Shown here: positions 1 through 64,000 of the stretch, piece after piece
How the letters are laid out: every line of letters begins with the position of its first letter
How positions within the stretch are numbered: position 1 is the first letter of the stretch
NCBI RefSeq assembly: GCF_027889715.1
Contig: NZ_JAPJZH010000021.1
Coordinates: 1 to 64,000, forward strand
DNA length: 64,000 nt
Direction of reading: 5' to 3'
Source of the DNA: Allohoeflea poritis
GTDB lineage: Bacteria; Pseudomonadota; Alphaproteobacteria; Rhizobiales; Rhizobiaceae
Translations under genes and position numbers: made by a program
The notes under the pieces: model-generated
The model's database searches: none
The model's input: the letters and a program-made list of their open reading frames with translations, nothing else
Told to the model about the DNA's origin: nothing

Positions 1-74
1 ACGCGCAAGCCATTTCCTCAGCTTCATACATATCGCCGCCGCAATCCTATGGATGCGATGAATGTCGATTCAGC

Positions 75-1034
75 CTAAGGGGTCGACAGTTTCAGCCAGT
101 CGCTGATGAGGTGATGGGCGATGGCCCCCGGCGGCGGCGAATTGAAATCTTCGGCGCCGGTCTGCCGACTGATCAGAGCTGCCGCTTCCTCGCGGTTGAA
201 CCAGCGGCAGTCCTCGATCTCGCGTGCGTCGATCTGGATATCGGTGGAGATCGCTTCTCCATAGCAGCCGATCATCAGCGTGTGCGGCATCGGCCAGGGC
301 TGGCTGGCATGGTAGAGCACGCGGCCGATTTGGATGCCGGACTCCTCATGGGTCTCGCGCCGCACGGCGTCCTCGATGGTTTCCCCCGGTTCCAGGAACC
401 CGGCAAGGCACGAATACATGCCCGGCGGAAAATGCGGGCTGCGGCCGAGCAGGCAGCGGTCGTTCCGCGTATCCACCGCCAGCATGATGACGACGGGATC
501 GGTGCGCGGAAAATGCAGCTGGCCGCAATTGGTGCATTCCCTGCGGTAACCGCCGGCCTTTGACACGGTGGCGCCGCCGCAGCGCCCGCAATGGGCGTGC
601 GACCGGGCCCAGGCGACGAGGCTCGCCGCCTGCGCCAGCTGGCCGAGTTCGTCACCGCGAACGAGGCCCTGAATGTAGATCGACCGGTTGTCTATCGCCT
701 TGATGGTTTCCGGCAACGCTTCCGGGTCGAGCCGCACATGGGCCGCGATGCGCGGCGCATCGCCCTCCGCAAAGCCGAGGAGCACCGCATTGTCCATATC
801 CGGATCGAATTGCCGCAGCTCGTCGAGACTGTGCAGTGCATTGAAACCGTCTCCCGCCTTTTTCAGAAAGGCCCGGCCGTCTCCAATGGCGAACAGCCGC
901 GCATTGGGCAATGCGAGTGCCTGTTCCAGGCAATCGTCTTCGCGGTGTTCGGATCTGCGGTCGAGGCTGTTTCCTGCAAAGGCGACCTGGCTGCTCGGCT
1001 CCCCGCCGTCGCCGGGCGCGTCGAAAATCGTCAA
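75..1034 (-). CDS. nudC: NAD(+) diphosphatase / deNADding Nudix hydrolase NudC
   Basis: A 319-residue Nudix hydrolase predicted to cleave NAD(H) to NMN(H) and AMP and, by family knowledge, to remove NAD caps from RNA. A four-Cys zinc module (CGRCGG followed by CTNCGQ, about residues 148-170) precedes the Nudix box GFLEPGETIEDAVRRETHEE. The SQPWPMP element after the box is the NudC signature that separates it from other Nudix enzymes. The start is a TTG at 1034 preceded by AGGAAA at good spacing, and no ATG is available in frame. It lies 12 nt downstream of the HIT gene on the same strand, so the two are probably co-transcribed and both handle nucleotides. Confidence 0.93.
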   Translation of the reverse strand: MTIFDAPGDGGEPSSQVAFAGNSLDRRSEHREDDCLEQALALPNARLFAIGDGRAFLKKAGDGFNALHSLDELRQFDPDMDNAVLLGFAEGDAPRIAAHVRLDPEALPETIKAIDNRSIYIQGLVRGDELGQLAQAASLVAWARSHAHCGRCGGATVSKAGGYRRECTNCGQLHFPRTDPVVIMLAVDTRNDRCLLGRSPHFPPGMYSCLAGFLEPGETIEDAVRRETHEESGIQIGRVLYHASQPWPMPHTLMIGCYGEAISTDIQIDAREIEDCRWFNREEAAALISRQTGAEDFNSPPPGAIAHHLISDWLKLSTP

Positions 1035-1046
1035 TTGTGCGGTTTC

Positions 1047-1451
1047 CTAAATTTCCTTGATGATCGCCTCAATCAGCGCATTTGCGCTATTGGTATCATA
1101 AGGCTCGGCTTTTCCAACCCCCCAGACCGGCCCCGGCCAGCCGGTATCGCCGCTGCTGCGGGCAATGACGTGCAGATGCAACTGCCGGACCTGGTTGCCC
1201 AGTGCGCCGATATTGATCTTGTCGCATTCCGTGACCCGTTTCAGCGCCCGCGCCGTTTCGCCCGCTTCGAAAGTCAGAAGTGTCTGGTCCAGCGGTGTCA
1301 GGTGATAGATTTCCTCGGCCTCCGCGCGCTGCGGAACGAGCAGGAACCAGGGCCAGCGGCTGTCGTTCATCAACCGCAGCTGGCAAAGCCCCAAAATGGA
1401 TACGAGGCGGCTGTCCGCTTCCAGCCGCGCATTGAGCCTGAAACCACACAT
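1047..1451 (-). CDS. HIT-domain nucleotide hydrolase
   Basis: A small histidine-triad protein of about 134 residues, probably acting on dinucleoside polyphosphates or AMP-linked substrates. The active-site strand reads RQLHLHVIAR (residues 89-98). The usual HxHxH triad therefore begins with Gln90, while the catalytic middle His92 and His94 are kept. This Q-H-H form is known in a proteobacterial HIT subgroup, so it need not mean inactivity. The start at 1451 gives MCGFRLN; an in-frame ATG at 1466 is an alternative with a poorer ribosome site. It is followed at once by nudC in the same direction. Confidence 0.8.
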   Translation of the reverse strand: MCGFRLNARLEADSRLVSILGLCQLRLMNDSRWPWFLLVPQRAEAEEIYHLTPLDQTLLTFEAGETARALKRVTECDKINIGALGNQVRQLHLHVIARSSGDTGWPGPVWGVGKAEPYDTNSANALIEAIIKEI

Positions 1452-1582
1452 GCCCTTGCTTCCCATCACTGCTTTGGGAAAGATTAGCAGCTTTTTTGCA
1501 GCTTGGCCCACATTTGATGTCCGTGCTGACCGCGACTGAAACTGCGACCGGTCTGTTCAGGCTTCAATCAAGACCGATCGCC

Positions 1583-2473
1583 CTAGTTGATCCACAGCGT
1601 CAGCGCCAGCGGCACCACGATGATCGTCAGCAAGGTCGAGATGAGGATAAAGCCGGCCACTTCATGGGCGATCTCCGGCATGTGGCGCTCGACGAACAGA
1701 TAGGTGGACGCCGCCGCCGGCATCAGGCAGCTCAGGATCAGGACGCCGCGTTCGGTGCCGGTGAAGCCGAAGGCCTGGATAAGTCCGAATGCGACAAGTG
1801 CCGCCATGGCGATGTGAAAGAGGCTGAGATAGACGGCCCGCCACATCGTCTCGGGCCTGAGCGTTGCCAGCGTGTGACCGAGGGTCAGCAGCATCAGCGG
1901 GATCGACAGGCCGCCGAGGATGTTGAAAGCGCCGCCGATCGGCTTCGGCAGTTGCGTTCCGGTCCCCAGCAGAACAAGCGCGATGATGACGGCGTAGATA
2001 ATCGGCGATTTAGCAAGATCGCGCAGCGAGAACTTGCCGGACGGGACCCACATGCCCACGGTGAATATGCTGATCAGGACAACCACCACGAAACCCATCG
2101 CATAGGCGAGCCCCTCATTGCCGAAGGCGAGCAGCGCCACGGGAAGCCCGATATTGCCGACATTGTTGTGCATCATCGGCGACAGGAACGCTCGGGCCGG
2201 CAGGCCCATAAACTTGAGAAATCCGAAGCCGATCAGGCCGAAGCAGGCGACGGAACAGGCAGCGGCAAACGCCATCATGAGAAAGCGGTCGAGTTCGATA
2301 TGGCCCGCAGACAAATGCGATATGATCAGCGTCGGATAGCCCACATTGGTGATCACCGTCATGATGGTGCGGTTGTCGAAGGGCGCCTTGAAAAGCGCCA
2401 GACCGTATCCTGCGCCGGCGCAGATCAGCACCGGAACGATGACGTTCAGGACATTGACAAACAGCGCTTCCAC
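1583..2473 (-). CDS. AEC (auxin efflux carrier) family transporter
   Basis: A 296-residue integral membrane protein with about ten hydrophobic segments in two halves, typical of bacterial AEC/MdcF-type carriers. Bacterial members export or exchange small organic acids such as malonate or malate; the substrate cannot be read from the sequence. An asparagine-rich turn (MMHNNVGNIGLPVA) in the middle matches the conserved break between the two five-helix bundles. The start is GTG at 2473 with a strong GGAGGAAAGG upstream. It is transcribed divergently from the SRP RNA and dnaX. Confidence 0.82.
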   Translation of the reverse strand: MEALFVNVLNVIVPVLICAGAGYGLALFKAPFDNRTIMTVITNVGYPTLIISHLSAGHIELDRFLMMAFAAACSVACFGLIGFGFLKFMGLPARAFLSPMMHNNVGNIGLPVALLAFGNEGLAYAMGFVVVVLISIFTVGMWVPSGKFSLRDLAKSPIIYAVIIALVLLGTGTQLPKPIGGAFNILGGLSIPLMLLTLGHTLATLRPETMWRAVYLSLFHIAMAALVAFGLIQAFGFTGTERGVLILSCLMPAAASTYLFVERHMPEIAHEVAGFILISTLLTIIVVPLALTLWIN

Positions 2474-2600
2474 CGGGCGGGCCTTTCCTCCGTTTGCATC
2501 GACCTTAGTCGTCGGCGACGGTCGATGAAACGGAAATGATGCGCATCAACAGGAACCTTGACCGCTCAGACACGTCCGTGCGGTTTTTTCCGGCGGGCTC

Positions 2601-2629
2601 TTGCTTTTGCCGCGCCGATTGACGATATG
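2601..2629 (+). promoter_or_regulatory. Likely sigma-70 promoter of the SRP RNA
   Basis: TTGCTT at 2601-2606 and GATATG at 2624-2629 are separated by 17 nt. They place transcription initiation near 2636, the first G of the closing stem of the SRP RNA. The agreement with the RNA 5' end supports the call; the -10 is a weak match. Confidence 0.5.
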
Positions 2630-2633
2630 GAGC

Positions 2634-2735
2634 GCGGGAGGTTGGTGGTGGACGAGCCACTCGCCAACCGGGTCAGGTCCGGAAGGAAGCAGCCCTAACG
2701 AGCCACGGCACGGGTCACCGTGCCAGCCTCCCACC
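2634..2735 (+). ncRNA. ffs: Small bacterial SRP RNA (4.5S type)
   Basis: The conserved SRP54-binding hairpin is present, with GGTCAGGTCC, GGAAGGAAGCAGCC and the following CTAACGA around 2670-2702. The ends pair as GGGAGG (2636-2641) with CCTCCC (2727-2732), and internal arms such as GGCACGG/CCGTGCC extend the rod. The length of about 100 nt fits the short SRP RNA without an Alu domain. The RNA pairs with Ffh to target nascent membrane proteins to FtsY/SecYEG. A location directly before dnaX is common in alphaproteobacteria. Confidence 0.93.
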
Positions 2736-2838
2736 CTCATTGCCGTCGACCGGAGGAACGCCGCGCTATTGACGCGGCCGTGCCGCCGGGGCGACACTCC
2801 GCCAGGCAACGCATGCAATGCCGGGACCAAATACCCAG

Positions 2839-4653
2839 ATGAACGACGGCAAGACTTCAGACGAAAACGGCTACCGGGTTCTCGCCCGCAAGTACCGACC
2901 GCGCGATTTCGGCGATCTCATCGGCCAGGAGCCGATGGTGCGCACGCTGACCAACGCCTTCGAAACCGGACGCATCGCGCAGGCCTATATGCTGACCGGT
3001 GTGCGCGGCGTCGGCAAGACGACCACGGCGCGCATCCTGGCGCGCGCGCTCAACTACCGCACCGATGACATTGACAAGCCGACCATCGATCTCGCGACGC
3101 CCGGCGAGCACTGCGATGCGATCATGGCCGGCAGCCATGTCGATGTCATCGAGATGGACGCCGCTTCCCACACCGGGATCGACGATATCCGCGAGATTAT
3201 CGAGCAGGTGCGCTATCGGCCGGTGACGGCCCGCTACAAGGTCTACATCATCGACGAGGTTCACATGCTGTCGACCCAGGCCTTCAACGGCCTGTTGAAG
3301 ACGCTTGAGGAACCGCCCGCACACGTCAAGTTCATCTTCGCCACCACCGAGATCCGCAAGGTTCCCGTGACGGTCCTGTCCCGTTGTCAGCGCTTTGACC
3401 TGCGCCGCATCGAAGCCGCCGATCTGATCGCGCATTTCCGCTCCATTGCCGGGAAGGAAGACGTCGCCATCGACGACGAGGCGCTGGCGATGATCGCTCG
3501 CGCCGCCGAGGGTTCGGCGCGTGACGGTCTCTCGCTCATGGACCAGGCCATCGCCCATGGCGGCGGCAAGGTCGAGGCGGCGGCGGTGCGCGACATGCTG
3601 GGTGTCGCTGACCGCAGCCGCATCGTCGAACTCTTCCATGAGGTGGCCAAGGGCGACATCACTGCTGCCCTGTCGACATTCCGCGGACTCTATGACGGCG
3701 GCGCCAATCCCACGGTGATCCTAACCGATCTCGCCGACTTCACCCATCTGGTGACGCGGCTGAAATTCGTTGCGGACGCGGCCTCGGATCCGTCGCTGAG
3801 CGAAGTCGAACGCACCCGCGGCGGCGAATTCGCCGGCGAATTATCGGTCCCCGTCCTGTCGCGGCTGTGGCAGATGCTGCTGAAGGGCATCCCGGAGACC
3901 GAACAGTCCAGCCGGCCGGTTGCCGCCTGTGAGATGGTGCTGATCCGCCTTACGCACGCCGCCAACCTGCCGTCGCCGGGCGACGCGGTGAAACAGTTCA
4001 ATGAAGCGCTGGCGCGCAACGCCGGCGGACCGGCTGACGGCCAGTCAAACGGCGGATCACCGGCAATCGGTGACGCGCCGCAATCATCCGCCACATCTTT
4101 CGATAATAGCAGCCCGGCACCCCGCCCGTCAGGGTCCGGCCCGGTCGCCATGCTGCGCCCGGTCGAGGGCGGTGCGCCAGAACAGCAGATTTCGGCAGCC
4201 GCCGAGCCGGCGCGCCCGCAGCCGATCATCAACAGTATTGCCGATCTTGCCGATCTTGCCGGTGAGCACCGCGACGCCAAGCTGAAGGCGATGATCCGCA
4301 AATATCTGCGCCCGGTTAAGATCGAGGCCGGGCGGCTGGAGATCGGCCTTGCCGAGGATGCCCCGAAATCGCTGGTCGGCGAGCTGGACGGCAAGCTGAA
4401 GCAATGGACCGGCATGCGCTGGATCATTGCCATCAGCCGCGAACGCGGCGGCCATACGATCGAGGAAATGGAAAAGGCGCAGCGCGAGGAACTCGTCAGC
4501 GATGCCAGCCAGGACCCCGATGTCGCCGCAATCCTCAACCAGTTTCCCGGTGCCAGGATCACCGATGTGCGCATCAGGGACGAGGATATGGAGCCGCCCG
4601 CCGCGCAGCAGAGCGAGGACGGCGACATCCTGCCGGAAGACAACGACAATTAA
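2839..4653 (+). CDS. dnaX: DNA polymerase III subunit gamma/tau
   Basis: The clamp-loader ATPase and polymerase-linking subunit. YRVLARKYRPRDF opens the conserved core, followed by Walker A GVRGVGKTT, Walker B YIIDEVHML and the sensor region, then DNA_pol3 gamma domain III. After a low-complexity Pro/Ser/Gly linker there is a C-terminal tau-like domain. The enterobacterial Cys4 zinc module between Walker A and DAAS is replaced by a sequence with a single Cys (GEHCDAIMAG), as in other alphaproteobacteria. I chose ATG 2839 (MNDGKTSDENG); an in-frame ATG at 2818 would add seven residues. No ribosome site clearly decides between them. ybaB follows after 42 nt. Confidence 0.95.
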   Translation: MNDGKTSDENGYRVLARKYRPRDFGDLIGQEPMVRTLTNAFETGRIAQAYMLTGVRGVGKTTTARILARALNYRTDDIDKPTIDLATPGEHCDAIMAGSHVDVIEMDAASHTGIDDIREIIEQVRYRPVTARYKVYIIDEVHMLSTQAFNGLLKTLEEPPAHVKFIFATTEIRKVPVTVLSRCQRFDLRRIEAADLIAHFRSIAGKEDVAIDDEALAMIARAAEGSARDGLSLMDQAIAHGGGKVEAAAVRDMLGVADRSRIVELFHEVAKGDITAALSTFRGLYDGGANPTVILTDLADFTHLVTRLKFVADAASDPSLSEVERTRGGEFAGELSVPVLSRLWQMLLKGIPETEQSSRPVAACEMVLIRLTHAANLPSPGDAVKQFNEALARNAGGPADGQSNGGSPAIGDAPQSSATSFDNSSPAPRPSGSGPVAMLRPVEGGAPEQQISAAAEPARPQPIINSIADLADLAGEHRDAKLKAMIRKYLRPVKIEAGRLEIGLAEDAPKSLVGELDGKLKQWTGMRWIIAISRERGGHTIEEMEKAQREELVSDASQDPDVAAILNQFPGARITDVRIRDEDMEPPAAQQSEDGDILPEDNDN

Positions 4654-4695
4654 GCGAAAGCAGACGCCGCCAGGCGCAAGCAATGGAGACACAAG

Positions 4696-5019
4696 ATGCG
4701 TGACCTCATGGGCATGATGGGCAAGGTCAAGGAAATGCAGGAGAAGATGGCCGGCCTGCAGGAGGAGATCGAGCAGCTTGAGCTTGAAGGCACCTCCGGC
4801 GGCGGCCTTGTCACCGTAAAGCTCAACGGCAAGGGCAACATGCTGTCCATGTCCGTCGATCCCTCGCTGATCAAGGAGGACGAGGCCGAAATCCTCGAGG
4901 ATCTGATCGTCGCCGCCCACAATGACGCCAAGTCGAAGGTCGAGGCCGCCGTTCAGGCAAAGACTCAGGAACTGACGGCCGGCCTGCCGATCCCGCCGGG
5001 CATGAAACTGCCGTTCTGA
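4696..5019 (+). CDS. ybaB: YbaB/EbfC family nucleoid-associated protein
   Basis: A 107-residue protein with the expected amphipathic N-terminal helix ([20 protein letters not shown]) and a beta domain ([13 protein letters not shown]). Family members are dimers that bind DNA and coat the nucleoid. It sits 42 nt after dnaX, the standard arrangement. In most relatives recR follows directly; here an acyl-CoA synthetase gene comes next and no recR is found in the window. Confidence 0.93.
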
Positions 5020-5116
5020 GCAGCATCGGGCGCATTGCCAAGCGTCCGCAATTGAACAAATATGGGCTCCCGATTTATCCCGGCGGGTCGCTGCCGGACC
5101 ACCCGGACAGGACCCC

Positions 5117-6997
5117 ATGCCCTTTGCGCCCATTGCCCCGATCCGCTCCATCGCCGACATAAGACGGCTTGAGGAAACACCGCTTGCTGAAGCGGTGACG
5201 GTTCGAAGCACCTATGAAATCTTTGCCGAGTCGGCGCGCGCCTTCGAAGACAAGATCGCGCTGACCTTCCTGCGCACCGGCGATCCGCACGACGCACCGA
5301 TCCGCTGGAGCTACTGCCGGCTTTTCGAGGACATCACCAGAACCGCCAACCTTCTGCACGCTCTTGGCGTCGGGCCGGGCGATGCGGTGGCGGCGCTCCT
5401 GCCGGGTTGCCTCGAATATCACCTTGTGCTGTGGGGCGGCGAGGCGGCCGGCATCGTCCAGCCGCTCAACCCGTTGCTGTCGCTCGACAAGCTGACCGAA
5501 TTGCTGCGCGCCGCCGATGCGAAGATATTGATCGCCTATGGTGCGGAGGAGGATGCCGGCTACTGGTCGAAGGCGATGGCGCTGCGCGATGCGGTGAACG
5601 GGCTGAAAGTGCTGCGGGTCGCGCCGCATGACGAGGCTGTGCCGCCGCATCATGGCGGGGATGGCGATTTCCAGGCGCTGCTGGAAGGCCAGCCGGCGGA
5701 CCGTCTTGTCAGCGGCCGGCAGATCGCCCCGGACGACATTGCGGCCTATTTCCACACCGGCGGCACCACCGGCGCGCCGAAGCTCGCCATGCACAGCCAC
5801 GCCAATCAGGTCTTCACCGCCTGGGCCAGCGTCCAGCTTATGGGGCTGACGCCGCAGGACGTCAGCATCAACGGCTATCCGCTGTTTCATGTCGCCGGCG
5901 TCTTGCCGGGCGCGCTCACCGCGCTGTCGGCCGGCGTCGAGACGATCATTCCGACGACCGCGCTGTTCCGCAGCCAGCAAGTGCGGGCCAATTACTGGCG
6001 CCTCGTCGAAAAATACCGTTCGACATCGCTCTCGGCGGTGCCGACGGTGCTGGCGGCGCTCGCCAATGTGCCTGTGGGCGATGCCGACATCGCCTCGATC
6101 CGCTACTGCCGTACCGGCGCCGCCATCCTGCCGCCGGAGCTCGCCGAGCGCTTCGAGACGCTCTACGGGCTGCATGTGCACGAAGCGCTCGGCATGACCG
6201 AGATGGCCGGCATCAGCTCCATCCGCCCGCCCGGCGTGCACGCGCCCGCCGGCTGTGTCGGCTTTCCAATTCCCTACGCGCGGACCCGCATCGTCGCGCT
6301 CGATGCCGATGGCGGCCCGTCCGACCGCGATCTGTCGCCCGGCCGGCACGGCATGATCCTCTTCAAGGCGCCGAACGTGTTTCCCGGCTTCCTCGATCCC
6401 GAGGCGACGAAGAAAGCGTTCACCGCTGATGGCTGGCTTGCGACCGGCGATGTCGGCTGGATGGACGATGAAGGCCGGCTGAACCTTACAGGCCGGTCCA
6501 AGGATCTCATCATCCGCAGCGGCCACAATATCGATCCCAAGGTGATCGAGGATGCGCTCGGCTCGCACCCGGCCGTGCAGCTCTGTGCCGCCGTCGGCGC
6601 GCCCGACGCCTATGCCGGCGAACTGCCCGTCGCCTTCGCGGTTCTGATGCCGGGCGTGGAGGTCACCCAGGAAGAGTTGCTTGACTGGACAAGCACCCGC
6701 GTCGACGAACCGCCCGCGCGCCCGAAATCGGTGTCCATTATCCCCACCATGCCGATGACCAATGTCGGCAAGATCTTCAAGCCGGAACTGCGCCGCATGG
6801 CGGTGGAGAACATTGTGCGGGATATGCTGGCGGAGGCGGGTGTGAAAGGTGCCGCGGTGGAAGTGATCCTGTCTGCTAATGGCAAACTGTCCGCGGCGGT
6901 GGCGCTGCCGGCCGGGGTGAATGCCGAAATGAAAGATGCCGTTGCGGCAAGGCTCGAGCCGTTGCCGGTCCCGGTTGACATTGCTCAGCAGGCCTGA
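5117..6997 (+). CDS. AMP-dependent acyl-CoA synthetase
   Basis: A 626-residue adenylate-forming enzyme that would activate a carboxylic acid through an acyl-AMP to the CoA thioester. Visible motifs are the P-loop-like YFHTGGTTGAPK (about residues 214-225), GMTEM, the TGDVGW and GRSKDLI hinge elements, and the catalytic Lys in TNVGKIFKPELR near the C-terminus. The C-terminal tail extends beyond that Lys more than usual. The chain-length preference cannot be told from sequence. It lies 97 nt downstream of ybaB and faces the nickel locus convergently. Confidence 0.9.
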   Translation: MPFAPIAPIRSIADIRRLEETPLAEAVTVRSTYEIFAESARAFEDKIALTFLRTGDPHDAPIRWSYCRLFEDITRTANLLHALGVGPGDAVAALLPGCLEYHLVLWGGEAAGIVQPLNPLLSLDKLTELLRAADAKILIAYGAEEDAGYWSKAMALRDAVNGLKVLRVAPHDEAVPPHHGGDGDFQALLEGQPADRLVSGRQIAPDDIAAYFHTGGTTGAPKLAMHSHANQVFTAWASVQLMGLTPQDVSINGYPLFHVAGVLPGALTALSAGVETIIPTTALFRSQQVRANYWRLVEKYRSTSLSAVPTVLAALANVPVGDADIASIRYCRTGAAILPPELAERFETLYGLHVHEALGMTEMAGISSIRPPGVHAPAGCVGFPIPYARTRIVALDADGGPSDRDLSPGRHGMILFKAPNVFPGFLDPEATKKAFTADGWLATGDVGWMDDEGRLNLTGRSKDLIIRSGHNIDPKVIEDALGSHPAVQLCAAVGAPDAYAGELPVAFAVLMPGVEVTQEELLDWTSTRVDEPPARPKSVSIIPTMPMTNVGKIFKPELRRMAVENIVRDMLAEAGVKGAAVEVILSANGKLSAAVALPAGVNAEMKDAVAARLEPLPVPVDIAQQA

Positions 6998-7077
6998 GCT
7001 GCTTTTGATTCCTCTTTGCTGCTGCCACGAAGCCCGCTGTATCGGCGCCTATGCCGCCCAATCGATGCAGGCGTCCA

Positions 7078-7863
7078 TCAGACGGTTCGCTTGAGTTCCG
7101 AATAGTCGCCACGGGTCCGCAGGGTCAGTGTCACCGGCTGGTCGGTGCGGTTCCTCCAGAACCAGCCATGATTGCCCGCAAACGCGGCGGTGATCGATCC
7201 GGTCTGTTCGGCAACACCCCTGCCTTTTTCATAGGAGATCTTGTTGCCGCCGCCATCCCCGTGGGTGTCGTAGTTCAGAACCGCACCGTTGGCTGTCCAC
7301 TCGAATTCGGCGACAGCGCCTTCCTGCATCACGAGCTTGAGCTCGATCCCTTCGCCGGGCTGCAAGGTGAATGAGACCTCGTCGGCCCATGCGTTGACCG
7401 GTGCCGTTTCTTCGGGGCGTGAAGCTGGAACGGCAAGCGCGGATTGCTCCTGTGTCTGCTCGGCCTGTTGTTCGGGAGCAGATTGGCCCACCGGCGCCTG
7501 CACACCGCTGTAGAGCAACAGGGCAATCTCGTCGATGCGCTGCTCGATTGCCGAGAGCCGCATTTCGATCTCGGCATTGCCCCCCTGTGGTGCCGGAACG
7601 GCCTGAGTGTCGGGAACCGGCACCCGGGCTTGCGTTGCCGACCGGCGATCAGCTTCGGCTTCCGCCGATAGCTGCATCTTGATCGCACCCATTTCGGTCA
7701 GTCCAAGTATTCGGCCGATACGCGTCGGATCGATGCCGTATTCCGATGGCAGGACAATGGTGATCAGGATCGCAATCGCGGCCACAAAGGCAATGATGGT
7801 CGAGCGCCACAAACGGGCGGAAGAGGGCAGTTCAGCGCGTGTCGGCAGGTCGGTGTTGTACAC
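7078..7863 (-). CDS. Membrane-anchored accessory protein of a HupE-type metal permease
   Basis: A 261-residue protein with one N-terminal membrane helix (about residues 21-40, STIIAFVAAIAILITIVLP). It then has a conserved juxtamembrane stretch (YGIDPTRIGRILGLTEMG), a short coiled coil near residues 97-116, a Pro/Gln-rich linker and a C-terminal beta-rich domain. This layout matches proteins named transmembrane anchor proteins that pair with HupE/UreJ-like permeases; their biochemical role is unknown to me. The GTG start at 7863 is preceded by AAGGAAA, and the gene follows hupE on the same strand after 10 nt, so they form an operon. Confidence 0.72.
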   Translation of the reverse strand: MYNTDLPTRAELPSSARLWRSTIIAFVAAIAILITIVLPSEYGIDPTRIGRILGLTEMGAIKMQLSAEAEADRRSATQARVPVPDTQAVPAPQGGNAEIEMRLSAIEQRIDEIALLLYSGVQAPVGQSAPEQQAEQTQEQSALAVPASRPEETAPVNAWADEVSFTLQPGEGIELKLVMQEGAVAEFEWTANGAVLNYDTHGDGGGNKISYEKGRGVAEQTGSITAAFAGNHGWFWRNRTDQPVTLTLRTRGDYSELKRTV

Positions 7864-7873
7864 GGTGTTTTCC

Positions 7874-8575
7874 TTACGAATTCACGAAATAGCCGGTGAT
7901 CTGGTAGCCCATGAGCACGAAGCCGAGGCACATGATCACGGCGTTGGCGCTATAGGCGTGGCGCCAGAAGCCGATCGTCTTGCGCCAGAAACTCATGACG
8001 ATCAGGATTGCGGACAGCGCCAGCAACTGCCCGATTTCCACGCCGACATTGAAGGCCAGAAGGTTGGGAACCAGCCCGTCCGGAGAGATCTCGTATTCGA
8101 TGATCTTGGTCGAAAGTCCGAAGCCGTGGAACAGCCCGAAGATAAAGGTCGCGGCCTTGGTGTTCGGCTGGAACCCGAACCAGCGCTGGTATGCGCCCAT
8201 ATTGTCGAGCGCCTTGTAGACCACGGACAACCCGATGATGGCGTCGATGATATAGCTGTTGATGCCGATGTTGAAATAGACGCCAAGCAGCATGGTCGTC
8301 GAGTGGCCGATGGCGAACAGGCTGACATAGAGACCTATGTCCCTGGTTCTGTAGAGAAAGAAGATCACGCCCAGCAGGAACAGAATGTGATCGTATCCGG
8401 TGACCATGTGCTTCGCACCGAGATAGATGAACGGCAGGATATGGACGCCGGTGATCTCAAGGATGTAGCCCTTGTCTCCCTCGGCGACGGCGTGCGCAAA
8501 CGCATCGCGGCTGCCTGCCAACAGCAGCACCAGAACTGATAAACCGGCCAGCGTTCCGACTCTCAACATGGGCAT
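7874..8575 (-). CDS. hupE: HupE/UreJ-type (family 2) nickel/cobalt permease
   Basis: A 233-residue polytopic membrane protein with a cleavable signal-like N-terminus (ending GSRDAFAHA) and about six further helices. The HupE_UreJ_2 signatures are present: GYDHILFLLG with its metal-binding His, AIGHSTTM, and FGLFHGFGLS. Family members are low-capacity secondary permeases for Ni(II) or Co(II). It is transcribed divergently from a CsoR/RcnR-family repressor across a palindrome, and the anchor protein gene follows it. The direction of metal transport is not evident; a permease opposite an exporter under one operator is notable. Confidence 0.8.
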   Translation of the reverse strand: MPMLRVGTLAGLSVLVLLLAGSRDAFAHAVAEGDKGYILEITGVHILPFIYLGAKHMVTGYDHILFLLGVIFFLYRTRDIGLYVSLFAIGHSTTMLLGVYFNIGINSYIIDAIIGLSVVYKALDNMGAYQRWFGFQPNTKAATFIFGLFHGFGLSTKIIEYEISPDGLVPNLLAFNVGVEIGQLLALSAILIVMSFWRKTIGFWRHAYSANAVIMCLGFVLMGYQITGYFVNS

Positions 8576-8603
8576 TGGTTCGTTTGCTCCCAGACATGAA
8601 TCG

Positions 8604-8639
8604 CTTGACTTTTATCCTATGGAGGAGGATAGGATCAAG
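8604..8639. promoter_or_regulatory. Palindromic operator between hupE and the metal repressor
   Basis: A perfect inverted repeat ATCCTAT (8614-8620) / ATAGGAT (8629-8635) flanks the 8-nt G-rich centre GGAGGAGG. An outer pair, CTTGA (8604-8608) / TCAAG (8635-8639), adds symmetry. A-tract-free, G-rich centres flanked by AT-containing arms are typical of RcnR/CsoR-family operators. On the plus strand TTGACT (8605-8610) and TAGGAT (8630-8635) could be a promoter overlapped by the site. The ATG of the repressor at 8642 would then be nearly leaderless, and no clear ribosome site is present. Confidence 0.55.
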
Positions 8640-8641
8640 TC

Positions 8642-8920
8642 ATGAAAACGCCGCATCGACACCAAAGCCATCCCGCCATCGTCAATCGCCTGAAGCGCGC
8701 AAGGGGACATCTGGAAAAAGTCATATCCATGATCGAAAGCGGAGAAGATTGCCTGGCGCTCGCCCAACAGCTACAGGCCGTGGAAAGTGCCGTCGCCAAT
8801 GCCAAGACCACGCTGATCGAGGACCACCTCGATCACTGTCTGGATGATGTCGTGGGGCCGCTCGACGCGGAAAAGCGGCGCGGGATCGACGAACTCAAGA
8901 AGATCGCCAAATATCTCTAG
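8642..8920 (+). CDS. CsoR/RcnR-family metal-sensing repressor, InrS-like ligand set
   Basis: A 92-residue all-helical repressor of the CsoR/RcnR/FrmR family (DUF156). The metal fingerprint is His5, Cys37, His62, Cys66. The spacings of 32, 25 and 4 residues are the same as those of RcnR (H3-C35-H60-H64) and InrS (H21-C53-H78-C82). With Cys in the last position and His in the first, the set is InrS-like rather than a CsoR copper set or a formaldehyde FrmR set. This suggests Ni(II) or Co(II) derepression. It probably represses both the divergent hupE operon and the nicO gene that follows 99 nt downstream. Confidence 0.85.
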   Translation: MKTPHRHQSHPAIVNRLKRARGHLEKVISMIESGEDCLALAQQLQAVESAVANAKTTLIEDHLDHCLDDVVGPLDAEKRRGIDELKKIAKYL

Positions 8921-9019
8921 GCGGGATATGTAGCCACACGGTTTATTTGTCATGTCCTGTGCGACTTTCAGGAACGGAGGACAGATCATCCCTGAATATG
9001 CGAGAGTCGAGCGCCTTCG

Positions 9020-9742
9020 ATGATTGCCTGGCTGTTCAATCTGACGGTCGAGACACAGCGGGAAATCTATCTGGCCTTCGGCGAGCGCATCAAGCTTTAT
9101 GCCGAGACCGGCGATTGGTCCGAATTGGCGGTCTTCCTGCCGATGGGCGTTGTCTTCGGCATCGTGCATGCGCTGATGCCGGGTCACTCGAAGACATTGC
9201 TGGCGGCCTACACAATGGCCACGCCGGCAAGCGCATGGCGCGCCGCCGGAACCGGTCTGATCCTGTCTTCGGTGCATATTCTGATGTCCGTGCTGATCGT
9301 GCTCCTGTCATTGCCATTGGTGTCGGTGACTTTCGGAGCTTCAAGCCAGACCCCGGTTCTGGAGACCCTCAGCCGCGGGCTGCTTGCGCTTGTTGGCATC
9401 TGGATGATTGTGTCTTCGCTGCGGCCGCAGGCTCATGCCCATCTCGCCGGGCGCAGCGTGGCGTTTGCCTTCTTCGCGGGTCTGATCCCGTGCCCGCTGT
9501 CCTTCTTTGTCATGGTTTTTGCCGTCTCGCGCGGCGTGACGGAGGCCGGATTGGCTTTTGCTCTTGTCATGCTGGTTGGCGTGGCGATGGTGCTGGTTTC
9601 GGTCGCGCTGGCGGCCAATCTTTCGCGCAAGGGCCTTTCCAGATTTTTGGAAAACAACGGGAAAACGATACGGATCGTCACCGTATCGCTGCAGGTGGCA
9701 ACCGGAATAATACTCTTGGTCGCCGCCTGGCGCATATTGTGA
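9020..9742 (+). CDS. NicO/RcnA-family nickel-cobalt exporter
   Basis: A 240-residue membrane protein with six to seven helices. The family motif HALMPGHSKT (about residues 50-59) in the first bundle corresponds to the HAxxPGHxK motif of RcnA/NicO exporters. A second motif, GLIPCPLS, lies in the middle of the chain. The long His-rich loop of E. coli RcnA is absent; only HAHLAGR lies between helices. Its position downstream of an InrS-like repressor supports Ni/Co efflux. A weak hairpin (CCCGG-CCAT-CCGGG, about 9747-9760) follows the stop. Confidence 0.82.
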   Translation: MIAWLFNLTVETQREIYLAFGERIKLYAETGDWSELAVFLPMGVVFGIVHALMPGHSKTLLAAYTMATPASAWRAAGTGLILSSVHILMSVLIVLLSLPLVSVTFGASSQTPVLETLSRGLLALVGIWMIVSSLRPQAHAHLAGRSVAFAFFAGLIPCPLSFFVMVFAVSRGVTEAGLAFALVMLVGVAMVLVSVALAANLSRKGLSRFLENNGKTIRIVTVSLQVATGIILLVAAWRIL

Positions 9743-9845
9743 GCGCACCCGGCCATCCGGGCGTGTTCTTGACCCGCAATACCGCTCGTGATCCGATTGT
9801 CGAAGTTTCAGCCCCTCACTGTTCGGTTTCGGAAGAACACTGACG

Positions 9846-9941
9846 ATGCATACTCATGTCCTATCCCCGTGGTCTCACGATCACACCGATCAGCAACTAC
9901 GCCGGTGCCTGATGCGCGCCATAGCGGATGGAATCCCCTGA
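9846..9941 (+). other. Possible small His-rich peptide or remnant of a CDF (DmeF-like) metal exporter
   Basis: A 31-codon frame begins MHTHVLSPWSHDH and ends at TGA 9939-9941. GGAAG lies about 9 nt before the ATG. The first 13 residues resemble, from memory, the start of DmeF-type cation diffusion facilitators (MHxHxLxxWxHDH); the rest does not. It lies 103 nt after nicO. It may be a degenerate dmeF fragment, a metal-binding micropeptide or chance. Apart from this, the 286 bp between nicO and the DUF1697 gene holds nothing I can identify. Confidence 0.25.
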
Positions 9942-10028
9942 TTCTGCGACGCTGCAATTCGCGGAAATGCTGTCAGAGTGGATCTAGGGCAACTTAGCAG
10001 CGGTGCAAAATGCGAATAGGATCACCCG

Positions 10029-10574
10029 ATGGCCACTGGCGAACAAAACTGGGTTGGACTGATCCGCGCAATCGGGCCGGCAACGCACAAGGTGATGTCG
10101 ATGTCTCAACTCAGGGACGCGTGCGCCGCAGCCGGGCTGAAAAACGTCGAAACGGTCCTGGCGACGGGAAACCTGCTGTTCAGCTCTGACGGGCAACGGC
10201 CGGAGCTGATGGAACTTCTGACGGGGATCCTTGCCCGGTATGGCCTTGATAACGAAGTGTTTTTACGCCGCCCAAAAGAACTGCGGAGCGTCATGACTGA
10301 CAATCCCTTTGCGAGCGCGGCGGAAATGCGTCCGAACCATTTGCTCATTCTCTTTATGGACGCGGCACCAACCGCAGACCAAATCAAGGCGCTTGAAGTC
10401 TATGACGGCCCCGAAATCATAAAGTGCTTCGGTCGGGAAGCTTACATCGACTATGTGAACGGCGTTGCCCGTTCCAGGGCAACACCCGCGCGCCTTGAAA
10501 AAATGCTGGGGCGCAGTGGAACGGCGCGAAACTGGAACACGGTGAAAAAACTCGTTGACAGGACGAGCGACTGA
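10029..10574 (+). CDS. DUF1697 family protein
   Basis: A 181-residue cytosolic protein matching the DUF1697 layout. WVGLIRAIG at the start corresponds to the family LLRGINVGG element, followed by LRDACAAAGLKNVETVLATGNLLF and a central DNPF motif. Function is unknown. The gene stands alone, with intergenic DNA on both sides, and shows no obvious link to the nickel locus upstream. Confidence 0.85.
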   Translation: MATGEQNWVGLIRAIGPATHKVMSMSQLRDACAAAGLKNVETVLATGNLLFSSDGQRPELMELLTGILARYGLDNEVFLRRPKELRSVMTDNPFASAAEMRPNHLLILFMDAAPTADQIKALEVYDGPEIIKCFGREAYIDYVNGVARSRATPARLEKMLGRSGTARNWNTVKKLVDRTSD

Positions 10575-10648
10575 TCGCCGGTCTTTTCCAAAAGGTCATC
10601 ATTCTCGCAAAAAGCGCCTACCCCGGACTATGGGTTCCAATGGTCAGA

Positions 10649-11128
10649 TTAGTCGGAGCATTCGACACTCAACCATACATTTGTGTTCAATCCGATCTTT
10701 CCGTCAGTGCTGCTAAGCTGGATCGACGCTCCAATATCATCCATCTCCTCAAACCGTGTATCGACAGTTGAAATACGGGTGACGCCTGCCATAAATGTCG
10801 CGACTTGTGTCGTTGGCTTGCCCAGATAAGCCGGCATTCTCTGAACCATGGCGGCAAATTCATCAAGGCCCCCTTCGAGTTGGCGTCGAACCGCCAAGAC
10901 GCGCCCCTCGCATACGAATAGGCCGGCCTCAGCACCGACAACTTTCCATTCTCTCGGCAAGTGTGGCGACAACGGTTCGATCTTCCAGTCCTGGGAGCGC
11001 GCGTGCCGTTCAGCTTGCTCCACGGTGCTGCCCAATTCGAAGCCCAGGAGCAGGTCGTCAAGATCAAGCGCTGATGCGGACGTTGGAATCAAAATCCAGG
11101 TCATCAACGCTGCCAGGAATTGTTTCAT
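10649..11128 (-). CDS. Hypothetical exported protein
   Basis: A 159-residue protein that I do not recognise. The N-terminus from ATG 11128 (MKQFLAALMTWILIPTSASA) is a good Sec signal peptide with cleavage after ASA. The frame continues upstream to 11188 but only this start gives a signal peptide. The mature part (LDLDDLLLGFELGSTVEQAERHARSQDW) resembles small periplasmic proteins that begin with a FxLGxT element. It carries two cysteines (VCEG and VECSD) that could form a disulfide. It lies 81 nt downstream of glcB on the same strand. Confidence 0.6.
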   Translation of the reverse strand: MKQFLAALMTWILIPTSASALDLDDLLLGFELGSTVEQAERHARSQDWKIEPLSPHLPREWKVVGAEAGLFVCEGRVLAVRRQLEGGLDEFAAMVQRMPAYLGKPTTQVATFMAGVTRISTVDTRFEEMDDIGASIQLSSTDGKIGLNTNVWLSVECSD

Positions 11129-11209
11129 TGGGTCAATTCGCCCCAATGCTCGGAGGTGCATACCTCGGTCAAACAAGCTTTTGGCCACGATCTATCTGCT
11201 ACTCGCAAG

Positions 11210-13378
11210 TCACCCGCCCAGCGCCGCCTTCATTTCCTGGCGCCGCCGGTGCAGGATCGGCTCGGTATAGCCGCTCGGCTGTTCGCGGCCTTTCAGAACC
11301 AGTTCGAGCGCGGCCTGGAATTCGATTGAACCATCGAAATTGCCGGCCATGTTGCGGTAGGCCGGATCGCCTTCGTTCTGCTTGTCGACAACCGCCGCCA
11401 TGCGCTTCATGGTCTCGACGATCTGGTCCTCGGAAACGATGCCGTTATGCATCCAGTTGGCCATGTGCTGCGCCGAGATGCGCAGCGTCGCCCGGTCCTC
11501 CATCAGGCCGATATTGTTGATGTCGGGCACCTTGGAGCAGCCGACGCCCTGGCCGACCCAGCGCACCACATAGCCGAGGATGCCTTGCGCATTGTTGTCC
11601 AGTTCGCGCTGGATATCCTCCGGCGTCCAGTTGGGACGCTCGGTGACCGGTACCGACAGGATGTCGTCGAGCTTCGCGCGGGTCCGTGATTTGAGATTGG
11701 CCTGCACCTCGGCGACATTGACCTTGTGATAATGCGTCGCATGTAGCGTGGCGGCGGTCGGCGAGGGGACCCAGGCCGTGTTGGCGCCGGCCTTCGGGTG
11801 GCCGATCTTCTGCTCCAGCATGGCCGCCATCATGTCGGGCATTGCCCACATGCCCTTGCCGATCTGCGCATGGCCGGAAAGCCCGCATTCAAGGCCGATA
11901 TCGACATTCCAGTCCTCATAGGCGGCGATCCACGGCGCCTGCTTCATGTCGCCCTTGCGGATCATCGGACCGGCTTCCATCGAGGTGTGGATCTCGTCGC
12001 CGGTGCGGTCGAGGAAACCGGTATTGATGAAGACGACGCGGTCCCTGGCCGCGCGGATGCACTCTTTCAGATTGACCGTGGTGCGGCGCTCCTCGTCCAT
12101 GATGCCCATCTTCATGGTGTTGCGCGCCATGCCGAGCGCGTCCTCGACGCGTGCGAAGATTTCCGATGCGAAGCCGACCTCCTCGGGGCCGTGCATCTTC
12201 GGCTTGACCACATACATCGAGCCGTCGCGGGAATTGTTGCGGCGACCGTTGGGGCCGATATCGTGCAGCGCGATCAGGCCGGTGATCATCGCATCCATCA
12301 GCCCTTCCGGCGCCTCGTTGCCGTCGCGGTCGAGGACCGCCGGATTGGTCATCAGGTGGCCGACATTGCGCACCAGCATCAAGGCCCGCCCGGGCAGCGC
12401 GAATGTCTCGCCGGCGGGATCCAGGTATTCCCGGTCGGCATTGAGACGCCGGGTGAAGGAACCGCGGCCCTTGGAGACCTCCTCGGTCAGATCGCCCTTC
12501 ATCAGGCCGAGCCAGTTGCGGTAGACGATCGTCTTGTCCTCGGCATCCACCGCCGCGACCGAATCCTCGCAGTCGACGATCGTCGTCAGCGCCGATTCCA
12601 GGACGATGTCCGAGATGCCCGCCGCATCGTCCTTGCCGACGGCGCTTTCCGGGTCGATGACGATCTCCAGATGCAGACCGTTCTTTTTCAGGAGCACCGC
12701 CGACGGCGATTGCGGATCACCCTTGTAGCCGGCGAACTGTGCCGGGTTCTTCAGGCCGCGCCTGCTGCCGTCCTGCAGCGCGATGACCAGTTCGCCATTG
12801 TCGATCGCCAGTGCGCTGACCTCGGCCCAGTAGCCGTCGATGGGCGCCGAGTCGTCCAGGAAGGCACGCGCCCAGGCGATGACCTTGCCGCCGCGCACGG
12901 CGTTGTAGCTGCTTTCGCGTCCCGCACCGCCATCCTCGGGGATCGCATCGGTGCCGTAGAGCGCATCGTAGAGCGAGCCCCAGCGGGCATTGGCGGCGTT
13001 GAGCGCGTAGCGCGCATTCATCACCGGAACGACCAGCTGCGGGCCGGCAATGCTGGCGATTTCCGGATCGACATTGTCCGTCTCGATGCTGAACGCGCCG
13101 CCCTCGGGTTGCAGATAACCGATCTCCCGCAGGAAAGCCTTGTAGGCCTCGAGATCCGTCGGCGCGCCGTTTTCCCGGTACCAGGCATCGATCTGTTCCT
13201 GCATGGCGTCGCGCACCGCAAGCAGTTCGCGGTTGCGCGGGCCGAGATCATGGATGAGGTCGGAAAGCCCTTTGAAGAAGGCATCGGCGTCGACCCCGCT
13301 GCCCGGCAGCGCCTCTTCCGTCAGAAACTGGTGCAGACCCCGATCGATTGACAGGCCGTGTTCGGTAACCGATGCCAT
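11210..13378 (-). CDS. glcB: Malate synthase G
   Basis: A 722-residue enzyme that condenses glyoxylate and acetyl-CoA to malate, the second step of the glyoxylate bypass and of glycolate use. Its length equals that of the monomeric G isoform. Visible elements include the TIM-barrel signature [16 protein letters not shown], the conserved [13 protein letters not shown] and [15 protein letters not shown] stretches, and the C-terminal catalytic region. ATG 13378 is preceded by AGGAGC. Isocitrate lyase is not in the window. The 252 bp upstream, up to the small Cys protein, carry only the dyad at 13571. Confidence 0.96.
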
Positions 13379-13570
13379 TGCGTGCTCCTTGAGATGCCCG
13401 GCTTACTTAAGTTGCGCCTGCATCCCATATCCGGCGATTTGTTGTCAATTTAACGAAGATGAGAAAGATTTATTCCAAATCGGAAAAAATCAGTAGGCAA
13501 TTGCCGACATCCACGTGAAGGCCTTTCCTGAATGGATTGGCACCGTCAGGCTGTGTCGCTCACAGGACGC

Positions 13571-13584
13571 TCACGCTTGCGTGA
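13571..13584 (+). promoter_or_regulatory. TCACG-N4-CGTGA dyad upstream of L,D-transpeptidase cassette 1
   Basis: TCACGCTTGCGTGA is a perfect inverted repeat ending 46 nt before the ATG at 13631. The same dyad occurs at exactly the same distance before the paralogous cassette near 59.7 kb. Downstream, both promoters also share TGG at +12 and CGnTA at +32 (counted from the dyad end), possible core promoter elements. It is probably the operator of a dimeric regulator I cannot name. Confidence 0.5.
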
Positions 13585-13630
13585 CCGGTCGGCAATGGAA
13601 TTGTTGGGATTTATACGTTAGATTTGCCCC

Positions 13631-13972
13631 ATGAGGGGTTTTGTTGTTGTTCTTATACTGTGCGCGTTTGCCGTGGCCCAATCGGCCACAGTATTGGCAC
13701 CCGCGTCCGCAGCATCCACGATGGTATCTGTTGTCGCGCAAACCGATGACGCCGGCGAACCGGTCATCCTGACCGCGCCCAGGGACATGTGTTGCTACTA
13801 TACGCTGATGAAGCGCATGAAACGCGCCGGGTCCTGCCAGTCCGACTGCACATTTCTGCCGGCCCAGGCGGATATCAGCTTCGTCAAGCCGATCGCCATC
13901 TATTCGATGAGCGAAACGCATCCGGTGGCGCCGCCCGGCAGTCACAAGCTTCTGCGCCCGCCCATTTCATGA
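13631..13972 (+). CDS. Small secreted Cys-motif protein (CC...CxxDCxFLPA), copy 1
   Basis: A 113-residue protein with an N-terminal signal peptide (about residues 1-28, cleavage near ASAAS). The mature part has Cys54-Cys55, then Cys69-x3-Cys73 in CQSDCTFLPA, and ends RPPIS. The protein near 59.5 kb shares the CC pair, 12-13 residues, CxxDCxFLPA and the final RPPI, so the two are paralogs. I know no described family. The L,D-transpeptidase gene starts 56 nt downstream on the same strand. Four cysteines in a small periplasmic protein suggest disulfides or a metal site; this is inference. Confidence 0.68.
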   Translation: MRGFVVVLILCAFAVAQSATVLAPASAASTMVSVVAQTDDAGEPVILTAPRDMCCYYTLMKRMKRAGSCQSDCTFLPAQADISFVKPIAIYSMSETHPVAPPGSHKLLRPPIS

Positions 13973-14028
13973 CCTCGCCAATCGGAGCGAACACGCCGCT
14001 CCACCATTTGCAATGTCATTGAAACGGA

Positions 14029-14610
14029 ATGAGATCCATGATCAGCAGACGAAATCTTTTGCTTGCGGCATCGGCCTTTATGGTCGCCCAGAAAGCCGGC
14101 ACCGCCGCCGCCCACCACACCAAGAAATACAAGAATTTCAAGGTCGATCCGCGCCACAAGCCGCAGATGGTGCGCTTTACCGGATACGAGGCCGGCACCA
14201 TCGTCGTCGATCCGCGCAACCACTTCCTCTATCTCGTCGTCTCGCCTTTCAGGGCGCGCCGCTACGGCGTCGGCGTCGGCAAGGCAGGGCTTCGGTTCAA
14301 GGGCGTGGCCTCCATCGAGCGCAAGGCTAAATGGCCGAGCTGGCGGCCGACGGACAATATGATCCGCCGTGAGCCGAGAAAATATGCCCGCTACGCCAAG
14401 GGCGTTCCGGGCGGTCCCAACAATCCGCTCGGCGCCAGGGCGCTCTATCTTTACCGGGGCGGCCGCGACACCTATTACCGCATCCACGGCACCACCCAGC
14501 CCGATACGATCGGCCGCTCGGTGTCGAACGGCTGCATCCGCATGGTCAATGACCATGTCATCGATCTCTACGAGCGCGTGCCGCTCGGCACCAAGGTCGT
14601 GGTGATCTGA
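14029..14610 (+). CDS. L,D-transpeptidase (YkuD), Tat-type signal
   Basis: A 193-residue exported YkuD-domain enzyme that would form 3-3 peptidoglycan crosslinks or attach proteins to peptidoglycan. The active site is His153 in RIHGTTQP and Cys169 in SVSNGCIRM. The N-terminus has SRRNLLLAASAF, a twin-arginine motif, so export is probably through Tat. The NNPLGARALY block is typical of the proteobacterial ErfK/YbiS group. ATG 14038 is an alternative start with a better-spaced GGAA. It probably forms an operon with the small Cys protein upstream and is convergent with the hydantoinase-like gene. Confidence 0.9.
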   Translation: MRSMISRRNLLLAASAFMVAQKAGTAAAHHTKKYKNFKVDPRHKPQMVRFTGYEAGTIVVDPRNHFLYLVVSPFRARRYGVGVGKAGLRFKGVASIERKAKWPSWRPTDNMIRREPRKYARYAKGVPGGPNNPLGARALYLYRGGRDTYYRIHGTTQPDTIGRSVSNGCIRMVNDHVIDLYERVPLGTKVVVI

Positions 14611-14622
14611 GGCGGATTTTCT

Positions 14623-16620
14623 CTAGCCGTTTTCACGGACAATGCGCGGTCGCCCGTCGGCGGTCGCAACCACCCGCGCCTCGACCAGGCTGCGAATGCC
14701 TTCGATCTCCGGCGCCTTGACGGTTTCCCGCAGGGTCACGTGAGTATCTTCAGCGCCGGCGGCGAGGGCCTCGTCGCGGGCTGCGATCCCGGCGATTTCG
14801 CGTGCCCGGTTCATCGCCTCCTCCTCATTGCGGAAGCGCTCGCTCAGCCCGGCGCCGTTGACGGCGAACACATCTTCCTGCGGCGCCGTCACGAAAACGG
14901 TGACCGTCGAGCGCACATGGCCGACGACCGCGCCGATGGCGTTGGCGACGTCGGCATCGTCCGGAATGGCGCTGTCGCTCGCAAGCATCGCGGCGATGTC
15001 GGGATAATAACTGCCCGCCGAGGCGCCGAGGCCGACAAGCGGCCGGTCAAGCGTCAGGTGGAAGCGCACGATGCCATGGACACGTTCGAGCGCCCGCGCG
15101 ACCGACCGCGACCGTGCCGCGTCGATCTGCGCCTCGCCCTCATCCGCCAGACAGGCCGACAGGATCATCTCGCAGGACTGCCGTGTCAGGCGGTCGACGG
15201 TCATCTGCGCCAGCGTCTCGGCATCTTCGGCAATGGGTTTGCCGGCGCCGCTCTTGCGCCGCGCCAGAAGTTGAGCACCGAGACCGGCGGCCTCGCCGTT
15301 CCAATTGTCCTGGCGATCGAGCACATGCATGGCATCGGACGGCGTGAAGCCGGCCACATGGACGAGGCCGCGCATTACCAGCCGGTCGAGCGTCGCCTTC
15401 TGCGATGCCGATGTCAGGATCCTGTCGAGCGGCGCAAGGCCTGCCGTGATCCGTTCGAACAGTCCCAGTTCCTGGGCCTGCAGCCCGGTCGCGAACCGTT
15501 CCGGAACGCCCGTGCGGCAAGCGAACCGCCCGTCGAGACGACCGGCATATCCGGCATCGAGCTGCCGCTGCAGGGCGGCGATCACCGGTTCGGGATCGAT
15601 ATGGGCGGCAAGGCTGAGCGGCATTAGCCGGCGTGGGCCGAGTTCCAGCCGTGTCTCCAGACCGGTCTCGCTGACATGCACCTCCGAATCGCCGCCAAGG
15701 CCGAATGTGTGCATGGCCACCGCCTGCACCATGGTGCGGAAGCCGCCGACAACAGCGCCGTCCGGGTCAAGCCGCGGCTGCCCGTCCTCAAGGATGGCCA
15801 CATCCGTCGTCGTGCCGCCGATGTCGGAAACCACCGCATCGCTCATGCCGGTCAGGTGGCGCGCCCCGACAAGGCTGGCCGCCGGGCCGGACAGGATGGT
15901 CTCGATCGGCCGCTGGCGCGCCAGTCCGGCCGAAATCAGGGCGCCGTCGCCCCGCACCACCATCAGGGGCGCCTTGATGCCGCTCGTGTCCAGATGACCT
16001 TCCGTCGCTTCGATCAACCGGTCGATCATGGCGACGAGCCGGGCATTGAGCAGCGTCGTCAACGCCCGACGCGGACCGCCGAGCCTGGACGACAATTCGT
16101 GGCTGCAGGTGACCGGAAGGCCGGTGCGCTCGCGGATGAAGTCGCGCACGGCGATTTCGTGCGCCGGATTGCGCACGGCGAAATAGCCGGCGACCGAAAA
16201 GGCGGCGACCTCTTCCTTCAGCGTGTCGATCGTGGCCTCGAGCGGACCGAGATCGAGCGGCGTCTCGTTGCCATGCACATTGTGGCCGCCCGGCAGAAAG
16301 GTGACGGGGTCGCCGCCCAATGCCTCGGACAGCCCGTCGCGCCGCAGGTCTTCCTGCTTGAAGCCGATCATGATCAGCGCGACCCGCCCGCCCTGGCCTT
16401 CCACGAGCGCATTCGTCGCAAGCGTCGTCGACAGGCAGACGAGTTCGACCGATGCCGCGGCCCTGTCGGCGGCGGTCAGGACCTTCGACACCGCCTCGCC
16501 GATCCCGACCGCCAGATCATGGCGGCTGGTCAGCGCCTTGGCCTTGGCGAGAACGCCGTCCTCTTCGCTGTAGAGGACAGCATCCGTATAGGTGCCGCCG
16601 GTGTCGATCCCGAGAAACAT
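14623..16620 (-). CDS. Hydantoinase/oxoprolinase family protein (HyuA-like)
   Basis: A 665-residue protein with the ASKHA-type N-terminus FLGIDTGGTYTDAVLY, a central SDIGGTTTDVAIL phosphate loop and the Hydantoinase_A domain. Relatives are ATP-dependent N-methylhydantoinases, 5-oxoprolinases or acetone carboxylase beta subunits. These normally need a HyuB-type partner, and none is present here. The substrate is therefore undetermined. The gene is 9 nt downstream of uppP on the same strand, which makes co-transcription likely although a shared function is not obvious. Confidence 0.85.
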   Translation of the reverse strand: MFLGIDTGGTYTDAVLYSEEDGVLAKAKALTSRHDLAVGIGEAVSKVLTAADRAAASVELVCLSTTLATNALVEGQGGRVALIMIGFKQEDLRRDGLSEALGGDPVTFLPGGHNVHGNETPLDLGPLEATIDTLKEEVAAFSVAGYFAVRNPAHEIAVRDFIRERTGLPVTCSHELSSRLGGPRRALTTLLNARLVAMIDRLIEATEGHLDTSGIKAPLMVVRGDGALISAGLARQRPIETILSGPAASLVGARHLTGMSDAVVSDIGGTTTDVAILEDGQPRLDPDGAVVGGFRTMVQAVAMHTFGLGGDSEVHVSETGLETRLELGPRRLMPLSLAAHIDPEPVIAALQRQLDAGYAGRLDGRFACRTGVPERFATGLQAQELGLFERITAGLAPLDRILTSASQKATLDRLVMRGLVHVAGFTPSDAMHVLDRQDNWNGEAAGLGAQLLARRKSGAGKPIAEDAETLAQMTVDRLTRQSCEMILSACLADEGEAQIDAARSRSVARALERVHGIVRFHLTLDRPLVGLGASAGSYYPDIAAMLASDSAIPDDADVANAIGAVVGHVRSTVTVFVTAPQEDVFAVNGAGLSERFRNEEEAMNRAREIAGIAARDEALAAGAEDTHVTLRETVKAPEIEGIRSLVEARVVATADGRPRIVRENG

Positions 16621-16629
16621 CGCTCTATC

Positions 16630-17436
16630 CTAAGGCCAGAAATAAAGGCCGATCAGCCCGGCCGTGCCGACAGCGATGCGCCACCAGGCGAAAAGGGCGA
16701 AGCCGTAGCGCGAAACGAAATCGAGCAGCGTGCGCACCACGATGACCGCGGTGATGAAGGCGGCGACAAAACCGACCGCGATCACCGTCACATCATTGGC
16801 CGAAAGCTGGTTGTAGTTCTGGTAGAGATCATAGGCGAAGGCGCCCGCCATGGTCGGCATGGCAAGGAAGAAGGAGAACTCGGCGGCGGAGCGCTTGTCG
16901 GTGCCAAGCAGCAGCGCGCCGGCGATTGTTGCGCCCGAGCGCGACGTGCCGGGGATCATGGCAAGACACTGGATGAGGCCGATCTTCAACGCCAGCGCCA
17001 GCGGAAAATCCATCACATCGGTATAGCGCGGCGGGCGCTTGATACGGTCGACCGCCATCAGCACGAAACCGCCGAGGATGAGCACGATGCAGATCAGCAG
17101 CGGCGTTTCGAACAGCACCGTCTTGATGAAACTGTAGGCGATGACGCCGATCACCGCCGCCGGCAGGAAGGCAAGCAGGATCGCGAAAACGAAGCGCCGG
17201 GCGCGCCAGTCGGTCGGAAAGGCCAGCAGAAGCTGCCACAGCCGCGTGAAATAGACCGAAAGGATCGCCAGGATCGCACCGAGCTGGATCAGCACCTCGA
17301 AGGTCTTGCCGGTCGATTCGAAACCCAGGAAATGCCCGGCGAGCAGCAGATGACCGGTCGACGAAACGGGCAGAAACTCCGTCAGCCCTTCCAGAAGGCC
17401 AAGCAGCAACGCGCCGGTGATTGTCTGTTCAGCCAT
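16630..17436 (-). CDS. uppP: Undecaprenyl-diphosphatase UppP/BacA
   Basis: A 268-residue polytopic enzyme that recycles undecaprenyl diphosphate to the monophosphate carrier for peptidoglycan and O-antigen synthesis. The two signature motifs are [17 protein letters not shown] (catalytic Glu) near the N-terminus and [10 protein letters not shown] (catalytic Arg) in the middle. ATG 17436 (MAEQTIT) fits the family start; upstream codons in frame are not conserved. It diverges from fzlA across a region with a strong 13-bp inverted repeat. Confidence 0.95.
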
Positions 17437-17509
17437 CAAGAATTCCTGCTGCGTCCCGATTTTCAAGATGAAGCCATGCCGGATCGGCGCCATACGACCC
17501 GGCGGCGGC

Positions 17510-17543
17510 CATCTTGTTCAAACGCTTTCATTTGAACAAGATG
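17510..17543. repeat. Perfect 13-bp inverted repeat between uppP and fzlA
   Basis: CATCTTGTTCAAA (17510-17522) and TTTGAACAAGATG (17531-17543) are perfect reverse complements around an 8-nt loop. The element is 73 nt before the uppP start and 75 nt before the fzlA start. It could be an operator serving both genes, or a hairpin in one leader. There is no following T-run on either strand, so a simple terminator is unlikely. Confidence 0.75.
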
Positions 17544-17618
17544 CGCTCTATAGCTTTTTCGCCCGTTATATCCAGATAATTTTGCCGAATCAGCTTCGTG
17601 GATAAGATTTAAGACAGT

Positions 17619-18311
17619 ATGCCGACGCTTTATCACCATCCGATGTCCGCAGCGTCCCGTTTCGTGCGGCTGGTGCTTTACGAATATGAACTTGAAGCCG
17701 AACTGGTCGAGGAGCGGCCCTGGGAGCAGCGCCCGGACTTTCTTGCGCTGAATCCGGCGGCGACCCTGCCCGTTTATGTCGACGATTCGCTGCAGGCGGT
17801 GTGCGGTGCGACGGTCATAGCCGAGTTCATCGACGAGGTCTTCGGGGTTTTCAAGCGTGACCGCAGGCTGCTTCCGGACGAGCCGTTCCGGCGCGCCGAG
17901 GTGCGCCGCCTGACCGAGTGGTTCCTGGTCAAGATGGAGCAGGACGTGACGCGCTACTTGGTGCGTGAGCGGGTCTTCAAGCTGCTGATGCCGAAGGAAA
18001 ACGGTGGCGGCGCCCCGGATTCGAAGGCGCTGCGCACGGCCCGCGCCAACATCCGTCAGCACATGCGCTATCTGGACTGGTTGACCGGCAGCCGTGACTG
18101 GCTGGCGGGAAACACGATGAGCTACGCCGATTTTGCCGCGGCCGGCGCGCTGTCCTCGCTCGACTATCTCGGCGAGGTCGGTTGGAGCGAGACGCCGAAC
18201 GCCAGGGACTGGTATCAGCGGATGAAGTCGCGCCCCTCCATGCGCCCGATTCTCGCCGACCGGATTTCCAGGATCACGCCGGTGTCCCACTACGCGGATC
18301 TGGACTTTTGA
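17619..18311 (+). CDS. fzlA: GST-fold cell-division protein, probable FzlA
   Basis: A 230-residue GST-like protein with a thioredoxin-fold N-terminus (YHHPMSAASRFVRLVL) and an all-helical C-domain. The C-terminal tail SHYADLDF is the ending I recall for alphaproteobacterial FzlA, which binds FtsZ, curves its filaments and is needed for constriction. It lacks a clear catalytic Ser/Cys for glutathione. Neighbours uppP (lipid carrier) and queG match the usual order in Hyphomicrobiales. It is followed by queG after 3 nt. A generic GST is the alternative, which I think less likely. Confidence 0.8.
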   Translation: MPTLYHHPMSAASRFVRLVLYEYELEAELVEERPWEQRPDFLALNPAATLPVYVDDSLQAVCGATVIAEFIDEVFGVFKRDRRLLPDEPFRRAEVRRLTEWFLVKMEQDVTRYLVRERVFKLLMPKENGGGAPDSKALRTARANIRQHMRYLDWLTGSRDWLAGNTMSYADFAAAGALSSLDYLGEVGWSETPNARDWYQRMKSRPSMRPILADRISRITPVSHYADLDF

Positions 18312-18314
18312 GCG

Positions 18315-19469
18315 ATGCCGGCGCGTCCGCACAGTCCGCAGCGGTCCGAAAGGCTGAAGGCCTTTCTGGTCGAGGAGGCGCGCGCCGCCGGCTTTGACGT
18401 TGCCCGAATTGTCGCGCCCGATGCCATCGAGGACTACGCTCCCGCCGGCCTCGACGCCTATCTGCAGGCCGGCCGTCACGGCACCATGCAATGGATGCAG
18501 GAGACGAGAGACCGGCGGAGCGACCCGAGGGTTCTTTGGCCGCAAACGCGCTCGATCCTGATGCTCGGCATGAATTACGGGCCGGACCGCGATCCGCTGG
18601 AGGCTCTTGCGCGGCGCGACAGGGCGGTGATCTCGGTCTATGCGCAGAACCGCGACTATCACGACCTGATCAAGGGAAAGCTGAAGGGCGTCGCCGGCCG
18701 CTTCGCCGCGCGCGCCGGCGCCGACGTCAAGGTGTTCGTCGACACCGCGCCGGTCATGGAAAAACCGCTTGCCGAACAGGCCGGCATCGGCTGGCAGGGC
18801 AAGCACAGCAACCTCGTCAGCCGCGCGTTCGGCTCCTGGCTTTTCCTGGGTTCGATCTTCACGAGCGAGCCGCTGCCGTCCGATGCGCCGGAGACCGATC
18901 ATTGCGGCTCCTGCCGCGCCTGCCTCGACATCTGTCCGACGGATGCCTTTCCCGCGCCCTACCAGCTCGACGCGCGCCGCTGCATCTCCTACCTGACCAT
19001 CGAGCACAAGGGTCCGATCCCGCATGAATTCCGGCCCGCGATGGGCAACCGGATCTATGGCTGCGATGACTGCCTGGCCGTGTGCCCGTGGAACAAGTTT
19101 GCCAGCGATGCGCACGAAGCCAAACTGAAGGCACGCGACGAACTGAGGGAGCCGGCCCTTGCCGATCTTGCCTGCCTAGACGATGCCGCCTTCCGGGCGC
19201 TCTTTTCCGGCTCGCCCGTCAAGCGCATCGGCCGCGACCGCTTCGTGCGCAATGTATTGATCGCCTGCGGCAATTCCGCCGATCCGTCGCTGGCCGGCCA
19301 TTGCCGCGAGCGCCTGAACGATGCCAGCCCGCAAGTGCGCGGCGCTGCGGTCTGGGCCTTGTCGCGCTTGCTGGAGCGCGAGGAACTCCTTTCACTGGCA
19401 GGTCAGGCGAAGCAGGAACCGGATGACACGGTGCGCCACGAGTGGCATAGAGCCCTGGAAACGACATAG
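18315..19469 (+). CDS. queG: Epoxyqueuosine reductase
   Basis: A 384-residue cobalamin-dependent iron-sulfur enzyme that reduces epoxyqueuosine to queuosine in tRNA. The two [4Fe-4S] motifs are visible: [17 protein letters not shown] and CISY...[14 protein letters not shown]-terminal HEAT-like helices that hold the tRNA follow. The gene lies between fzlA (3 nt) and an epimerase gene (12 nt) in one operon. Confidence 0.95.
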
Positions 19470-19481
19470 GAAATCGAGCGT

Positions 19482-20354
19482 ATGCGTCTCTTTGTTTTCG
19501 GTGCCGGCTATTCCGGCCGGGCGATCGCCGGGGAACTTGCCGGCCGGGCCGAATGGGCAGGCGGCACCAGCCGCAGCGCGGACAAATTTGCCGCGCTGGA
19601 ACGGAACGGTCTCGATCCATTCCTTTTCGACGGCGACAGGATTTCCCCCGAGCTCGCAGCAGCGCTCGCCCGTGTCACGCATCTGGTCCAGTCCATCGCG
19701 CCGGACGAGGAGGGCGATCCACTGTTGCGGATTTCCGGTTCCGGCCTGAAGGGCCTGATGCCGAACTTGCAATGGGTGGGCTATCTTTCGACCGTCGGCG
19801 TCTACGGCGATCACGATGGCGCCTGGGTCGACGAGGAAACGGCATGCAAGCCGGTTTCGCGGCGCTCGGTCGATCGGCTGCAGGCCGAAACCGCATGGCT
19901 CGAAGCGTCAGAAAAGAGCGCGGTTCCGGTCGCCATATTGCGGCTGTCCGGAATTTACGGCCCGGGCCGCAACGCCTTCGTCAATATCGGCCGTGGACGG
20001 GCGCGGCGTCTGGTCAAGCCCGGTCAGGTCTTCAACCGCATCCATGTTTCAGACATCGCCGGCGCGAGTGCGCATCTGATCGCAGAGCAAACCGGCGGAA
20101 TCTGGAACGTGACCGACGATCTGCCGGCCCCGCCGCAGGATGTGGTTCTTTATGCCTGCGAGCTGATGGGCGTCGAGCCGCCGCCGGAGATCGATTTCGA
20201 TACCGCCGACCTTTCGCCGATGGCGCGGTCCTTTTACGGCGAATGCAAGCGCGTCTCCAACCGCAAGCTGAAGGAAAGCGGCTATCAATTCCGATATCGC
20301 GACTACAGAAGCGCGCTTGAAGCCCTCTGGCGCGATGGCAATTGGGCCGCTTAA
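19482..20354 (+). CDS. SDR/NAD-dependent epimerase-like protein (YeeZ type)
   Basis: A 290-residue Rossmann-fold protein. Its dinucleotide motif is GAGYSGRAIA at residues 7-16, a variant of GxxGxxG. LSTVGVYGDHDG and LRLSGIYGPGRN are hallmark segments of extended SDRs, but the catalytic YxxxK is not clear; SVDRLQAE occupies the expected place. It may therefore be a regulator or an atypical reductase. It is the third gene of the fzlA-queG operon and is followed by an exported hydrolase 82 nt later. Confidence 0.8.
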   Translation: MRLFVFGAGYSGRAIAGELAGRAEWAGGTSRSADKFAALERNGLDPFLFDGDRISPELAAALARVTHLVQSIAPDEEGDPLLRISGSGLKGLMPNLQWVGYLSTVGVYGDHDGAWVDEETACKPVSRRSVDRLQAETAWLEASEKSAVPVAILRLSGIYGPGRNAFVNIGRGRARRLVKPGQVFNRIHVSDIAGASAHLIAEQTGGIWNVTDDLPAPPQDVVLYACELMGVEPPPEIDFDTADLSPMARSFYGECKRVSNRKLKESGYQFRYRDYRSALEALWRDGNWAA

Positions 20355-20436
20355 GCGCCCCTTGGCCCGGCGGTGGGATTGTGCCACCATCGCCGCAAAG
20401 CCGACGAAAAAGATGATCGATTTGGGAGGATCCGCG

Positions 20437-21339
20437 ATGAAGGGCAGGCTCACATATCTGGCAATCGTTTTTTGTGCTGCGCTCCTGCTGGCCGTCCCCG
20501 ATGGCAGCGTCAACGCCGCCGAGAAGAACGTTCAGTTCCGGGTCGATGGAAAGTCGGTCGTCGGAACGCTGGAAACGCCGGACAACGCGGCGGAACCGGC
20601 ACCGGTCGTGCTCATGCTTCACGGTTTCACCGGCTCGCGCGACGAACTGCCCGTCAAGGACACCGATGAGGGCGTCTTTGCCCGCACGGCCCGGCAGCTG
20701 GCGGAAAATGGCTATGCCAGCCTGCGCATCGATTTTCGCGGGTCTGGCGAAAGCCAGGGCGCCTGGGAGGACACCACCTTCTCCGGCCAGATCGCCGATG
20801 CCGTGGCGGCAATCGACTGGCTGAAAAGCAGCCAGGAGATCGACAACGACAACATCTCAATCCTCGGCTGGAGCCAGGGCGGCCTTGTCGCCGCGCACGC
20901 CGCGGCCGAGCGGCCGGATGTCAAATCGGTGATCCTGTGGGCCCCGGTGACCAATCCGATGGCCACCTATTCGGGTCTGCTCGGCAGCGAGACGGTGATG
21001 AAGGCCATCGCCGGCGCGCCGGAAACGCCGCATACGGTCAAGCTGCCCTGGGGTGTCGACACGACGCTCAAGGGCGCCTTCTACCAGGAGATGCCCGTCA
21101 CCAGCCCGGCGGCGGCCATCGCCGGCTATGAAGGCCCGCTGATGGTCATTGTCGGCACCAGGGATACGCTGGTGGTGCCGCAGCCGGCGGCCGGGCAGAT
21201 CCTGCTGAACTATCATCCCGGCAAACAGCAGCTTGTGGTCTTCGACACCGATCATGTCTGGGACGCGTTTTCAGGTCCTGGAACGCTCGACGGGCAGATG
21301 ATCCCGACCACCCTTAAATGGCTCGAGGAAAATCGCTAG
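20437..21339 (+). CDS. Exported alpha/beta hydrolase
   Basis: A 300-residue protein with a Sec signal peptide (MKGRLTYLAIVFCAALLLAV, cleavage near VNAA) and an alpha/beta hydrolase core. The oxyanion region is HGFTGSRDE, the nucleophile elbow is LGWSQGG, and the late Asp and His are in GTRDT and DTDHVWD. Relatives are periplasmic esterases or dienelactone-hydrolase-like enzymes; the substrate is unknown. ATG 20437 is supported by GGGAGGA just upstream. A longer frame reaches 20317 but overlaps the epimerase and loses the signal peptide. Confidence 0.85.
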   Translation: MKGRLTYLAIVFCAALLLAVPDGSVNAAEKNVQFRVDGKSVVGTLETPDNAAEPAPVVLMLHGFTGSRDELPVKDTDEGVFARTARQLAENGYASLRIDFRGSGESQGAWEDTTFSGQIADAVAAIDWLKSSQEIDNDNISILGWSQGGLVAAHAAAERPDVKSVILWAPVTNPMATYSGLLGSETVMKAIAGAPETPHTVKLPWGVDTTLKGAFYQEMPVTSPAAAIAGYEGPLMVIVGTRDTLVVPQPAAGQILLNYHPGKQQLVVFDTDHVWDAFSGPGTLDGQMIPTTLKWLEENR

Positions 21340-21345
21340 CCCGGG

Positions 21346-21924
21346 CTAAACCGGCGCACTGCCCAGATGCGCCAGCAGCTCGGTCACGTTGCTGGCGTTG
21401 AATTTCTTCAACAGCCGTGAGCGGTAATATTCCACCGTACGCGGCGAAATGCCGATGAGGCGCGCGATCTCCTTGCTGGTCTTGCCGCCCAAAAGGTGCG
21501 TGACGATCTGCCGTTCGCGCGCCGAAAGCTCCAGATAGGGCCTGTGGTCCGAGATATCGGCGTAACTCAGGATCGCCCGCTGCAGCGGTTCGTCCGGCGT
21601 CAGGCTGTGCGCCCGGAAACGGCACCAGAAAAGGCTGCCGTCCTTGCGCGGCATGATGCGCTCGTCGGTATACTGGCCGCCGATCTTCAGCGCCTGCAGG
21701 CCGATATCCCGGATCTGCTCGAAATCCTCGTTGGAGGCATAGAGCACGCGGAAGGACTGGCCGATGAGCTCGTCTTTTTCATATCCGAAAATATCGGCGA
21801 ATGTCCGGTTGCAGGCACGAATGATGCGGTTTTCCGTCAACACGAGACCGATCGGCGCGTTATCGAACGCAAGATCGCACAGGGTGCGGTAATCGGGTTC
21901 ATCGCGTTTCGATCCTGAAGACAC
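21346..21924 (-). CDS. PAS-domain LuxR/FixJ-type transcriptional regulator
   Basis: A 192-residue regulator with an N-terminal PAS domain (about residues 15-130, including FDNAPIGLVLTE and the GYEKDELIGQ motif). A LuxR-type helix-turn-helix follows (LSARERQIVTHLLGGKTSKEIARL and ISPRTVEYYRSRL, split here). There is no receiver domain, so it probably senses a ligand or redox state directly. It diverges from the M20 peptidase/ABC transporter cluster and is the likely local regulator. The start is GTG at 21924. Confidence 0.88.
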   Translation of the reverse strand: MSSGSKRDEPDYRTLCDLAFDNAPIGLVLTENRIIRACNRTFADIFGYEKDELIGQSFRVLYASNEDFEQIRDIGLQALKIGGQYTDERIMPRKDGSLFWCRFRAHSLTPDEPLQRAILSYADISDHRPYLELSARERQIVTHLLGGKTSKEIARLIGISPRTVEYYRSRLLKKFNASNVTELLAHLGSAPV

Positions 21925-21934
21925 TTCGTAGTCC

Positions 21935-22016
21935 TACGGTATTGCGGCAACCGGCCCATGCCGGAAATATCTGTTTCTTGTAATGAAATTCAACGGGTTT
22001 GCGTAGGGGTACCGTA
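21935..22016. promoter_or_regulatory. Divergent control region with inverted TACGGTA sites
   Basis: Between the PAS-LuxR gene and the M20 gene, TACGGTA (21935-21941) and its reverse complement TACCGTA (22010-22016) flank the 94-bp gap. The first lies next to the dyad CGTAG-TC-CTACG. These are candidate binding sites of the neighbouring LuxR-type regulator; no promoter elements are clear. Confidence 0.35.
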
Positions 22017-22018
22017 CC

Positions 22019-23308
22019 ATGAGCGAGACGGGCACTGCGGTGGCATTTACGGATGAAATCGCGGCGCGTCGCGATGAACTGATCGCGCTGACGCAGGACC
22101 TTATCCGCATTCCGACGCTCAATCCGCCCGGCGAGGCCTATCTGGAGATTTGCGAATATCTCGCCGCCAGGCTGCGCGCCCGCCGTTTCGACATCGAGAT
22201 GGTCCGTGCCTTCGGAACCCCGGGGGACAGCGACAAATATCCGCGCTGGAATGTGGTTGCCCGCCGCGAAGGCCGGATGACGGGCGCCTGTGTGCATTTC
22301 AACTCCCATATCGATGTGGTCGAGGTCGGGCACGGCTGGACCACGGACCCTTTCGGCGGTGAACTGATCGACGGCAAGATCTACGGGCGCGGCTCCTGTG
22401 ACATGAAAGGCGGTCTGGCGGCCTCCATCATCGCCGCCGAGGTCTTCATCGATACCCATCCGGATTTCGCCGGCGCCATCGAGATTTCCGGCACGGCCGA
22501 TGAGGAGACCGGCGGCTATGGCGGCGTGGCCTATCTGGCGGAGAAAGGCTTCTTCGACCCGCAGCGCGTCCAGCATGTCATCATCCCCGAGCCGCTGAAC
22601 AAGGACCGGGTCTGCCTCGGTCACCGCGGCGTCTGGTGGGCGGAGATCGAGACCAGAGGCCACATCGCCCACGGTTCCATGCCGTTCCTGGGTGATTGCG
22701 CGGTGCGTCACATGGGCGCGGTGCTGCGGGAATTCGAAACCAGCCTGTATCCGGCGCTGGCCGAGAAACGCACCGCGATGCCGGTCGTTCCCGAGGGCGC
22801 GCGCCAATCGACGATGAATATCAATTCGATGCATGGCGGGCAGGCAGAGCCAGAGCCGGATTTTACCGGCTTTCCCTCCGCCTGCGTTCCCGATTCCTGC
22901 CGCATGGTCGTCGACCGGCGCTACATCATCGAGGAAGATCCCGAGGACGTGCGTCGGGAAGTCGTCGACCTTCTTGAAAAGGTCAGCGCCGAGCGCGAGG
23001 GGTTTTCCTATGACCTCAAGGAGCTGTGGCATGTCAGCCCGACCATGACCGACGAGAACGCGCCGGTCGTGCGCTCGGTATCGAAATCAATCGAGAAGGT
23101 GCTCGACAAGAGCCCCGAATATGTCGTTTCACCGGGAACCTACGATCAGAAGCATATCGATCGCATCGGCCGGCTGAAGGATTGCATCGCCTACGGGCCC
23201 GGCATATTGGATCTGGCGCACCAGCCCGATGAATATGTCGGCGTCGACGATATGATCGATTCGGCCAAGGTCATGGCACTGTCGCTGAAGGACTTGCTCG
23301 GCGCTTGA
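22019..23308 (+). CDS. M20-family deacylase (ArgE/DapE type)
   Basis: A 429-residue zinc-dependent amidohydrolase. The metal-site motifs are visible: HFNSHIDVVEVG, GRGSCDMKGGLAAS, GTADEETGGYGG and the late His in a DQKHI context. Relatives remove acyl groups from amino acids or diamino acids. It is the first gene of a cluster with a Dpp-type importer, ALDH, SDR and CoxSLM, so it probably processes an imported N-acyl compound or peptide. It is separate from arginine or lysine genes, so ArgE or DapE proper is unlikely. Confidence 0.87.
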   Translation: MSETGTAVAFTDEIAARRDELIALTQDLIRIPTLNPPGEAYLEICEYLAARLRARRFDIEMVRAFGTPGDSDKYPRWNVVARREGRMTGACVHFNSHIDVVEVGHGWTTDPFGGELIDGKIYGRGSCDMKGGLAASIIAAEVFIDTHPDFAGAIEISGTADEETGGYGGVAYLAEKGFFDPQRVQHVIIPEPLNKDRVCLGHRGVWWAEIETRGHIAHGSMPFLGDCAVRHMGAVLREFETSLYPALAEKRTAMPVVPEGARQSTMNINSMHGGQAEPEPDFTGFPSACVPDSCRMVVDRRYIIEEDPEDVRREVVDLLEKVSAEREGFSYDLKELWHVSPTMTDENAPVVRSVSKSIEKVLDKSPEYVVSPGTYDQKHIDRIGRLKDCIAYGPGILDLAHQPDEYVGVDDMIDSAKVMALSLKDLLGA

Positions 23309-23373
23309 TATGCCGCAGCGCGAAAAGCTATGGTCTCGGAGAATAACAGGGAACCGTAACTGGAGGAAAAAAG

Positions 23374-24864
23374 ATGACATCAGCTTTCAAGGCGCTGGCT
23401 TTCGCGGGGGCCCTCGCGGTTTCGACCGCGCTTTCGCCGGCCGCGTTTGCGGCGAAAACCGACATAACGGTCGGCGCGCAGCTCGAGCCGCCGAACCTCG
23501 ACCCGACATCCGGCGCCGCCGGTGCCATCGACACGGTCACATATTCGAACATTTTCGAGGGCCTGACCCGCTTCGGCCCGGACGGCAGCATCAATCCCGG
23601 ACTTGCCGAATCCTGGTCGATTTCCGACGATGGCAAGGTCTATACCTTCAACCTGCGCAAGGGCGTGAAGTTCCATGACGGAACGGACATGACCGCAGAT
23701 GACGTGAAGTTCTCGCTGGAGCGTATCGGCGCGGAAGAATCGACCAACGCCCAGAAGGCGCTTTACGCGGACATCGAATCGGTCGAGGTGGTCGATCCGC
23801 ACACCGTCAAGGTGATGCTGTCCAAGCCGAACGGCAGCATGCTGTTCAACCTGGCCTGGGGCGATGCCGTGATCGTCGCGCCCGAAACCATCGCCAACAA
23901 TGCGACCAATCCGGTCGGAACCGGCGCCTTCGTCTTCAAGGACTGGGTCCAGGGCGACCGGGTCGAGCTTGAGCGCAATGCGGACTACTGGGGCGAGCCG
24001 GCGAAACTCGAAAAGGTGACATTCAAGTTCATCTCCGACCCGAACGCGGCCTTTGCCGCCGTCATGGCCGGCGATGTCGATGCCTTCATGCCGTTCCCGG
24101 CGCCGGAGAACCTGCCGCAATTTGCTGCCGACCCGCGCTTCCGGGTGATTGCCGGTTCCACGGAAGGCGAAACCATCCTGTCGACCAACAACAAGATGCC
24201 GCCGCTGGACAATCCCAAGGTGCGTGAGGCGATCGCCCATGCCATCGACCGGCAGGCGATCATCGACGGTGCCATGTTCGGCTACGGAACGCCCATCGGC
24301 ACGCATTTCGCGCCGCACCACCCGTCCTATCTCGACCTGACGGCACAGTCGAACTACGACCCGGAAAAAGCCAAGGCGCTGCTTGCCGAGGCCGGCCATC
24401 CGGACGGTTTCAAGACAACGCTGAAGCTGCCGCCGCCATCCTATGCGCGCCGTGGCGGCGAGATCATCGCCTCGCAACTGCGCGATATCGGCATCGAGAC
24501 CGAGATCAGCAACCTGGAATGGGCGCAGTGGCTGGAGCAGGTCTTCAAGGGCAAGGACTACGGCCTGACCATCGTCTCCCACACCGAGCCGTTCGATATC
24601 GGCATCTATGCCCGTCCGGACTATTACTTCCAGTATGACAATCCGGAATTCCAGAAGATCATCGAGGATCTCAACAACACGGCCGACCCGGAAGAGCGTG
24701 ACCGGCTGGTCAAGCAGGCCCAGAAGAAGATCGCCGACGACTATGTCAACGGCTATCTCTTCCAGCTTGCCAACACCGGCGTCGTCAACGCCAAGCTGCA
24801 GGGAGTCTGGGAAAATGCTCCGACCCAGGCAGCCGACATGACCGCAGTCTACTGGGAAGACTGA
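23374..24864 (+). CDS. ABC transporter periplasmic binding protein, family 5 (Dpp/Opp type)
   Basis: A 496-residue extracytoplasmic solute-binding protein with a Sec signal peptide (cleavage after AAFA, about residue 25). It has the family 5 core: EGLTRFGPDGSINPGLAESW and LRKGVKFHDGTDMTADDVKFS elements. Substrates of the family are oligopeptides, nickel complexes, glutathione or amino-acid derivatives. A GGAGGA ribosome site precedes ATG 23374. A stable hairpin follows the stop before the permease genes, often seen where binding protein must exceed permease. Confidence 0.92.
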   Translation: MTSAFKALAFAGALAVSTALSPAAFAAKTDITVGAQLEPPNLDPTSGAAGAIDTVTYSNIFEGLTRFGPDGSINPGLAESWSISDDGKVYTFNLRKGVKFHDGTDMTADDVKFSLERIGAEESTNAQKALYADIESVEVVDPHTVKVMLSKPNGSMLFNLAWGDAVIVAPETIANNATNPVGTGAFVFKDWVQGDRVELERNADYWGEPAKLEKVTFKFISDPNAAFAAVMAGDVDAFMPFPAPENLPQFAADPRFRVIAGSTEGETILSTNNKMPPLDNPKVREAIAHAIDRQAIIDGAMFGYGTPIGTHFAPHHPSYLDLTAQSNYDPEKAKALLAEAGHPDGFKTTLKLPPPSYARRGGEIIASQLRDIGIETEISNLEWAQWLEQVFKGKDYGLTIVSHTEPFDIGIYARPDYYFQYDNPEFQKIIEDLNNTADPEERDRLVKQAQKKIADDYVNGYLFQLANTGVVNAKLQGVWENAPTQAADMTAVYWED

Positions 24865-24873
24865 TAAAGCTGA

Positions 24874-24897
24874 GGGAGCCGCAAAGCGGCTCCCTTT
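24874..24897 (+). terminator. Hairpin between binding-protein and permease genes
   Basis: GGGAGCCGC (24874-24882) pairs perfectly with GCGGCTCCC (24886-24894) around an AAA loop, followed by only three T. The short T-run suggests partial termination or mRNA stabilisation rather than a full stop, letting the binding protein be made in excess. Confidence 0.65.
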
Positions 24898-24924
24898 CCG
24901 CGGCAACGATTTCGAACCGGTTCC

Positions 24925-25875
24925 ATGCTCCCCTATATGATCAAAAGGCTGGTCTCGCTGACCATCAGTCTCATGGCTGCGAGCCTGGTCATCTTTTTCG
25001 TAATCGAGGTGGTTCCGGGCGATCCGGCCTCCTTCATGCTGGGGCTGAACGCATCTCCTGAAACCGTCGCGGCGCTTCGCGACAGCCTTGGGCTGAACGC
25101 GCCCGCGCCGATGCGTTACTGGCAGTGGATCACCGGCCTCGTACAGGGCGAGTTCGGCATCAGCTACACCTACAAGGTCCCTGTCAGCGAGCTCATAGCC
25201 GACCGTTTCTGGGTGTCGATGCCGCTGTCTGTCTACGCCCTGATGCTTTCGACCGCGATCGCGTTTCCGGTCGGCGTGATTGCGGCCGCGAGGCGCAATT
25301 CACCGACGGACGTCTCGATCATGGGTGTCACCCAGCTTGGCGTCGCGGTTCCGAATTTCTGGTTCGCCATGCTGCTGGTGCTGCTGTTCTCGATCACGCT
25401 GCGCTGGTTCTCCGCCGGCGGCTTCCCCGGCTGGGAGGCCGGGTTCTTCGCCTGCATGAAGGCGCTGACTCTGCCGGCCATCGCGCTTGCCCTGCCACAG
25501 GCCTCCATCCTGGCGCGGGTCATGCGCTCCTCGCTGCTCGACACGCTGGGCGAGGATTTTGTTCGCACCGCGAGGGCCAAGGGGCTGACCCGGCGTCAGG
25601 CGCTCTGGCGCCATGCGCTGCGCAACGCGCTCATTCCGGTCCTGACCATCATCGGCCTGCAGTTTTCCTTCCTGCTGGCCGGCGCCATTATCATCGAAAA
25701 CGTGTTCTTCCTGCCCGGCCTCGGCCGGCTGGTTTTCCAGAGCATCACCCAGCGCGACCTCATCGTCGTCAAGAGCGTCATCTTCCTTCTCGTCTTCGCG
25801 GTCATCCTCGTCACCTTCATCGTCGACGTGACCTACGCGATCGTCGATCCGAGATTGCGGAGGGCGCGGGCATGA
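24925..25875 (+). CDS. ABC transporter permease, DppB type
   Basis: A 316-residue permease with six membrane segments. The DppB-class N-terminus (MIKRLVSLTISLMAASLVIFF) and VPGDP motif are present. The EAA loop reads TARAKGLTRRQALWRHALRN in the cytoplasmic region that contacts the ATPase. Its stop overlaps the start of the next permease gene by 4 nt (ATGA at 25872), which implies translational coupling. Confidence 0.93.
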   Translation: MLPYMIKRLVSLTISLMAASLVIFFVIEVVPGDPASFMLGLNASPETVAALRDSLGLNAPAPMRYWQWITGLVQGEFGISYTYKVPVSELIADRFWVSMPLSVYALMLSTAIAFPVGVIAAARRNSPTDVSIMGVTQLGVAVPNFWFAMLLVLLFSITLRWFSAGGFPGWEAGFFACMKALTLPAIALALPQASILARVMRSSLLDTLGEDFVRTARAKGLTRRQALWRHALRNALIPVLTIIGLQFSFLLAGAIIIENVFFLPGLGRLVFQSITQRDLIVVKSVIFLLVFAVILVTFIVDVTYAIVDPRLRRARA

Positions 25876-26741
25876 CCGATATGAATGTCGAGCCGTCCCT
25901 GCGCATGGGCGTGGTGCTTGCGGCCCTGCGCACGCCGAGCTTCATGATCGGCCTGGTTCTGACGCTTGTCTTCCTGTTCGCCGCGCTGCTCTCCTTTGTC
26001 TGGACGCCCTATGACGTGACCCAGCTTGAGATTGCCAACAAGCTGAAGACACCGTCCGCCACACACTGGTTCGGGACCGACGCTTTCGGCCGCGACATCT
26101 TTTCCATGGTCATGATCGGCGCGCGGGTCTCCATCGCCGTCGCCCTCATCGCCGTCGGCATCGGCATCGTGATTGGTGTGCCGCTGGGCCTGCTCGCGGC
26201 GGCCAGGCACGGCACGCTGCTCGACGAGATCGTCATGCGCGCCAACGATCTTGTCTTCGCCTTCCCGGCGCTCCTGATGGCGATCATGATCACCGCCGTT
26301 TTCGGGCCGAGCGCGGTCAATGCGATCATCGCCATCGGCATTTTCAACATCCCGGTGTTCGCGCGGCTGTCGCGCGGCGCGGCTCTGTCGCTCTGGCAGC
26401 GCGACTATGTGCTTGCCGCAAGGGTTGCCGGAAAGGGCCGCACGCTTATTTCCGCCGAGCACATCCTGCCGAACATCACCAATCTCCTGATCGTCCAGGG
26501 TACGATCCAGTTCTCCCTTGGCATCCTCGCCGAGGCGGGCCTTGCCTATGTGGGTCTCGGCACGCAGCCGCCGCTGCCGAGCTGGGGGCGCATGCTGTCC
26601 GAGGCCCAGACGATGATCTATATCGCACCGCATCTGGCGATCTTTCCGGGCCTTGCCATCGTTTTCACCGTTCTCGGGCTCAACCTGATGGGCGACGGGC
26701 TGCGCGACATTTTCGATCCGAAGCTCAGGCGGGCGCGCTGA
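25872..26741 (+). CDS. ABC transporter permease, DppC type
   Basis: A 289-residue permease with six membrane segments. HWFGTDAFGRDIFS after the first helix is the DppC/OppC hallmark. The EAA loop is in the AARVAGKGRTLISAEHILPN region. ATG 25872 overlaps the dppB-like stop (ATGA), and the stop overlaps the ATPase start (TGATG). A longer upstream frame reaches to 25125 but lies inside the other permease gene and is not the start. Confidence 0.93.
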   Translation: MTDMNVEPSLRMGVVLAALRTPSFMIGLVLTLVFLFAALLSFVWTPYDVTQLEIANKLKTPSATHWFGTDAFGRDIFSMVMIGARVSIAVALIAVGIGIVIGVPLGLLAAARHGTLLDEIVMRANDLVFAFPALLMAIMITAVFGPSAVNAIIAIGIFNIPVFARLSRGAALSLWQRDYVLAARVAGKGRTLISAEHILPNITNLLIVQGTIQFSLGILAEAGLAYVGLGTQPPLPSWGRMLSEAQTMIYIAPHLAIFPGLAIVFTVLGLNLMGDGLRDIFDPKLRRAR

Positions 26742-28387
26742 TGGCCTTGCTGGAGATTGAAAAGCTGAACGTGTCGATCAAGGGAACGCCGATCCTACGC
26801 GACGTCGGCCTCGGCGTCGATGCGGGCGAGGTCCTGGGCGTCGTCGGCGAATCGGGATCGGGAAAATCCATGACCGCCATGGCGATCATGCAGTTGCTTC
26901 CGGTCGGCACCGAATGGAACGGCGCGGTTCGCCTCGGCGGAAAGGCGCTCGAGACCTTCAGCGAGAAAGACATGTGCGCCCTGCGCGGCAACGAGATCGG
27001 CATGGTTTTCCAGGAGCCGATGACGGCGCTAAACCCGGTGCAGACGATCGGTGACCAGGTGGCCGAGACGATCCTCGTGCATTCGGGCAAGTCGCGGCGC
27101 GAGGCGCGACGCATTGCCCGCGAGGCGCTGAACCGCGTCGGCCTGCCGGAGGACCGTTTTCCGCTCGACCGCTATCCGCACGACCTGTCCGGCGGCCAGC
27201 GCCAGCGCGTGGTCATTGCCATGGCCATCGCGTTGCGGCCCAAACTGCTGATCGCCGACGAGCCGACGACCGCGCTGGACGTGACCACGCAGGCGCAGAT
27301 CCTCAAGCTTCTGAAAAAGCTCGTCGACGAGGATGGGATGGGGATGATCCTGATCACCCATGATCTCGCGGTCGTTGCCGACATGGCCGATCACATCGCC
27401 ATCATGAAGGACGGTGAGGTCGTCGAAGCCGGCGATACGGTGACATTGTTCCGCGAAATGAAGCACCCCTATACGCGATCGCTGTTCGAGGCGTCGAACC
27501 ATGTGCCCTCGCGCAACCCGGTCAATGTGCCGGGCCGCGGCAAGCCGGTGATCGAGGTCTCCGGTGTCGTGCGCGACTACCCGTTGCCGCGCCGCTCGCT
27601 CTTTTCCGCGCCGGGTCATTTCCGTGCCGTCGACCACGTATCGCTGGCCATAGGGCGGGGCGAGAATGTCGGGCTGGTCGGCGAAAGCGGCTGTGGAAAA
27701 TCGACACTGACCCGCGCCATCCTGGCCCTGGACCCGGTTCAGTCCGGGGAAATCAAACTGGATGGCGGCGTTTTCTCGACCCATGGCCACGGCCCGGACC
27801 GTGACATGCGCCGCCGCGTGCAGGTTGTTTTCCAGGATCCCTACAGCTCGTTCAACCCGCGTCATCGCGTCGACCGGCTGATCGCCGAACCGTTCTTCCT
27901 GCTCGACGAACAGCCCGATCGCGAAGAGCGGCACAGGCGCATCAACGAGGCGCTGGTCAATGTCGGCCTGCAGCCGTCCGATGCGCACAAATATATCCAC
28001 GAATTTTCCGGCGGGCAGCGCCAGCGCATCGCCATCGCCCGGGCGCTGATCATCGAACCGTCGCTGATCGTGCTTGACGAGGCGGTTTCTGCGCTGGATG
28101 TCTCGATACGGGCGCAGATTCTCGATCTCCTCGCCGATCTTTCGGACCGGCTGGCCATTTCGTATCTGTTCATATCGCACGATCTTTCGGTGGTGCGCGC
28201 CATCACCGACCGGGTTCTGGTCATGAAATCCGGCAAGGTGGTCGAAGAAGGCCTCACTGAGGACGTTTTCCGCAATCCGCGGCATCCCTACACGAAGGAA
28301 CTGCTGGCGGCGACACCGGTTCTCGACGAGGCGCTGAAGGCCCGCGAGGCGCGCGCGGCGGCAAGCGGTTTGGGAGCTTCATCATGA
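26741..28387 (+). CDS. ABC transporter ATP-binding protein, fused DppD-DppF type
   Basis: A 548-residue protein with two complete nucleotide-binding domains in one chain. The first has [19 protein letters not shown] and [12 protein letters not shown]; the second has [19 protein letters not shown] and [12 protein letters not shown]. It therefore supplies both ATPases of the importer. The linker after the first domain carries the oligopeptide-transporter C-terminal element. Its stop overlaps the ALDH start (ATGA at 28384). Confidence 0.94.
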
Positions 28388-29847
28388 ATCTGGGCGACAG
28401 GCTGGGTTTCGATCCGGCGAAGATATTCATCAATGGCGAATGGATCGCCCCGTCCGGCGGGCGCACGCTGGCGCTGGAAAATCCCTCAACCGGAGAAACC
28501 GTCGGGCAGATCGCACGCGGCGAGGCCGCCGATATCGATGCCGCGGTTGCCGCGGCCCGCTCGGCCTTGCAGGGCGCCTGGGGCGCGCTCACAGCGCTTG
28601 AGCGCGGCCGCGTTCTGACCCGGATGGGCCAGGCGGTTCTGGACAATGTCGATCTGCTTGCAGAACTGGAGGCCGCCGATGTCGGCAAGCCGCTGACACA
28701 GGCCCGCAATGATGCGGTTGCGTTGGCGCGTTACCTGGAGTTCTATGGCGGCGCGGCCGACAAGGTTCACGGCCAGACGATCCCCTATCTCGACGGCTAT
28801 ACGGTCTATACGTTGCGCGAGCCGCATGGCGTTACCGGACATATCGTGCCGTGGAACTATCCCATGCAGATCATCGGCCGCTCGGTCGGCGGGGCGCTTG
28901 CCATGGGCAATGCCGCCGTGCTGAAACCGGCTGAGGAGGCGTGTCTGACGGCGCTCGCCTTCGCGAATATCGCACGGGAATCGGGCCTGCCGGAAGGCGC
29001 GCTCAACGTCGTTCCGGGGCTCGGCGAAGAGGCCGGGGCGGCGCTGTCCGCACATCCGGGCATAAACCACATTTCCTTTACCGGATCGGTCGGTGTCGGA
29101 TCGCTGGTTCAGGCCGCCGCTGCCGCGAATGTGGTTCCCGTCACGCTGGAACTTGGCGGCAAGTCGCCCCAGCTCGTCTTCGATGATGCCGATATCGACA
29201 AGGCGCTGCCGTTCCTCGTCAATGCCGGCATCCAGAACGCCGGCCAGACCTGTTCGGCCTCTTCACGTATCCTCGTGCACCGCAATGTCCATGAGGAGGT
29301 CGTCGGCCGCATGGCTGAGCGCTACGGCAATCTGCGCGTCGGACCGGCCGCCGACGATCTCGATGTCGGGCCGCTGATCTCCGCCCGCCAGAAGGAGATC
29401 GTTTCCGGCTTTCTGGATCTTGCCCGTCGGGATGATCTGGCAATCGCGGCGAGCGGCAACATTGTTCCGGATGCGCCTGCCGGCGGCCACTATGTCGCGC
29501 CGGCGCTTATAGCCGGCGTTTCGTCCGGCCACGCCCTGGCGCAGGACGAGATTTTCGGACCGGTTCAGGTCGTCATCCCCTTCGAGGACGAAGAGGAGGC
29601 CGTCGCCATTGCCAACGGCACCGATTACGGCCTGGTTGCAGGCGTCTGGACCCGCGACGGGGGCCGTCAGATGCGCCTTGCCAAGGCCATCCATACCGGA
29701 CAGGTTTTCATCAACAATTACGGCGCCGGCGGCGGTGTAGAACTGCCTTTCGGCGGCATCGGGAAATCCGGTCACGGCCGGGAGAAGGGCTTCGAGGCGC
29801 TATACGGCTTCTCGGTTCTGAAAACCGTTGCCGCGCATCACGGCTGA
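28384..29847 (+). CDS. NAD(P)-dependent aldehyde dehydrogenase
   Basis: A 487-residue class 1/2 ALDH. The general-base Glu is in LELGGKSPQLVF and the nucleophilic Cys in NAGQTCSASSR; the NAD site motif PWNYP and the FTGSVGVG loop are present. It would oxidise an aldehyde produced after uptake and deacylation by the neighbouring gene products, an inference from the overlapping gene order. The substrate cannot be named. Confidence 0.92.
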   Translation: MNLGDRLGFDPAKIFINGEWIAPSGGRTLALENPSTGETVGQIARGEAADIDAAVAAARSALQGAWGALTALERGRVLTRMGQAVLDNVDLLAELEAADVGKPLTQARNDAVALARYLEFYGGAADKVHGQTIPYLDGYTVYTLREPHGVTGHIVPWNYPMQIIGRSVGGALAMGNAAVLKPAEEACLTALAFANIARESGLPEGALNVVPGLGEEAGAALSAHPGINHISFTGSVGVGSLVQAAAAANVVPVTLELGGKSPQLVFDDADIDKALPFLVNAGIQNAGQTCSASSRILVHRNVHEEVVGRMAERYGNLRVGPAADDLDVGPLISARQKEIVSGFLDLARRDDLAIAASGNIVPDAPAGGHYVAPALIAGVSSGHALAQDEIFGPVQVVIPFEDEEEAVAIANGTDYGLVAGVWTRDGGRQMRLAKAIHTGQVFINNYGAGGGVELPFGGIGKSGHGREKGFEALYGFSVLKTVAAHHG

Positions 29848-29878
29848 TATCGCGAATGGAATTTCGGAGGTAAGAGCA

Positions 29879-30625
29879 ATGAGATTGGAAGGCAAAGCGG
29901 CCATCGTCACCGGTGGCGCATCCGGGTTCGGAGCCGGTATCGTCAGCAAATTTGTTGCCGAGGGCGCCCGTGTCATGGTGGCCGACATCAATGCGGACGC
30001 CGCCGCCGAATTCGCCGCCTCGACGGGCGACGCTGCCATTGCCCACACGGTCGACGTTTCGGATTCGATCAGCGTCGAAGCCATGGCGGACGCGGCGCTT
30101 ACGGCATTCGGCAAGGTCGACATTCTGGTCAACAATGCCGGCGTCACCCATCTTCCGACGCCTCTGGAAGAGGTCACCGAAGAGGAATTCGACCGTGTGC
30201 TCGCCGTCAATGCGAAATCCGTTTACCTGACGGCCCGGTCCATCGTTCCGGGGATGAAGCAGCGCGGCGGCGGTGCGATCCTCAACGTCGCGTCGACGGC
30301 CGGTGTCAGCCCGCGGCCGAACCTGAACTGGTACAATGCCTCCAAGGGCTGGATGATCACGGCATCGAAGACCATGGCGGTCGAGCTCGCGCCGCACGGT
30401 ATCCGCGTCAACGCCATCTGCCCGGTGGCCGGAGAAACGCCGCTGCTGAAGAGTTTCCTTGGCGAGGATACGCCCGAGATGCGCGCCAAATTCCTGTCGA
30501 CCATCCCGATCGGCCGCTTCTCGACGCCCGAGGACATGGGCAATGCCGCCTGCTACCTGTGTTCGGACGAAGCATCCATGGTCACGGGTGTCGCGATGGA
30601 AGTGGATGGCGGGCGCTGCATCTGA
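29879..30625 (+). CDS. Short-chain dehydrogenase/reductase (FabG-like)
   Basis: A 248-residue classical SDR with the cofactor motif TGGASGFGAGI, NNAG, the catalytic Ser in NVASTAG, and YNASKGW (Tyr and Lys). Asp at the end of beta2 (MVADIN) suggests NAD preference. ATG 29879 follows a CGGAGGTAAG ribosome site. It is the last gene before a 258-bp gap that precedes coxS and may belong to the same pathway. Confidence 0.92.
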   Translation: MRLEGKAAIVTGGASGFGAGIVSKFVAEGARVMVADINADAAAEFAASTGDAAIAHTVDVSDSISVEAMADAALTAFGKVDILVNNAGVTHLPTPLEEVTEEEFDRVLAVNAKSVYLTARSIVPGMKQRGGGAILNVASTAGVSPRPNLNWYNASKGWMITASKTMAVELAPHGIRVNAICPVAGETPLLKSFLGEDTPEMRAKFLSTIPIGRFSTPEDMGNAACYLCSDEASMVTGVAMEVDGGRCI

Positions 30626-30723
30626 CGGATTGTGCTTTAGTCGAATAGACGACTGTCCGGTCGACTTTTTCGAACCGGCTATCCTGTTCAGGCTTGACAC
30701 ATTGTAGCTGTGCTGGCTCCATT

Positions 30724-30836
30724 GAATTAGACGAATTAAAAACGGTGCGGCGGCATTTTCCGACCGTATCGCAAAATTGCGTACCGGTCCGGCGTCCAAA
30801 TTTCACCGATGGCGGCCCAATCAATGGAATTAAAAA
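30724..30836 (+). promoter_or_regulatory. AT-rich leader of coxSLM with repeated GAATTA sites
   Basis: In the 258 bp between the SDR and coxS, GAATTA occurs at 30724, 30733 and 30827. The longer GAATTAAAAA is repeated at 30733 and 30827. TTGACA at 30694 could be a -35, but no good -10 follows. This is a candidate control region for coxSLM. Confidence 0.25.
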
Positions 30837-30883
30837 TCCGCTGGCATATGTACCAATGTCAGAGCGTATCTGGGAGGAGTTAA

Positions 30884-31372
30884 ATGGCAAGCATATCGAT
30901 GACTGTTAACGGTCGCGCGGTCAGCGGCGAGGCCGAGGACCGAACGCTGCTGGTTGAGTTTCTGCGCAACAATCTGGGGCTGACCGGCACACATGTCGGC
31001 TGCGACACGTCGCAGTGCGGCGCATGCGTCGTTCACGTCGACGGCGATGCGGTGAAGTCCTGCACGATGCTTGCCGCTCAGGCCAATGGGTCCGACGTCA
31101 AGACGATCGAGGGCCTTGCTTCCGGCGGCGAATTGCACCCTGTTCAAAAAGCCTTTCACGAAAATCATGGCCTGCAATGCGGTTTCTGCACGCCGGGCAT
31201 GATCATGGCGGCAACCGAGATGATCAATCGCCACGGCGCGTCGCTCGACGAGAAGACCGTGCGCGAGGAACTGGAAGGCAATATCTGCCGCTGCACCGGT
31301 TACCACAACATCGTCAAGGCAATCCTGGCCGCCGCTCAAGAGATGGGCGGCGCGCAGCAGGCAGCCGAATAG
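30884..31372 (+). CDS. coxS: (2Fe-2S) small subunit of a CoxSLM-type molybdenum hydroxylase
   Basis: A 162-residue protein with two [2Fe-2S] clusters: the plant-type [12 protein letters not shown] near residues 43-54, and CGFCTPGM with CRCTGY in the C-terminal helical domain. It passes electrons from the molybdenum site of the large subunit to FAD on the medium subunit. GGGAGGAG lies just before ATG 30884. It starts a three-gene operon in the order S-L-M. Confidence 0.93.
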
Positions 31373-31482
31373 GTCAATTTTACGCGGAGCGGCCGGCCGG
31401 CTTTCGGGACAGTGTTCCCGGGTTTGCGCGGAGGAGCGCATCGGTCGGGTCCGGCAACGCCCGCTGAACGGAGGAATCACCA

Positions 31483-33825
31483 ATGGGTGCTGAAGGAATT
31501 GGCGCAAGGATCGCGCGCAAGGAAGACAAGCGTTTCATCACCGGCAAGGGCCGTTACACCGACGATATGGTCGTGCCGGGCATGAAGCATGCGATGTTCG
31601 TGCGCAGCCCGCATGCCCATGCGAAGATCACGGGAATCAACAAGGACGCGGCGCTGGCCGTGCCCGGCGTCATCGACGTGCTCGATGGCAAGCAGCTTAC
31701 GGAAGACGGGATCGGCAATCTGATCTGCGGCTGGATGATCCACTCCAAGGACGGCTCGCCCATGAATATGGGTGCATGGCGTCCGTTGGCCGACGACAAG
31801 GTCCGCTATGTCGGCGATGCGGTCGCGATCGTCGTGGCCGACACCAAGGCGCAGGCACGCGAAGGCGCCGAAGCGGTTCAGGTCGATTACGAGGAACTGC
31901 CGTCGGCGACCGACATCGAGGCGGCAATGGCGGACGGCGCGCCGCAGATCCATGATGAGGCCGCGAACAATCTGATCTACGACTGGGAGATCGGTGAATC
32001 CACGGCAACCGACGCGGCGCTGGCAAGTGCGGCGCATGTCACCGAGATGGACATTGTCAACAACCGGCTGATCCCCAACGCCATGGAGCCGCGCGCCGCG
32101 CTCGGCCTCTATGACGAGGCGGAGGATCATTACACCTGTTGGACGACCTCGCAGAACCCGCATGTCGCCCGGCTGGTGATGAGCGCGTTCTACAATGTCG
32201 CGCCGGAGAACAAGCTTCGGGTGATCGCGCCGGATGTCGGCGGCGGCTTCGGGTCCAAGATTTTCATCTATCCGGAAGAAGTTGTCTGTCTCTGGGCGTC
32301 CAGACGCACCGGCGTTCCGGTGAAATGGGTCGCCGACAGGACCGAATCCTTCCTGTGCGACGCCCATGGGCGGGACCATATCTCCAACGTCAAGATCGGC
32401 TTCGATTCGGAAAACCGCATCACCGCGCTGAAGGTCGACACCATCGCCAATCTCGGCGCCTATATGTCGCTGTTCTCTTCGTCGGTTCCGACCTATCTCT
32501 ACGCGACGTTGCTTTCGGGCCAGTACAACATCGCCAACATTCACGCCAACGTGCGCACGGTCTACACCAACACCGCACCGGTCGATGCCTATCGCGGCGC
32601 CGGCCGGCCCGAGGCATGCTACCTGATCGAGCGGGTCATGGAGACGGCGGCGCGCGAACTGGGCGTGAGCCCGGCGGAACTGCGGCGCAAGAACTTCGTC
32701 ACCGAGTTCCCGCATCAGACCCCGGTCATCATGGCCTATGATGCCGGCGATTTCGGCGCTTCGCTCGATGCGGCCATGCAGGCTGCCGATTACAGCGGCT
32801 TTGCCGCCCGCAAGGCGGAAGCGGCGGGACGCGGCAAGCTGCGCGGCATCGGCATGAGCTGCTACATCGAGGCCTGCGGCATCGCGCCGTCCCAGGCGGT
32901 CGGCGCGCTGGGCGCCGGTGTCGGCCTTTGGGAATCGGCCGAGGTCCGGGTCAATGCGGTCGGCACGATCGAGGTTCTGACCGGCTCGCACAGCCACGGT
33001 CAGGGCCACGAGACAACCTTCGCGCAACTGGTCGCCGATCGGCTCGGCGTTGGCATCGATACCGTCTCGATTGTCCATGGCGATACCGACAAGGTGCAGA
33101 TGGGCATGGGGACTTACGGCTCCCGCTCCGGTGCCGTCGGCATGTCGGCGATCTCCGTGGCCCTCGACAAGGTCGAGGCCAAGGCCAAGAAGATCGCCGC
33201 CCATCTCATGGAGGCCGACGAGGCCGATATTGAAATCGACAGCGGCGAGCTGAAGGTCGCCGGAACCGACAAGACGCTTCCCTGGTTCCAGATGGCGCTG
33301 GCAGCCTATACGGCACACAATCTGCCGGAGGGCATGGAGCCGGGCCTCAAGGAAACCGCCTTCTTCGACCCGGCGAACTTCACTTTCCCGGCCGGTTGCT
33401 ACATCTGCGAGGTGGAAATCGATCCGGACACCGGCGTGACGGAGGTCGTCCAGTTCGTTGCTTCCGACGATTTCGGCACCATCATCAACCCGATGATCGT
33501 CGAAGGCCAGGTCCATGGCGGTGTCGTTCAGGGGATCGGCCAGGCAATGCTCGAGGGCTGCGCCTACGATGCGGAATCGGGCCAGCTGCTGACCGCCAGC
33601 TACATGGACTACACCATGCCGCGGGCCGACGATATTCCCTCCATTGATGTCTCGACCACCAAGACGGAATGCCCGTCCAACCCGTTGGGCATGAAGGGCT
33701 GTGGCGAAGCCGGAGCGATCGGCTCACCGCCGGCGGTGATCAACGCCATCACGGACGCCATCGGCAACAACGACCTGACCATGCCCGCGACGCCGCAGAC
33801 GGTGTGGGCGGCGATCAATCGTTGA
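31483..33825 (+). CDS. coxL: Molybdopterin-binding large subunit, form II CoxL-like
   Basis: A 780-residue xanthine-oxidase-family subunit that holds the molybdopterin cytosine dinucleotide cofactor. The active-site loop at residues 369-375 is AYRGAGR, the form II signature, and not AYRCSFR of true (form I) CO dehydrogenase. The catalytic Glu is in GCGEAGAIGSP near the C-terminus. The natural substrate of form II enzymes is mostly unknown, so CO oxidation should not be assumed; hydroxylation of an organic aldehyde or heterocycle is as likely. GGAGGA precedes the ATG. Confidence 0.92.
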   Translation: MGAEGIGARIARKEDKRFITGKGRYTDDMVVPGMKHAMFVRSPHAHAKITGINKDAALAVPGVIDVLDGKQLTEDGIGNLICGWMIHSKDGSPMNMGAWRPLADDKVRYVGDAVAIVVADTKAQAREGAEAVQVDYEELPSATDIEAAMADGAPQIHDEAANNLIYDWEIGESTATDAALASAAHVTEMDIVNNRLIPNAMEPRAALGLYDEAEDHYTCWTTSQNPHVARLVMSAFYNVAPENKLRVIAPDVGGGFGSKIFIYPEEVVCLWASRRTGVPVKWVADRTESFLCDAHGRDHISNVKIGFDSENRITALKVDTIANLGAYMSLFSSSVPTYLYATLLSGQYNIANIHANVRTVYTNTAPVDAYRGAGRPEACYLIERVMETAARELGVSPAELRRKNFVTEFPHQTPVIMAYDAGDFGASLDAAMQAADYSGFAARKAEAAGRGKLRGIGMSCYIEACGIAPSQAVGALGAGVGLWESAEVRVNAVGTIEVLTGSHSHGQGHETTFAQLVADRLGVGIDTVSIVHGDTDKVQMGMGTYGSRSGAVGMSAISVALDKVEAKAKKIAAHLMEADEADIEIDSGELKVAGTDKTLPWFQMALAAYTAHNLPEGMEPGLKETAFFDPANFTFPAGCYICEVEIDPDTGVTEVVQFVASDDFGTIINPMIVEGQVHGGVVQGIGQAMLEGCAYDAESGQLLTASYMDYTMPRADDIPSIDVSTTKTECPSNPLGMKGCGEAGAIGSPPAVINAITDAIGNNDLTMPATPQTVWAAINR

Positions 33826-33849
33826 GTTCGAAGAGGAAAGGACACTGAC

Positions 33850-34647
33850 ATGTACAAAACGACCTACCATCGTGCTTCCTCTGTCGAAGAAGCCGCAAGC
33901 CTGATCTCCGGCGCCGACGACGGCAAGCTTCTTGCCGGCGGGCAGACGCTCATCCCGACGATGAAGCAGCGCCTTGCCGCGCCGAGCGATGTCGTCGATC
34001 TGCGTCATATCGCCGATCTGAAGGGCATCTCGGTTGCCGGAAGCACGGTCACCATCGGTGCCGGCACCACCCATGCGGATGTCGCGAATTCGGCCGAGGT
34101 CCGCAGTGCCTGCCCGGCGCTTGCCGACCTTGCGTCGAATATCGGCGATCCGCATGTGCGCAATATGGGCACCATCGGCGGGTCCATCGCCAACAACGAT
34201 CCAGCGGCCGATTATCCGGCGGCCATGGTGGCGCTCAATGCGACCATTCACACCAACAGCCGGCAGATCGGTGCGGATGATTTCTTCACCGGCATGTTCG
34301 AGACCGCGCTGAACGACGGCGAGATCATAACGGCCGTCAGCTTCGACGCGCCCGAGAAAGCTGCCTATCAGAAGTTCCCGAACCCGGCTTCGCGTTATGC
34401 GATGGCCGGTGTTTTCGTCGCCAAGAGTGGCGGCGGCGTTCGTGTTGGTGTCACGGGCGCCGGGAGTGACGGTGTGTTCCGGGCCTCCAACATGGAATCG
34501 GCGCTGAGCGCCAGTTTCTCCGGCGGCGCGCTGGACGGCGCTTCGGTCGATCCGTCGGACATGCTTTCCGATCTCCACGGTTCGTCCGAATATCGCGCGA
34601 ATCTGGTCAAGGTCATGGCGAAGCGGGCGGTTGAGGCCGCAGGCTGA
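33850..34647 (+). CDS. coxM: FAD-binding medium subunit, CoxM-like
   Basis: A 265-residue FAD subunit with the characteristic motifs AGGQTLIPTMKQR (residues 30-42) and TIGGSIANNDPAADYP. It accepts electrons from CoxS and passes them to quinone or another acceptor. It is last in the operon, 24 nt after coxL; the S-L-M order is that of form II clusters, whereas form I is M-S-L. A strong bidirectional terminator follows. Confidence 0.93.
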   Translation: MYKTTYHRASSVEEAASLISGADDGKLLAGGQTLIPTMKQRLAAPSDVVDLRHIADLKGISVAGSTVTIGAGTTHADVANSAEVRSACPALADLASNIGDPHVRNMGTIGGSIANNDPAADYPAAMVALNATIHTNSRQIGADDFFTGMFETALNDGEIITAVSFDAPEKAAYQKFPNPASRYAMAGVFVAKSGGGVRVGVTGAGSDGVFRASNMESALSASFSGGALDGASVDPSDMLSDLHGSSEYRANLVKVMAKRAVEAAG

Positions 34648-34668
34648 AAAAGATAGCCGCAAACAAAA

Positions 34669-34697
34669 ACCGCCCGGCAGGAACCGGGCGGTTTTTT
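34669..34697. terminator. Bidirectional rho-independent terminator
   Basis: ACCGCCCGG (34669-34677) pairs with CCGGGCGGT (34684-34692) around a six-nt loop. T6 follows on the plus strand and T5 on the minus strand. It ends coxM and the convergent L,D-transpeptidase gene. Confidence 0.92.
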
Positions 34698-34716
34698 GTT
34701 CAATCAGTGCCACTTG

Positions 34717-35361
34717 CTACTGGATTACGACAACCTTGGCGTCCTTGCCCGGCTTTACGCGGGAGTAAAGGTCGATGACATCCTGATTCATCAGCCGGAT
34801 ACAGCCGGATGAGGCCGCCGTGCCTATGGATTTCCATTCCGGCGAGCCGTGCAGACGGTACAGCGTGTCCTTGCCATTCTTGTCGAACAGGTACAGCGCC
34901 CGCGCACCCAGCGGATTGCTCAGCCCCGGATCCTGCCCGCCATTGGCGTATTTCTTCAGCCGCGGCTCGCGGGCGATCATCTCTTTCGGCGGATGCCAGC
35001 GCGGCCAGGGCTGCTTCCATTTGACATAGGCCTCGCCTTCCCAGGCGAAACCGGCACGCCCGACGCCGATGCCGTAACGCACCGCCTTGTTGCCGGGCAG
35101 GATGAAATAGAGGTGCCGCTGCTTGGTGTTGACGATGATGGTCCCGGGTTTTTCCTTGGTGAAATAGGAAACGATCTGGCGATGGTACTTTTTCGGAACC
35201 CGGTCGATCGGCACGGCGGGGATATTGTAGCCGCCGTCCTTAACCGCGCCATATTCACTTGTATATATCTGCCGCGATATTTCCGGCCCGCCGCTGACGC
35301 AGCCCGACAGCGCCAGCACGGCGGCCAGACCCAATCCAGATAAAGTTCTGCGAAATTTCAT
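34717..35361 (-). CDS. L,D-transpeptidase (YkuD), lipoprotein
   Basis: A 214-residue YkuD enzyme with active-site His171 (RLHGSPEW) and Cys187 (AASSGCIRL). The signal peptide ends in the lipobox LALSGC with Cys21, so it should be a lipoprotein anchored in a membrane leaflet. ATG 35361 has AGGGGC upstream; an in-frame start at 35406 would put residues before the signal peptide. It closely resembles the copy at 58.5 kb (PKKYHRQ / PKQYYRR, NPLGARALY) but has no small Cys protein beside it. Confidence 0.92.
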   Translation of the reverse strand: MKFRRTLSGLGLAAVLALSGCVSGGPEISRQIYTSEYGAVKDGGYNIPAVPIDRVPKKYHRQIVSYFTKEKPGTIIVNTKQRHLYFILPGNKAVRYGIGVGRAGFAWEGEAYVKWKQPWPRWHPPKEMIAREPRLKKYANGGQDPGLSNPLGARALYLFDKNGKDTLYRLHGSPEWKSIGTAASSGCIRLMNQDVIDLYSRVKPGKDAKVVVIQ

Positions 35362-35599
35362 GCTTGCCCCTCTGCGGTCCGAATCGCCGGAATGTCCACG
35401 CCGCAATTTTTTACACTATGGTTTATTTTTTATTACACTCGCCAATTCAAGGTCTGGTGGCATGTAAATATTTCGTGAGCGTGCACTTGCCGGGCGAATA
35501 TGGCATTCCTGCAACGGCTTTGCGGGCTTGAAAAGGCGTCGCCGCCATGTCAGCCTGCGCGCAGAACATTAAAAGAACATCCGCAAGGCGTATTGGACA

Positions 35600-36094
35600 A
35601 TGCCGATCGTGTCACCCCATCCGGAACCGAGTCTCGTCGACGGTCGTCAGTCGGAGCGCGCCTTGCTCGTGCGGCGCGGCGTCCAGCGGCTCTTCGGCGA
35701 ACTGAAGCATTCCGTGTTGCCGGAGCTTGGTCTGGCAAGCGGCAGGCGCGCCGATCTGATCGCCCTTTCGGAAAAAGGCGAGTTCTGGATTGTCGAAATC
35801 AAATCCTCGATCGAGGATCTGCGGGCGGACAGCAAGTGGCCGGATTACCGCAGCCATTGCGACCGGCTGTTCTTTGCAACCCATCCCGGCGTTCCGTTGG
35901 ACATCTTTCCGCAGGATTGCGGCATGATCCTGTCGGACGGCTATGGCGCGGAGATCGTGCGCGACGCGCCGCTGCACAAGCTGGCGCCGGCGACCCGCAA
36001 GGCCTTGACGCTCCGCTTCGCGCGCATCGGCGCCGACCGGCTGCTCATCGCCGAGCAGTTGGCCTATCAGCAGACCGAAGGCGAGGCCAGATAG
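35600..36094 (+). CDS. mmcB: MmcB family DNA repair protein
   Basis: A 164-residue protein with a restriction-endonuclease-like core. GRRADLIALSEKGEFWIVEIKSS holds the Asp and the ExK pair of a PD-(D/E)XK nuclease, split here as RADLIAL and IVEIKSS. Caulobacter MmcB protects against mitomycin C damage. It is transcribed alone, between an L,D-transpeptidase gene and actR. The 238-bp gap before it contains an AT-rich stretch near 35408-35436 but no defined site. Confidence 0.87.
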   Translation: MPIVSPHPEPSLVDGRQSERALLVRRGVQRLFGELKHSVLPELGLASGRRADLIALSEKGEFWIVEIKSSIEDLRADSKWPDYRSHCDRLFFATHPGVPLDIFPQDCGMILSDGYGAEIVRDAPLHKLAPATRKALTLRFARIGADRLLIAEQLAYQQTEGEAR

Positions 36095-36115
36095 GCCGAC
36101 GCCTCTTCTTCTACC

Positions 36116-36685
36116 TTACCGCGGTGCCCGTTTTGCCAGGATGCGCTGCAGCGTGCGCCGGTGCATGTTGAGCCGGCGCGCGGTTTCGGAGACATTGCGG
36201 TCGCACATCTCGTAGACGCGCTGGATATGTTCCCAGCGGACCCGGTCGGCCGACATCGGATTTTCCGGCGGCTCGACCTTTTCACCCGGTTTTCGGGTCA
36301 GAGCCGCGAACACGTCGTCGGCGTCGGCGGGTTTGGCGAGATAGTCTATGGCACCGAGTTTCACGGCATTGACCGCGGTCGCGATATTGCCGTAGCCGGT
36401 CAGCATCACGATGCGCGTGTCCTCGCGCGCTGCGCGGATCTCCTCGATCAGCTCCAGGCCGTTGCCGTCACTCAGGCGCAAGTCCACGACCGCATATTTG
36501 GGCGGATCGGATTTGATCACGGCACGGCCGGCGGCAACGGATTCGGCGAGTTCAACGGTAAATCCCCGGCTTTCCATGGCACGGCCGATGCGGCGCAGGA
36601 ACGGCCCGTCGTCGTCGACGATCAGCAGCGTCGCTTCTTCGCCGATCAGCTCGTTATTGTCGTTATTTCCCGGTTGCGTATTCAT
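36116..36685 (-). CDS. actR: Redox response regulator ActR/RegA/PrrA
   Basis: A 189-residue response regulator with an N-terminal receiver (LLIVDDD acidic pocket, phospho-Asp in AVVDLRLSDG, Lys in LAKPADADD) and a C-terminal Fis-type helix-turn-helix (ARRLNMHRRTLQRIL). The highly conserved HTH and the linked actS gene identify the RegA family, global regulators of redox, nitrogen and carbon metabolism. ATG 36685 has GAGGAA at good spacing; a TTG at 36703 is in frame but less likely. It lies 74 nt downstream of actS. Confidence 0.94.
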   Translation of the reverse strand: MNTQPGNNDNNELIGEEATLLIVDDDGPFLRRIGRAMESRGFTVELAESVAAGRAVIKSDPPKYAVVDLRLSDGNGLELIEEIRAAREDTRIVMLTGYGNIATAVNAVKLGAIDYLAKPADADDVFAALTRKPGEKVEPPENPMSADRVRWEHIQRVYEMCDRNVSETARRLNMHRRTLQRILAKRAPR

Positions 36686-36759
36686 GGCAGAGCGATTCCT
36701 CAACTCAAATCACGCTACCACATAAGGCCCTCGCCAAAAAAAGCCAATATCGCCGAGGA

Positions 36760-38073
36760 TCAACCCTCTGTCCGCTCCATGGCCGGCCTCGGCCAGGAAA
36801 CCGTCACCGACGCACCTTTTCCGCTCTCGCGATTGGCGAACTCCAGCGTCGCCCCAGACCGCTCCAGAAGCGTCTTGGCGATGAACAGGCCAAGGCCGAG
36901 CCCTCCGGCGCTCGGCTCGTTCGAATGGCCACGCTGGCTGACAAAGGGATCGCCGATCCGCGACAAAACGTCCTGTGGAAACCCCGGCCCGTCGTCGCAG
37001 ATGCGGATAATCACATGATCGGCATCGCATTCGCTTTCGACCTCGACTGTGGATCTGGCAAAATCGACGGCGTTTTCCAGCAGATTCCCGAGGCCGTGAA
37101 TAATGCCCGCATTGCGCTGGCCGACCGGCTCGCCCTCCGGTCCGGTCTTTCGCGCCACCTTGATCTCGACGCCGAATTCCCGGTGCGGCGCGATCACTTC
37201 TTCGACGAGTGAAGACAGGGGTAGCCGGCTCATAAGTTCCTCATCGGACGAGGAGAGCGTCGCGAGCCGGCGCATGATGTCCCGGCAGCGCTCGCTTTGC
37301 GAACGCAGCAATTGCACGTCTTCGCCGAAGCGCTCGTCGTCGCCCAGCGCCCGTTCCATCTCCCTGGCGACGACGGTGATGGTCGCCAGCGGGGTGCCGA
37401 GCTCATGCGCGGCGGCGGCGGCAAGACCGTCGAGCGCCGACAGGTGCTGCTCGCGCTGCAGCGTGAACTCCGTCGCCATCAGCGCGTCGGCAAGCTCTTC
37501 GGCCTCGGCGGAGACCCGGTAGGCATAAAACGCGGCGAAGGCGGCCGTCGACACGATTGCAATCCAGTTGCCGACGATCAGCACGAGCGGCGCTTCGAAG
37601 CTCTCGCCCGGATACCAGGGCAAGGGCCGGTGGTAGAAGGCGAGCACCGTCACAGCAGCCACCGCCGTGATCCCAAGCACGACGATGTTGCGCACCGGCA
37701 GCGAGGCGGAAGCGACGATGACAGGAACGCAGATCAGCACCGAGAATGGATTGGCAAGGCCGCCGGTGATGAACAACAGGCCGAAGAGCTGCAGGATGTC
37801 GAGGCCGAGGACGAGGGTCGATGTCGCCGGGCTGAGACGATGTGTCGCGGGATATCTGATGCGCAGCGCGATGTTGAGCAGCGCCAGGCAGGCAATCAGC
37901 AGGAAGCACGAGGCGACCGGCAGTGGAAACCCGAAGCCGTATGCGACGCCGAGAACGGTTACGCTCTGACCGATGATCGCCAGCGTGCGCAGGCGGATGA
38001 GTGTGCGCATCCGCAAATGACTGGCGTGGCGGGTCTCTGCCGGATAGTCGGTATAGCTCATGGTGGCCTGCAT
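36760..38073 (-). CDS. actS: Redox sensor histidine kinase ActS/RegB/PrrB
   Basis: A 437-residue membrane kinase with about six helices in the first 190 residues. The quinone-sensing GGLANPF motif is in the membrane domain. The phospho-acceptor His is in AAAHELGTPLATI, and the redox-active Cys is in SQSERCRDIM. The ATP-binding N, G1 and G2 boxes follow (NLLENAVDFA, DDGPGF, GGLGLGLFIA). All the elements by which RegB senses ubiquinone and thiol state are intact. It is paired with actR immediately downstream. Confidence 0.94.
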   Translation of the reverse strand: MQATMSYTDYPAETRHASHLRMRTLIRLRTLAIIGQSVTVLGVAYGFGFPLPVASCFLLIACLALLNIALRIRYPATHRLSPATSTLVLGLDILQLFGLLFITGGLANPFSVLICVPVIVASASLPVRNIVVLGITAVAAVTVLAFYHRPLPWYPGESFEAPLVLIVGNWIAIVSTAAFAAFYAYRVSAEAEELADALMATEFTLQREQHLSALDGLAAAAAHELGTPLATITVVAREMERALGDDERFGEDVQLLRSQSERCRDIMRRLATLSSSDEELMSRLPLSSLVEEVIAPHREFGVEIKVARKTGPEGEPVGQRNAGIIHGLGNLLENAVDFARSTVEVESECDADHVIIRICDDGPGFPQDVLSRIGDPFVSQRGHSNEPSAGGLGLGLFIAKTLLERSGATLEFANRESGKGASVTVSWPRPAMERTEG

Positions 38074-38091
38074 GTTTTCTTCGCTGCGATC

Positions 38092-40578
38092 TTATCGCTT
38101 GCGTGGATGTTTGACACGTCGGGTCGCCTCGGCAGATGCCGGGTCCTGCGGCCAGGGGTGCTTCGGATAGCGCCCCCGCATATCGGCGCGCACATCCGCC
38201 CAGGAGCCTTTCCAGAAACCGGGCAGGTCGCGCGTTGTCTGGATCGGGCGCTGTGCCGGGGACAGAAGTTCGAGCAGGAGCGGCACCCTGCCGCCGGCCA
38301 GTGACGGATGTTGCGTCACGCCGAAAAGCTCCTGCACGCGCACGGCCAGAACCGGTTCTTCCCCGTCATAGCGGATCGGCAGTTTCGAACCGGCGGGCGT
38401 TTCGAAATGGGTCGGGGCCAGACGGTCGAGCTCCCGGTGCAGTTCGAAAGGGACCAGCGCCGTCAGGCCATTCGTCACGCTTGCGGGTTCGATCCGGGAA
38501 AAGCTTGTGACGCCGGTCACGAAGGGCGCAAACCAGACGTCCGCTGAAGCAAGCAACGCGTTGTCCGAGACATCCGGCCAGGGATCTCCGACATGGCGGC
38601 GCAGCCAGGCGAGCCGGTCGCGCAATTGCCTTGCTGCGGCAGTCCAGGGCAGGGCGTCGATGCCGGCCAGGCGCAGCCCCGAGACGAGTGCGTCGCACAC
38701 GGCCTCTTGCGAGGCATCGGGCAACGGCCGCTCTTCGAGCACAAGTTCGCCCAGGCGTCGCCGCCGCCGTGCCTTGACGCCGCGCGTCTTGCGGTCGAAG
38801 GAAACCTCGTCGGTTTCGACAATCTGTTTGCCGAGCGCCGATTCAATCGTCTCGGCGTCGATCCGTGCGGCCGAGAGAATGCGTTGCGAGGCCGCCTGGC
38901 CGGTGAGATCCGGAATAACGACAAATGCTTCGCGCGCGAGATTGACGTGGTCATCGACAAACGCGCCGCGGCCATTTGCGAGGCCGAATCGCGTCTTGCC
39001 GTCCGATGAGCCGCGTGAACGCGCCACGCGATCGGCGAATCCTGCCAGAAGCAGCGGCCCGACCGCCGGAGGCGGACCCTGTGCCGCTTTTCCTGAATTC
39101 GTTGCGCCCGCTGTTCCGGCAATCCGCCGCGCCAATGCCCGAGCACTTTGCGCCCGCTTGCTGCGGTCGCCGCGAAACCGTTGCCAGCGTTCATCGAGAT
39201 CGATCGATGGTCCGCCCAGCCCCTGTTCGCTCATCAGCACCGCAAGCTCGGCCGCCTCCGCCGCCATGTTCTTCTCGGCCGCGGCAACGACAATCGCCGC
39301 CGAGCGCACGGGAAGGCCCAGCCCGCGCATGGTCTCACCGCCTTTTGTCAGCCGGCCGTCCGTATCCAGCGCGCCCAGCGACTGCAACAGCGTGCGTGCC
39401 TCGTTGACAGCCGGCGCCGGCGGCGGGTCGATGAAGCGCAGGCTTGCCGGATCCGCCACGCCCCAGGCGGCGCAATCAAGCAGGAGATTGCCGAGGTCGC
39501 TCGCAAGGATCTGCGGCGGTGTGAAGGCAGGCAGGGCCGTTGTCTGCTCTGCCCGCCACAGCCGGACGGCGACACCCGGCTCCGTGCGTCCTGCGCGACC
39601 GGCGCGCTGATCGGCGGAGGCGCGGGAAACCCGGACCGTCTCGAGCCTGGTGATGCCGGTGGAAGGTTCGAAAACCGGCAGGCGCTGCTGGCCGCTGTCG
39701 ATGACGATACGCACCCCGTCGATGGTGATCGAGGTCTCCGCAATCGCCGTCGACAGCACGACCTTGCGCGTGCCCGGCTCCGGCGGGCGGATCGCCGCGT
39801 CCTGTTCCCTGCCGCTGAGATCACCGAAGAGCGGCGCGATGATCGCCTTGGCCGTACCTGTTTCTTCAAGCAGTTCCGCCGTGCGGCGGATTTCCCGCTG
39901 ACCGGGCAGAAAGGCGAGGATCGAGCCGCTTTCATTTTCCAGCGCTTCCACGATGATACGCCGCACCGCCTCTTCGGTCCGCTCGCCGGGGCGGCGTTCC
40001 TGGTAGCGGACATCCACCGGATAGGCGCGGCCGGTGCTTTCGATGACGGGCGCATCGTCCATCAGCGCCGACACGCGCGTCACGTCCAATGTTGCCGACA
40101 TGACGAGAATGCGCAGCTCCTCGCGCAAGGCCGACTGGACATCGAGGGCCAGCGCAAGGCCGAAATCGGCATCGAGCGATCGCTCGTGGAATTCGTCGAA
40201 CAGCACGGCCGCCACGCCCGGCAGGTCCGGCGCGGCGAGGATCATCCGGGTAAAGATGCCCTCTGTCAGGACCTCGATGCGCGTTTTGCCTGAAACCCTT
40301 GTGTCCAGCCGCGTCCTGTAGCCGACCGTGCCGCCCACCTCTTCGCCGATCAGCCGTGCCATCTGGCGCGCGCTTGCCCGTGCCGCCAGGCGCCGTGGCT
40401 CCAGCACGATGATCTTGCCGTCGCCGCGCCAGGGTGCCGACAGAAGATGCAGCGGAACCAGCGTTGTCTTGCCGGCTCCGGGCGGCGCGGCAAGCACGGC
40501 GGATACGTGCTTCTCAAGCGCCTCCATCAAGGCCGGCACGGCTTCGCTGACGGGAAGGTCTGGCAGGTTCCACTTCAT
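38092..40578 (-). CDS. hrpB: ATP-dependent helicase HrpB
   Basis: An 828-residue DEAH-type helicase. Walker A is PPGAGKTTLVPL, motif II is LFDEFHERS, motif III is SATLD, and motif VI is QRAGRAGRTEPG. The C-terminal HrpB-specific domain ends with PRKHPWPQDP-like residues (RYPKHPWPQDP). HrpB is a nucleic-acid helicase whose physiological role is poorly known. It is followed by actS 18 nt downstream of its stop, so some co-transcription is possible. Confidence 0.95.
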   Translation of the reverse strand: MKWNLPDLPVSEAVPALMEALEKHVSAVLAAPPGAGKTTLVPLHLLSAPWRGDGKIIVLEPRRLAARASARQMARLIGEEVGGTVGYRTRLDTRVSGKTRIEVLTEGIFTRMILAAPDLPGVAAVLFDEFHERSLDADFGLALALDVQSALREELRILVMSATLDVTRVSALMDDAPVIESTGRAYPVDVRYQERRPGERTEEAVRRIIVEALENESGSILAFLPGQREIRRTAELLEETGTAKAIIAPLFGDLSGREQDAAIRPPEPGTRKVVLSTAIAETSITIDGVRIVIDSGQQRLPVFEPSTGITRLETVRVSRASADQRAGRAGRTEPGVAVRLWRAEQTTALPAFTPPQILASDLGNLLLDCAAWGVADPASLRFIDPPPAPAVNEARTLLQSLGALDTDGRLTKGGETMRGLGLPVRSAAIVVAAAEKNMAAEAAELAVLMSEQGLGGPSIDLDERWQRFRGDRSKRAQSARALARRIAGTAGATNSGKAAQGPPPAVGPLLLAGFADRVARSRGSSDGKTRFGLANGRGAFVDDHVNLAREAFVVIPDLTGQAASQRILSAARIDAETIESALGKQIVETDEVSFDRKTRGVKARRRRRLGELVLEERPLPDASQEAVCDALVSGLRLAGIDALPWTAAARQLRDRLAWLRRHVGDPWPDVSDNALLASADVWFAPFVTGVTSFSRIEPASVTNGLTALVPFELHRELDRLAPTHFETPAGSKLPIRYDGEEPVLAVRVQELFGVTQHPSLAGGRVPLLLELLSPAQRPIQTTRDLPGFWKGSWADVRADMRGRYPKHPWPQDPASAEATRRVKHPRKR

Positions 40579-40704
40579 GGACTTGCTCTAACAGGAGCGC
40601 TGCGGACCGGCAATCAGGGGAGCCGATTTCCGATCCGGCCCTCGCTATCGCGGGCCTTGTGCGTTACATAGGGGATCAATGGCATTGCCTCCCGGAGAAC
40701 TGAC

Positions 40705-41454
40705 ATGAGCGATCAGCCCAGCCGCAAGACTTTGGTTTTGACCGGTGCAAGCCGCGGCATCGGCCATGCAACCGTCAAGCGGTTTTCCGCCGACGGCTGG
40801 CGCGTGATCACCTGCTCGCGGCAGGATTTTGCGGAGAACTGTCCCTGGCCGGCAGGCCCGGAAGATCACATCAAGATCGACCTGTCCGATCCCGAGGATG
40901 TCGGCAGCGCGGTCGCCGAGATCCGCCACCGGCTGGACAAGGAAGGCGGCCAGTTGCATGCGCTGGTCAACAATGCCGGCATTTCGCCGAAAACGGCCGA
41001 AGGCGCCCGTCTCAACTCCGTGGAAACGCCGATGCACATCTGGCGCGATGTCTTCCAGGTGAATTTCTTCGCGCCCATCCTGCTGGCGCGCGGCCTGTTC
41101 AAGGAACTCGCGGCGGCTAAGGGCTCGGTCGTCAATGTCACGTCCATCGCCGGATCCCGGGTCCACCCCTTCGCCGGCACCGCCTATGCGACATCGAAGG
41201 CGGCGCTGGCATCGTTGACGCGTGAGATGGCCGCCGATTTCGGCCCGCACGGCATCCGCGTCAATGCGATTGCGCCGGGAGAGATCGAGACGGCGATCCT
41301 GTCGCCGGGGACGGAGAAGATCGTCGAGAACATCCCGTTGCGCCGGCTGGGATCCACCGAGGAAGTCGCGGAAACCATCTATTTTCTGTGCGCCGACGCC
41401 TCGTCCTACGTGTCGGGCAGCGAAATACACATCAATGGCGGCCAGCACGTTTAG
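40705..41454 (+). CDS. Short-chain dehydrogenase/reductase
   Basis: A 249-residue classical SDR with TGASRGIGHAT, NNAGI, catalytic Ser in NVTSIAGS, and YATSKAA (Tyr, Lys). The residue after beta2 is in TCSRQDF, which suggests NADP preference. It diverges from hrpB. No pathway context is evident. Confidence 0.9.
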   Translation: MSDQPSRKTLVLTGASRGIGHATVKRFSADGWRVITCSRQDFAENCPWPAGPEDHIKIDLSDPEDVGSAVAEIRHRLDKEGGQLHALVNNAGISPKTAEGARLNSVETPMHIWRDVFQVNFFAPILLARGLFKELAAAKGSVVNVTSIAGSRVHPFAGTAYATSKAALASLTREMAADFGPHGIRVNAIAPGEIETAILSPGTEKIVENIPLRRLGSTEEVAETIYFLCADASSYVSGSEIHINGGQHV

Positions 41455-41543
41455 GTGTTTGATCCCAGGATTTGTTGGCGCGATCTTCTGTGCCCTCGGA
41501 ATCCGCCTGGCGCTTCAGGAAAGATAGCGCCCGGCGAAAGCTT

Positions 41544-43076
41544 TCAATGCGCTCCGCCGAAACGGCCGATGCGCACGCCATAGTGGACAGCAACGCCGTA
41601 ATCGGGATCGTCGTCCGAATCGACCATCAACTGGCCGGCGCGGGCGAGCAGCATGTGACAGTCGCGCGAAAGGTGCTTCAGCTCCAGCCGGATGCCATGC
41701 TCCTGGTAACGCGCCGCCAGCGCGTCGATGGCCTGCAGAGCCGACTGGTCTACGACACGCGAATCCATGAAATCGACGATGACGCGCTCCGGGTCCGATC
41801 TCGGATCGAACAGCTCGAGAAACCCGGTGGCCGAACCGAAGAACAGCGGACCTTCAATGCGGTAGGTCTTCGTGTCGCCGCTCTCTTCGGTCTTGGCGCG
41901 GATGCGCGTCGCATTGTTCCAGGCATAGGCGAGAGCCGAAATGATCACGCCGGCGACGACGGCGATCGCCAGATCCGTCAGCACGGTGATGATGGTGACC
42001 AGCACGATCACGGCAGCGTCGGTGCGCGGCACCCGGGCGATGATGGTGAAGCTCTTCCAGGCAAAGGTGCCGATGACCACCATGAACATCACGCCGATAA
42101 GGGCTGCGAGCGGGATCTGCTCGATCAGCGACGAGGCGAACAGGATGAAGCTGAGCAGCAGCAGCGCGGCGGTTACGCCGGAGAGCCGCGTGCGCGCGCC
42201 CGATCCGACATTGATCATCGACTGACCGATCATGGCGCAGCCGCCCATGCCGCCGAAGAAACCGGTCACCACATTGGCGCCGCCCTGCGCCAAGCATTCC
42301 TGAGACGCGCCGCCGCGCGTGCCGGTCTTCTCGCCGACGAGGTTGAATGTCAGCAGGCTCTCGATGAGGCCGATGGCGGCGAAGATCACCGCATAGGGAA
42401 AGATGATCTTCAGCGTCTCGAAGGTCATCGGAACGGCGGGAATGGAAAAGGACGGCAGGCTGCCGCTGATCGATGCCATATCGCCGACCCGCGGCACCGG
42501 AATGTCGAAGGCGATGACGAGGCCCGCGACAACGAGAATGGCGGCAAGCGGCGCCGGCACGATCTTCGTTATTTTCGGAACGAAATGAATGACCGCCATG
42601 GTCAGGGCGACGAGGCCGAGCATATAGATGAGCGGCAGGCCGCCGATCCATTGCTTGATCCCGTCCGGGCCCGTCACCTTGAACTGCTCGAACTGGGCCA
42701 GGAAGATGACGATGGCAAGACCGTTGACGAAGCCCAGCATGACCGGATGCGGCACCAGCCGTATGAACTTGCCGAGATGGAAAATACCCGCCCCGATCTG
42801 AAGGATGCCCATCAGCACCACGGCCGCGAACAGATATTCGACGCCATGCGTCGCCACCAGTGACACCATGACCACGGCGAGCGCGCCGGTAGCGCCCGAG
42901 ATCATGCCGGGGCGGCCGCCGAACAGCGACGTGATCAGGCAGACGATAAAGGCGGCGTACAGCCCGGTCAGCGGGTGGACGCCGGCGACAAAGGCGAATG
43001 CGACGGCTTCCGGCACCAGCGCCAGGGCGACGGTCAGGCCCGACAGGGTCTCGATGCGGATGCGGTCGGGCGTCAT
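41544..43076 (-). CDS. SulP family inorganic anion transporter
   Basis: A 510-residue SulP carrier with about 10-12 membrane segments starting at IETLSGLTVALALVPEAVAFAF. A cytoplasmic STAS domain (about residues 400-510; VIVDFMDSRVVDQSALQAID) follows. Substrates of the family are sulfate, bicarbonate or dicarboxylates; no carbonic anhydrase gene is adjacent. I chose ATG 43076 (MTPDRIRIE), where homologs begin; the frame stays open up to 43718, but that part overlaps the deoC start on the other strand. Confidence 0.9.
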   Translation of the reverse strand: MTPDRIRIETLSGLTVALALVPEAVAFAFVAGVHPLTGLYAAFIVCLITSLFGGRPGMISGATGALAVVMVSLVATHGVEYLFAAVVLMGILQIGAGIFHLGKFIRLVPHPVMLGFVNGLAIVIFLAQFEQFKVTGPDGIKQWIGGLPLIYMLGLVALTMAVIHFVPKITKIVPAPLAAILVVAGLVIAFDIPVPRVGDMASISGSLPSFSIPAVPMTFETLKIIFPYAVIFAAIGLIESLLTFNLVGEKTGTRGGASQECLAQGGANVVTGFFGGMGGCAMIGQSMINVGSGARTRLSGVTAALLLLSFILFASSLIEQIPLAALIGVMFMVVIGTFAWKSFTIIARVPRTDAAVIVLVTIITVLTDLAIAVVAGVIISALAYAWNNATRIRAKTEESGDTKTYRIEGPLFFGSATGFLELFDPRSDPERVIVDFMDSRVVDQSALQAIDALAARYQEHGIRLELKHLSRDCHMLLARAGQLMVDSDDDPDYGVAVHYGVRIGRFGGAH

Positions 43077-43335
43077 CGGCACGCGGAATTCACAGGGCGA
43101 GCGGACGAGGGGCAGCGCCTGGCTGAGCGCCGCGTAAGCGGGTTTGAACAAAGGATCGGGTCCGTTTTTATGATTGCATGGGCGAGTATCGCGCTCCTTA
43201 TTGCACTGCACAATAAGAATGGCCAGCCCAAAATCGGCTGTGCATGGCTGCTCTGCGCTGCGCGCTTGAAACGATTTAGAGAATTCCGGTCCCGCCAGCC
43301 GGCTCCGCACCCGAAATATGCATACAAAGAACCTC

Positions 43336-43362
43336 TTGACTCCAAGTGTGATCACACATAAC
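43336..43362 (+). promoter_or_regulatory. deoC promoter with a 12-bp palindrome
   Basis: GTGTGATCACAC (43346-43357) is a perfect 12-bp palindrome sitting between TTGACT (43336-43341) and the -10-like CATAAC (43357-43362), 14 nt before ATG 43372. It would let a dimeric repressor, most simply the GntR protein encoded at the operon end, block the promoter. The remaining ~250 bp up to the SulP gene show no other feature. Confidence 0.5.
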
Positions 43363-43371
43363 ACCTCTCCC

Positions 43372-44382
43372 ATGTCTGAAATCATCCCCATGGGCGATAC
43401 CGGAACCTCGGCCCCCGGTCTCCACGGCAACGCGATTGCCCGCAATGCCGGCCACGCGCTGGAACTCGACTGGATCAACGAGATCCAGGTCAACCGTTCG
43501 GCGGTCGAGCGGCGTACCTCGACGCTCGGCGGGCGCCGCTCCGTCAAGAAGGACGCGCAGGCCGGCTGGCTTTTAAAGGCGATCACCTGCATCGATCTCA
43601 CCACGCTGAACGGCGACGACACGGCCGCGCGCGTGCGCCGGCTTTGCGCCAAGGCAAGGCAGCCGGTCAGGCCGGATCTGCTGGAGGCGCTGGGCGTTGC
43701 CGACCGCAACATCACCACCGGCGCCGTCTGCGTCTATCACCGTTTCGTCGCCGAAGCCGTCGCCGCGCTCGATGGCACCTTCATTCCGGTCGCCGCGGTT
43801 TCCACCGGCTTTCCCGCCGGTCTTTCGCCCCACGACACCAAGCTGCGCGAGATCGAGGCATCGGTCGCCGACGGTGCGCACGAGATCGACATCGTCGTCA
43901 CGCGCGAGCATGTCCTGACCGGCAACTGGCAGGCGCTTTACGACGAGATGCGCGACTATCGCGCCGCCTGCGGCGAAGCTCATGTCAAGGCGATCCTTGC
44001 CACCGGCGATCTGCGCACGCTGCGCAATGTCGCGCGCGCCTCGATGGTCTGCATGATGGCCGGCGCCGATTTCATCAAGACCTCGACCGGCAAGGAAACC
44101 GCCAACGCGACCCTTCCCGTCAGCCTCGTCATGCTGCGCATGATCCGGCACTACCAGGAGCGCACCGGCCATCTCGTTGGCTTCAAGCCGGCCGGCGGCA
44201 TCTCCACAGCCAAGGATGTGCTCGCCTACCAGGTGCTGATGAAGGAGGAGCTGGGGCGGCGCTGGCTCGAACCGGATCTGTTGCGCTTTGGCGCGTCCTC
44301 GCTGCTTGCCGATATCGAGCGCCAGCTTGAGCACCATGTGACCGGCCGCTACTCGGCCTTCAACCGCCACCCGATGGCCTGA
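43372..44382 (+). CDS. deoC: Deoxyribose-phosphate aldolase
   Basis: A 336-residue class I aldolase that splits 2-deoxyribose 5-phosphate into glyceraldehyde 3-phosphate and acetaldehyde. ITCIDLTTLNGDD opens the barrel; VKAILATGDLRT and ADFIKTSTGKETANAT carry the proton-relay and Schiff-base lysines, and GFKPAGGI is the phosphate site. It is longer than E. coli DeoC because of an N-terminal extension. ATG 43372 lies just after the predicted promoter palindrome, which excludes the in-frame ATG at 43318. The ALDH16 gene follows after 15 nt. Confidence 0.93.
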   Translation: MSEIIPMGDTGTSAPGLHGNAIARNAGHALELDWINEIQVNRSAVERRTSTLGGRRSVKKDAQAGWLLKAITCIDLTTLNGDDTAARVRRLCAKARQPVRPDLLEALGVADRNITTGAVCVYHRFVAEAVAALDGTFIPVAAVSTGFPAGLSPHDTKLREIEASVADGAHEIDIVVTREHVLTGNWQALYDEMRDYRAACGEAHVKAILATGDLRTLRNVARASMVCMMAGADFIKTSTGKETANATLPVSLVMLRMIRHYQERTGHLVGFKPAGGISTAKDVLAYQVLMKEELGRRWLEPDLLRFGASSLLADIERQLEHHVTGRYSAFNRHPMA

Positions 44383-44397
44383 TACGAGGCAAGCGCT

Positions 44398-46782
44398 ATG
44401 TCTGTTGCAAACTATTTCGAATCCCTCGACTACGGCCTGGCACCGGAGGCCGACAGCAATGTCCGCGACTGGCTGAAGGGCCATGACGCATCCTTCGGCC
44501 ATTTCATCGACGGGGCTTTCCGCCCCTCGAAGGATGGCAAGACCCTGTCCACCCGCGAGCCGGCGACCGGCGACGAACTGGCGAAGATCGCGCAGGGATC
44601 GGCCGAAGATGTCGATGACGCTGTCGCTGTCGCAACGAAGGCGCAAGCCTCCTGGGAAGGGCTGGGCGGCAAGGGCCGTGCCCGCCACATCTATGCGCTG
44701 GCGCGCATGGTGCAGCGCCATGCCCGACTCTTTGCGGTGCTGGAGGCGCTGGACAACGGCAAGCCGATCCGTGAAACGCGCGATCTCGACATTCCGCTGG
44801 TCGCCCGTCACTTCTATCATCATGCCGGCTGGGCCGAACTGCAGGACACGGAACTGGCCGACTACAAGCCCATCGGCGTCGTCGGCCAGATCATCCCGTG
44901 GAATTTCCCGCTGCTGATGCTCGCCTGGAAGGTGGCGCCGGCCCTGGCGCTGGGCAACACCGTTGTCTTGAAGCCCGCCGAAGCAACGCCTCTGACGGCG
45001 CTGCTGTTCGCCGAGCTTGCCGCCCGTTCCGGTCTTCCGGCAGGCGTTCTCAATGTGGTGACCGGCGACGGCGCGACCGGCGCGGCCCTGGTCAAGCATG
45101 ACGGCGTCGGCAAGATCGCCTTCACCGGCTCGACCGAGGTCGGCCGCATCATCCGCGCCGAGACCGCCGGAAGCGGCAAGTCGCTGACGCTTGAACTCGG
45201 CGGCAAGTCGCCCTTCATCGTCTTTGACGACGCCGACATGGAAAGCGCCGTCGAGGGCGTTGTCGACGCCATCTGGTTCAACCAGGGCCAGGTCTGTTGT
45301 GCCGGCTCGCGCCTTCTCGTTCATGAGGGCATCCACGACCGCTTCATTGCCCGGCTGAAGGAGCGCATGAATGCGCTGCGTGTCGGACATCCGCTCGACA
45401 AGGCGATCGACATGGGCGCAATCATCGAGCAGAGCCAGCTGGAGCGGATCAGTGCCCTTGTCGGCAAGGGTGTCGAGGAAGGGGCGGAGGCCTATGTGCC
45501 CGACATTCAAACGCCCGAGAACGGATGCTTCTATCCGCCGACACTGCTGACCGGCGTCGAGCCGGCATCGACGGTGGCGACCGAAGAGATTTTCGGGCCT
45601 GTCATGGTCGCCATGTCCTTCCGCACGCCCGATGAGGCGGTGGCGCTTGCCAACAATACCCGCTACGGGCTGGCCGCCAGCGTCTGGAGCGAAAACATCA
45701 GCCTTGCCCTCGACATCGCGCCGCAGCTCAAGGCCGGCGTTGTCTGGGTCAACGCAACCAACCTCTTCGATGCCGGCGTCGGCTTCGGCGGATACCGCGA
45801 ATCCGGCTATGGCCGCGAGGGCGGTCTTGAGGGCGCCTATGAATACCTGAAACCCAATGCGTGGTCGGCGCGCAAGCCGAGGAAGCCCGTTCCCCCGGTG
45901 CCGGTGGTCGAAGCGACGGACAGTTTCGAGCCGATGGCTGTCGACCGCACCGCCAAGCTCTATATCGGCGGCAAGCAGGTGCGGCCCGACGGCAACTATT
46001 CGCTGACCGTCATCTCGCCGAAAGGCAAGGTGATCGGCGAGATGGGCGAGGGCAACCGCAAGGATATCCGCAATGCCGTGCAGGCGGCGCGCAAGGCCGC
46101 CGGTTGGGCAACCGCCTCAACGCATCTGCGCGCCCAGATCCTCTATTATCTCGGCGAGAATCTTGCGGCCCGTACGGACGAGTTCGTCGCGCGCCTGTCG
46201 GCCATGACGGGTGTGAAGAAGACCGACGCCGAGCGGGAGGTTGAAACGGCGATCGGCCGGCTCTTCACTTACGCTGCCTGGGCCGACAAGTTCGACGGCG
46301 CCGTGCACAGTCCGCCCTTGCGGGGCGTGGCGCTCGCCATGAACGAGCCGATCGGCGTTGCCGGTGTCATCTGTCCGGACGAGGCGCCGCTCCTGAGCTT
46401 CGTCAGCCTCGTTGCGCCGCTGATGGCCATGGGCAACCGGGTCGTTGCCATTCCCAGCGAGCGCTATGGCCTCATCGCCGCCGATTTCTATCAGGTGCTG
46501 GAAACCTCAGACGTGCCCGCCGGCGTGCTCAACATCGTGACTGGCTACACAAAGGAGCTGGCCAGGACGCTCGCCGATCATGACGACGTCGATGCGGTCT
46601 GGGCTTTCGGCGATCGGGAGATATCGGAAATGGCCGAGGCCCGTTCGGTCGGCAACATGAAGCGTACCTTTGTCGATAACGGGCTTGCCACCAACTGGTA
46701 CGATCCGAAGGTCGCGGAAGGCCGCCTGTTCCTGCGCAACGCCGTCCAGGTCAAGAATATCTGGATTCCCTATGGCGAATAG
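44398..46782 (+). CDS. Two-domain aldehyde dehydrogenase, ALDH16 type
   Basis: A 794-residue protein with two ALDH modules. The first (about residues 35-500) is complete: PWNFP, LELGGKSPFIVF and the nucleophile in NQGQVCCAGSR. The second (about 515-794) starts again with KLYIGGKQVRPDG but lacks a catalytic Cys motif and is shortened. This is the plan of bacterial ALDH16, where only domain 1 is active. Placed after deoC it would oxidise the acetaldehyde released by deoxyribose cleavage. The stop overlaps the GntR start by 11 nt. Confidence 0.93.
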   Translation: MSVANYFESLDYGLAPEADSNVRDWLKGHDASFGHFIDGAFRPSKDGKTLSTREPATGDELAKIAQGSAEDVDDAVAVATKAQASWEGLGGKGRARHIYALARMVQRHARLFAVLEALDNGKPIRETRDLDIPLVARHFYHHAGWAELQDTELADYKPIGVVGQIIPWNFPLLMLAWKVAPALALGNTVVLKPAEATPLTALLFAELAARSGLPAGVLNVVTGDGATGAALVKHDGVGKIAFTGSTEVGRIIRAETAGSGKSLTLELGGKSPFIVFDDADMESAVEGVVDAIWFNQGQVCCAGSRLLVHEGIHDRFIARLKERMNALRVGHPLDKAIDMGAIIEQSQLERISALVGKGVEEGAEAYVPDIQTPENGCFYPPTLLTGVEPASTVATEEIFGPVMVAMSFRTPDEAVALANNTRYGLAASVWSENISLALDIAPQLKAGVVWVNATNLFDAGVGFGGYRESGYGREGGLEGAYEYLKPNAWSARKPRKPVPPVPVVEATDSFEPMAVDRTAKLYIGGKQVRPDGNYSLTVISPKGKVIGEMGEGNRKDIRNAVQAARKAAGWATASTHLRAQILYYLGENLAARTDEFVARLSAMTGVKKTDAEREVETAIGRLFTYAAWADKFDGAVHSPPLRGVALAMNEPIGVAGVICPDEAPLLSFVSLVAPLMAMGNRVVAIPSERYGLIAADFYQVLETSDVPAGVLNIVTGYTKELARTLADHDDVDAVWAFGDREISEMAEARSVGNMKRTFVDNGLATNWYDPKVAEGRLFLRNAVQVKNIWIPYGE

Positions 46783-47485
46783 GATGGATTGGCCGGCCGA
46801 TTCCAGCGGTCTGGAAACCGTCGAGCGCGCCACGCTGCAGGAGCAGATCTACCGGCAGCTGCGCGACCGCATCATGTCGGGCTTTTTCCAGCCAGGACAG
46901 GCGCTGAGCACACGTTCGGTCGCCGAGGCGGTCGGTGTGTCCGTCATGCCGGTGCGCGACGCCCTGCGCCGGCTCGAGGTGGAAAACGCGCTTGTCGTCG
47001 GACACAACCGCGCGCTGGAAATTCCGCGCCTCGATACCGAAACGCTGAACGAGATCAGCGCCACGCGCATTGCCCTTGAAGGGCTGGCAGTCGAGCGTGC
47101 GCAACCGGCGTTGGGACAGGCCGATATCGGCGCGCTCGAGGATATATGCGCGCAGATGACGGAAAGCATCCGGTCCGGCGACACCGATGGCTATCTTGCC
47201 GCCAACTGGGCCTTCCACAGCCGTATCTACCGGTGCGCCTCGGATGGCATCCTTTTGTCCTTTATCGAAAGCCTTTGGCTGCGCATGGGCCCCTATTTTC
47301 GCCTCACCGCAGGCGACCGGGCGCATCTGGACAACGCGATGATTATCCATCATGACATCGTCCAGGCACTGGAGAAGGGAGATGCGGCTTCCGCCCGTTC
47401 CGGTATTGTCGCCGATATCGAGGCGGCGGTACACGATCTGAGCGACTGGCTCGCTTCGGATACCGGCAGCGCGGCGGCCTCGTAG
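46772..47485 (+). CDS. GntR family regulator, FadR (FCD) subgroup
   Basis: A 237-residue regulator with an N-terminal winged helix (LQEQIYRQLRDRIMSGFFQPGQAL, shown here in part, and VAEAVGVSVMPVRDALRRLE) and a C-terminal all-helical FCD ligand domain. That domain includes the metal/ligand His residues of AFHSRIYR and HHDIVQAL. ATG 46772 overlaps the ALDH16 stop, so it is co-translated with deoC-ALDH16 and is probably their autoregulating repressor, responding to a pathway metabolite. The palindrome at the deoC promoter is a candidate site. Confidence 0.9.
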   Translation: MANRMDWPADSSGLETVERATLQEQIYRQLRDRIMSGFFQPGQALSTRSVAEAVGVSVMPVRDALRRLEVENALVVGHNRALEIPRLDTETLNEISATRIALEGLAVERAQPALGQADIGALEDICAQMTESIRSGDTDGYLAANWAFHSRIYRCASDGILLSFIESLWLRMGPYFRLTAGDRAHLDNAMIIHHDIVQALEKGDAASARSGIVADIEAAVHDLSDWLASDTGSAAAS

Positions 47486-47491
47486 GGACCG

Positions 47492-48046
47492 ATGAGATCA
47501 TTGAATGCGACCCCGACATCAAGGGCGATGGCGGCCCTGCGCGTTGCGGCCTTCGTCGCCGCCGGCCTGCTGCTGACGGTCCTGTCCGCCTGCAGCATCA
47601 CAGGCGACAGGAGCGCACAGGTAACGGACGTTCCGGTCAATCGCGGCGCGGCGCTCTCGCAGATCAATGCCTATCGGGCAAGCAACGGGCTGCCGCAGGT
47701 CACGCTCGATCCGCAGCTCGACGCCCTTTCGCAGGAGATGGCGCGTATCATCGCCCGCAACGACAGCATGAATACACGTCTCCATAGCGCGAGGGGACTG
47801 TCGGGACGGCTCGACCGCGGCGGTTATCCGACCTATGCGGGCGCGGAAAATCTCGGCGCCGGATACCGGACATTCGAGGAGGCGATGGTCGGCTGGAAGG
47901 GATCCGCCGACCATGACAAGAACCTCTTGAACAAGCACGTCACGCGCATCGGCATCGCGCGGTCGCAGCGGCCGGACGGCAAGTACCGCAATTTCTGGGT
48001 TCTTATTCTGGCAAGGCCCGTGGAAGACGGCAGGCCGGTTCTTTAG
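47492..48046 (+). CDS. CAP-domain lipoprotein
   Basis: A 184-residue protein with a signal peptide ending in the lipobox TVLSAC (Cys34), followed by a CAP/SCP domain. LSQINAYRASNGLPQVTLDPQLDALSQ opens the domain (split by the usual NxxR motif), with HSARG, GAENLGAG and ILARP completing the core. Bacterial CAP proteins are exported and of mostly unknown activity. It begins 6 nt after the GntR stop on the same strand. Confidence 0.88.
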   Translation: MRSLNATPTSRAMAALRVAAFVAAGLLLTVLSACSITGDRSAQVTDVPVNRGAALSQINAYRASNGLPQVTLDPQLDALSQEMARIIARNDSMNTRLHSARGLSGRLDRGGYPTYAGAENLGAGYRTFEEAMVGWKGSADHDKNLLNKHVTRIGIARSQRPDGKYRNFWVLILARPVEDGRPVL

Positions 48047-48143
48047 AAAAATCACAAATGTGCACTCGGCTCCGAAGGGGGCGTGACACCCTTCCGACAA
48101 TCCGATAGACGGATTGCGTCAATAACCGACGAGCGGCCATTTC

Positions 48144-48971
48144 ATGCAAGAGATTTCCGAAGAAGAAGACGTAATTCCCATGCGCAAGCGCGCGACCCGT
48201 ATTCTGAGGATCGTGGTCCCGCTGGCGATCCTGCTTTATCTGCTTCCGGTGTTGACGATCGTTTTCCTGGTTTGCGGGCTTCTCGATGTCGGCCGGCACC
48301 GCCGGATCACAAAGCCGATCGCCAAGCTCTATTTCACCGGCAATGGAATCCCGACCTGGCTGCTTTCGCCGGTCAACCTGTTCTTTGACCTGATCTCATT
48401 CCGCAACAAATACGTCTACCGCCTCGAGGATTTTCCCGGGGAAGAGCGGGCTGAGATCGAGAGCGTCCTAAAAACCTTCGACGACAACAGGCAGGAGATC
48501 ATTGCCGACGTCAAGGAGAAGATGGGCGAAAAGAAACGCGGAATGCTGTTCTACAAATGGTATGACAAGAACACGAACGACTCCGTCGCCGCGTTCAACG
48601 AGGACTTCACCTACGTGAAGACCATCGGCGTTTCCGCCTTCAGCGAGAAGGAGGCGACGTCACGGCACTTCGGACCGCTGCGCCTGACCATCCGGGTTCT
48701 CTACAACCTGACGCCCTTCGAAAGCGACAATGTCTATATCGAGGTGGACGGCAAGAAGCACTTCTGGCACGACGATCCGTTGTTCATTTTCGACGACACG
48801 CTGGAACACTGCTCGGTCAACCAGGAAGACCAGGAGCGCTACTGCGTCTTTGTCGATGTGCTGCGCCCGTCGAGTTTCCCGGGGCTGCAGAACGCCATCA
48901 TGCGGATCCTGCAGACCATCTTCATCAACTTCAACGGCATCTTCTACAAGAACTGGTCGTTCCTGAAATAG
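48144..48971 (+). CDS. Membrane-anchored aspartyl/asparaginyl beta-hydroxylase-like protein (LpxO-like)
   Basis: A 275-residue protein with one long N-terminal hydrophobic hairpin (about residues 22-48) and a C-terminal double-stranded beta-helix. SRHFGPLRLTIRVLYNL and FDDTLEHCSVNQEDQERY carry the Fe(II) His ligands and the 2-oxoglutarate Arg of the Asp/Asn hydroxylase family. The membrane-anchored layout and length resemble LpxO, which hydroxylates acyl chains of lipid A. That role is plausible but not proven. An ATG at 48180 is an alternative start that keeps all domains. Confidence 0.78.
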   Translation: MQEISEEEDVIPMRKRATRILRIVVPLAILLYLLPVLTIVFLVCGLLDVGRHRRITKPIAKLYFTGNGIPTWLLSPVNLFFDLISFRNKYVYRLEDFPGEERAEIESVLKTFDDNRQEIIADVKEKMGEKKRGMLFYKWYDKNTNDSVAAFNEDFTYVKTIGVSAFSEKEATSRHFGPLRLTIRVLYNLTPFESDNVYIEVDGKKHFWHDDPLFIFDDTLEHCSVNQEDQERYCVFVDVLRPSSFPGLQNAIMRILQTIFINFNGIFYKNWSFLK

Positions 48972-50327
48972 CTATACGGCAGCCGCTAGACCCGCGTCCA
49001 GTCCGGCAAGGATACGGTCCACGTCTTCCTCGCTGATGATCAGCGGCGGCGACATCAGGATATTGTGGCCCGACACGCGCACCATGACGCCGTTTTCGTA
49101 GGCGACTTCCGCGACGGTTGACGCAACGGCCTTGTCGGCGGGCGCCTTTGTGGCGCGATCCGAGACAAGTTCGACTGCCGTCATCAGACCGTGGCCGCCC
49201 CGCACGTCGCCGATGAGCGCGTGCTTGTCCATCAGTTTGTGGACACCGGCGAACATCTGCTCGCCGCGCGCGGCCGCGTTTTCGGCGACGTTGAGCCGTT
49301 TCGTCTCGGCAAGGCAGGCGATGGCCGCGGCCGCACCGACCGGGTGGGCCGAATAGGTATAGCCGTGGCCGATATTGCCGGTGCCGGTCGTGTCGGCCTC
49401 GAAGGCCTCTGCGATGGTCTCGGAAATCATCGCCGCGCCGAAGGGGAAATAGCCGTTGGTGATGGCCTTTGCCAGGCACATCATGTCCGGCTTGACGCCC
49501 CAGTGGCGCGAGCCTGACCAGTGCCCGGTGCGGCCGAAGCCGGTAATCACCTCGTCAGCGATGAGCACGATACCGTTACGCGTGCAGATCTCCCGCACCA
49601 TCGGCATGAAACTTTCATGCGGCGGAATGATGCCGCCGGCACCCAGCACCGGTTCCATGATGAAGGCGGCTATGGTTTCGGCGCCCTGGAAGGCGATCTC
49701 GTCCTCCAGCGCCTGCGCGCACAATTGCGCGAGCCGTGCCGGATCACTCTCGTTGAACGGGTTGCGGTAGGTGTAGGGCGCGGGGATGTGGTAGCAGCCC
49801 GGCAGCATCGGCTCATAGGCCGTGCGGAAACGCGCATTGCCGTTTACCGAGGCCCCGCCCATATGGGTGCCGTGATAGCCCTTTTTCAGGGACAGAAACT
49901 TGGTACGGCCCGGTTCGCCCCGGACCTTGTGGTACTGGCGCGCAAGGCGCAGGGCCGTTTCGACCGAATCGGAACCGCCCGAGGTGAAGAAGGCGCGGCC
50001 AAGCCCGTCGGCGCCGAACCATTCCTGCAATTCCCAGGAAAGCTCGATGGCGGCGTTGTTGGAGGTCCCGGCAAAGGCCGAATAATAGGGCAGGGCATCC
50101 AGTTGGCCCGAGATCGCCTGTTTGACCGGGTCGCACGAATAGCCGAGATTGACGTTCCACAGGCCGCCGACCGCGTCAACGGTCTCGTGCCCGTCAATAT
50201 CGGTGATGCGCACGCCCGATGCGCCGGTGATGATCTGCGGTGTCTTGACCCTCAGCTGTCCGGGATGGCCCATCGGATGCCACAGGAACTTGGCGTTGTT
50301 TTCCTTCAGGAAATTCGAATCCTTCAT
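48972..50327 (-). CDS. Class III aminotransferase (omega-transaminase type)
   Basis: A 451-residue PLP enzyme. AGGIIPPHESF, LIADEVITGFGRTGHW (PLP-binding Asp) and MMCLAKAITNGYFPFGAAM (Schiff-base Lys) mark the class III fold, as in beta-alanine, GABA or taurine:pyruvate transaminases. It would convert an omega-amine to an aldehyde, which suits the ALDH encoded in the divergent operon. ATG 50327 overlaps the HAD stop (ATGA), so the frame upstream of it is not used. Confidence 0.92.
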   Translation of the reverse strand: MKDSNFLKENNAKFLWHPMGHPGQLRVKTPQIITGASGVRITDIDGHETVDAVGGLWNVNLGYSCDPVKQAISGQLDALPYYSAFAGTSNNAAIELSWELQEWFGADGLGRAFFTSGGSDSVETALRLARQYHKVRGEPGRTKFLSLKKGYHGTHMGGASVNGNARFRTAYEPMLPGCYHIPAPYTYRNPFNESDPARLAQLCAQALEDEIAFQGAETIAAFIMEPVLGAGGIIPPHESFMPMVREICTRNGIVLIADEVITGFGRTGHWSGSRHWGVKPDMMCLAKAITNGYFPFGAAMISETIAEAFEADTTGTGNIGHGYTYSAHPVGAAAAIACLAETKRLNVAENAAARGEQMFAGVHKLMDKHALIGDVRGGHGLMTAVELVSDRATKAPADKAVASTVAEVAYENGVMVRVSGHNILMSPPLIISEEDVDRILAGLDAGLAAAV

Positions 50328-50983
50328 GCGATTTCTCCTGTGATCTCGAGCAGGCCGAGCGCCTGCGCATAGCCGGCTGCGGGCTTCGATACGTCGAAAT
50401 GGACGGTTTGCATGCCGACGGCTTTCGCGCCGGCAATGTTGCGCGCCTGGTCGTCGACAAAGACACAATCTGCCGCGGCGATGTTCAGCGCGTCGATGCA
50501 GGCCTCGTAGGCTCTGCGGTCGGGTTTGAGGATATGCGTGTAGGTCGCGTCATGAATGACGTCGAACGTCCGCAGAAACGGCAATTTGTTCCGGAATTCG
50601 GCGCCATAGAACAAATCGAGCTCGTTCGAAAGGATGGCGAGCGCAACGCCTGCATCACGGGCGCGGTCGATGGCGGAAATTGCTTCGGGGCGGATGACCG
50701 GCATCGGATCGGCGCCGCGCGCGGCAATGACGAACTGTGCCATTTCCGTCCAGTCTTTGCCGGCGAGTTCCGCGACTTCGCGCGTGCGCTGCTGCCAGTA
50801 TTGCCGCTCGGTGATCTCATCGGCCTGCATCGATTGCCAGAGCGGGTCGCCGTCCGGGTCGAACGGCCCGCGCCATGTCAGCGTCCCGGCGGCAAGGCCA
50901 AGCGCCTTTTCCGTCAGCGCGTGGGTTTCGAACAGGGTGCGTGTGACGACGCCGCCGAAATCGAGCACAAGCGCTTTTCTCAT
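50324..50983 (-). CDS. HAD-IA family hydrolase
   Basis: A 219-residue haloacid-dehalogenase-type phosphatase. Motif I is LDFGGVVT (the nucleophile Asp followed by F-G-G, with Val at the general acid position, as in the epoxide-hydrolase N-domain-like group). Motif II is AILSNE, motif III is LKPDRRAYE and motif IV is VFVDDQARN. The second Asp of DxD is missing, which suggests an atypical activity. It overlaps both the IclR and aminotransferase genes by 4 nt, so all three form one tightly coupled operon. Confidence 0.87.
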   Translation of the reverse strand: MRKALVLDFGGVVTRTLFETHALTEKALGLAAGTLTWRGPFDPDGDPLWQSMQADEITERQYWQQRTREVAELAGKDWTEMAQFVIAARGADPMPVIRPEAISAIDRARDAGVALAILSNELDLFYGAEFRNKLPFLRTFDVIHDATYTHILKPDRRAYEACIDALNIAAADCVFVDDQARNIAGAKAVGMQTVHFDVSKPAAGYAQALGLLEITGEIA

Positions 50984-51759
50984 GCTGCCGTCTCCTCGTT
51001 TCCGGCTTCGGGCGCTACACCACCCCAGGCTCTGGTAATGTCGCTTGCCGCTTTCCGGATGATCTTGTGGGCTTTGCTGCGGAACGCGTCGGTAACGCGC
51101 GAGGAGGGCGTTGCGATGCCGACGGCGCCTGTGACGCTGCCATCCGAGGCGAAAATCGGCCCCGCCATACCGTAAACGCCGTCCTCGAAAGCTTGGTCGA
51201 TTTCCGCGATGCCGGTTTTCCGGACATTGTCGAGGTGCGAAAGAATCCTGGAGGCGTCGGTGATTGTGTGATCGGTGTAGCTGCGCAACGCGCCGGACAG
51301 CGCGGTTCGGGCCTCCTCGACCGGCATGTGGGCGAGGCAGGCGAGCCCGGAGGCCGATGCATGCAGCGGTATGCGTTCGCCCGCATCCATGTAAACGCGC
51401 ATGGCGTGCGCGCTTGCCTCGATGAAGTCGATGGTCTCGAGGTGATTTTTGCCAAGCAGCAGCAGATGCACGGTCTCGCCGCTTTCGGCTGACATGCGTT
51501 CGAGGATCGGCTGGGCCGAAGCGCGCTGCGGAAGGCTGGCTTCCCTGATATGGGCCAGCCTCAACAGCGCGGGTCCGAGGCGGAAATCGCGGGTTTTCAC
51601 ATTCTGCTCGACAAAGCCGCGATCCGCCAATGCCGTCATCAGTCTGAGCACGGTTGCCTTGTCGTAGCCGGCCATGCGGGCCAGCTCGCTCAACCCGATC
51701 TCGGGTCGCGACTCTGAGAAAAAGTCCAGCAAAGACAGCGCTTTATCGACTGTTCCCAT
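50980..51759 (-). CDS. IclR family transcriptional regulator
   Basis: A 259-residue regulator with an N-terminal winged helix (VDKALSLLDFFSE, LSELARMAGYDKATVLRLM) and a C-terminal IclR effector domain with GMAGPIFASDGSVTGAVGIA. It heads the minus-strand operon and diverges from the Tct transporter operon; it probably controls both in response to the imported acid. Confidence 0.92.
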   Translation of the reverse strand: MGTVDKALSLLDFFSESRPEIGLSELARMAGYDKATVLRLMTALADRGFVEQNVKTRDFRLGPALLRLAHIREASLPQRASAQPILERMSAESGETVHLLLLGKNHLETIDFIEASAHAMRVYMDAGERIPLHASASGLACLAHMPVEEARTALSGALRSYTDHTITDASRILSHLDNVRKTGIAEIDQAFEDGVYGMAGPIFASDGSVTGAVGIATPSSRVTDAFRSKAHKIIRKAASDITRAWGGVAPEAGNEETAA

Positions 51760-51842
51760 CGTTCACCGAATGCTCCTCCTCGTCGTGCATGTGTTTTTTC
51801 TTGACAGATAAGCGGATTCAATTCAAGCTAAAAATAAACCAG

Positions 51843-51861
51843 CGGTTCAAATATTAAACCG
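51843..51861. promoter_or_regulatory. Imperfect palindrome in the IclR/TctC intergenic region
   Basis: CGGTT (51843-51847) and AACCG (51857-51861) flank a 9-nt AT-rich centre with further partial symmetry. The site lies 38 nt before tctC and is the best IclR operator candidate in the 140-bp divergent region. Confidence 0.45.
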
Positions 51862-51899
51862 ATAGATGAAAAATAGGATGCTTTTCCAGGGAGGATGAT

Positions 51900-52835
51900 A
51901 TGCGCAGACTGATTTCGACCGCCGCGATTGCGGCAATGGCGGCCACAAGCCTCGGAATGACGGCGGCAACGGCCGAATATCCGGAAAAACCGGTTTCCTT
52001 TGTCGTGCCGTTCCCGCCGGGCGATCTTGAAGACGTCATCACGCGGATGATTGCCGAGGATTTTCAGGCAAAATACGGTGTCGCGGCAGCCGTCATCAAC
52101 AAGCCGTCCGACGGCGGACCGTTCCCGGGCGCCGCCGAAGTGGCCGTCGCGCCGCCGGATGGATACACCATCGGCTCCTTTGTCGTGGGCATTCCCGTTG
52201 TCGGCCCGCAGGTCGGCATTCCCGAGCTCAATCCGGACCCGTTCGAGCCGCTCGGCATTTTTGTCACCTATCCGTTCGTCATGGCATCGGCCAAGAACAG
52301 CGGCATCGACACGGTCGAAGACCTGAAGGGAACCGACGACAAGGTGCTTGGCCATTTCGGCTCATTCCTCATTCCCACGCAGGTGTCCTTTGCCATGGCA
52401 AAGCAGATGGGTTTCGAGTGGGGATCCGAGGCGGCCTTTGACGCGCTCGACTGCAACACGCTGGCATCGGGCGATGTCGACGTGATCAACACCACGCTGC
52501 AGCTCATCCTGCCGTGCCTTGAGGATGTCAATGTGATCGCCTCGATCACCGGCGAGCGCATCGCCAAGACCCCCGACACGCCGACCGTCGGCGAACTCGA
52601 TCCGAGCCTTGCCATATCGCTGTGGAACGGCCTGTTCGTTCACAAGGACACGCCGCAGGACGTGCGCGACAAGATCATTGCCGTCGCCAGCGAGACCGTG
52701 ATGTCGGACCGCGCCCAGGAAGTCGCCAGGAACACCGGTGCGCAGATCTACTGGCTCGGCGCCGATGAATCGGCCGCGCAGATCCAGAAGGACATCGCCA
52801 CCACGGCCGCCATCGAAAAGATGATTGCCAACTAG
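51900..52835 (+). CDS. tctC: Tripartite tricarboxylate transporter substrate-binding protein
   Basis: A 311-residue periplasmic TctC-type (Bug family) protein. The signal peptide ends near TAATA (about residue 24). YPEKPVSFVVPFPPGD is the typical beta1 and ligand-loop start, and VGELDPSLAIS and GLFVHKDTP complete the fold. It delivers a carboxylate to the TctAB membrane unit. AGGGAGGA precedes the ATG. Confidence 0.93.
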   Translation: MRRLISTAAIAAMAATSLGMTAATAEYPEKPVSFVVPFPPGDLEDVITRMIAEDFQAKYGVAAAVINKPSDGGPFPGAAEVAVAPPDGYTIGSFVVGIPVVGPQVGIPELNPDPFEPLGIFVTYPFVMASAKNSGIDTVEDLKGTDDKVLGHFGSFLIPTQVSFAMAKQMGFEWGSEAAFDALDCNTLASGDVDVINTTLQLILPCLEDVNVIASITGERIAKTPDTPTVGELDPSLAISLWNGLFVHKDTPQDVRDKIIAVASETVMSDRAQEVARNTGAQIYWLGADESAAQIQKDIATTAAIEKMIAN

Positions 52836-52884
52836 GCTTGCGTGGTCGCTGCGCGGGCAGCGGCCGCCATCTGCCGGGGGAGCG

Positions 52885-53436
52885 ATGGCCATGACGGACA
52901 GGACGCCCGATGTCGACGAGATCGCCGCCTCCGAGCGGCTGGGCGGCGACCGGTATTTTGCCTTTGCGATACTGGTGCTGTCGGCCGGTCTGCTCGCCCT
53001 GATCGGCGATCAGACCCAGTGGAAGGGCAACAAGGGCCTTCTCAACGAGCCGGCGTTCTGGCCGGGCTTGAGCCTGATCGGCATGACGGTCTGCGCCGCC
53101 CTCTATCTCGTACAGTCCCTTTCCGCGCACCGCTTTGCCGCATGGGACCGGCGTGAATTGCTGGTGTGGGTCCGCTGCATCGAATATCCGCTCTGGTTCA
53201 TGGCCTATGTCTTCATCGTGCCGGTCGTCGGCTATCTGCCGACTTCCGTGATCTTCTGTCCGCTGCTGGCGCGGCGCATGGGCTACCGCTCGGCGCGCGC
53301 GCTGTTGTCGGCGGCCTTGATGGGCGCAGCCATCGTCATGCTCTTCAAGGGGTTGCTTCAGGTCCGCGTCCCGGGCGGTGCGGTCTACGAAGCCCTGCCG
53401 GACGGGCTGCGCAATTTCATGATCCTCTATCTGTGA
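52885..53436 (+). CDS. tctB: Tripartite tricarboxylate transporter small membrane subunit
   Basis: A 183-residue protein with four membrane segments and the general TctB layout: a first helix near FAFAILVLSAGLLALIG, a WPGLSLIGM segment, and a C-terminal pair. The start at 52885 follows GGGGGAG; an ATG two codons later is equally possible. It lies between tctC and tctA (9-nt gap). Confidence 0.88.
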   Translation: MAMTDRTPDVDEIAASERLGGDRYFAFAILVLSAGLLALIGDQTQWKGNKGLLNEPAFWPGLSLIGMTVCAALYLVQSLSAHRFAAWDRRELLVWVRCIEYPLWFMAYVFIVPVVGYLPTSVIFCPLLARRMGYRSARALLSAALMGAAIVMLFKGLLQVRVPGGAVYEALPDGLRNFMILYL

Positions 53437-53445
53437 GCGGCGGCC

Positions 53446-54936
53446 ATGGACGTTCTGTTTGACGGATTATCGATCTTGGCCCGCTGGGATGTCGTTGCAG
53501 CGCTGCTGATCGGCTCGGTCGGCGGCGTCATCATCGGCGCCATCCCCGGCGTCGGCGCGGCGGTGGCGATCGCCATCCTGCTTCCTGCCACCTTCTCCTT
53601 CGATCCGATCGTCGGCTTGACGGTTCTTCTCGGCATATATGGCTCGTCCATGTATGGCGGCTCGATACCGGCGATCCTGATCAACACGCCCGGCACGGCC
53701 GTCAACGCGCTCACCACCTATGACGGCTATCCGATGACCAGGCGCGGCGAGGGACGGCGCGCTCTCAGCCTTGCCTATTCGGCATCCTTCTTCGGCGGCA
53801 TATTCTCGGTCCTGTGCCTTATCGTCCTGTCGCCGCTGCTTGCTGCCATCGCGCCGCATTTCGGCTCGCGCGAGATCTTCCTGGCGGCGCTTCTGGGTCT
53901 TGTGCTTGCCGTCGTCGTGCACCGCGGACAGACGGTCATCGCCGCCTTCCTGGTGTTCTTCGGCATCTTCATCAACACCATCGGTCTGCATACGGCGACG
54001 CTCACGCGTCGCTTCACCTTCGAGCTGAATTTCCTCGCCTCGGGCATCGACCTCATTGTCGTTGTCCTCGGGCTGTTCGCGCTCAGCCAGGCCTTTGTCC
54101 TGCTTGTCGCGCGCGACGACAGCCCCAAGGCCGCGCCGGTCAGCGGCGGGCTTTTCCAGGGACTGGGCGAATTGTTCAAATTTCCCGGGACCGCCTCGGC
54201 GTCCTCCGGTTTCGGCGTCGTGATGGGCATGATCCCCGGTGTCGGCGAGTTCATGGCGCAGTTCCTGTCCTATACTTTCGCGCAGCGCCGCTCCAAGACG
54301 CCGGAAAAATTCGGCGACGGCGCGCCAGAGGGTCTGATTGCGTCCGAGGCCGCCAACAACGCGGTGCCGGGCGCGGCGATGATCCCGCTGCTGGCGCTTG
54401 GCGTGCCGGGCGAGGCGCTGACCGCGATGATGCTGTCGGTGTTCTACGTGCACAATGTCGTGCCCGGCCCGCAGCTCTTCCAGAACCAGATGGACTTCGT
54501 CATGGCGCTCTATCTGGCGCTGCTGATCCTCAATGTGATGGTGTTGATCTTCCTGCTGTTCTCCACCAACACGCTGTTGCAGGTGATCCGCATTCCGACC
54601 CGGTTCCTTGGCGTCATGATCCTGACGCTTGCCTTTGTCGGCGTCTACTCCCTGCGTAACAGCGTCTGGGATTGCGCCATCGCCGCCGTTTTCGGCTTTA
54701 TCGGCTTTGTCTTGAAGCGGCTGCAACTGCCGATCGTTCCGATCATCCTCGGCATGGTGCTCGGGCGCATCATGGAGGTGAAGCTCAGGGCCTCCATGGC
54801 GCGGGTGAAGACGCCGCTGGACTTTATCGACCGGCCGATCGCCTTCATCCTGTTCTGCGCCATCGTCATCATCATCGTCATGCACATCAGGACACAGCTG
54901 AAGAGCCGCAAAACGGAGACAAACCAAAATGCTTGA
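53446..54936 (+). CDS. tctA: Tripartite tricarboxylate transporter large membrane subunit
   Basis: A 496-residue protein with about 11-12 membrane segments. Two inverted repeats hold the conserved GAIPGVGAAVAIAILLPATF and GMIPGVGEFMAQFLSY elements. YGSSMYGGSIPAILINTPG is a family signature. It is the ion-coupled permease of the Tct system. The stop overlaps the ALDH start by 8 nt. Confidence 0.95.
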   Translation: MDVLFDGLSILARWDVVAALLIGSVGGVIIGAIPGVGAAVAIAILLPATFSFDPIVGLTVLLGIYGSSMYGGSIPAILINTPGTAVNALTTYDGYPMTRRGEGRRALSLAYSASFFGGIFSVLCLIVLSPLLAAIAPHFGSREIFLAALLGLVLAVVVHRGQTVIAAFLVFFGIFINTIGLHTATLTRRFTFELNFLASGIDLIVVVLGLFALSQAFVLLVARDDSPKAAPVSGGLFQGLGELFKFPGTASASSGFGVVMGMIPGVGEFMAQFLSYTFAQRRSKTPEKFGDGAPEGLIASEAANNAVPGAAMIPLLALGVPGEALTAMMLSVFYVHNVVPGPQLFQNQMDFVMALYLALLILNVMVLIFLLFSTNTLLQVIRIPTRFLGVMILTLAFVGVYSLRNSVWDCAIAAVFGFIGFVLKRLQLPIVPIILGMVLGRIMEVKLRASMARVKTPLDFIDRPIAFILFCAIVIIIVMHIRTQLKSRKTETNQNA

Positions 54937-56413
54937 CCAGCAGCGTATCGATACCCTGCGAAGCGAACCCGTAGCGGCGCGAAAACTGTTCATTGACGGT
55001 CAGTGGCAATCCGGCAGCGGCGGCGTGCTCGAGGTGCTGAGCCCGATCGACGGGTCCGTGCTGACGACCATCGAGCGCGCATCCGCCGATGACATGACGC
55101 GGGCGATCGCTTCAGCGCGTACCGCCTTCGACGATGGCCGCTGGTCGCGGCTTGCCCCGGCCGGCCGCAAGAAGGTGCTGCACCGGCTCGCCGACCTGAT
55201 CGAACGCGAGGCGCTGGCCCTGTCGGTACTCGGCGTGCGCGACAACGGCACGGAAATCAACATGGCCTTCAAGGCCGAAAGCGGCTCGGCCGCCGGCACA
55301 TTCCGCTACTACGCCGAGGCCATCGACAAGGTCTATGGCGAGATCGCGCCGACAGATGAAAACATCCTGGCGCTGGTTCACAAGGAGCCGGTCGGCGTCG
55401 TCGGCGCGATCGTGCCCTGGAATTTCCCGCTGATGATCGGCGCCTGGAAGATCGCTCCGGCCCTGGCCGCCGGCAACAGCATCGTCCTGAAGCCCGCGGA
55501 AACCGCGTCATTGTCGCTGCTGCGGCTGGCCGAACTCGCATCGGAGGCCGGCCTGCCGGACGGCGTCTTCAATGTCGTCACCGGCAAGGGTTCGGTCGTC
55601 GGCGAGGCGTTGGCCCTGTCGATGGATGTCGACGTGCTGGCTTTCACCGGTTCGGGAGCGACGGGCCGTCGTCTGCTTGAATATGCGGCGCGTTCCAACC
55701 TGAAACGTTGCTATCTGGAGCTCGGCGGCAAGTCCCCCAACATCGTCTTTGCAGATGCGCCGGACCTCGACCGGGCGGCCGGCGTCTCGGCATCCGGCAT
55801 CTTCCGCAATTCGGGTCAGGTCTGCGTCGCCGGCTCGCGCCTGCTGGTCCAGCGCGAGATCCATGACGATTTCGTTGCCGCGCTGGCAAAGCGCGCCGAG
55901 GCCTTCCGGGTCGGCGATCCGCTCGACCTTGGCAGCGATATCGGCGCCGTCAACAGCCTCGCCCAGCTCGAAGGTGATCTCGCATTCGTCGCCACGGCTG
56001 AGAAGGAGGGCGCCGAGCGCGTGACCGGAGGCAACAGGATCCTCGAGGACACAGGCGGCTATTACATGCAGCCGACCGTGCTGACGGGCGTCGGCCCGCG
56101 CGATACGGTCGCCCAGGAGGAAGTGTTCGGCCCGGTGCTGGCCGTGATCCCCTTTGACAGCGAGGACGAAGCCATTGCCATCGCCAATGACAGCAATTTC
56201 GGACTTGCCGGCGCGGTCTGGACGTCCGACCTTTCCCGCGCCCATCGCATGGTCCGGCGCGTCAAGACGGGTGTCATCCACGTCAACACCTATGGCGGCG
56301 CCGATGCCACCGTGCCGCTGGGCGGCGTGAAACAGTCCGGCAACGGCCACGACAAGTCGCTGCATGCGCTGGACAAGTATTTTGATCTGAAGACGGCCTG
56401 GATTCAGCTCTAG
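54929..56413 (+). CDS. NAD(P)-dependent aldehyde dehydrogenase
   Basis: A 494-residue ALDH with PWNFP, FTGSGATGR, Glu in LELGGKSPNIVF and Cys in NSGQVCVAGSR. It resembles the gamma-(glutamyl)aminobutyraldehyde / betaine-aldehyde group. Given the divergent omega-aminotransferase, it may oxidise the aldehyde that enzyme makes; this is inference from position. It overlaps tctA and is followed by the Tm-1-like gene after 22 nt. Confidence 0.92.
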   Translation: MLDQQRIDTLRSEPVAARKLFIDGQWQSGSGGVLEVLSPIDGSVLTTIERASADDMTRAIASARTAFDDGRWSRLAPAGRKKVLHRLADLIEREALALSVLGVRDNGTEINMAFKAESGSAAGTFRYYAEAIDKVYGEIAPTDENILALVHKEPVGVVGAIVPWNFPLMIGAWKIAPALAAGNSIVLKPAETASLSLLRLAELASEAGLPDGVFNVVTGKGSVVGEALALSMDVDVLAFTGSGATGRRLLEYAARSNLKRCYLELGGKSPNIVFADAPDLDRAAGVSASGIFRNSGQVCVAGSRLLVQREIHDDFVAALAKRAEAFRVGDPLDLGSDIGAVNSLAQLEGDLAFVATAEKEGAERVTGGNRILEDTGGYYMQPTVLTGVGPRDTVAQEEVFGPVLAVIPFDSEDEAIAIANDSNFGLAGAVWTSDLSRAHRMVRRVKTGVIHVNTYGGADATVPLGGVKQSGNGHDKSLHALDKYFDLKTAWIQL

Positions 56414-56435
56414 ACCGAAGAAACGGGATTGCGCC

Positions 56436-57668
56436 ATGTCTGACAAGACGATCCTCGTCATAGGCACCTATGACACCAAGGACGATGAACTGAACTATGT
56501 GGCCTCCCGCATCAAGGCGCAGGGCGGCAAGGTCCTGACCATGGATGTCAGCGTGCTCGGCGATCCGGCCACCCCGACCGACTATTCCAAACACGCGGTC
56601 GCCGAGGCCGGTGGATCGTCGATCCGGGCGGCGATCGATTCGGGCGATGAAAACACCGCCATGCAGATCATGGCCGAAGGCTGCGCTGCGCTCTGCCTGA
56701 AACTGTGGCACGACCGCATGTTCGATGGCGTGATCATGCTCGGCGGCTCGATGGGAACGGATCTGGCGCTGGATGTGACGGCCGCGCTGCCCGTCGGCGT
56801 TCCGAAATACATCGTCTCAACGGTCTCTTTCTCGCCCATGCTGCCGCCGGAACGCCTGGCGCCGGACGTGCAGATGATCCTGTGGGCCGGCGGTCTCTAC
56901 GGGCTCAACGCGATCTGCAAATCCTCGCTGTCGCAGGCCGCCGGTGCCGTGCTCGGCGCGGCGCGCGCGGTCGAGACGCTGCCGCGCGAGCGTCCGCTGG
57001 TCGGCATGACGAGCCTCGGCTCCAGCGCCTTGCGCTACATGCTGCGGCTGAAGCCGGCACTGGAGGAGCGCGGTTTCGACCTCGCCGTCTTCCACGCGAC
57101 GGGCATGGGCGGGCGCGCCTTTGAAGGCCTTGCAGCTCAGGGCGCTTTTGTCTGCGTCATGGATTTCTGCACCCAGGAGGTCGGCAATCACATTCACGGA
57201 TCGAACATATCGGCCGGACCGGACAGGCTGACGTCGGCGGGCCGTGAGGGTGTGCCGCAGATCGTCTCGGCCGGTTGCTACGATCTTGTCGACATCGTCG
57301 CCTGGCAGGGTGTTCCCGACAAATGGTCCGGCCACCCGAACCACACCCACAACCGGCTGATCAATTCCATTGTGCTGAATGACGAGGAGCGCCGCGCCGT
57401 TGCCCGCGCCCATTGCGAGCGCCTTGCCGGAGCGCAAGGCCCGACGGCGTTCCTGATGCCGAACAGGGGCTTCGGCGAATGGGACCGGGAAGGCGCTGAC
57501 CTTCATGATCCCGCAGGTCTCGGTTCTTTCCTGGATGAAATGCGCAGCCATGTGCCGGCAAATGTCGATTTCAGGGAACTCGACTGCCACATAAACGACG
57601 ATGGGTTTGCCGACGAAGCGCTTCAGATCTTCGACCGCTGGCGCGAGGAGGGGGTTATCTCCGTGTAA
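56436..57668 (+). CDS. Tm-1-like ATP-binding domain protein (UPF0261)
   Basis: A 410-residue protein of the UPF0261/Tm-1-like family. TILVIGTYDTKDDELNYV opens the N-domain; MLGGSMGTDLA and FHATGMGGRAFE are conserved loops. Relatives occur in catabolic operons and as the N-part of plant Tm-1; they bind ATP but their bacterial reaction is unknown. As last gene of the Tct operon it is probably an uncharacterised enzyme of the imported acid's catabolism. A small TTAGCG-CTAC-CGCTAA hairpin lies just after the stop (57675-57690). Confidence 0.88.
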   Translation: MSDKTILVIGTYDTKDDELNYVASRIKAQGGKVLTMDVSVLGDPATPTDYSKHAVAEAGGSSIRAAIDSGDENTAMQIMAEGCAALCLKLWHDRMFDGVIMLGGSMGTDLALDVTAALPVGVPKYIVSTVSFSPMLPPERLAPDVQMILWAGGLYGLNAICKSSLSQAAGAVLGAARAVETLPRERPLVGMTSLGSSALRYMLRLKPALEERGFDLAVFHATGMGGRAFEGLAAQGAFVCVMDFCTQEVGNHIHGSNISAGPDRLTSAGREGVPQIVSAGCYDLVDIVAWQGVPDKWSGHPNHTHNRLINSIVLNDEERRAVARAHCERLAGAQGPTAFLMPNRGFGEWDREGADLHDPAGLGSFLDEMRSHVPANVDFRELDCHINDDGFADEALQIFDRWREEGVISV

Positions 57669-57686
57669 CGGCTCTTAGCGCTACCG

Positions 57687-58403
57687 CTAATTCACCGCAT
57701 CGTCATCGCATGGCCAGCTTTGCGGCGCTTTGAGACCGGCCGGCAGGACCGTCTTGGAATCGCCGCAGCTCAGTTCAAGCTGCGCATCGGAAAGACCGAG
57801 CGCATTGCTGAGATCCTGTCCCTCGAAACGCGCTAGAAACAGATAGGCGGAATCGAAATTGACGCCGGTGCCCAGCCTGGCGGTGCGAAAATCGGCCCGC
57901 GCCAGGATGGCGAAGTTGAAATCAACGTTCCCAAGGCTGGTGCCGGAAAAATCCGACCGTCCGAGTTCTGCTTTTGAGAAGTCGACATTCTTCAATGTCG
58001 ACCCCGTGAAATCGGCTCTTTGCATCTCCGATTTCTCGAAATCCGCGCCCGTCAGATTTGTGTTGTGAAAGCGTGTGCGGTAGCCGAGCGCGCGCGACAG
58101 GTTGGCGCCCTTGAGGCTTGAATCGTCAAGATGCGAGCGCACCAGGGTCGCCTTGGTCAGGTTCGCACCGTCGAGATTGGAATCGCGCAAATCCGTTGTC
58201 GAAAGATCAGTGCCGCTCATATTCGCGTCACTCAGATCGGTGCCCCGCAGAATAAGGTTGCTCTTTCGGCAGTCAGCCCAATCAACGCCCGCCCTGGGGC
58301 TGTCGGAACATCCCGCCATTGCTGGCGTGGTGAAACCCGTCATCGCGGCGATGGCCGCGGTCGCAAGGGTTGTCGGGATAAGGCTTTGCCGAGAGACGGA
58401 CAT
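57687..58403 (-). CDS. Exported pentapeptide-repeat protein
   Basis: A 238-residue protein with a signal peptide (cleavage after AMA, about residue 29) and some 25 tandem A(D/N)Lxx-type repeats from about residue 50 to 200. These form a right-handed quadrilateral beta-helix. A Cys pair near the start (GCSDSP, ADCRKS) and another at the end (SCGDS, SWPC) may close the helix with disulfides. It lies 110 nt downstream of the L,D-transpeptidase gene on the same strand, so an envelope role is likely. No DNA-gyrase protection role should be assumed for an exported protein. Confidence 0.88.
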   Translation of the reverse strand: MSVSRQSLIPTTLATAAIAAMTGFTTPAMAGCSDSPRAGVDWADCRKSNLILRGTDLSDANMSGTDLSTTDLRDSNLDGANLTKATLVRSHLDDSSLKGANLSRALGYRTRFHNTNLTGADFEKSEMQRADFTGSTLKNVDFSKAELGRSDFSGTSLGNVDFNFAILARADFRTARLGTGVNFDSAYLFLARFEGQDLSNALGLSDAQLELSCGDSKTVLPAGLKAPQSWPCDDDAVN

Positions 58404-58513
58404 GGGATCGCTCCAAGGGGCTGTGAACCGGATGGAAAGGCCGGTTTGATGTCAACATAATGAAGATATGTGTGCGGAGCCGCCCGTTGCAAGTCGGTTC
58501 CGCACAAGGATCT

Positions 58514-59191
58514 TCAAGTCACGACGATTTTCGCGTTCGTCGGCACCCGCCCGTACAGATGAATGACGTCCTGGTTCATCATCCGCACGCAGCCGCTCGA
58601 GACCGCCTTGCCGATTGTCCAGTATTCCGGCGTGCCGTGAATGCGGTACAGCGTGTCGACATTGCCCTGGAAGATATAGAGCGCCCGCGCACCCAGCGGA
58701 TTGTTGAGGCCGGGCGGCATGCCGCCGTTCCGCACGCTCCATTTTTCCAGTTCGGGTTGCCGGCGGATCATGCTGTCCGGCGGCGTCCATTTCGGCCACG
58801 CCTGCTTCCAGGCGACCCGTGCGCGCCCGGACCATTCGAAGCCGGCGCGTCCGAGCCCGACGCCGTAGCGCATGGCCCGCCGGTCGCTTTCCACCAGATA
58901 GAGATAGAAGGTGCGGGTGTCGACAACGATGGTTCCGGGTGCTTCCGGACCGCGATAGGCCACCTGCCGGCGGTAATACTGCTTCGGCACCCGGCTGATA
59001 TCCACCGCCGGGATTGGGAAGCGCTCGTCCCGAACGGGACCGTACATCAGTGCATAATTGCTTGTGGCGCGCGGCAGCACGACGTCTGTGTCGGGCTCTG
59101 CGGTCGACGTGCAGCCGGCAAGCGCGAGCCCGCCGAGGCTTGCCGAGCCTGTAAGGAACTGCCGGCGGTTCATTTGGTTTGCGAATGCCAT
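58514..59191 (-). CDS. L,D-transpeptidase (YkuD), Tat-type lipoprotein
   Basis: A 225-residue YkuD enzyme with His185 (RIHGTPEY) and Cys201 (AVSSGCVRM). The N-terminus combines a twin-arginine motif NRRQFLTG with the lipobox LALAGC (Cys27), so it should be a Tat-exported lipoprotein. It is the second L,D-transpeptidase in the window preceded by a small secreted Cys protein; the gap is 196 nt. The gap holds a hairpin AGCCGG/CCGGCT (59359-59376) without a T-run. Confidence 0.92.
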   Translation of the reverse strand: MAFANQMNRRQFLTGSASLGGLALAGCTSTAEPDTDVVLPRATSNYALMYGPVRDERFPIPAVDISRVPKQYYRRQVAYRGPEAPGTIVVDTRTFYLYLVESDRRAMRYGVGLGRAGFEWSGRARVAWKQAWPKWTPPDSMIRRQPELEKWSVRNGGMPPGLNNPLGARALYIFQGNVDTLYRIHGTPEYWTIGKAVSSGCVRMMNQDVIHLYGRVPTNAKIVVT

Positions 59192-59387
59192 GGCTTTGTT
59201 TCCCGATTTCGAGATAGACCCGTGGCTGCTTGCCCGGATCGTCGCTCATGCTGATCCATAGTCTGGCGAAGACTGTTCAACCCCTGTTGGCAGTGGCAGG
59301 CCGTCCCGCGGCCAAGTCAGCAAACGAGGCTGAAATTCTTCGCATTGGTGATTGGTGGAGCCGGCGGCAACCGGCTGATGTCGCAGG

Positions 59388-59726
59388 TCAGACGATGGGA
59401 GGACGAAACTGTGCCTTGCCCGCCAGCCAGTCAGGCAACAGGCTGACCGTCCCGCCGTAACCGGTACCGAGGCCGGTAATGTTCATGTCGCAGCTTGCCG
59501 GCAGGAAAGAGCAGTCCACGGAACAGGGCGTCGCCGATCCCGATTTGGCAATCGCGTCCGGGCAGCATTGTGTGGTCGGCTTCGCCGCCGCATCGCCGGC
59601 GTTGATGAAGGCCGCTTCCTGAAAAGCGGATGCCTTTGCCACGGACTGCGTGAACGGTCCTTGCGCCGCCGAAGCGACGGTCGCCGAAAACACCAGCAAC
59701 AGTAGCGCACAAAGCCAGTTCATCAT
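59388..59726 (-). CDS. Small secreted Cys-motif protein (CC...CxxDCxFLPA), copy 2
   Basis: A 112-residue protein with a signal peptide (about residues 1-20, cleavage near VASAA). Cys54-Cys55 are followed by Cys68-x3-Cys72 in CSVDCSFLPA; an extra Cys79 is present and the chain ends FRPPIV. It is a paralog of the protein at 13.6 kb: same length, same CC position, same CxxDCxFLPA and RPPI end, otherwise diverged. Two consecutive ATG codons (59726, 59723) could start it; the first gives the same 46-nt distance to the upstream dyad as in copy 1. Confidence 0.68.
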   Translation of the reverse strand: MMNWLCALLLLVFSATVASAAQGPFTQSVAKASAFQEAAFINAGDAAAKPTTQCCPDAIAKSGSATPCSVDCSFLPASCDMNITGLGTGYGGTVSLLPDWLAGKAQFRPPIV

Positions 59727-59772
59727 GGCTGGTTCTTAGCGCAGTGGACGTTCAATTGCCACCGCGTCCGGA

Positions 59773-59786
59773 TCACGCAGTCGTGA
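59773..59786 (-). promoter_or_regulatory. TCACG-N4-CGTGA dyad upstream of L,D-transpeptidase cassette 2
   Basis: Read toward the gene, TCACGACTGCGTGA ends 46 nt before ATG 59726. It matches the dyad before cassette 1 at 12 of 14 positions including both half sites. The rest of the 156 bp to dedA shows no other clear element. Confidence 0.5.
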
Positions 59787-59882
59787 AGAGGACTGTGCTG
59801 TGGATGGCTCCTGTGGAGCAGTGCTGCGCCCTGTGTTATCTCTTGCTTTGTGTAACGCGGCCAACGGGAAAGACGGACACAG

Positions 59883-60497
59883 GTGCCATCGTGGTTGTCA
59901 CATCTTGAACCGCTTGTGCGCGAGTTCGGCCTGCCGGGCCTTTTTATCGACGTCATGCTGGAAGCTCTTGGCCTGCCGCTGCCCGGCGAGACGCTGATCA
60001 TCGTCGCCTCCGGACTTGCGGCGCTCGGCCAGATGAACATCATGGCTGTCGCTTTGACGGCCTTTGCTGCAGCCGTGGTCGGCGACAATATCGGCTACCT
60101 GATCGGCCGGAAGCTGGGGCGGCCGTTGATCGTGCGCCACGGCAGCCGTTTCGGCATCACCCATGACCGGCTGGCCGCCGCCGAGGACCTGATCCAGAAA
60201 CGCGGACCGATCGTCGTGGCCTTCGCGCGCTTCTTTGTCCTTCTTCGGCAATTGAACGGCATCGCCGCCGGTTGCGCCGGCATGCACTGGTTGCGGTTCC
60301 TCGCCGCCAATATGGTCGGTGCGGCGATGTGGGTCGGCCTGTGGTCGAGCCTCGCCTATCATTTCGGCAAGGACACTTCGATCCTGCCGCGCATCTGGCA
60401 CCAGCTCTCCGCGATCGCCATGATCGCGGTCCCCGCCATCATTCTTGTGCTGGCCATCGCCGCTCTTTTGTTCTGGTGGCGGCGGCGCTCGCGCTGA
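59883..60497 (+). CDS. DedA family membrane protein
   Basis: A 204-residue DedA/SNARE-associated protein. ALGLPLPGETLIIVASGLAA is the first re-entrant element with its conserved Pro and Glu, and GDNIGYLIGRKLGRPLI and FARFFVLLRQLNGIAAG hold the family Arg residues. Relatives flip undecaprenyl phosphate or other lipids across the inner membrane. The start is GTG at 59883. It diverges from the small Cys protein gene. Confidence 0.88.
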   Translation: MPSWLSHLEPLVREFGLPGLFIDVMLEALGLPLPGETLIIVASGLAALGQMNIMAVALTAFAAAVVGDNIGYLIGRKLGRPLIVRHGSRFGITHDRLAAAEDLIQKRGPIVVAFARFFVLLRQLNGIAAGCAGMHWLRFLAANMVGAAMWVGLWSSLAYHFGKDTSILPRIWHQLSAIAMIAVPAIILVLAIAALLFWWRRRSR

Positions 60498-60604
60498 CGC
60501 CCCGCCATCATTTGCAGCGCGCCTATTGCAGTGCAAAATATCCTGCATATCTAAACGCCATAATGCTGAATTCCTTGGCGTGGTTTGCTTTTGCGCCGCA
60601 ACAA

Positions 60605-60622
60605 CTGTCGTAATTCTGTGAA
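60605..60622 (+). promoter_or_regulatory. Pho-box-like PhoB site upstream of phaC
   Basis: CTGTCGT (60605-60611) and CTGTGAA (60616-60622) are direct 7-bp repeats separated by AATT, the 11-nt period of a PhoB box. By eye it matches the enterobacterial consensus at 14 of 18 positions. It lies 42 nt before ATG 60664. Confidence 0.5.
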
Positions 60623-60663
60623 ATAGGAAGTTCACTGTTAAGCGGCAGGAAGGAGCCGGATTG

Positions 60664-62571
60664 ATGTCGTCAAAATCGCTTTCGCGCGACCGCAGGAAAT
60701 CCGCGGCCGCAAAACGGACGAACGGCAAGCGTCCGGCCGGTCATGCGGACCTGCCGGAAACGCTTCGCAGTGCGCTGAAGAACCCGTCCGAGACGCCGCG
60801 TGAACCGGCGCCCGCCGAGGCCGCGCCCGATCGTGATTCCCCCGCATCGAAAGACTACGAAGACGTTCTTGACCGCTCGCTGCGCGCAACGACGGCCCAT
60901 TTCACGGCGGCGGTCTCGCCTGCCGCCATTGCCGGCGCGTTTCTTGACTGGTCCGTGCACCTGTCGACACTGCCGGGAAAGCAGATGCAGCTTGCCGAAA
61001 AGGCTTTTCGCAAGGGAGCGCGCCTGTCCGGTTACGCGAGCCGGAGCATGCTTGCCTCCGAGCATGTCGAGCCCTGCATCGAGCCGTTGCCGGGAGATCG
61101 CCGTTTTCGCAACGAGGCGTGGCAGAGCTGGCCGTTCAACATCCTGCACCAGTCGTTCCTGCTCAATCAGCAGTGGTGGCACAATGCCACCACCGGTGTG
61201 CGCGGCGTGACGAAGCAGCACGAAAACGTCGTTTCTTTCGCCATGCGGCAGCTTCTCGACATGGCCTCGCCCTCCAACTTCCCGATGACCAATCCTGAGG
61301 TACTGGCGCGGACCCGGGAGGAGGGCGGCATGAACCTGGTGCGCGGTTGCCAATATTTCATCGAGGATTGGCAGCGCGCGGTCACCGGCGGGAAACCCGC
61401 TGGAACAAAGGCGTTTGAACTCGGCACGGACCTCGCCGCCACGCCGGGCAAAGTCGTCTATCGCAACCGTTTGATCGAGCTGATCCAGTACGAGCCGACG
61501 ACGGAGAATGTGCATCCCGAACCGATCCTGATCGTGCCGGCCTGGATCATGAAATACTACATCCTGGACCTGTCGCCGCAGAACTCGCTCGTTCGTTATC
61601 TGACCGCCCAGGGTTTCACGGTTTTCATCATATCGTGGAAGAACCCCGATACGGACGATCGCGATCTCGGCATGGATGACTACAGAACACTCGGCATCAT
61701 GGATGCGCTGGACACGGCCTGCACGGTAGCGGGCAGCGAAAAGGTGCACGCGATCGGCTATTGTCTTGGCGGCACGCTCCTGTCCATCGCTGCCGCCGCG
61801 ATGGCCCGCGATGGCGACGATCGCCTTGCGACGGTTTCACTGTTCGCCGCGCAGACGGACTTCACCGAGGCCGGTGAATTGATGCTGTTCATCGATGAGA
61901 GCCAGGTCAGCTTCCTGGAAGACATGATGTGGGAGCAGGGCTATCTCGACACCAGCCAGATGGCCGGCGCGTTCCAGCTCCTGCGGTCCAACGATCTCAT
62001 CTGGTCGCGCGCTGTGCACAACTATCTGATGGGCGAGCGCGACCCGATGAACGACCTGATGGCCTGGAACGCCGACGCGACCCGCATGCCCTACCGCATG
62101 CACTCGGAATATCTTCGCCGGCTGTTCCTCGACAACGACCTTGCGGAGGGGCACTACGAGGTCGGCGGCGGACCGGTGACGATCTCGGACATTCGCGCGC
62201 CGATTTTCGCCGTCGGCACGGAAAGAGACCATGTCGCGCCGTGGCACTCCGTCTACAAGCTCAATCTCCTGACGGATACCGAGGTCACATTCGTGCTGAC
62301 CAGCGGCGGCCACAATGCCGGAATCGTATCGGAGCCCGGCCACCCGCGCCGCCACTACCGCCTGGCGACGCGGCCGCATGACGGACTTTATGTCGATCCG
62401 GATGCATGGGTTGCAGGCAACGCGCCGAAGGACGGCTCCTGGTGGCCCGAACTTGCAGCCTGGCTGAAGGCGCGCTCGGGAAGTCCCGTGGCGCCGCCGG
62501 CCATGGGCGCACCCGGTGCCGGGATCGAACCGCTGGCCGATGCGCCCGGCACCTATGTCCACATGAGCTGA
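60664..62571 (+). CDS. phaC: Poly(3-hydroxyalkanoate) synthase, class I
   Basis: A 635-residue PHA synthase. The lipase-like box GYCLGG has the catalytic Cys at residue 367; the Asp is in GTERDHVAPW and the His in SGGHNAGIVSEPG. The first ~60 residues are a charged, low-complexity extension. The gene starts at ATG 60664 within TTGATG, with GGAGCCGG upstream. fabI and a MaoC-phosphotransacetylase fusion gene follow, as in rhizobial pta/ackA loci, so this copy may be tied to acetyl phosphate metabolism under phosphate limitation. Confidence 0.93.
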   Translation: MSSKSLSRDRRKSAAAKRTNGKRPAGHADLPETLRSALKNPSETPREPAPAEAAPDRDSPASKDYEDVLDRSLRATTAHFTAAVSPAAIAGAFLDWSVHLSTLPGKQMQLAEKAFRKGARLSGYASRSMLASEHVEPCIEPLPGDRRFRNEAWQSWPFNILHQSFLLNQQWWHNATTGVRGVTKQHENVVSFAMRQLLDMASPSNFPMTNPEVLARTREEGGMNLVRGCQYFIEDWQRAVTGGKPAGTKAFELGTDLAATPGKVVYRNRLIELIQYEPTTENVHPEPILIVPAWIMKYYILDLSPQNSLVRYLTAQGFTVFIISWKNPDTDDRDLGMDDYRTLGIMDALDTACTVAGSEKVHAIGYCLGGTLLSIAAAAMARDGDDRLATVSLFAAQTDFTEAGELMLFIDESQVSFLEDMMWEQGYLDTSQMAGAFQLLRSNDLIWSRAVHNYLMGERDPMNDLMAWNADATRMPYRMHSEYLRRLFLDNDLAEGHYEVGGGPVTISDIRAPIFAVGTERDHVAPWHSVYKLNLLTDTEVTFVLTSGGHNAGIVSEPGHPRRHYRLATRPHDGLYVDPDAWVAGNAPKDGSWWPELAAWLKARSGSPVAPPAMGAPGAGIEPLADAPGTYVHMS

Positions 62572-62583
62572 AGGGATTCAACC

Positions 62584-63360
62584 ATGACACCGCTCGCCGG
62601 ACTGATCGAAGGAAAGCGCGGCCTGGTCGTCGGCATCGCCAATGAAGATTCCATCGCTTCCGGCTGCGCCCGCGCCTTCAGCGCCGGCGGAGGCCGTCTT
62701 GCGGTCACCTATCTGAACGACAAGGCCAGGCCCCACGTTGCACCCGTGGCCGAAGCGGTCGGCGCCGAAATGCTCATGCCGCTCGATGTCCGCGACGATG
62801 CGCAGATGGACGCGCTGTTCGAGCGGATCGAAAGCGAATGGGGCGGGCTTGATTTCGTGCTCCATTCCATCGCCTATTGCCCGCTCGAGGATCTGCACGG
62901 ATCGGTATCCAACTGTTCGCGCGAGGGCTTCGCCGAAGCCATGGACATCTCCTGCCACTCCTTCATCCGCATGGCCAGGCGTTCCGTCCCGCTCATGAAG
63001 GATGGCGGCTGCCTGCTGACCGTCAGCTACTACGGCGCCGAGAAGGTGGTCGATCACTATAACATCATGGGGCCGGTCAAGGCGGCGCTGGAATCGACAG
63101 TGCGATACCTCGCGGCCGAACTGGGCTCGCGCGACATCAGGGTCAATGCCCTCTCGCCCGGCCCGCTGCAGACACGCGCCGCCTCCGGAATTGCCTTTTT
63201 CGACAAGCTGATCGACGATGCGCGCGATCGTGCGCCGGCCCGCCGGCTTGTCACGATCGACGATGTCGGCAATATGGCGGTCGGTCTCGTCAGCGATGCA
63301 GCACGCAACGTGACGGGCAACATATCTTACGTCGATGCCGGCTATCACGTGATTGCCTGA
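62584..63360 (+). CDS. fabI: Enoyl-ACP reductase
   Basis: A 258-residue FabI-type reductase for the last step of fatty-acid elongation. GIANEDSIASGCA is the NADH loop; the catalytic Tyr-x6-Lys is YNIMGPVK (about residues 159-166), with the preceding Tyr in SYYGAEK. It starts 12 nt after phaC. Rhizobia usually carry further FabI copies, and this one may serve the local operon. Confidence 0.92.
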   Translation: MTPLAGLIEGKRGLVVGIANEDSIASGCARAFSAGGGRLAVTYLNDKARPHVAPVAEAVGAEMLMPLDVRDDAQMDALFERIESEWGGLDFVLHSIAYCPLEDLHGSVSNCSREGFAEAMDISCHSFIRMARRSVPLMKDGGCLLTVSYYGAEKVVDHYNIMGPVKAALESTVRYLAAELGSRDIRVNALSPGPLQTRAASGIAFFDKLIDDARDRAPARRLVTIDDVGNMAVGLVSDAARNVTGNISYVDAGYHVIA

Positions 63361-63374
63361 CCGGGGTTTGCCAG

Positions 63375-64000
63375 ATGCAATATATCGAAAACCGCACATT
63401 CGATGAGATCAAGGTCGGCGACAGCGCCGAACTCACCCGTGTGCTGCGGGCCGAGGACATCGAGCTTTTCGCGGTGATGTCCGGCGACGTCAACCCGGCC
63501 CATGTGGACGAGGAATTCGCCAAGTCCGACCGTTTCCATCAGGTCATTGCCCATGGCATGTGGGGCGGCTCGCTGATTTCCGCGGTGCTCGGAACGGAAT
63601 TGCCGGGGCCGGGAACGATCTATCTCAACCAGTCTCTGCATTTCAGCCGGCCCGTCGGCCTTGGCGACACGGTCACCGTGCGGGTGACGGTCAAGGAGAA
63701 GAACGAGGAGAAGAAACGTCTGAAGATCGACTGTCTTTGCCTCAATCAGGACGGCGAGCCGGTGATCACGGGCGAGGCGGATGTCATTGCGCCGACGGAA
63801 AAGGTGCGCCGGCCACGGGTGGTTCTGCCGGAGGTCCACCTGCACGAGCGCGGCGCCCGCTATCAGGAACTGGTGAACAGCGCCCATGATCTCGATCCCA
63901 TCCGCGTTGCCGTGGTCCATCCGTGTGACGAGAAATCGCTGACGGGTGCGCTGGAGGCGAAGAACCAGGGCATGATCGAGCCGATCCTCATCGGCCCGCG
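63375..64000 (+). CDS. MaoC-like hydratase / phosphate acetyl(butyryl)transferase fusion, 5' part
   Basis: The gene runs past the right edge; 208 complete codons are visible. Residues 1-140 form a MaoC hot-dog domain: DIELFAVMSGDVNPAHVDEEFA and IAHGMWGGSLISAVLG hold the hydratase-2 Asp and His. After a linker the chain enters a second domain (RVAVVHPCDEKSLTGALEA, PILIGP) that matches the start of phosphotransacetylases. The fusion is typical of rhizobial Pta. It follows fabI after 14 nt. Confidence 0.88.
   Translation, partial: MQYIENRTFDEIKVGDSAELTRVLRAEDIELFAVMSGDVNPAHVDEEFAKSDRFHQVIAHGMWGGSLISAVLGTELPGPGTIYLNQSLHFSRPVGLGDTVTVRVTVKEKNEEKKRLKIDCLCLNQDGEPVITGEADVIAPTEKVRRPRVVLPEVHLHERGARYQELVNSAHDLDPIRVAVVHPCDEKSLTGALEAKNQGMIEPILIGP

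Follow-up and report, generated by a model that had tools for sequence, protein, structure and literature searches.

CutF, from the cutFOG operon of Rhodobacter capsulatus, is a Sec-exported ORF of 118 aa with a Cys motif in its middle and PP near its C-terminus (PMC9973294, PMC8456105). CutF-like ORFs are separated from the next gene on the same strand by a gap in which a stem-loop shields the SD of that gene, and the proteins themselves show very poor sequence conservation (PMC9973294). CruR of Bordetella pertussis (DUF2946), the leader of a copper-related operon, keeps a constant 45 residues between its Cys motif and a C-terminal RAPP; a 5-residue insertion impairs regulation (PMC9426467), and its arrest has been demonstrated in vitro (PMC12992588). 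CopL of Xanthomonas and Stenotrophomonas (NF033807), a cis-acting copper leader 5' of copA, is counted as CutF-like (PMC9973294), while ApdA/ApdP, the latter from Sinorhizobium, and SecM are secreted leaders 5' of the regulated gene with a C-terminal, Pro-containing stall motif (PMC10951233, PMC12992588).

The leaders described here share this layout (a small, exported, very poorly conserved ORF with central Cys and a C-terminal PP, followed on the same strand by a gap with a predicted stem) and lie before L,D-transpeptidases (LDTs). LDTs are inhibited by copper, and by no other metal salt tested (PMC11390936); they are numerous in Hyphomicrobiales, where some are required for viability and polar growth (PMC12729407). 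We consider it likely that these leaders are nascent-chain sensors of the CutF/CruR class which switch on the LDT behind them, probably in response to copper at the cell envelope.

The window analysed is a stretch of 64,000 nt from Allohoeflea poritis (Rhizobiaceae; GCF_027889715.1, contig NZ_JAPJZH010000021.1, positions 1 to 64,000, forward strand). Its two leader-LDT cassettes comprise the following features:

13631..13972 (+): leader ORF 1, 113 aa, with signal peptide, Cys54/55, Cys69/73, C-terminal RPPIS and stop codon TGA at 13970-13972
13790..13849 (+): leader 1 codons for Cys54, Cys55, Cys69 and Cys73, a candidate metal/thiol sensor, at positions conserved in the 23-member alignment A5
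13955..13969 (+): leader 1 codons for the C-terminal RPPIS, a candidate stalling motif
13962..14027 (+): predicted stem of cassette 1, formed by 13962-13973, which contains the stop codon of the leader, and 14015-14027, around an inner hairpin at 13977-14011
14029..14610 (+): LDT 1 (YkuD L,D-transpeptidase), with RR near the N-terminus and catalytic SNGCIR; likely start 14038
58514..59191 (-): LDT 2 (YkuD, Tat-like signal peptide), with SSGCVR; likely start MNRR at 59173
59196..59246 (-): remnant of a DUF411 C-terminus (SDDPGKQPRVYLEIGKQ) in the cassette 2 gap, identified by eye
59256..59398 (-): predicted stem of cassette 2, in which 59389-59398 (with the first two stop-codon bases) pairs with 59256-59265
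59388..59726 (-): leader ORF 2, 112 aa, with signal peptide, Cys54/55, Cys68/72, C-terminal RPPIV and stop codon at 59388-59390

An earlier, sequence-only reading of this DNA had reported a pair of exported ORFs (113 and 112 aa) at these positions, sharing Cys54-Cys55, CxxDCxFLPA and a terminal RPPI, each directly 5' of a same-strand YkuD LDT in inverted cassettes ~45 kb apart. All of this was reproduced, including the annotated leader-LDT gaps of 56 nt in cassette 1 and 196 nt in cassette 2; the likelier LDT starts, 14038 and 59173, were chosen from comparison with relatives. Export of the leaders is indicated by a hydrophobic segment in both (crude hydropathy rule) and by an N-terminal helix in the AlphaFold model of leader 1. 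Relative to PP, Cys residues stand at -56, -55, -41 and -37 in leader 1 (motif CQSDC) and at -55, -54, -41, -37 and -30 in leader 2 (motif CSVDC), each motif being followed by xFLPA.

The LDTs carry the catalytic HG...SNGC motif and score above the Pfam YkuD cut-off of 23.4 bits (PF03734; LDT 1, E 1.7e-21, 77.8 bits; LDT 2, E 1.6e-20, 74.6 bits), and the closest solved chain to LDT 1 is 6v45 (E 5.5e-66). As with CutF, whose downstream protein has a Tat signal, LDT 2 attains the NCBIfam TAT cut-off; in LDT 1 only an RR is seen, by eye. A sister genome (G007) retains an intact DUF411 gene at the cassette 2 gap, in the order leader-DUF411-LDT. The third YkuD gene of the window (34720-35406, -) has no leader-type ORF, and among the 10 of 16 YkuD genes of the genome that were recognised in the leader scan, two have a leader, both within the window.

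The pattern C-x2-D-C-x-F-[hydrophobic]-P, searched in DNA form, has just two sites in the 5.58-Mb genome, both in the leaders, and its backwards-read control has one. Against its own genome, leader 1 found leader 2 as the sole other match at E<=10 (E 0.004). The two cassettes are not a recent duplication; they have diverged, they carry two LDT subfamilies, and each cassette occurs in other genomes.

When loci were picked by the LDT alone, a leader stood directly 5' of the LDT at 58 of 80, a proportion that speaks for close relatives of LDT 1, since the best 80 of 573 relatives were taken. A leader was scored as an ORF of 60-175 aa that has a hydrophobic N-terminus, carries PP within the final 15 aa and stops <=350 nt 5' of the LDT; 63 raw leaders were obtained, from which five (L074, L099, L103, L104, L113) were struck out by eye. 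Leader-LDT gaps are mostly 30-79 nt, the long gaps listed for L073, L094 and L097 being due to mis-called LDT starts. At 11 further loci such a leader precedes a P0004-type LDT lying further upstream (nine were checked, L089 and L091 being identical to L088 in the stretch compared). Within the best 30 matches of P0004 type, where L133 starts near a contig end, at least 9 have a leader, a lower bound because the leaders of L131 and L134 were missed through a mis-called LDT start.

A leader without an LDT within 1.5 kb was found in one case (G004, L019). Single-leader searches gave matches in 6 and 13 of 151 genomes, namely the genus plus a few outliers; matches L025, L026, L030, L031 and L032 were discarded as frames without leader features. 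PP near the C-terminus is also present in 35 of 144 other ORFs, a proportion not usable as a background rate because in 30 of these 35 a Cys likewise precedes PP, by 36-43 residues. Seventeen of the 35 were inspected: nine precede a P0004-type LDT and four (L080, L095, L101, L117) a gene with a C..CH motif, which in L101 is cytochrome c' by Pfam.

Searches that started from the two window proteins gave 12 credible leaders, 11 of them followed by a YkuD gene, which answers the question raised in the sequence-only reading of whether homologues lie mostly away from such genes; the functional link that it had proposed is supported by the LDT-chosen loci. These data also bear on the idea of chance adjacency, in which two small secreted ORFs of unrelated origin share a motif by coincidence. 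Pairwise similarity between the leaders is indeed weak (E 4e-5 in one comparison), but the recurrence of the leader at those 58 of the best 80 loci with its Cys-PP spacing fixed, and the presence of both cassettes in congeners, make this very unlikely, and we give it next to no credence.

The spacing was measured in 42 non-redundant leaders. A Cys stands at -40, -41 or -42 from PP in 41 of them and at -37 in 27, and identity across the Cys-to-PP spacer is 8.7% vs 6.8% after shuffling, with conservation limited to Cys, PP and, in about half of the leaders, Asp. PP itself was a selection criterion; the residue before it is R in 34, P in 18 and K in 6 of 60 leaders, and all 60 have 2-6 residues after it, where selection permitted up to 13. 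Across relatives CC, CxxxC and (R/K/P)PP(I/R/K) are kept, while FLPA is not a family feature. AlphaFold gave no confident leader fold (pLDDT 64, pTM 0.21). We propose as a search hallmark a Cys ~41 residues before a C-terminal PP across a near-random spacer, which could find further sensors missed by BLAST and Pfam.

The sequence-only reading had offered four roles for the small protein: partner, substrate or inhibitor of the enzyme, or redox/metal sensor. The last was a good guess. A protein that truly works beside the LDT in the periplasm (a chaperone, an inhibitor or a copper scavenger shielding the catalytic Cys) would suit the adjacency, the export signal and Cys motifs capable of metal binding, and a chaperone role was the first proposal for CutF itself (PMC8456105). 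However, the spacer is near-random in sequence yet fixed in length, no confident fold was obtained, PP lies 2-6 residues from the end, and the predicted mRNA stem, running from stop to start, contains the stop codon. For these reasons we favour a regulatory nascent peptide over an enzyme partner, substrate or inhibitor, and hold the periplasmic partner to be very doubtful.

In cassette 1, the 3' arm of the predicted stem ends just 5' of ATG 14029 and 11 nt before ATG 14038 (folding z -2.63); in cassette 2 that arm lies ~65-90 nt short of where LDT 2 starts, and the stem does not reach this start. The mean folding z is -2.83 for leader loci (n=36, including WIN1) vs -0.34 for LDTs without an immediate leader (n=20; p 6e-7), and a predicted stem with the stop codon extends to the LDT start region in most of 36 loci. 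Several stem positions show all four Watson-Crick pair types, as judged from each locus's own predicted fold.

Duplexes between stop arm and start arm were computed for cognate and non-cognate combinations, giving -15.1 vs -10.4 kcal/mol (n=35, which holds no window cassette; 0 of 10000 permutations) and, in another run, -13.5 vs -8.8 kcal/mol (n=36). WIN2, L094 and L097 are outside the duplex set because their gaps exceed 150 nt, and L073 is in the n=36 run but absent from the z, pair-type and n=35 sets. Leaderless controls show a weaker bias too (-13.5 vs -11.3; 59 of 10000), and the leader loci keep a modest signal (-9.2 vs -7.6; 1 of 10000) once the stop codon and adjoining positions are blanked. 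In an assumed SD window, the mean unpaired probability is no different from that in controls (p 0.20), a single number that fails to separate the sets. At P0004-type junctions, a stem directly masking the SD is clear in L150 and L140 and unclear in WIN2, G006 and L145, among others.

The stem also bears on transcription attenuation of the CruR kind, where the stall would guard against Rho termination and copper would lift it, so that the LDT is repressed. CruR has a similar ruler and does act by repression, via Rho termination, but with a gap of 162 nt and a dispensable signal peptide (PMC9426467), unlike what we propose for the LDT leaders. Their gaps are mostly far shorter and contain a predicted stem that extends to the LDT start region in the manner of CutF, which makes attenuation improbable.

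A copper-type gene lies within 3 kb at 26 of the 58 leader loci vs 2 of the 22 others (p 0.003; again the best 80 of 573 relatives), and at 15 of 35 vs 2 of 20 when any copper-type gene is counted over non-redundant loci (p 0.015). By class, a multicopper oxidase is near the LDT at 10/58 leader loci vs 0/22 (p 0.054), DUF411 at 10/58 vs 0/22 and a P-type ATPase at 12/58 vs 0/22 (p 0.030); the counts come partly from near-identical Rhodobacterales loci, and any single class is weak evidence. Searching the 461 ORFs of the window with multicopper oxidase, DUF411, P-type ATPase, PCuAC and SCO queries gave no match at E<=1e-6, so that no copper gene was found around the two cassettes, the DUF411 remnant apart.

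Among the matches listed, covering 25 of 105, 88 and 81 families, DsbA-like flank ORFs are commoner without an immediate leader (10/117) than with one (2/150); the leader-set flanks are 150 of 185 ORFs, from 36 of the 58 loci, and the other set is 117 of 131, with L089 and L091 left out. At several loci (L095, a cassette of Rhodobacter capsulatus SP108, and L099) a DsbA-like gene follows the LDT.

The same leader architecture could serve a signal other than copper, such as thiol oxidation (CC/CxxxC disulfides), another thiophilic metal or Sec/translocon status. This would fit the arrangement of the four Cys as two pairs, the DsbA-like genes behind the LDT, the DsbA counts among the flank matches listed and the precedent of Sec-dependent leaders, e.g. 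SecM, that sense export status (PMC9973294). We think it unlikely: the neighbours include multicopper oxidase, DUF411 and P-type ATPase genes, copper is, of the metals, the one with a known inhibitory effect on LDTs (PMC11390936), and the similarly laid-out CutF and CruR answer to copper.

The linkage of leader and LDT, the Cys-PP ruler, the predicted stop-codon stem and the copper-gene neighbourhood observed here suggest how a copper-sensing nascent chain might work. The leader ORF would be regulatory and disposable, not a working periplasmic protein. During translation, its Sec-type signal peptide would bring the chain to the membrane. With the ribosome at the (R/K/P)PP(I/R/K) codons, the four Cys would stand just beyond the exit tunnel or within the translocon, their distances to the peptidyl-transferase centre being fixed at ~37, 41 and 55 residues. 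A thiophilic metal bound by these Cys, most likely copper, would change the pull on the chain and lengthen the pause at PP. The paused ribosome would cover the stop codon, itself part of the stem's 5' arm; the 3' arm is at the LDT start region, and once the stem is melted, the LDT would be translated. The response to copper would be activation, and its physiological purpose may be to raise the LDT supply as inhibitory copper comes into the periplasm.

The wider claim, on which we are evenly divided, is that in Alphaproteobacteria a leader class with a Cys-PP ruler gates LDTs, as well as leader-LDT-DsbA-PpiC-LDT operons, and with them 3-3 cross-linking, by nascent-chain copper sensing, periplasmic copper being answered by more LDT. 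The LDT leaders are a candidate and testable answer to how the LDT-rich Hyphomicrobiales handle copper. If true, metal-sensing nascent peptides would serve enzymes of the cell wall as well as copper homeostasis, and this would be, to our knowledge, the first metal-sensing translational control of cell-wall synthesis.

Profile searches of Pfam and NCBIfam gave sub-threshold matches only for the leaders. Identity with DUF2946/PF11162 was rejected: neither the two leaders nor their own genome gave a Pfam match to it at E<=1, and the 6 families that 23 leaders hit at E<=0.1 do not include it. The CopL profile matches 2 of the 23 weakly (best E 0.02). The match to IGFL, a family of animal growth factors (leader 1, E 0.0033; 4 of the 23 leaders, best E 0.00057), was attributed to a coincidence of Cys pattern and discounted.

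The CutF-related main texts contain no mention of transpeptidase, YkuD, ErfK or peptidoglycan; the main texts covered gave no report of LDTs as targets of such leaders, nor are such leaders mentioned in the passages covered of an LDT review (PMC12729407). The sequence-only reading had known no description of this family. CutF, CruR and CopL do describe such leaders, so that this part does not stand; their target genes differ, and to that extent it does.

ApdA/ApdP and SecM monitor protein localization, unlike the metal sensing proposed here, and arrest in the LDT leaders is putative. We know of no Cys ruler in either. The published RxPP arrest core fits only leaders with RPPP (Rhodobacterales), while the window leaders end in RPPI. 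CruR has CXXC and RAPP where the window leaders have CC/CxxxC and RPPI. The CutF-like definition (<150 aa, an N-terminal signal peptide and PP within the last 15 residues; PMC9973294) describes the two leaders at 113 and 112 aa with RPPIS and RPPIV; for the Cys motif they have CC and CxxxC, conserved in position and a candidate metal site. CutF itself has CxxHC and GPPPRL and targets a multicopper oxidase, whereas the window leaders have CC plus CxxxC, RPPI and, as proposed target, an LDT. The kind of leader is already known as the CutF/CruR class; LDTs as its targets appear, judged by the main texts covered, to be new.

Each of the two small exported ORFs of the window lies 5' of a gene for a YkuD L,D-transpeptidase (LDT), and we refer to them as leaders:

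13631-13972, forward strand: leader 1 ORF, exported, with Cys54-Cys55, CxxxC and a terminal RPPI; 5' of a YkuD LDT (LDT 1) on the same strand.
59388-59726, reverse strand: leader 2 ORF, exported, with Cys54-Cys55, CxxxC and a terminal RPPI; 5' of a YkuD LDT (LDT 2) on the same strand.

In a single pairwise comparison the leaders were barely similar (E 4e-5), and LDT 1 and LDT 2 belong to two LDT subfamilies. A genome-wide motif search found the leader motif at no place besides the two cassettes; the genome has 16 YkuD genes, of which our script recognised 10, and a leader ORF is present at 2 of these 10, both being the window cassettes. The third YkuD gene of the window (34720-35406, reverse strand) is without any such leader. 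PDB 6v45, deposited as the carnitine-operon oxidoreductase CaiA, is close in sequence to LDT 1 (E 5.5e-66), and its name looks wrong.

Searches with both leaders as queries gave 12 credible leaders, in congeners and a small number of other genomes, and a YkuD gene lies downstream of 11, in one case with a gene in between. The sole one without it (L019) comes from a fragmented genome. This leader 2 homologue (G004:C157:44897-45199; L019, L160) sits directly 3' of a P-type ATPase gene, with no LDT within 1.5 kb, and the genome's best match to the LDT 2 kind (P0004-type) is close to the edge of another contig.

The stronger test took the enzyme as its starting point: relatives of LDT 1 with 68-81% identity to it were aligned, the alignment was searched in named genomes, and among the best 80 of 573 relatives a leader was called where a small ORF with a hydrophobic N-terminus and Pro-Pro (PP) in its last 15 residues ended shortly 5'. 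A leader was immediately 5' of the LDT in 58/80, spread across Hyphomicrobiales and Rhodobacterales, Rhodobacter capsulatus SP108 (L095) among them. Of the 22 other loci, 11 have a leader 5' of a P0004-type LDT further upstream, and several loci of this arrangement carry a DsbA-like gene 3'; among the 30 loci with the best matches to P0004-type LDTs, at least 9 have a leader. The order leader, P0004-type LDT, DsbA-like, PpiC-like and second LDT recurs in L099, L103, L113 and L088 (about 200-3560), and looks like an envelope copper/thiol-stress operon.

The leader sequences are too divergent for simple searches, yet, numbered backwards from PP, the Cys residues keep constant positions: -56, -55, -41 and -37 in leader 1 and -55, -54, -41, -37 and -30 in leader 2. 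Among 42 non-redundant leaders, 41 have a Cys at -40 to -42 (30 exactly at -41) and 27 at -37; most Rhodobacterales leaders have it at -49 and -40. The spacer between Cys and PP shows 8.7% in-register identity in this set against 6.8% when shuffled. PP is preceded by R (34/60 leaders), P (18/60) or K (6/60), followed by I or R (23/60 each), and only 2-6 residues remain after it. Apart from the helix of the signal peptide and short helical stretches at the Cys residues, AlphaFold gave no confident fold (pLDDT 64, pTM 0.21). The leader conserves a ruler, not a fold: between the Cys pair and the Pro-Pro near the stop, length is fixed and sequence free, as would be needed if a nascent chain were gauged from the peptidyl-transferase centre.

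A stem is predicted at the leader-LDT junction. In cassette 1, 13962-13973, including the TGA, would pair with 14015-14027, just 5' of the LDT 1 start. Junction folding against shuffles gave a mean z of -2.83 in 36 leader-LDT loci and -0.34 at 20 LDTs without an immediate leader (p 6e-7). A locus's own stop and start arms paired better (-15.1 kcal/mol) than with the arms of other loci (-10.4; 0/10000 permutations, similar in a separate run). Against this, leaderless controls also showed a weaker bias (-13.5 vs -11.3; 59/10000), and with the stop codon and its neighbours blanked the leader signal fell to -9.2 vs -7.6 (1/10000). Pair identities change at several positions with pairing retained, the pairs being those of each locus's own predicted fold. 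By a simple measure, SD accessibility did not differ between leader loci and controls (p 0.20). In cassette 2 the stop-codon arm is predicted to pair with 59256-59265, ~65-90 nt 5' of the LDT 2 start, so this stem does not reach that start, and other P0004-type junctions gave mixed stem predictions.

Copper-type genes were counted, with Pfam too, within 3 kb of the LDT at the 58 loci with and the 22 without an immediate leader (Fisher test), and example genes were confirmed. Multicopper oxidases (10/58 vs 0/22; p 0.054), DUF411 (10/58 vs 0/22) and P-type ATPases (12/58 vs 0/22; p 0.030) all occurred at leader loci; any of these or SCO1/PCuAC occurred at 26/58 vs 2/22 (p 0.003), and at 15/35 vs 2/20 non-redundant loci (p 0.015). 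Both exceptions (L081, L084) have a leader 5' of a P0004-type LDT. In the congeners G003 and G004, leader 2 is downstream of a P-type ATPase gene. None of the window's 461 ORFs matched multicopper oxidase, DUF411, P-type ATPase, SCO1 or PCuAC queries. Between leader 2 and LDT, a sister genome (G007) has a complete DUF411 gene (PF04214, E 1.3e-25; L021:2006-2452), and the window has only ~17 codons (59196-59246, reverse strand) that by eye resemble the end of one, a DUF411 remnant; cassette 2 was formerly larger. PMC6444534 describes DUF411 as a family that may act in cation resistance or bind metal, and reports that one of its members responds to copper stress.

Other leader-like ORFs were seen at some of the searched loci. 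One CutF-like leader with a terminal LPPPR (L095:1538-1912, reverse strand; equivalents in L101 and L117) lies 5' of a C..CH-motif gene, in L101 a cytochrome c' by Pfam. Another ORF, ending APPPRPV (L115:1901, reverse strand), precedes a short gene whose product carries DPVCGM..., a motif of YHS/heavy-metal type.

CutF-like leaders are an already established kind. Transpeptidase, YkuD, ErfK and peptidoglycan are absent from the main texts of PMC9973294, PMC8456105, PMC9426467 and PMC12992588, and transpeptidase, YkuD and peptidoglycan also from that of PMC10987492; among the matches listed, no paper had LDTs as leader targets by title or abstract start. Five CutF-like sequences are attributed to R. 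capsulatus, and the leader described here may be one of them.

The likeness to R. capsulatus CutF, as described in PMC9973294 and PMC8456105, is close: a Sec signal, a Cys motif and a C-terminal Pro motif, and a gap with a stem, which in cassette 1 is predicted to extend to just before the start of the following gene. The protein encoded downstream bears an RR-type signal. There, copper binding by CutF delays its own export, so that the stem can unfold. Prolyl arrest motifs are given as RxPP, where x may be Pro, in PMC12992588 and PMC10951233; RPPP leaders match this, while RPPI is not an exact match. Copper inhibits LDTs of several species, and in Vibrio no other tested metal salt was inhibitory (PMC11390936). 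From CutF-like parts, arrest motifs and copper inhibition we therefore propose a copper-sensing leader that raises LDT: the nascent leader would sense periplasmic copper, and more L,D-transpeptidase would be made in response, where the ligand, the stall and the direction of the response are what we infer. CruR offers a matching ruler: its CXXC and RAPP are separated by 45 residues, conserved to within one or two (PMC9426467), so that a Cys motif stands at a conserved distance from a PP motif as in the LDT leaders.
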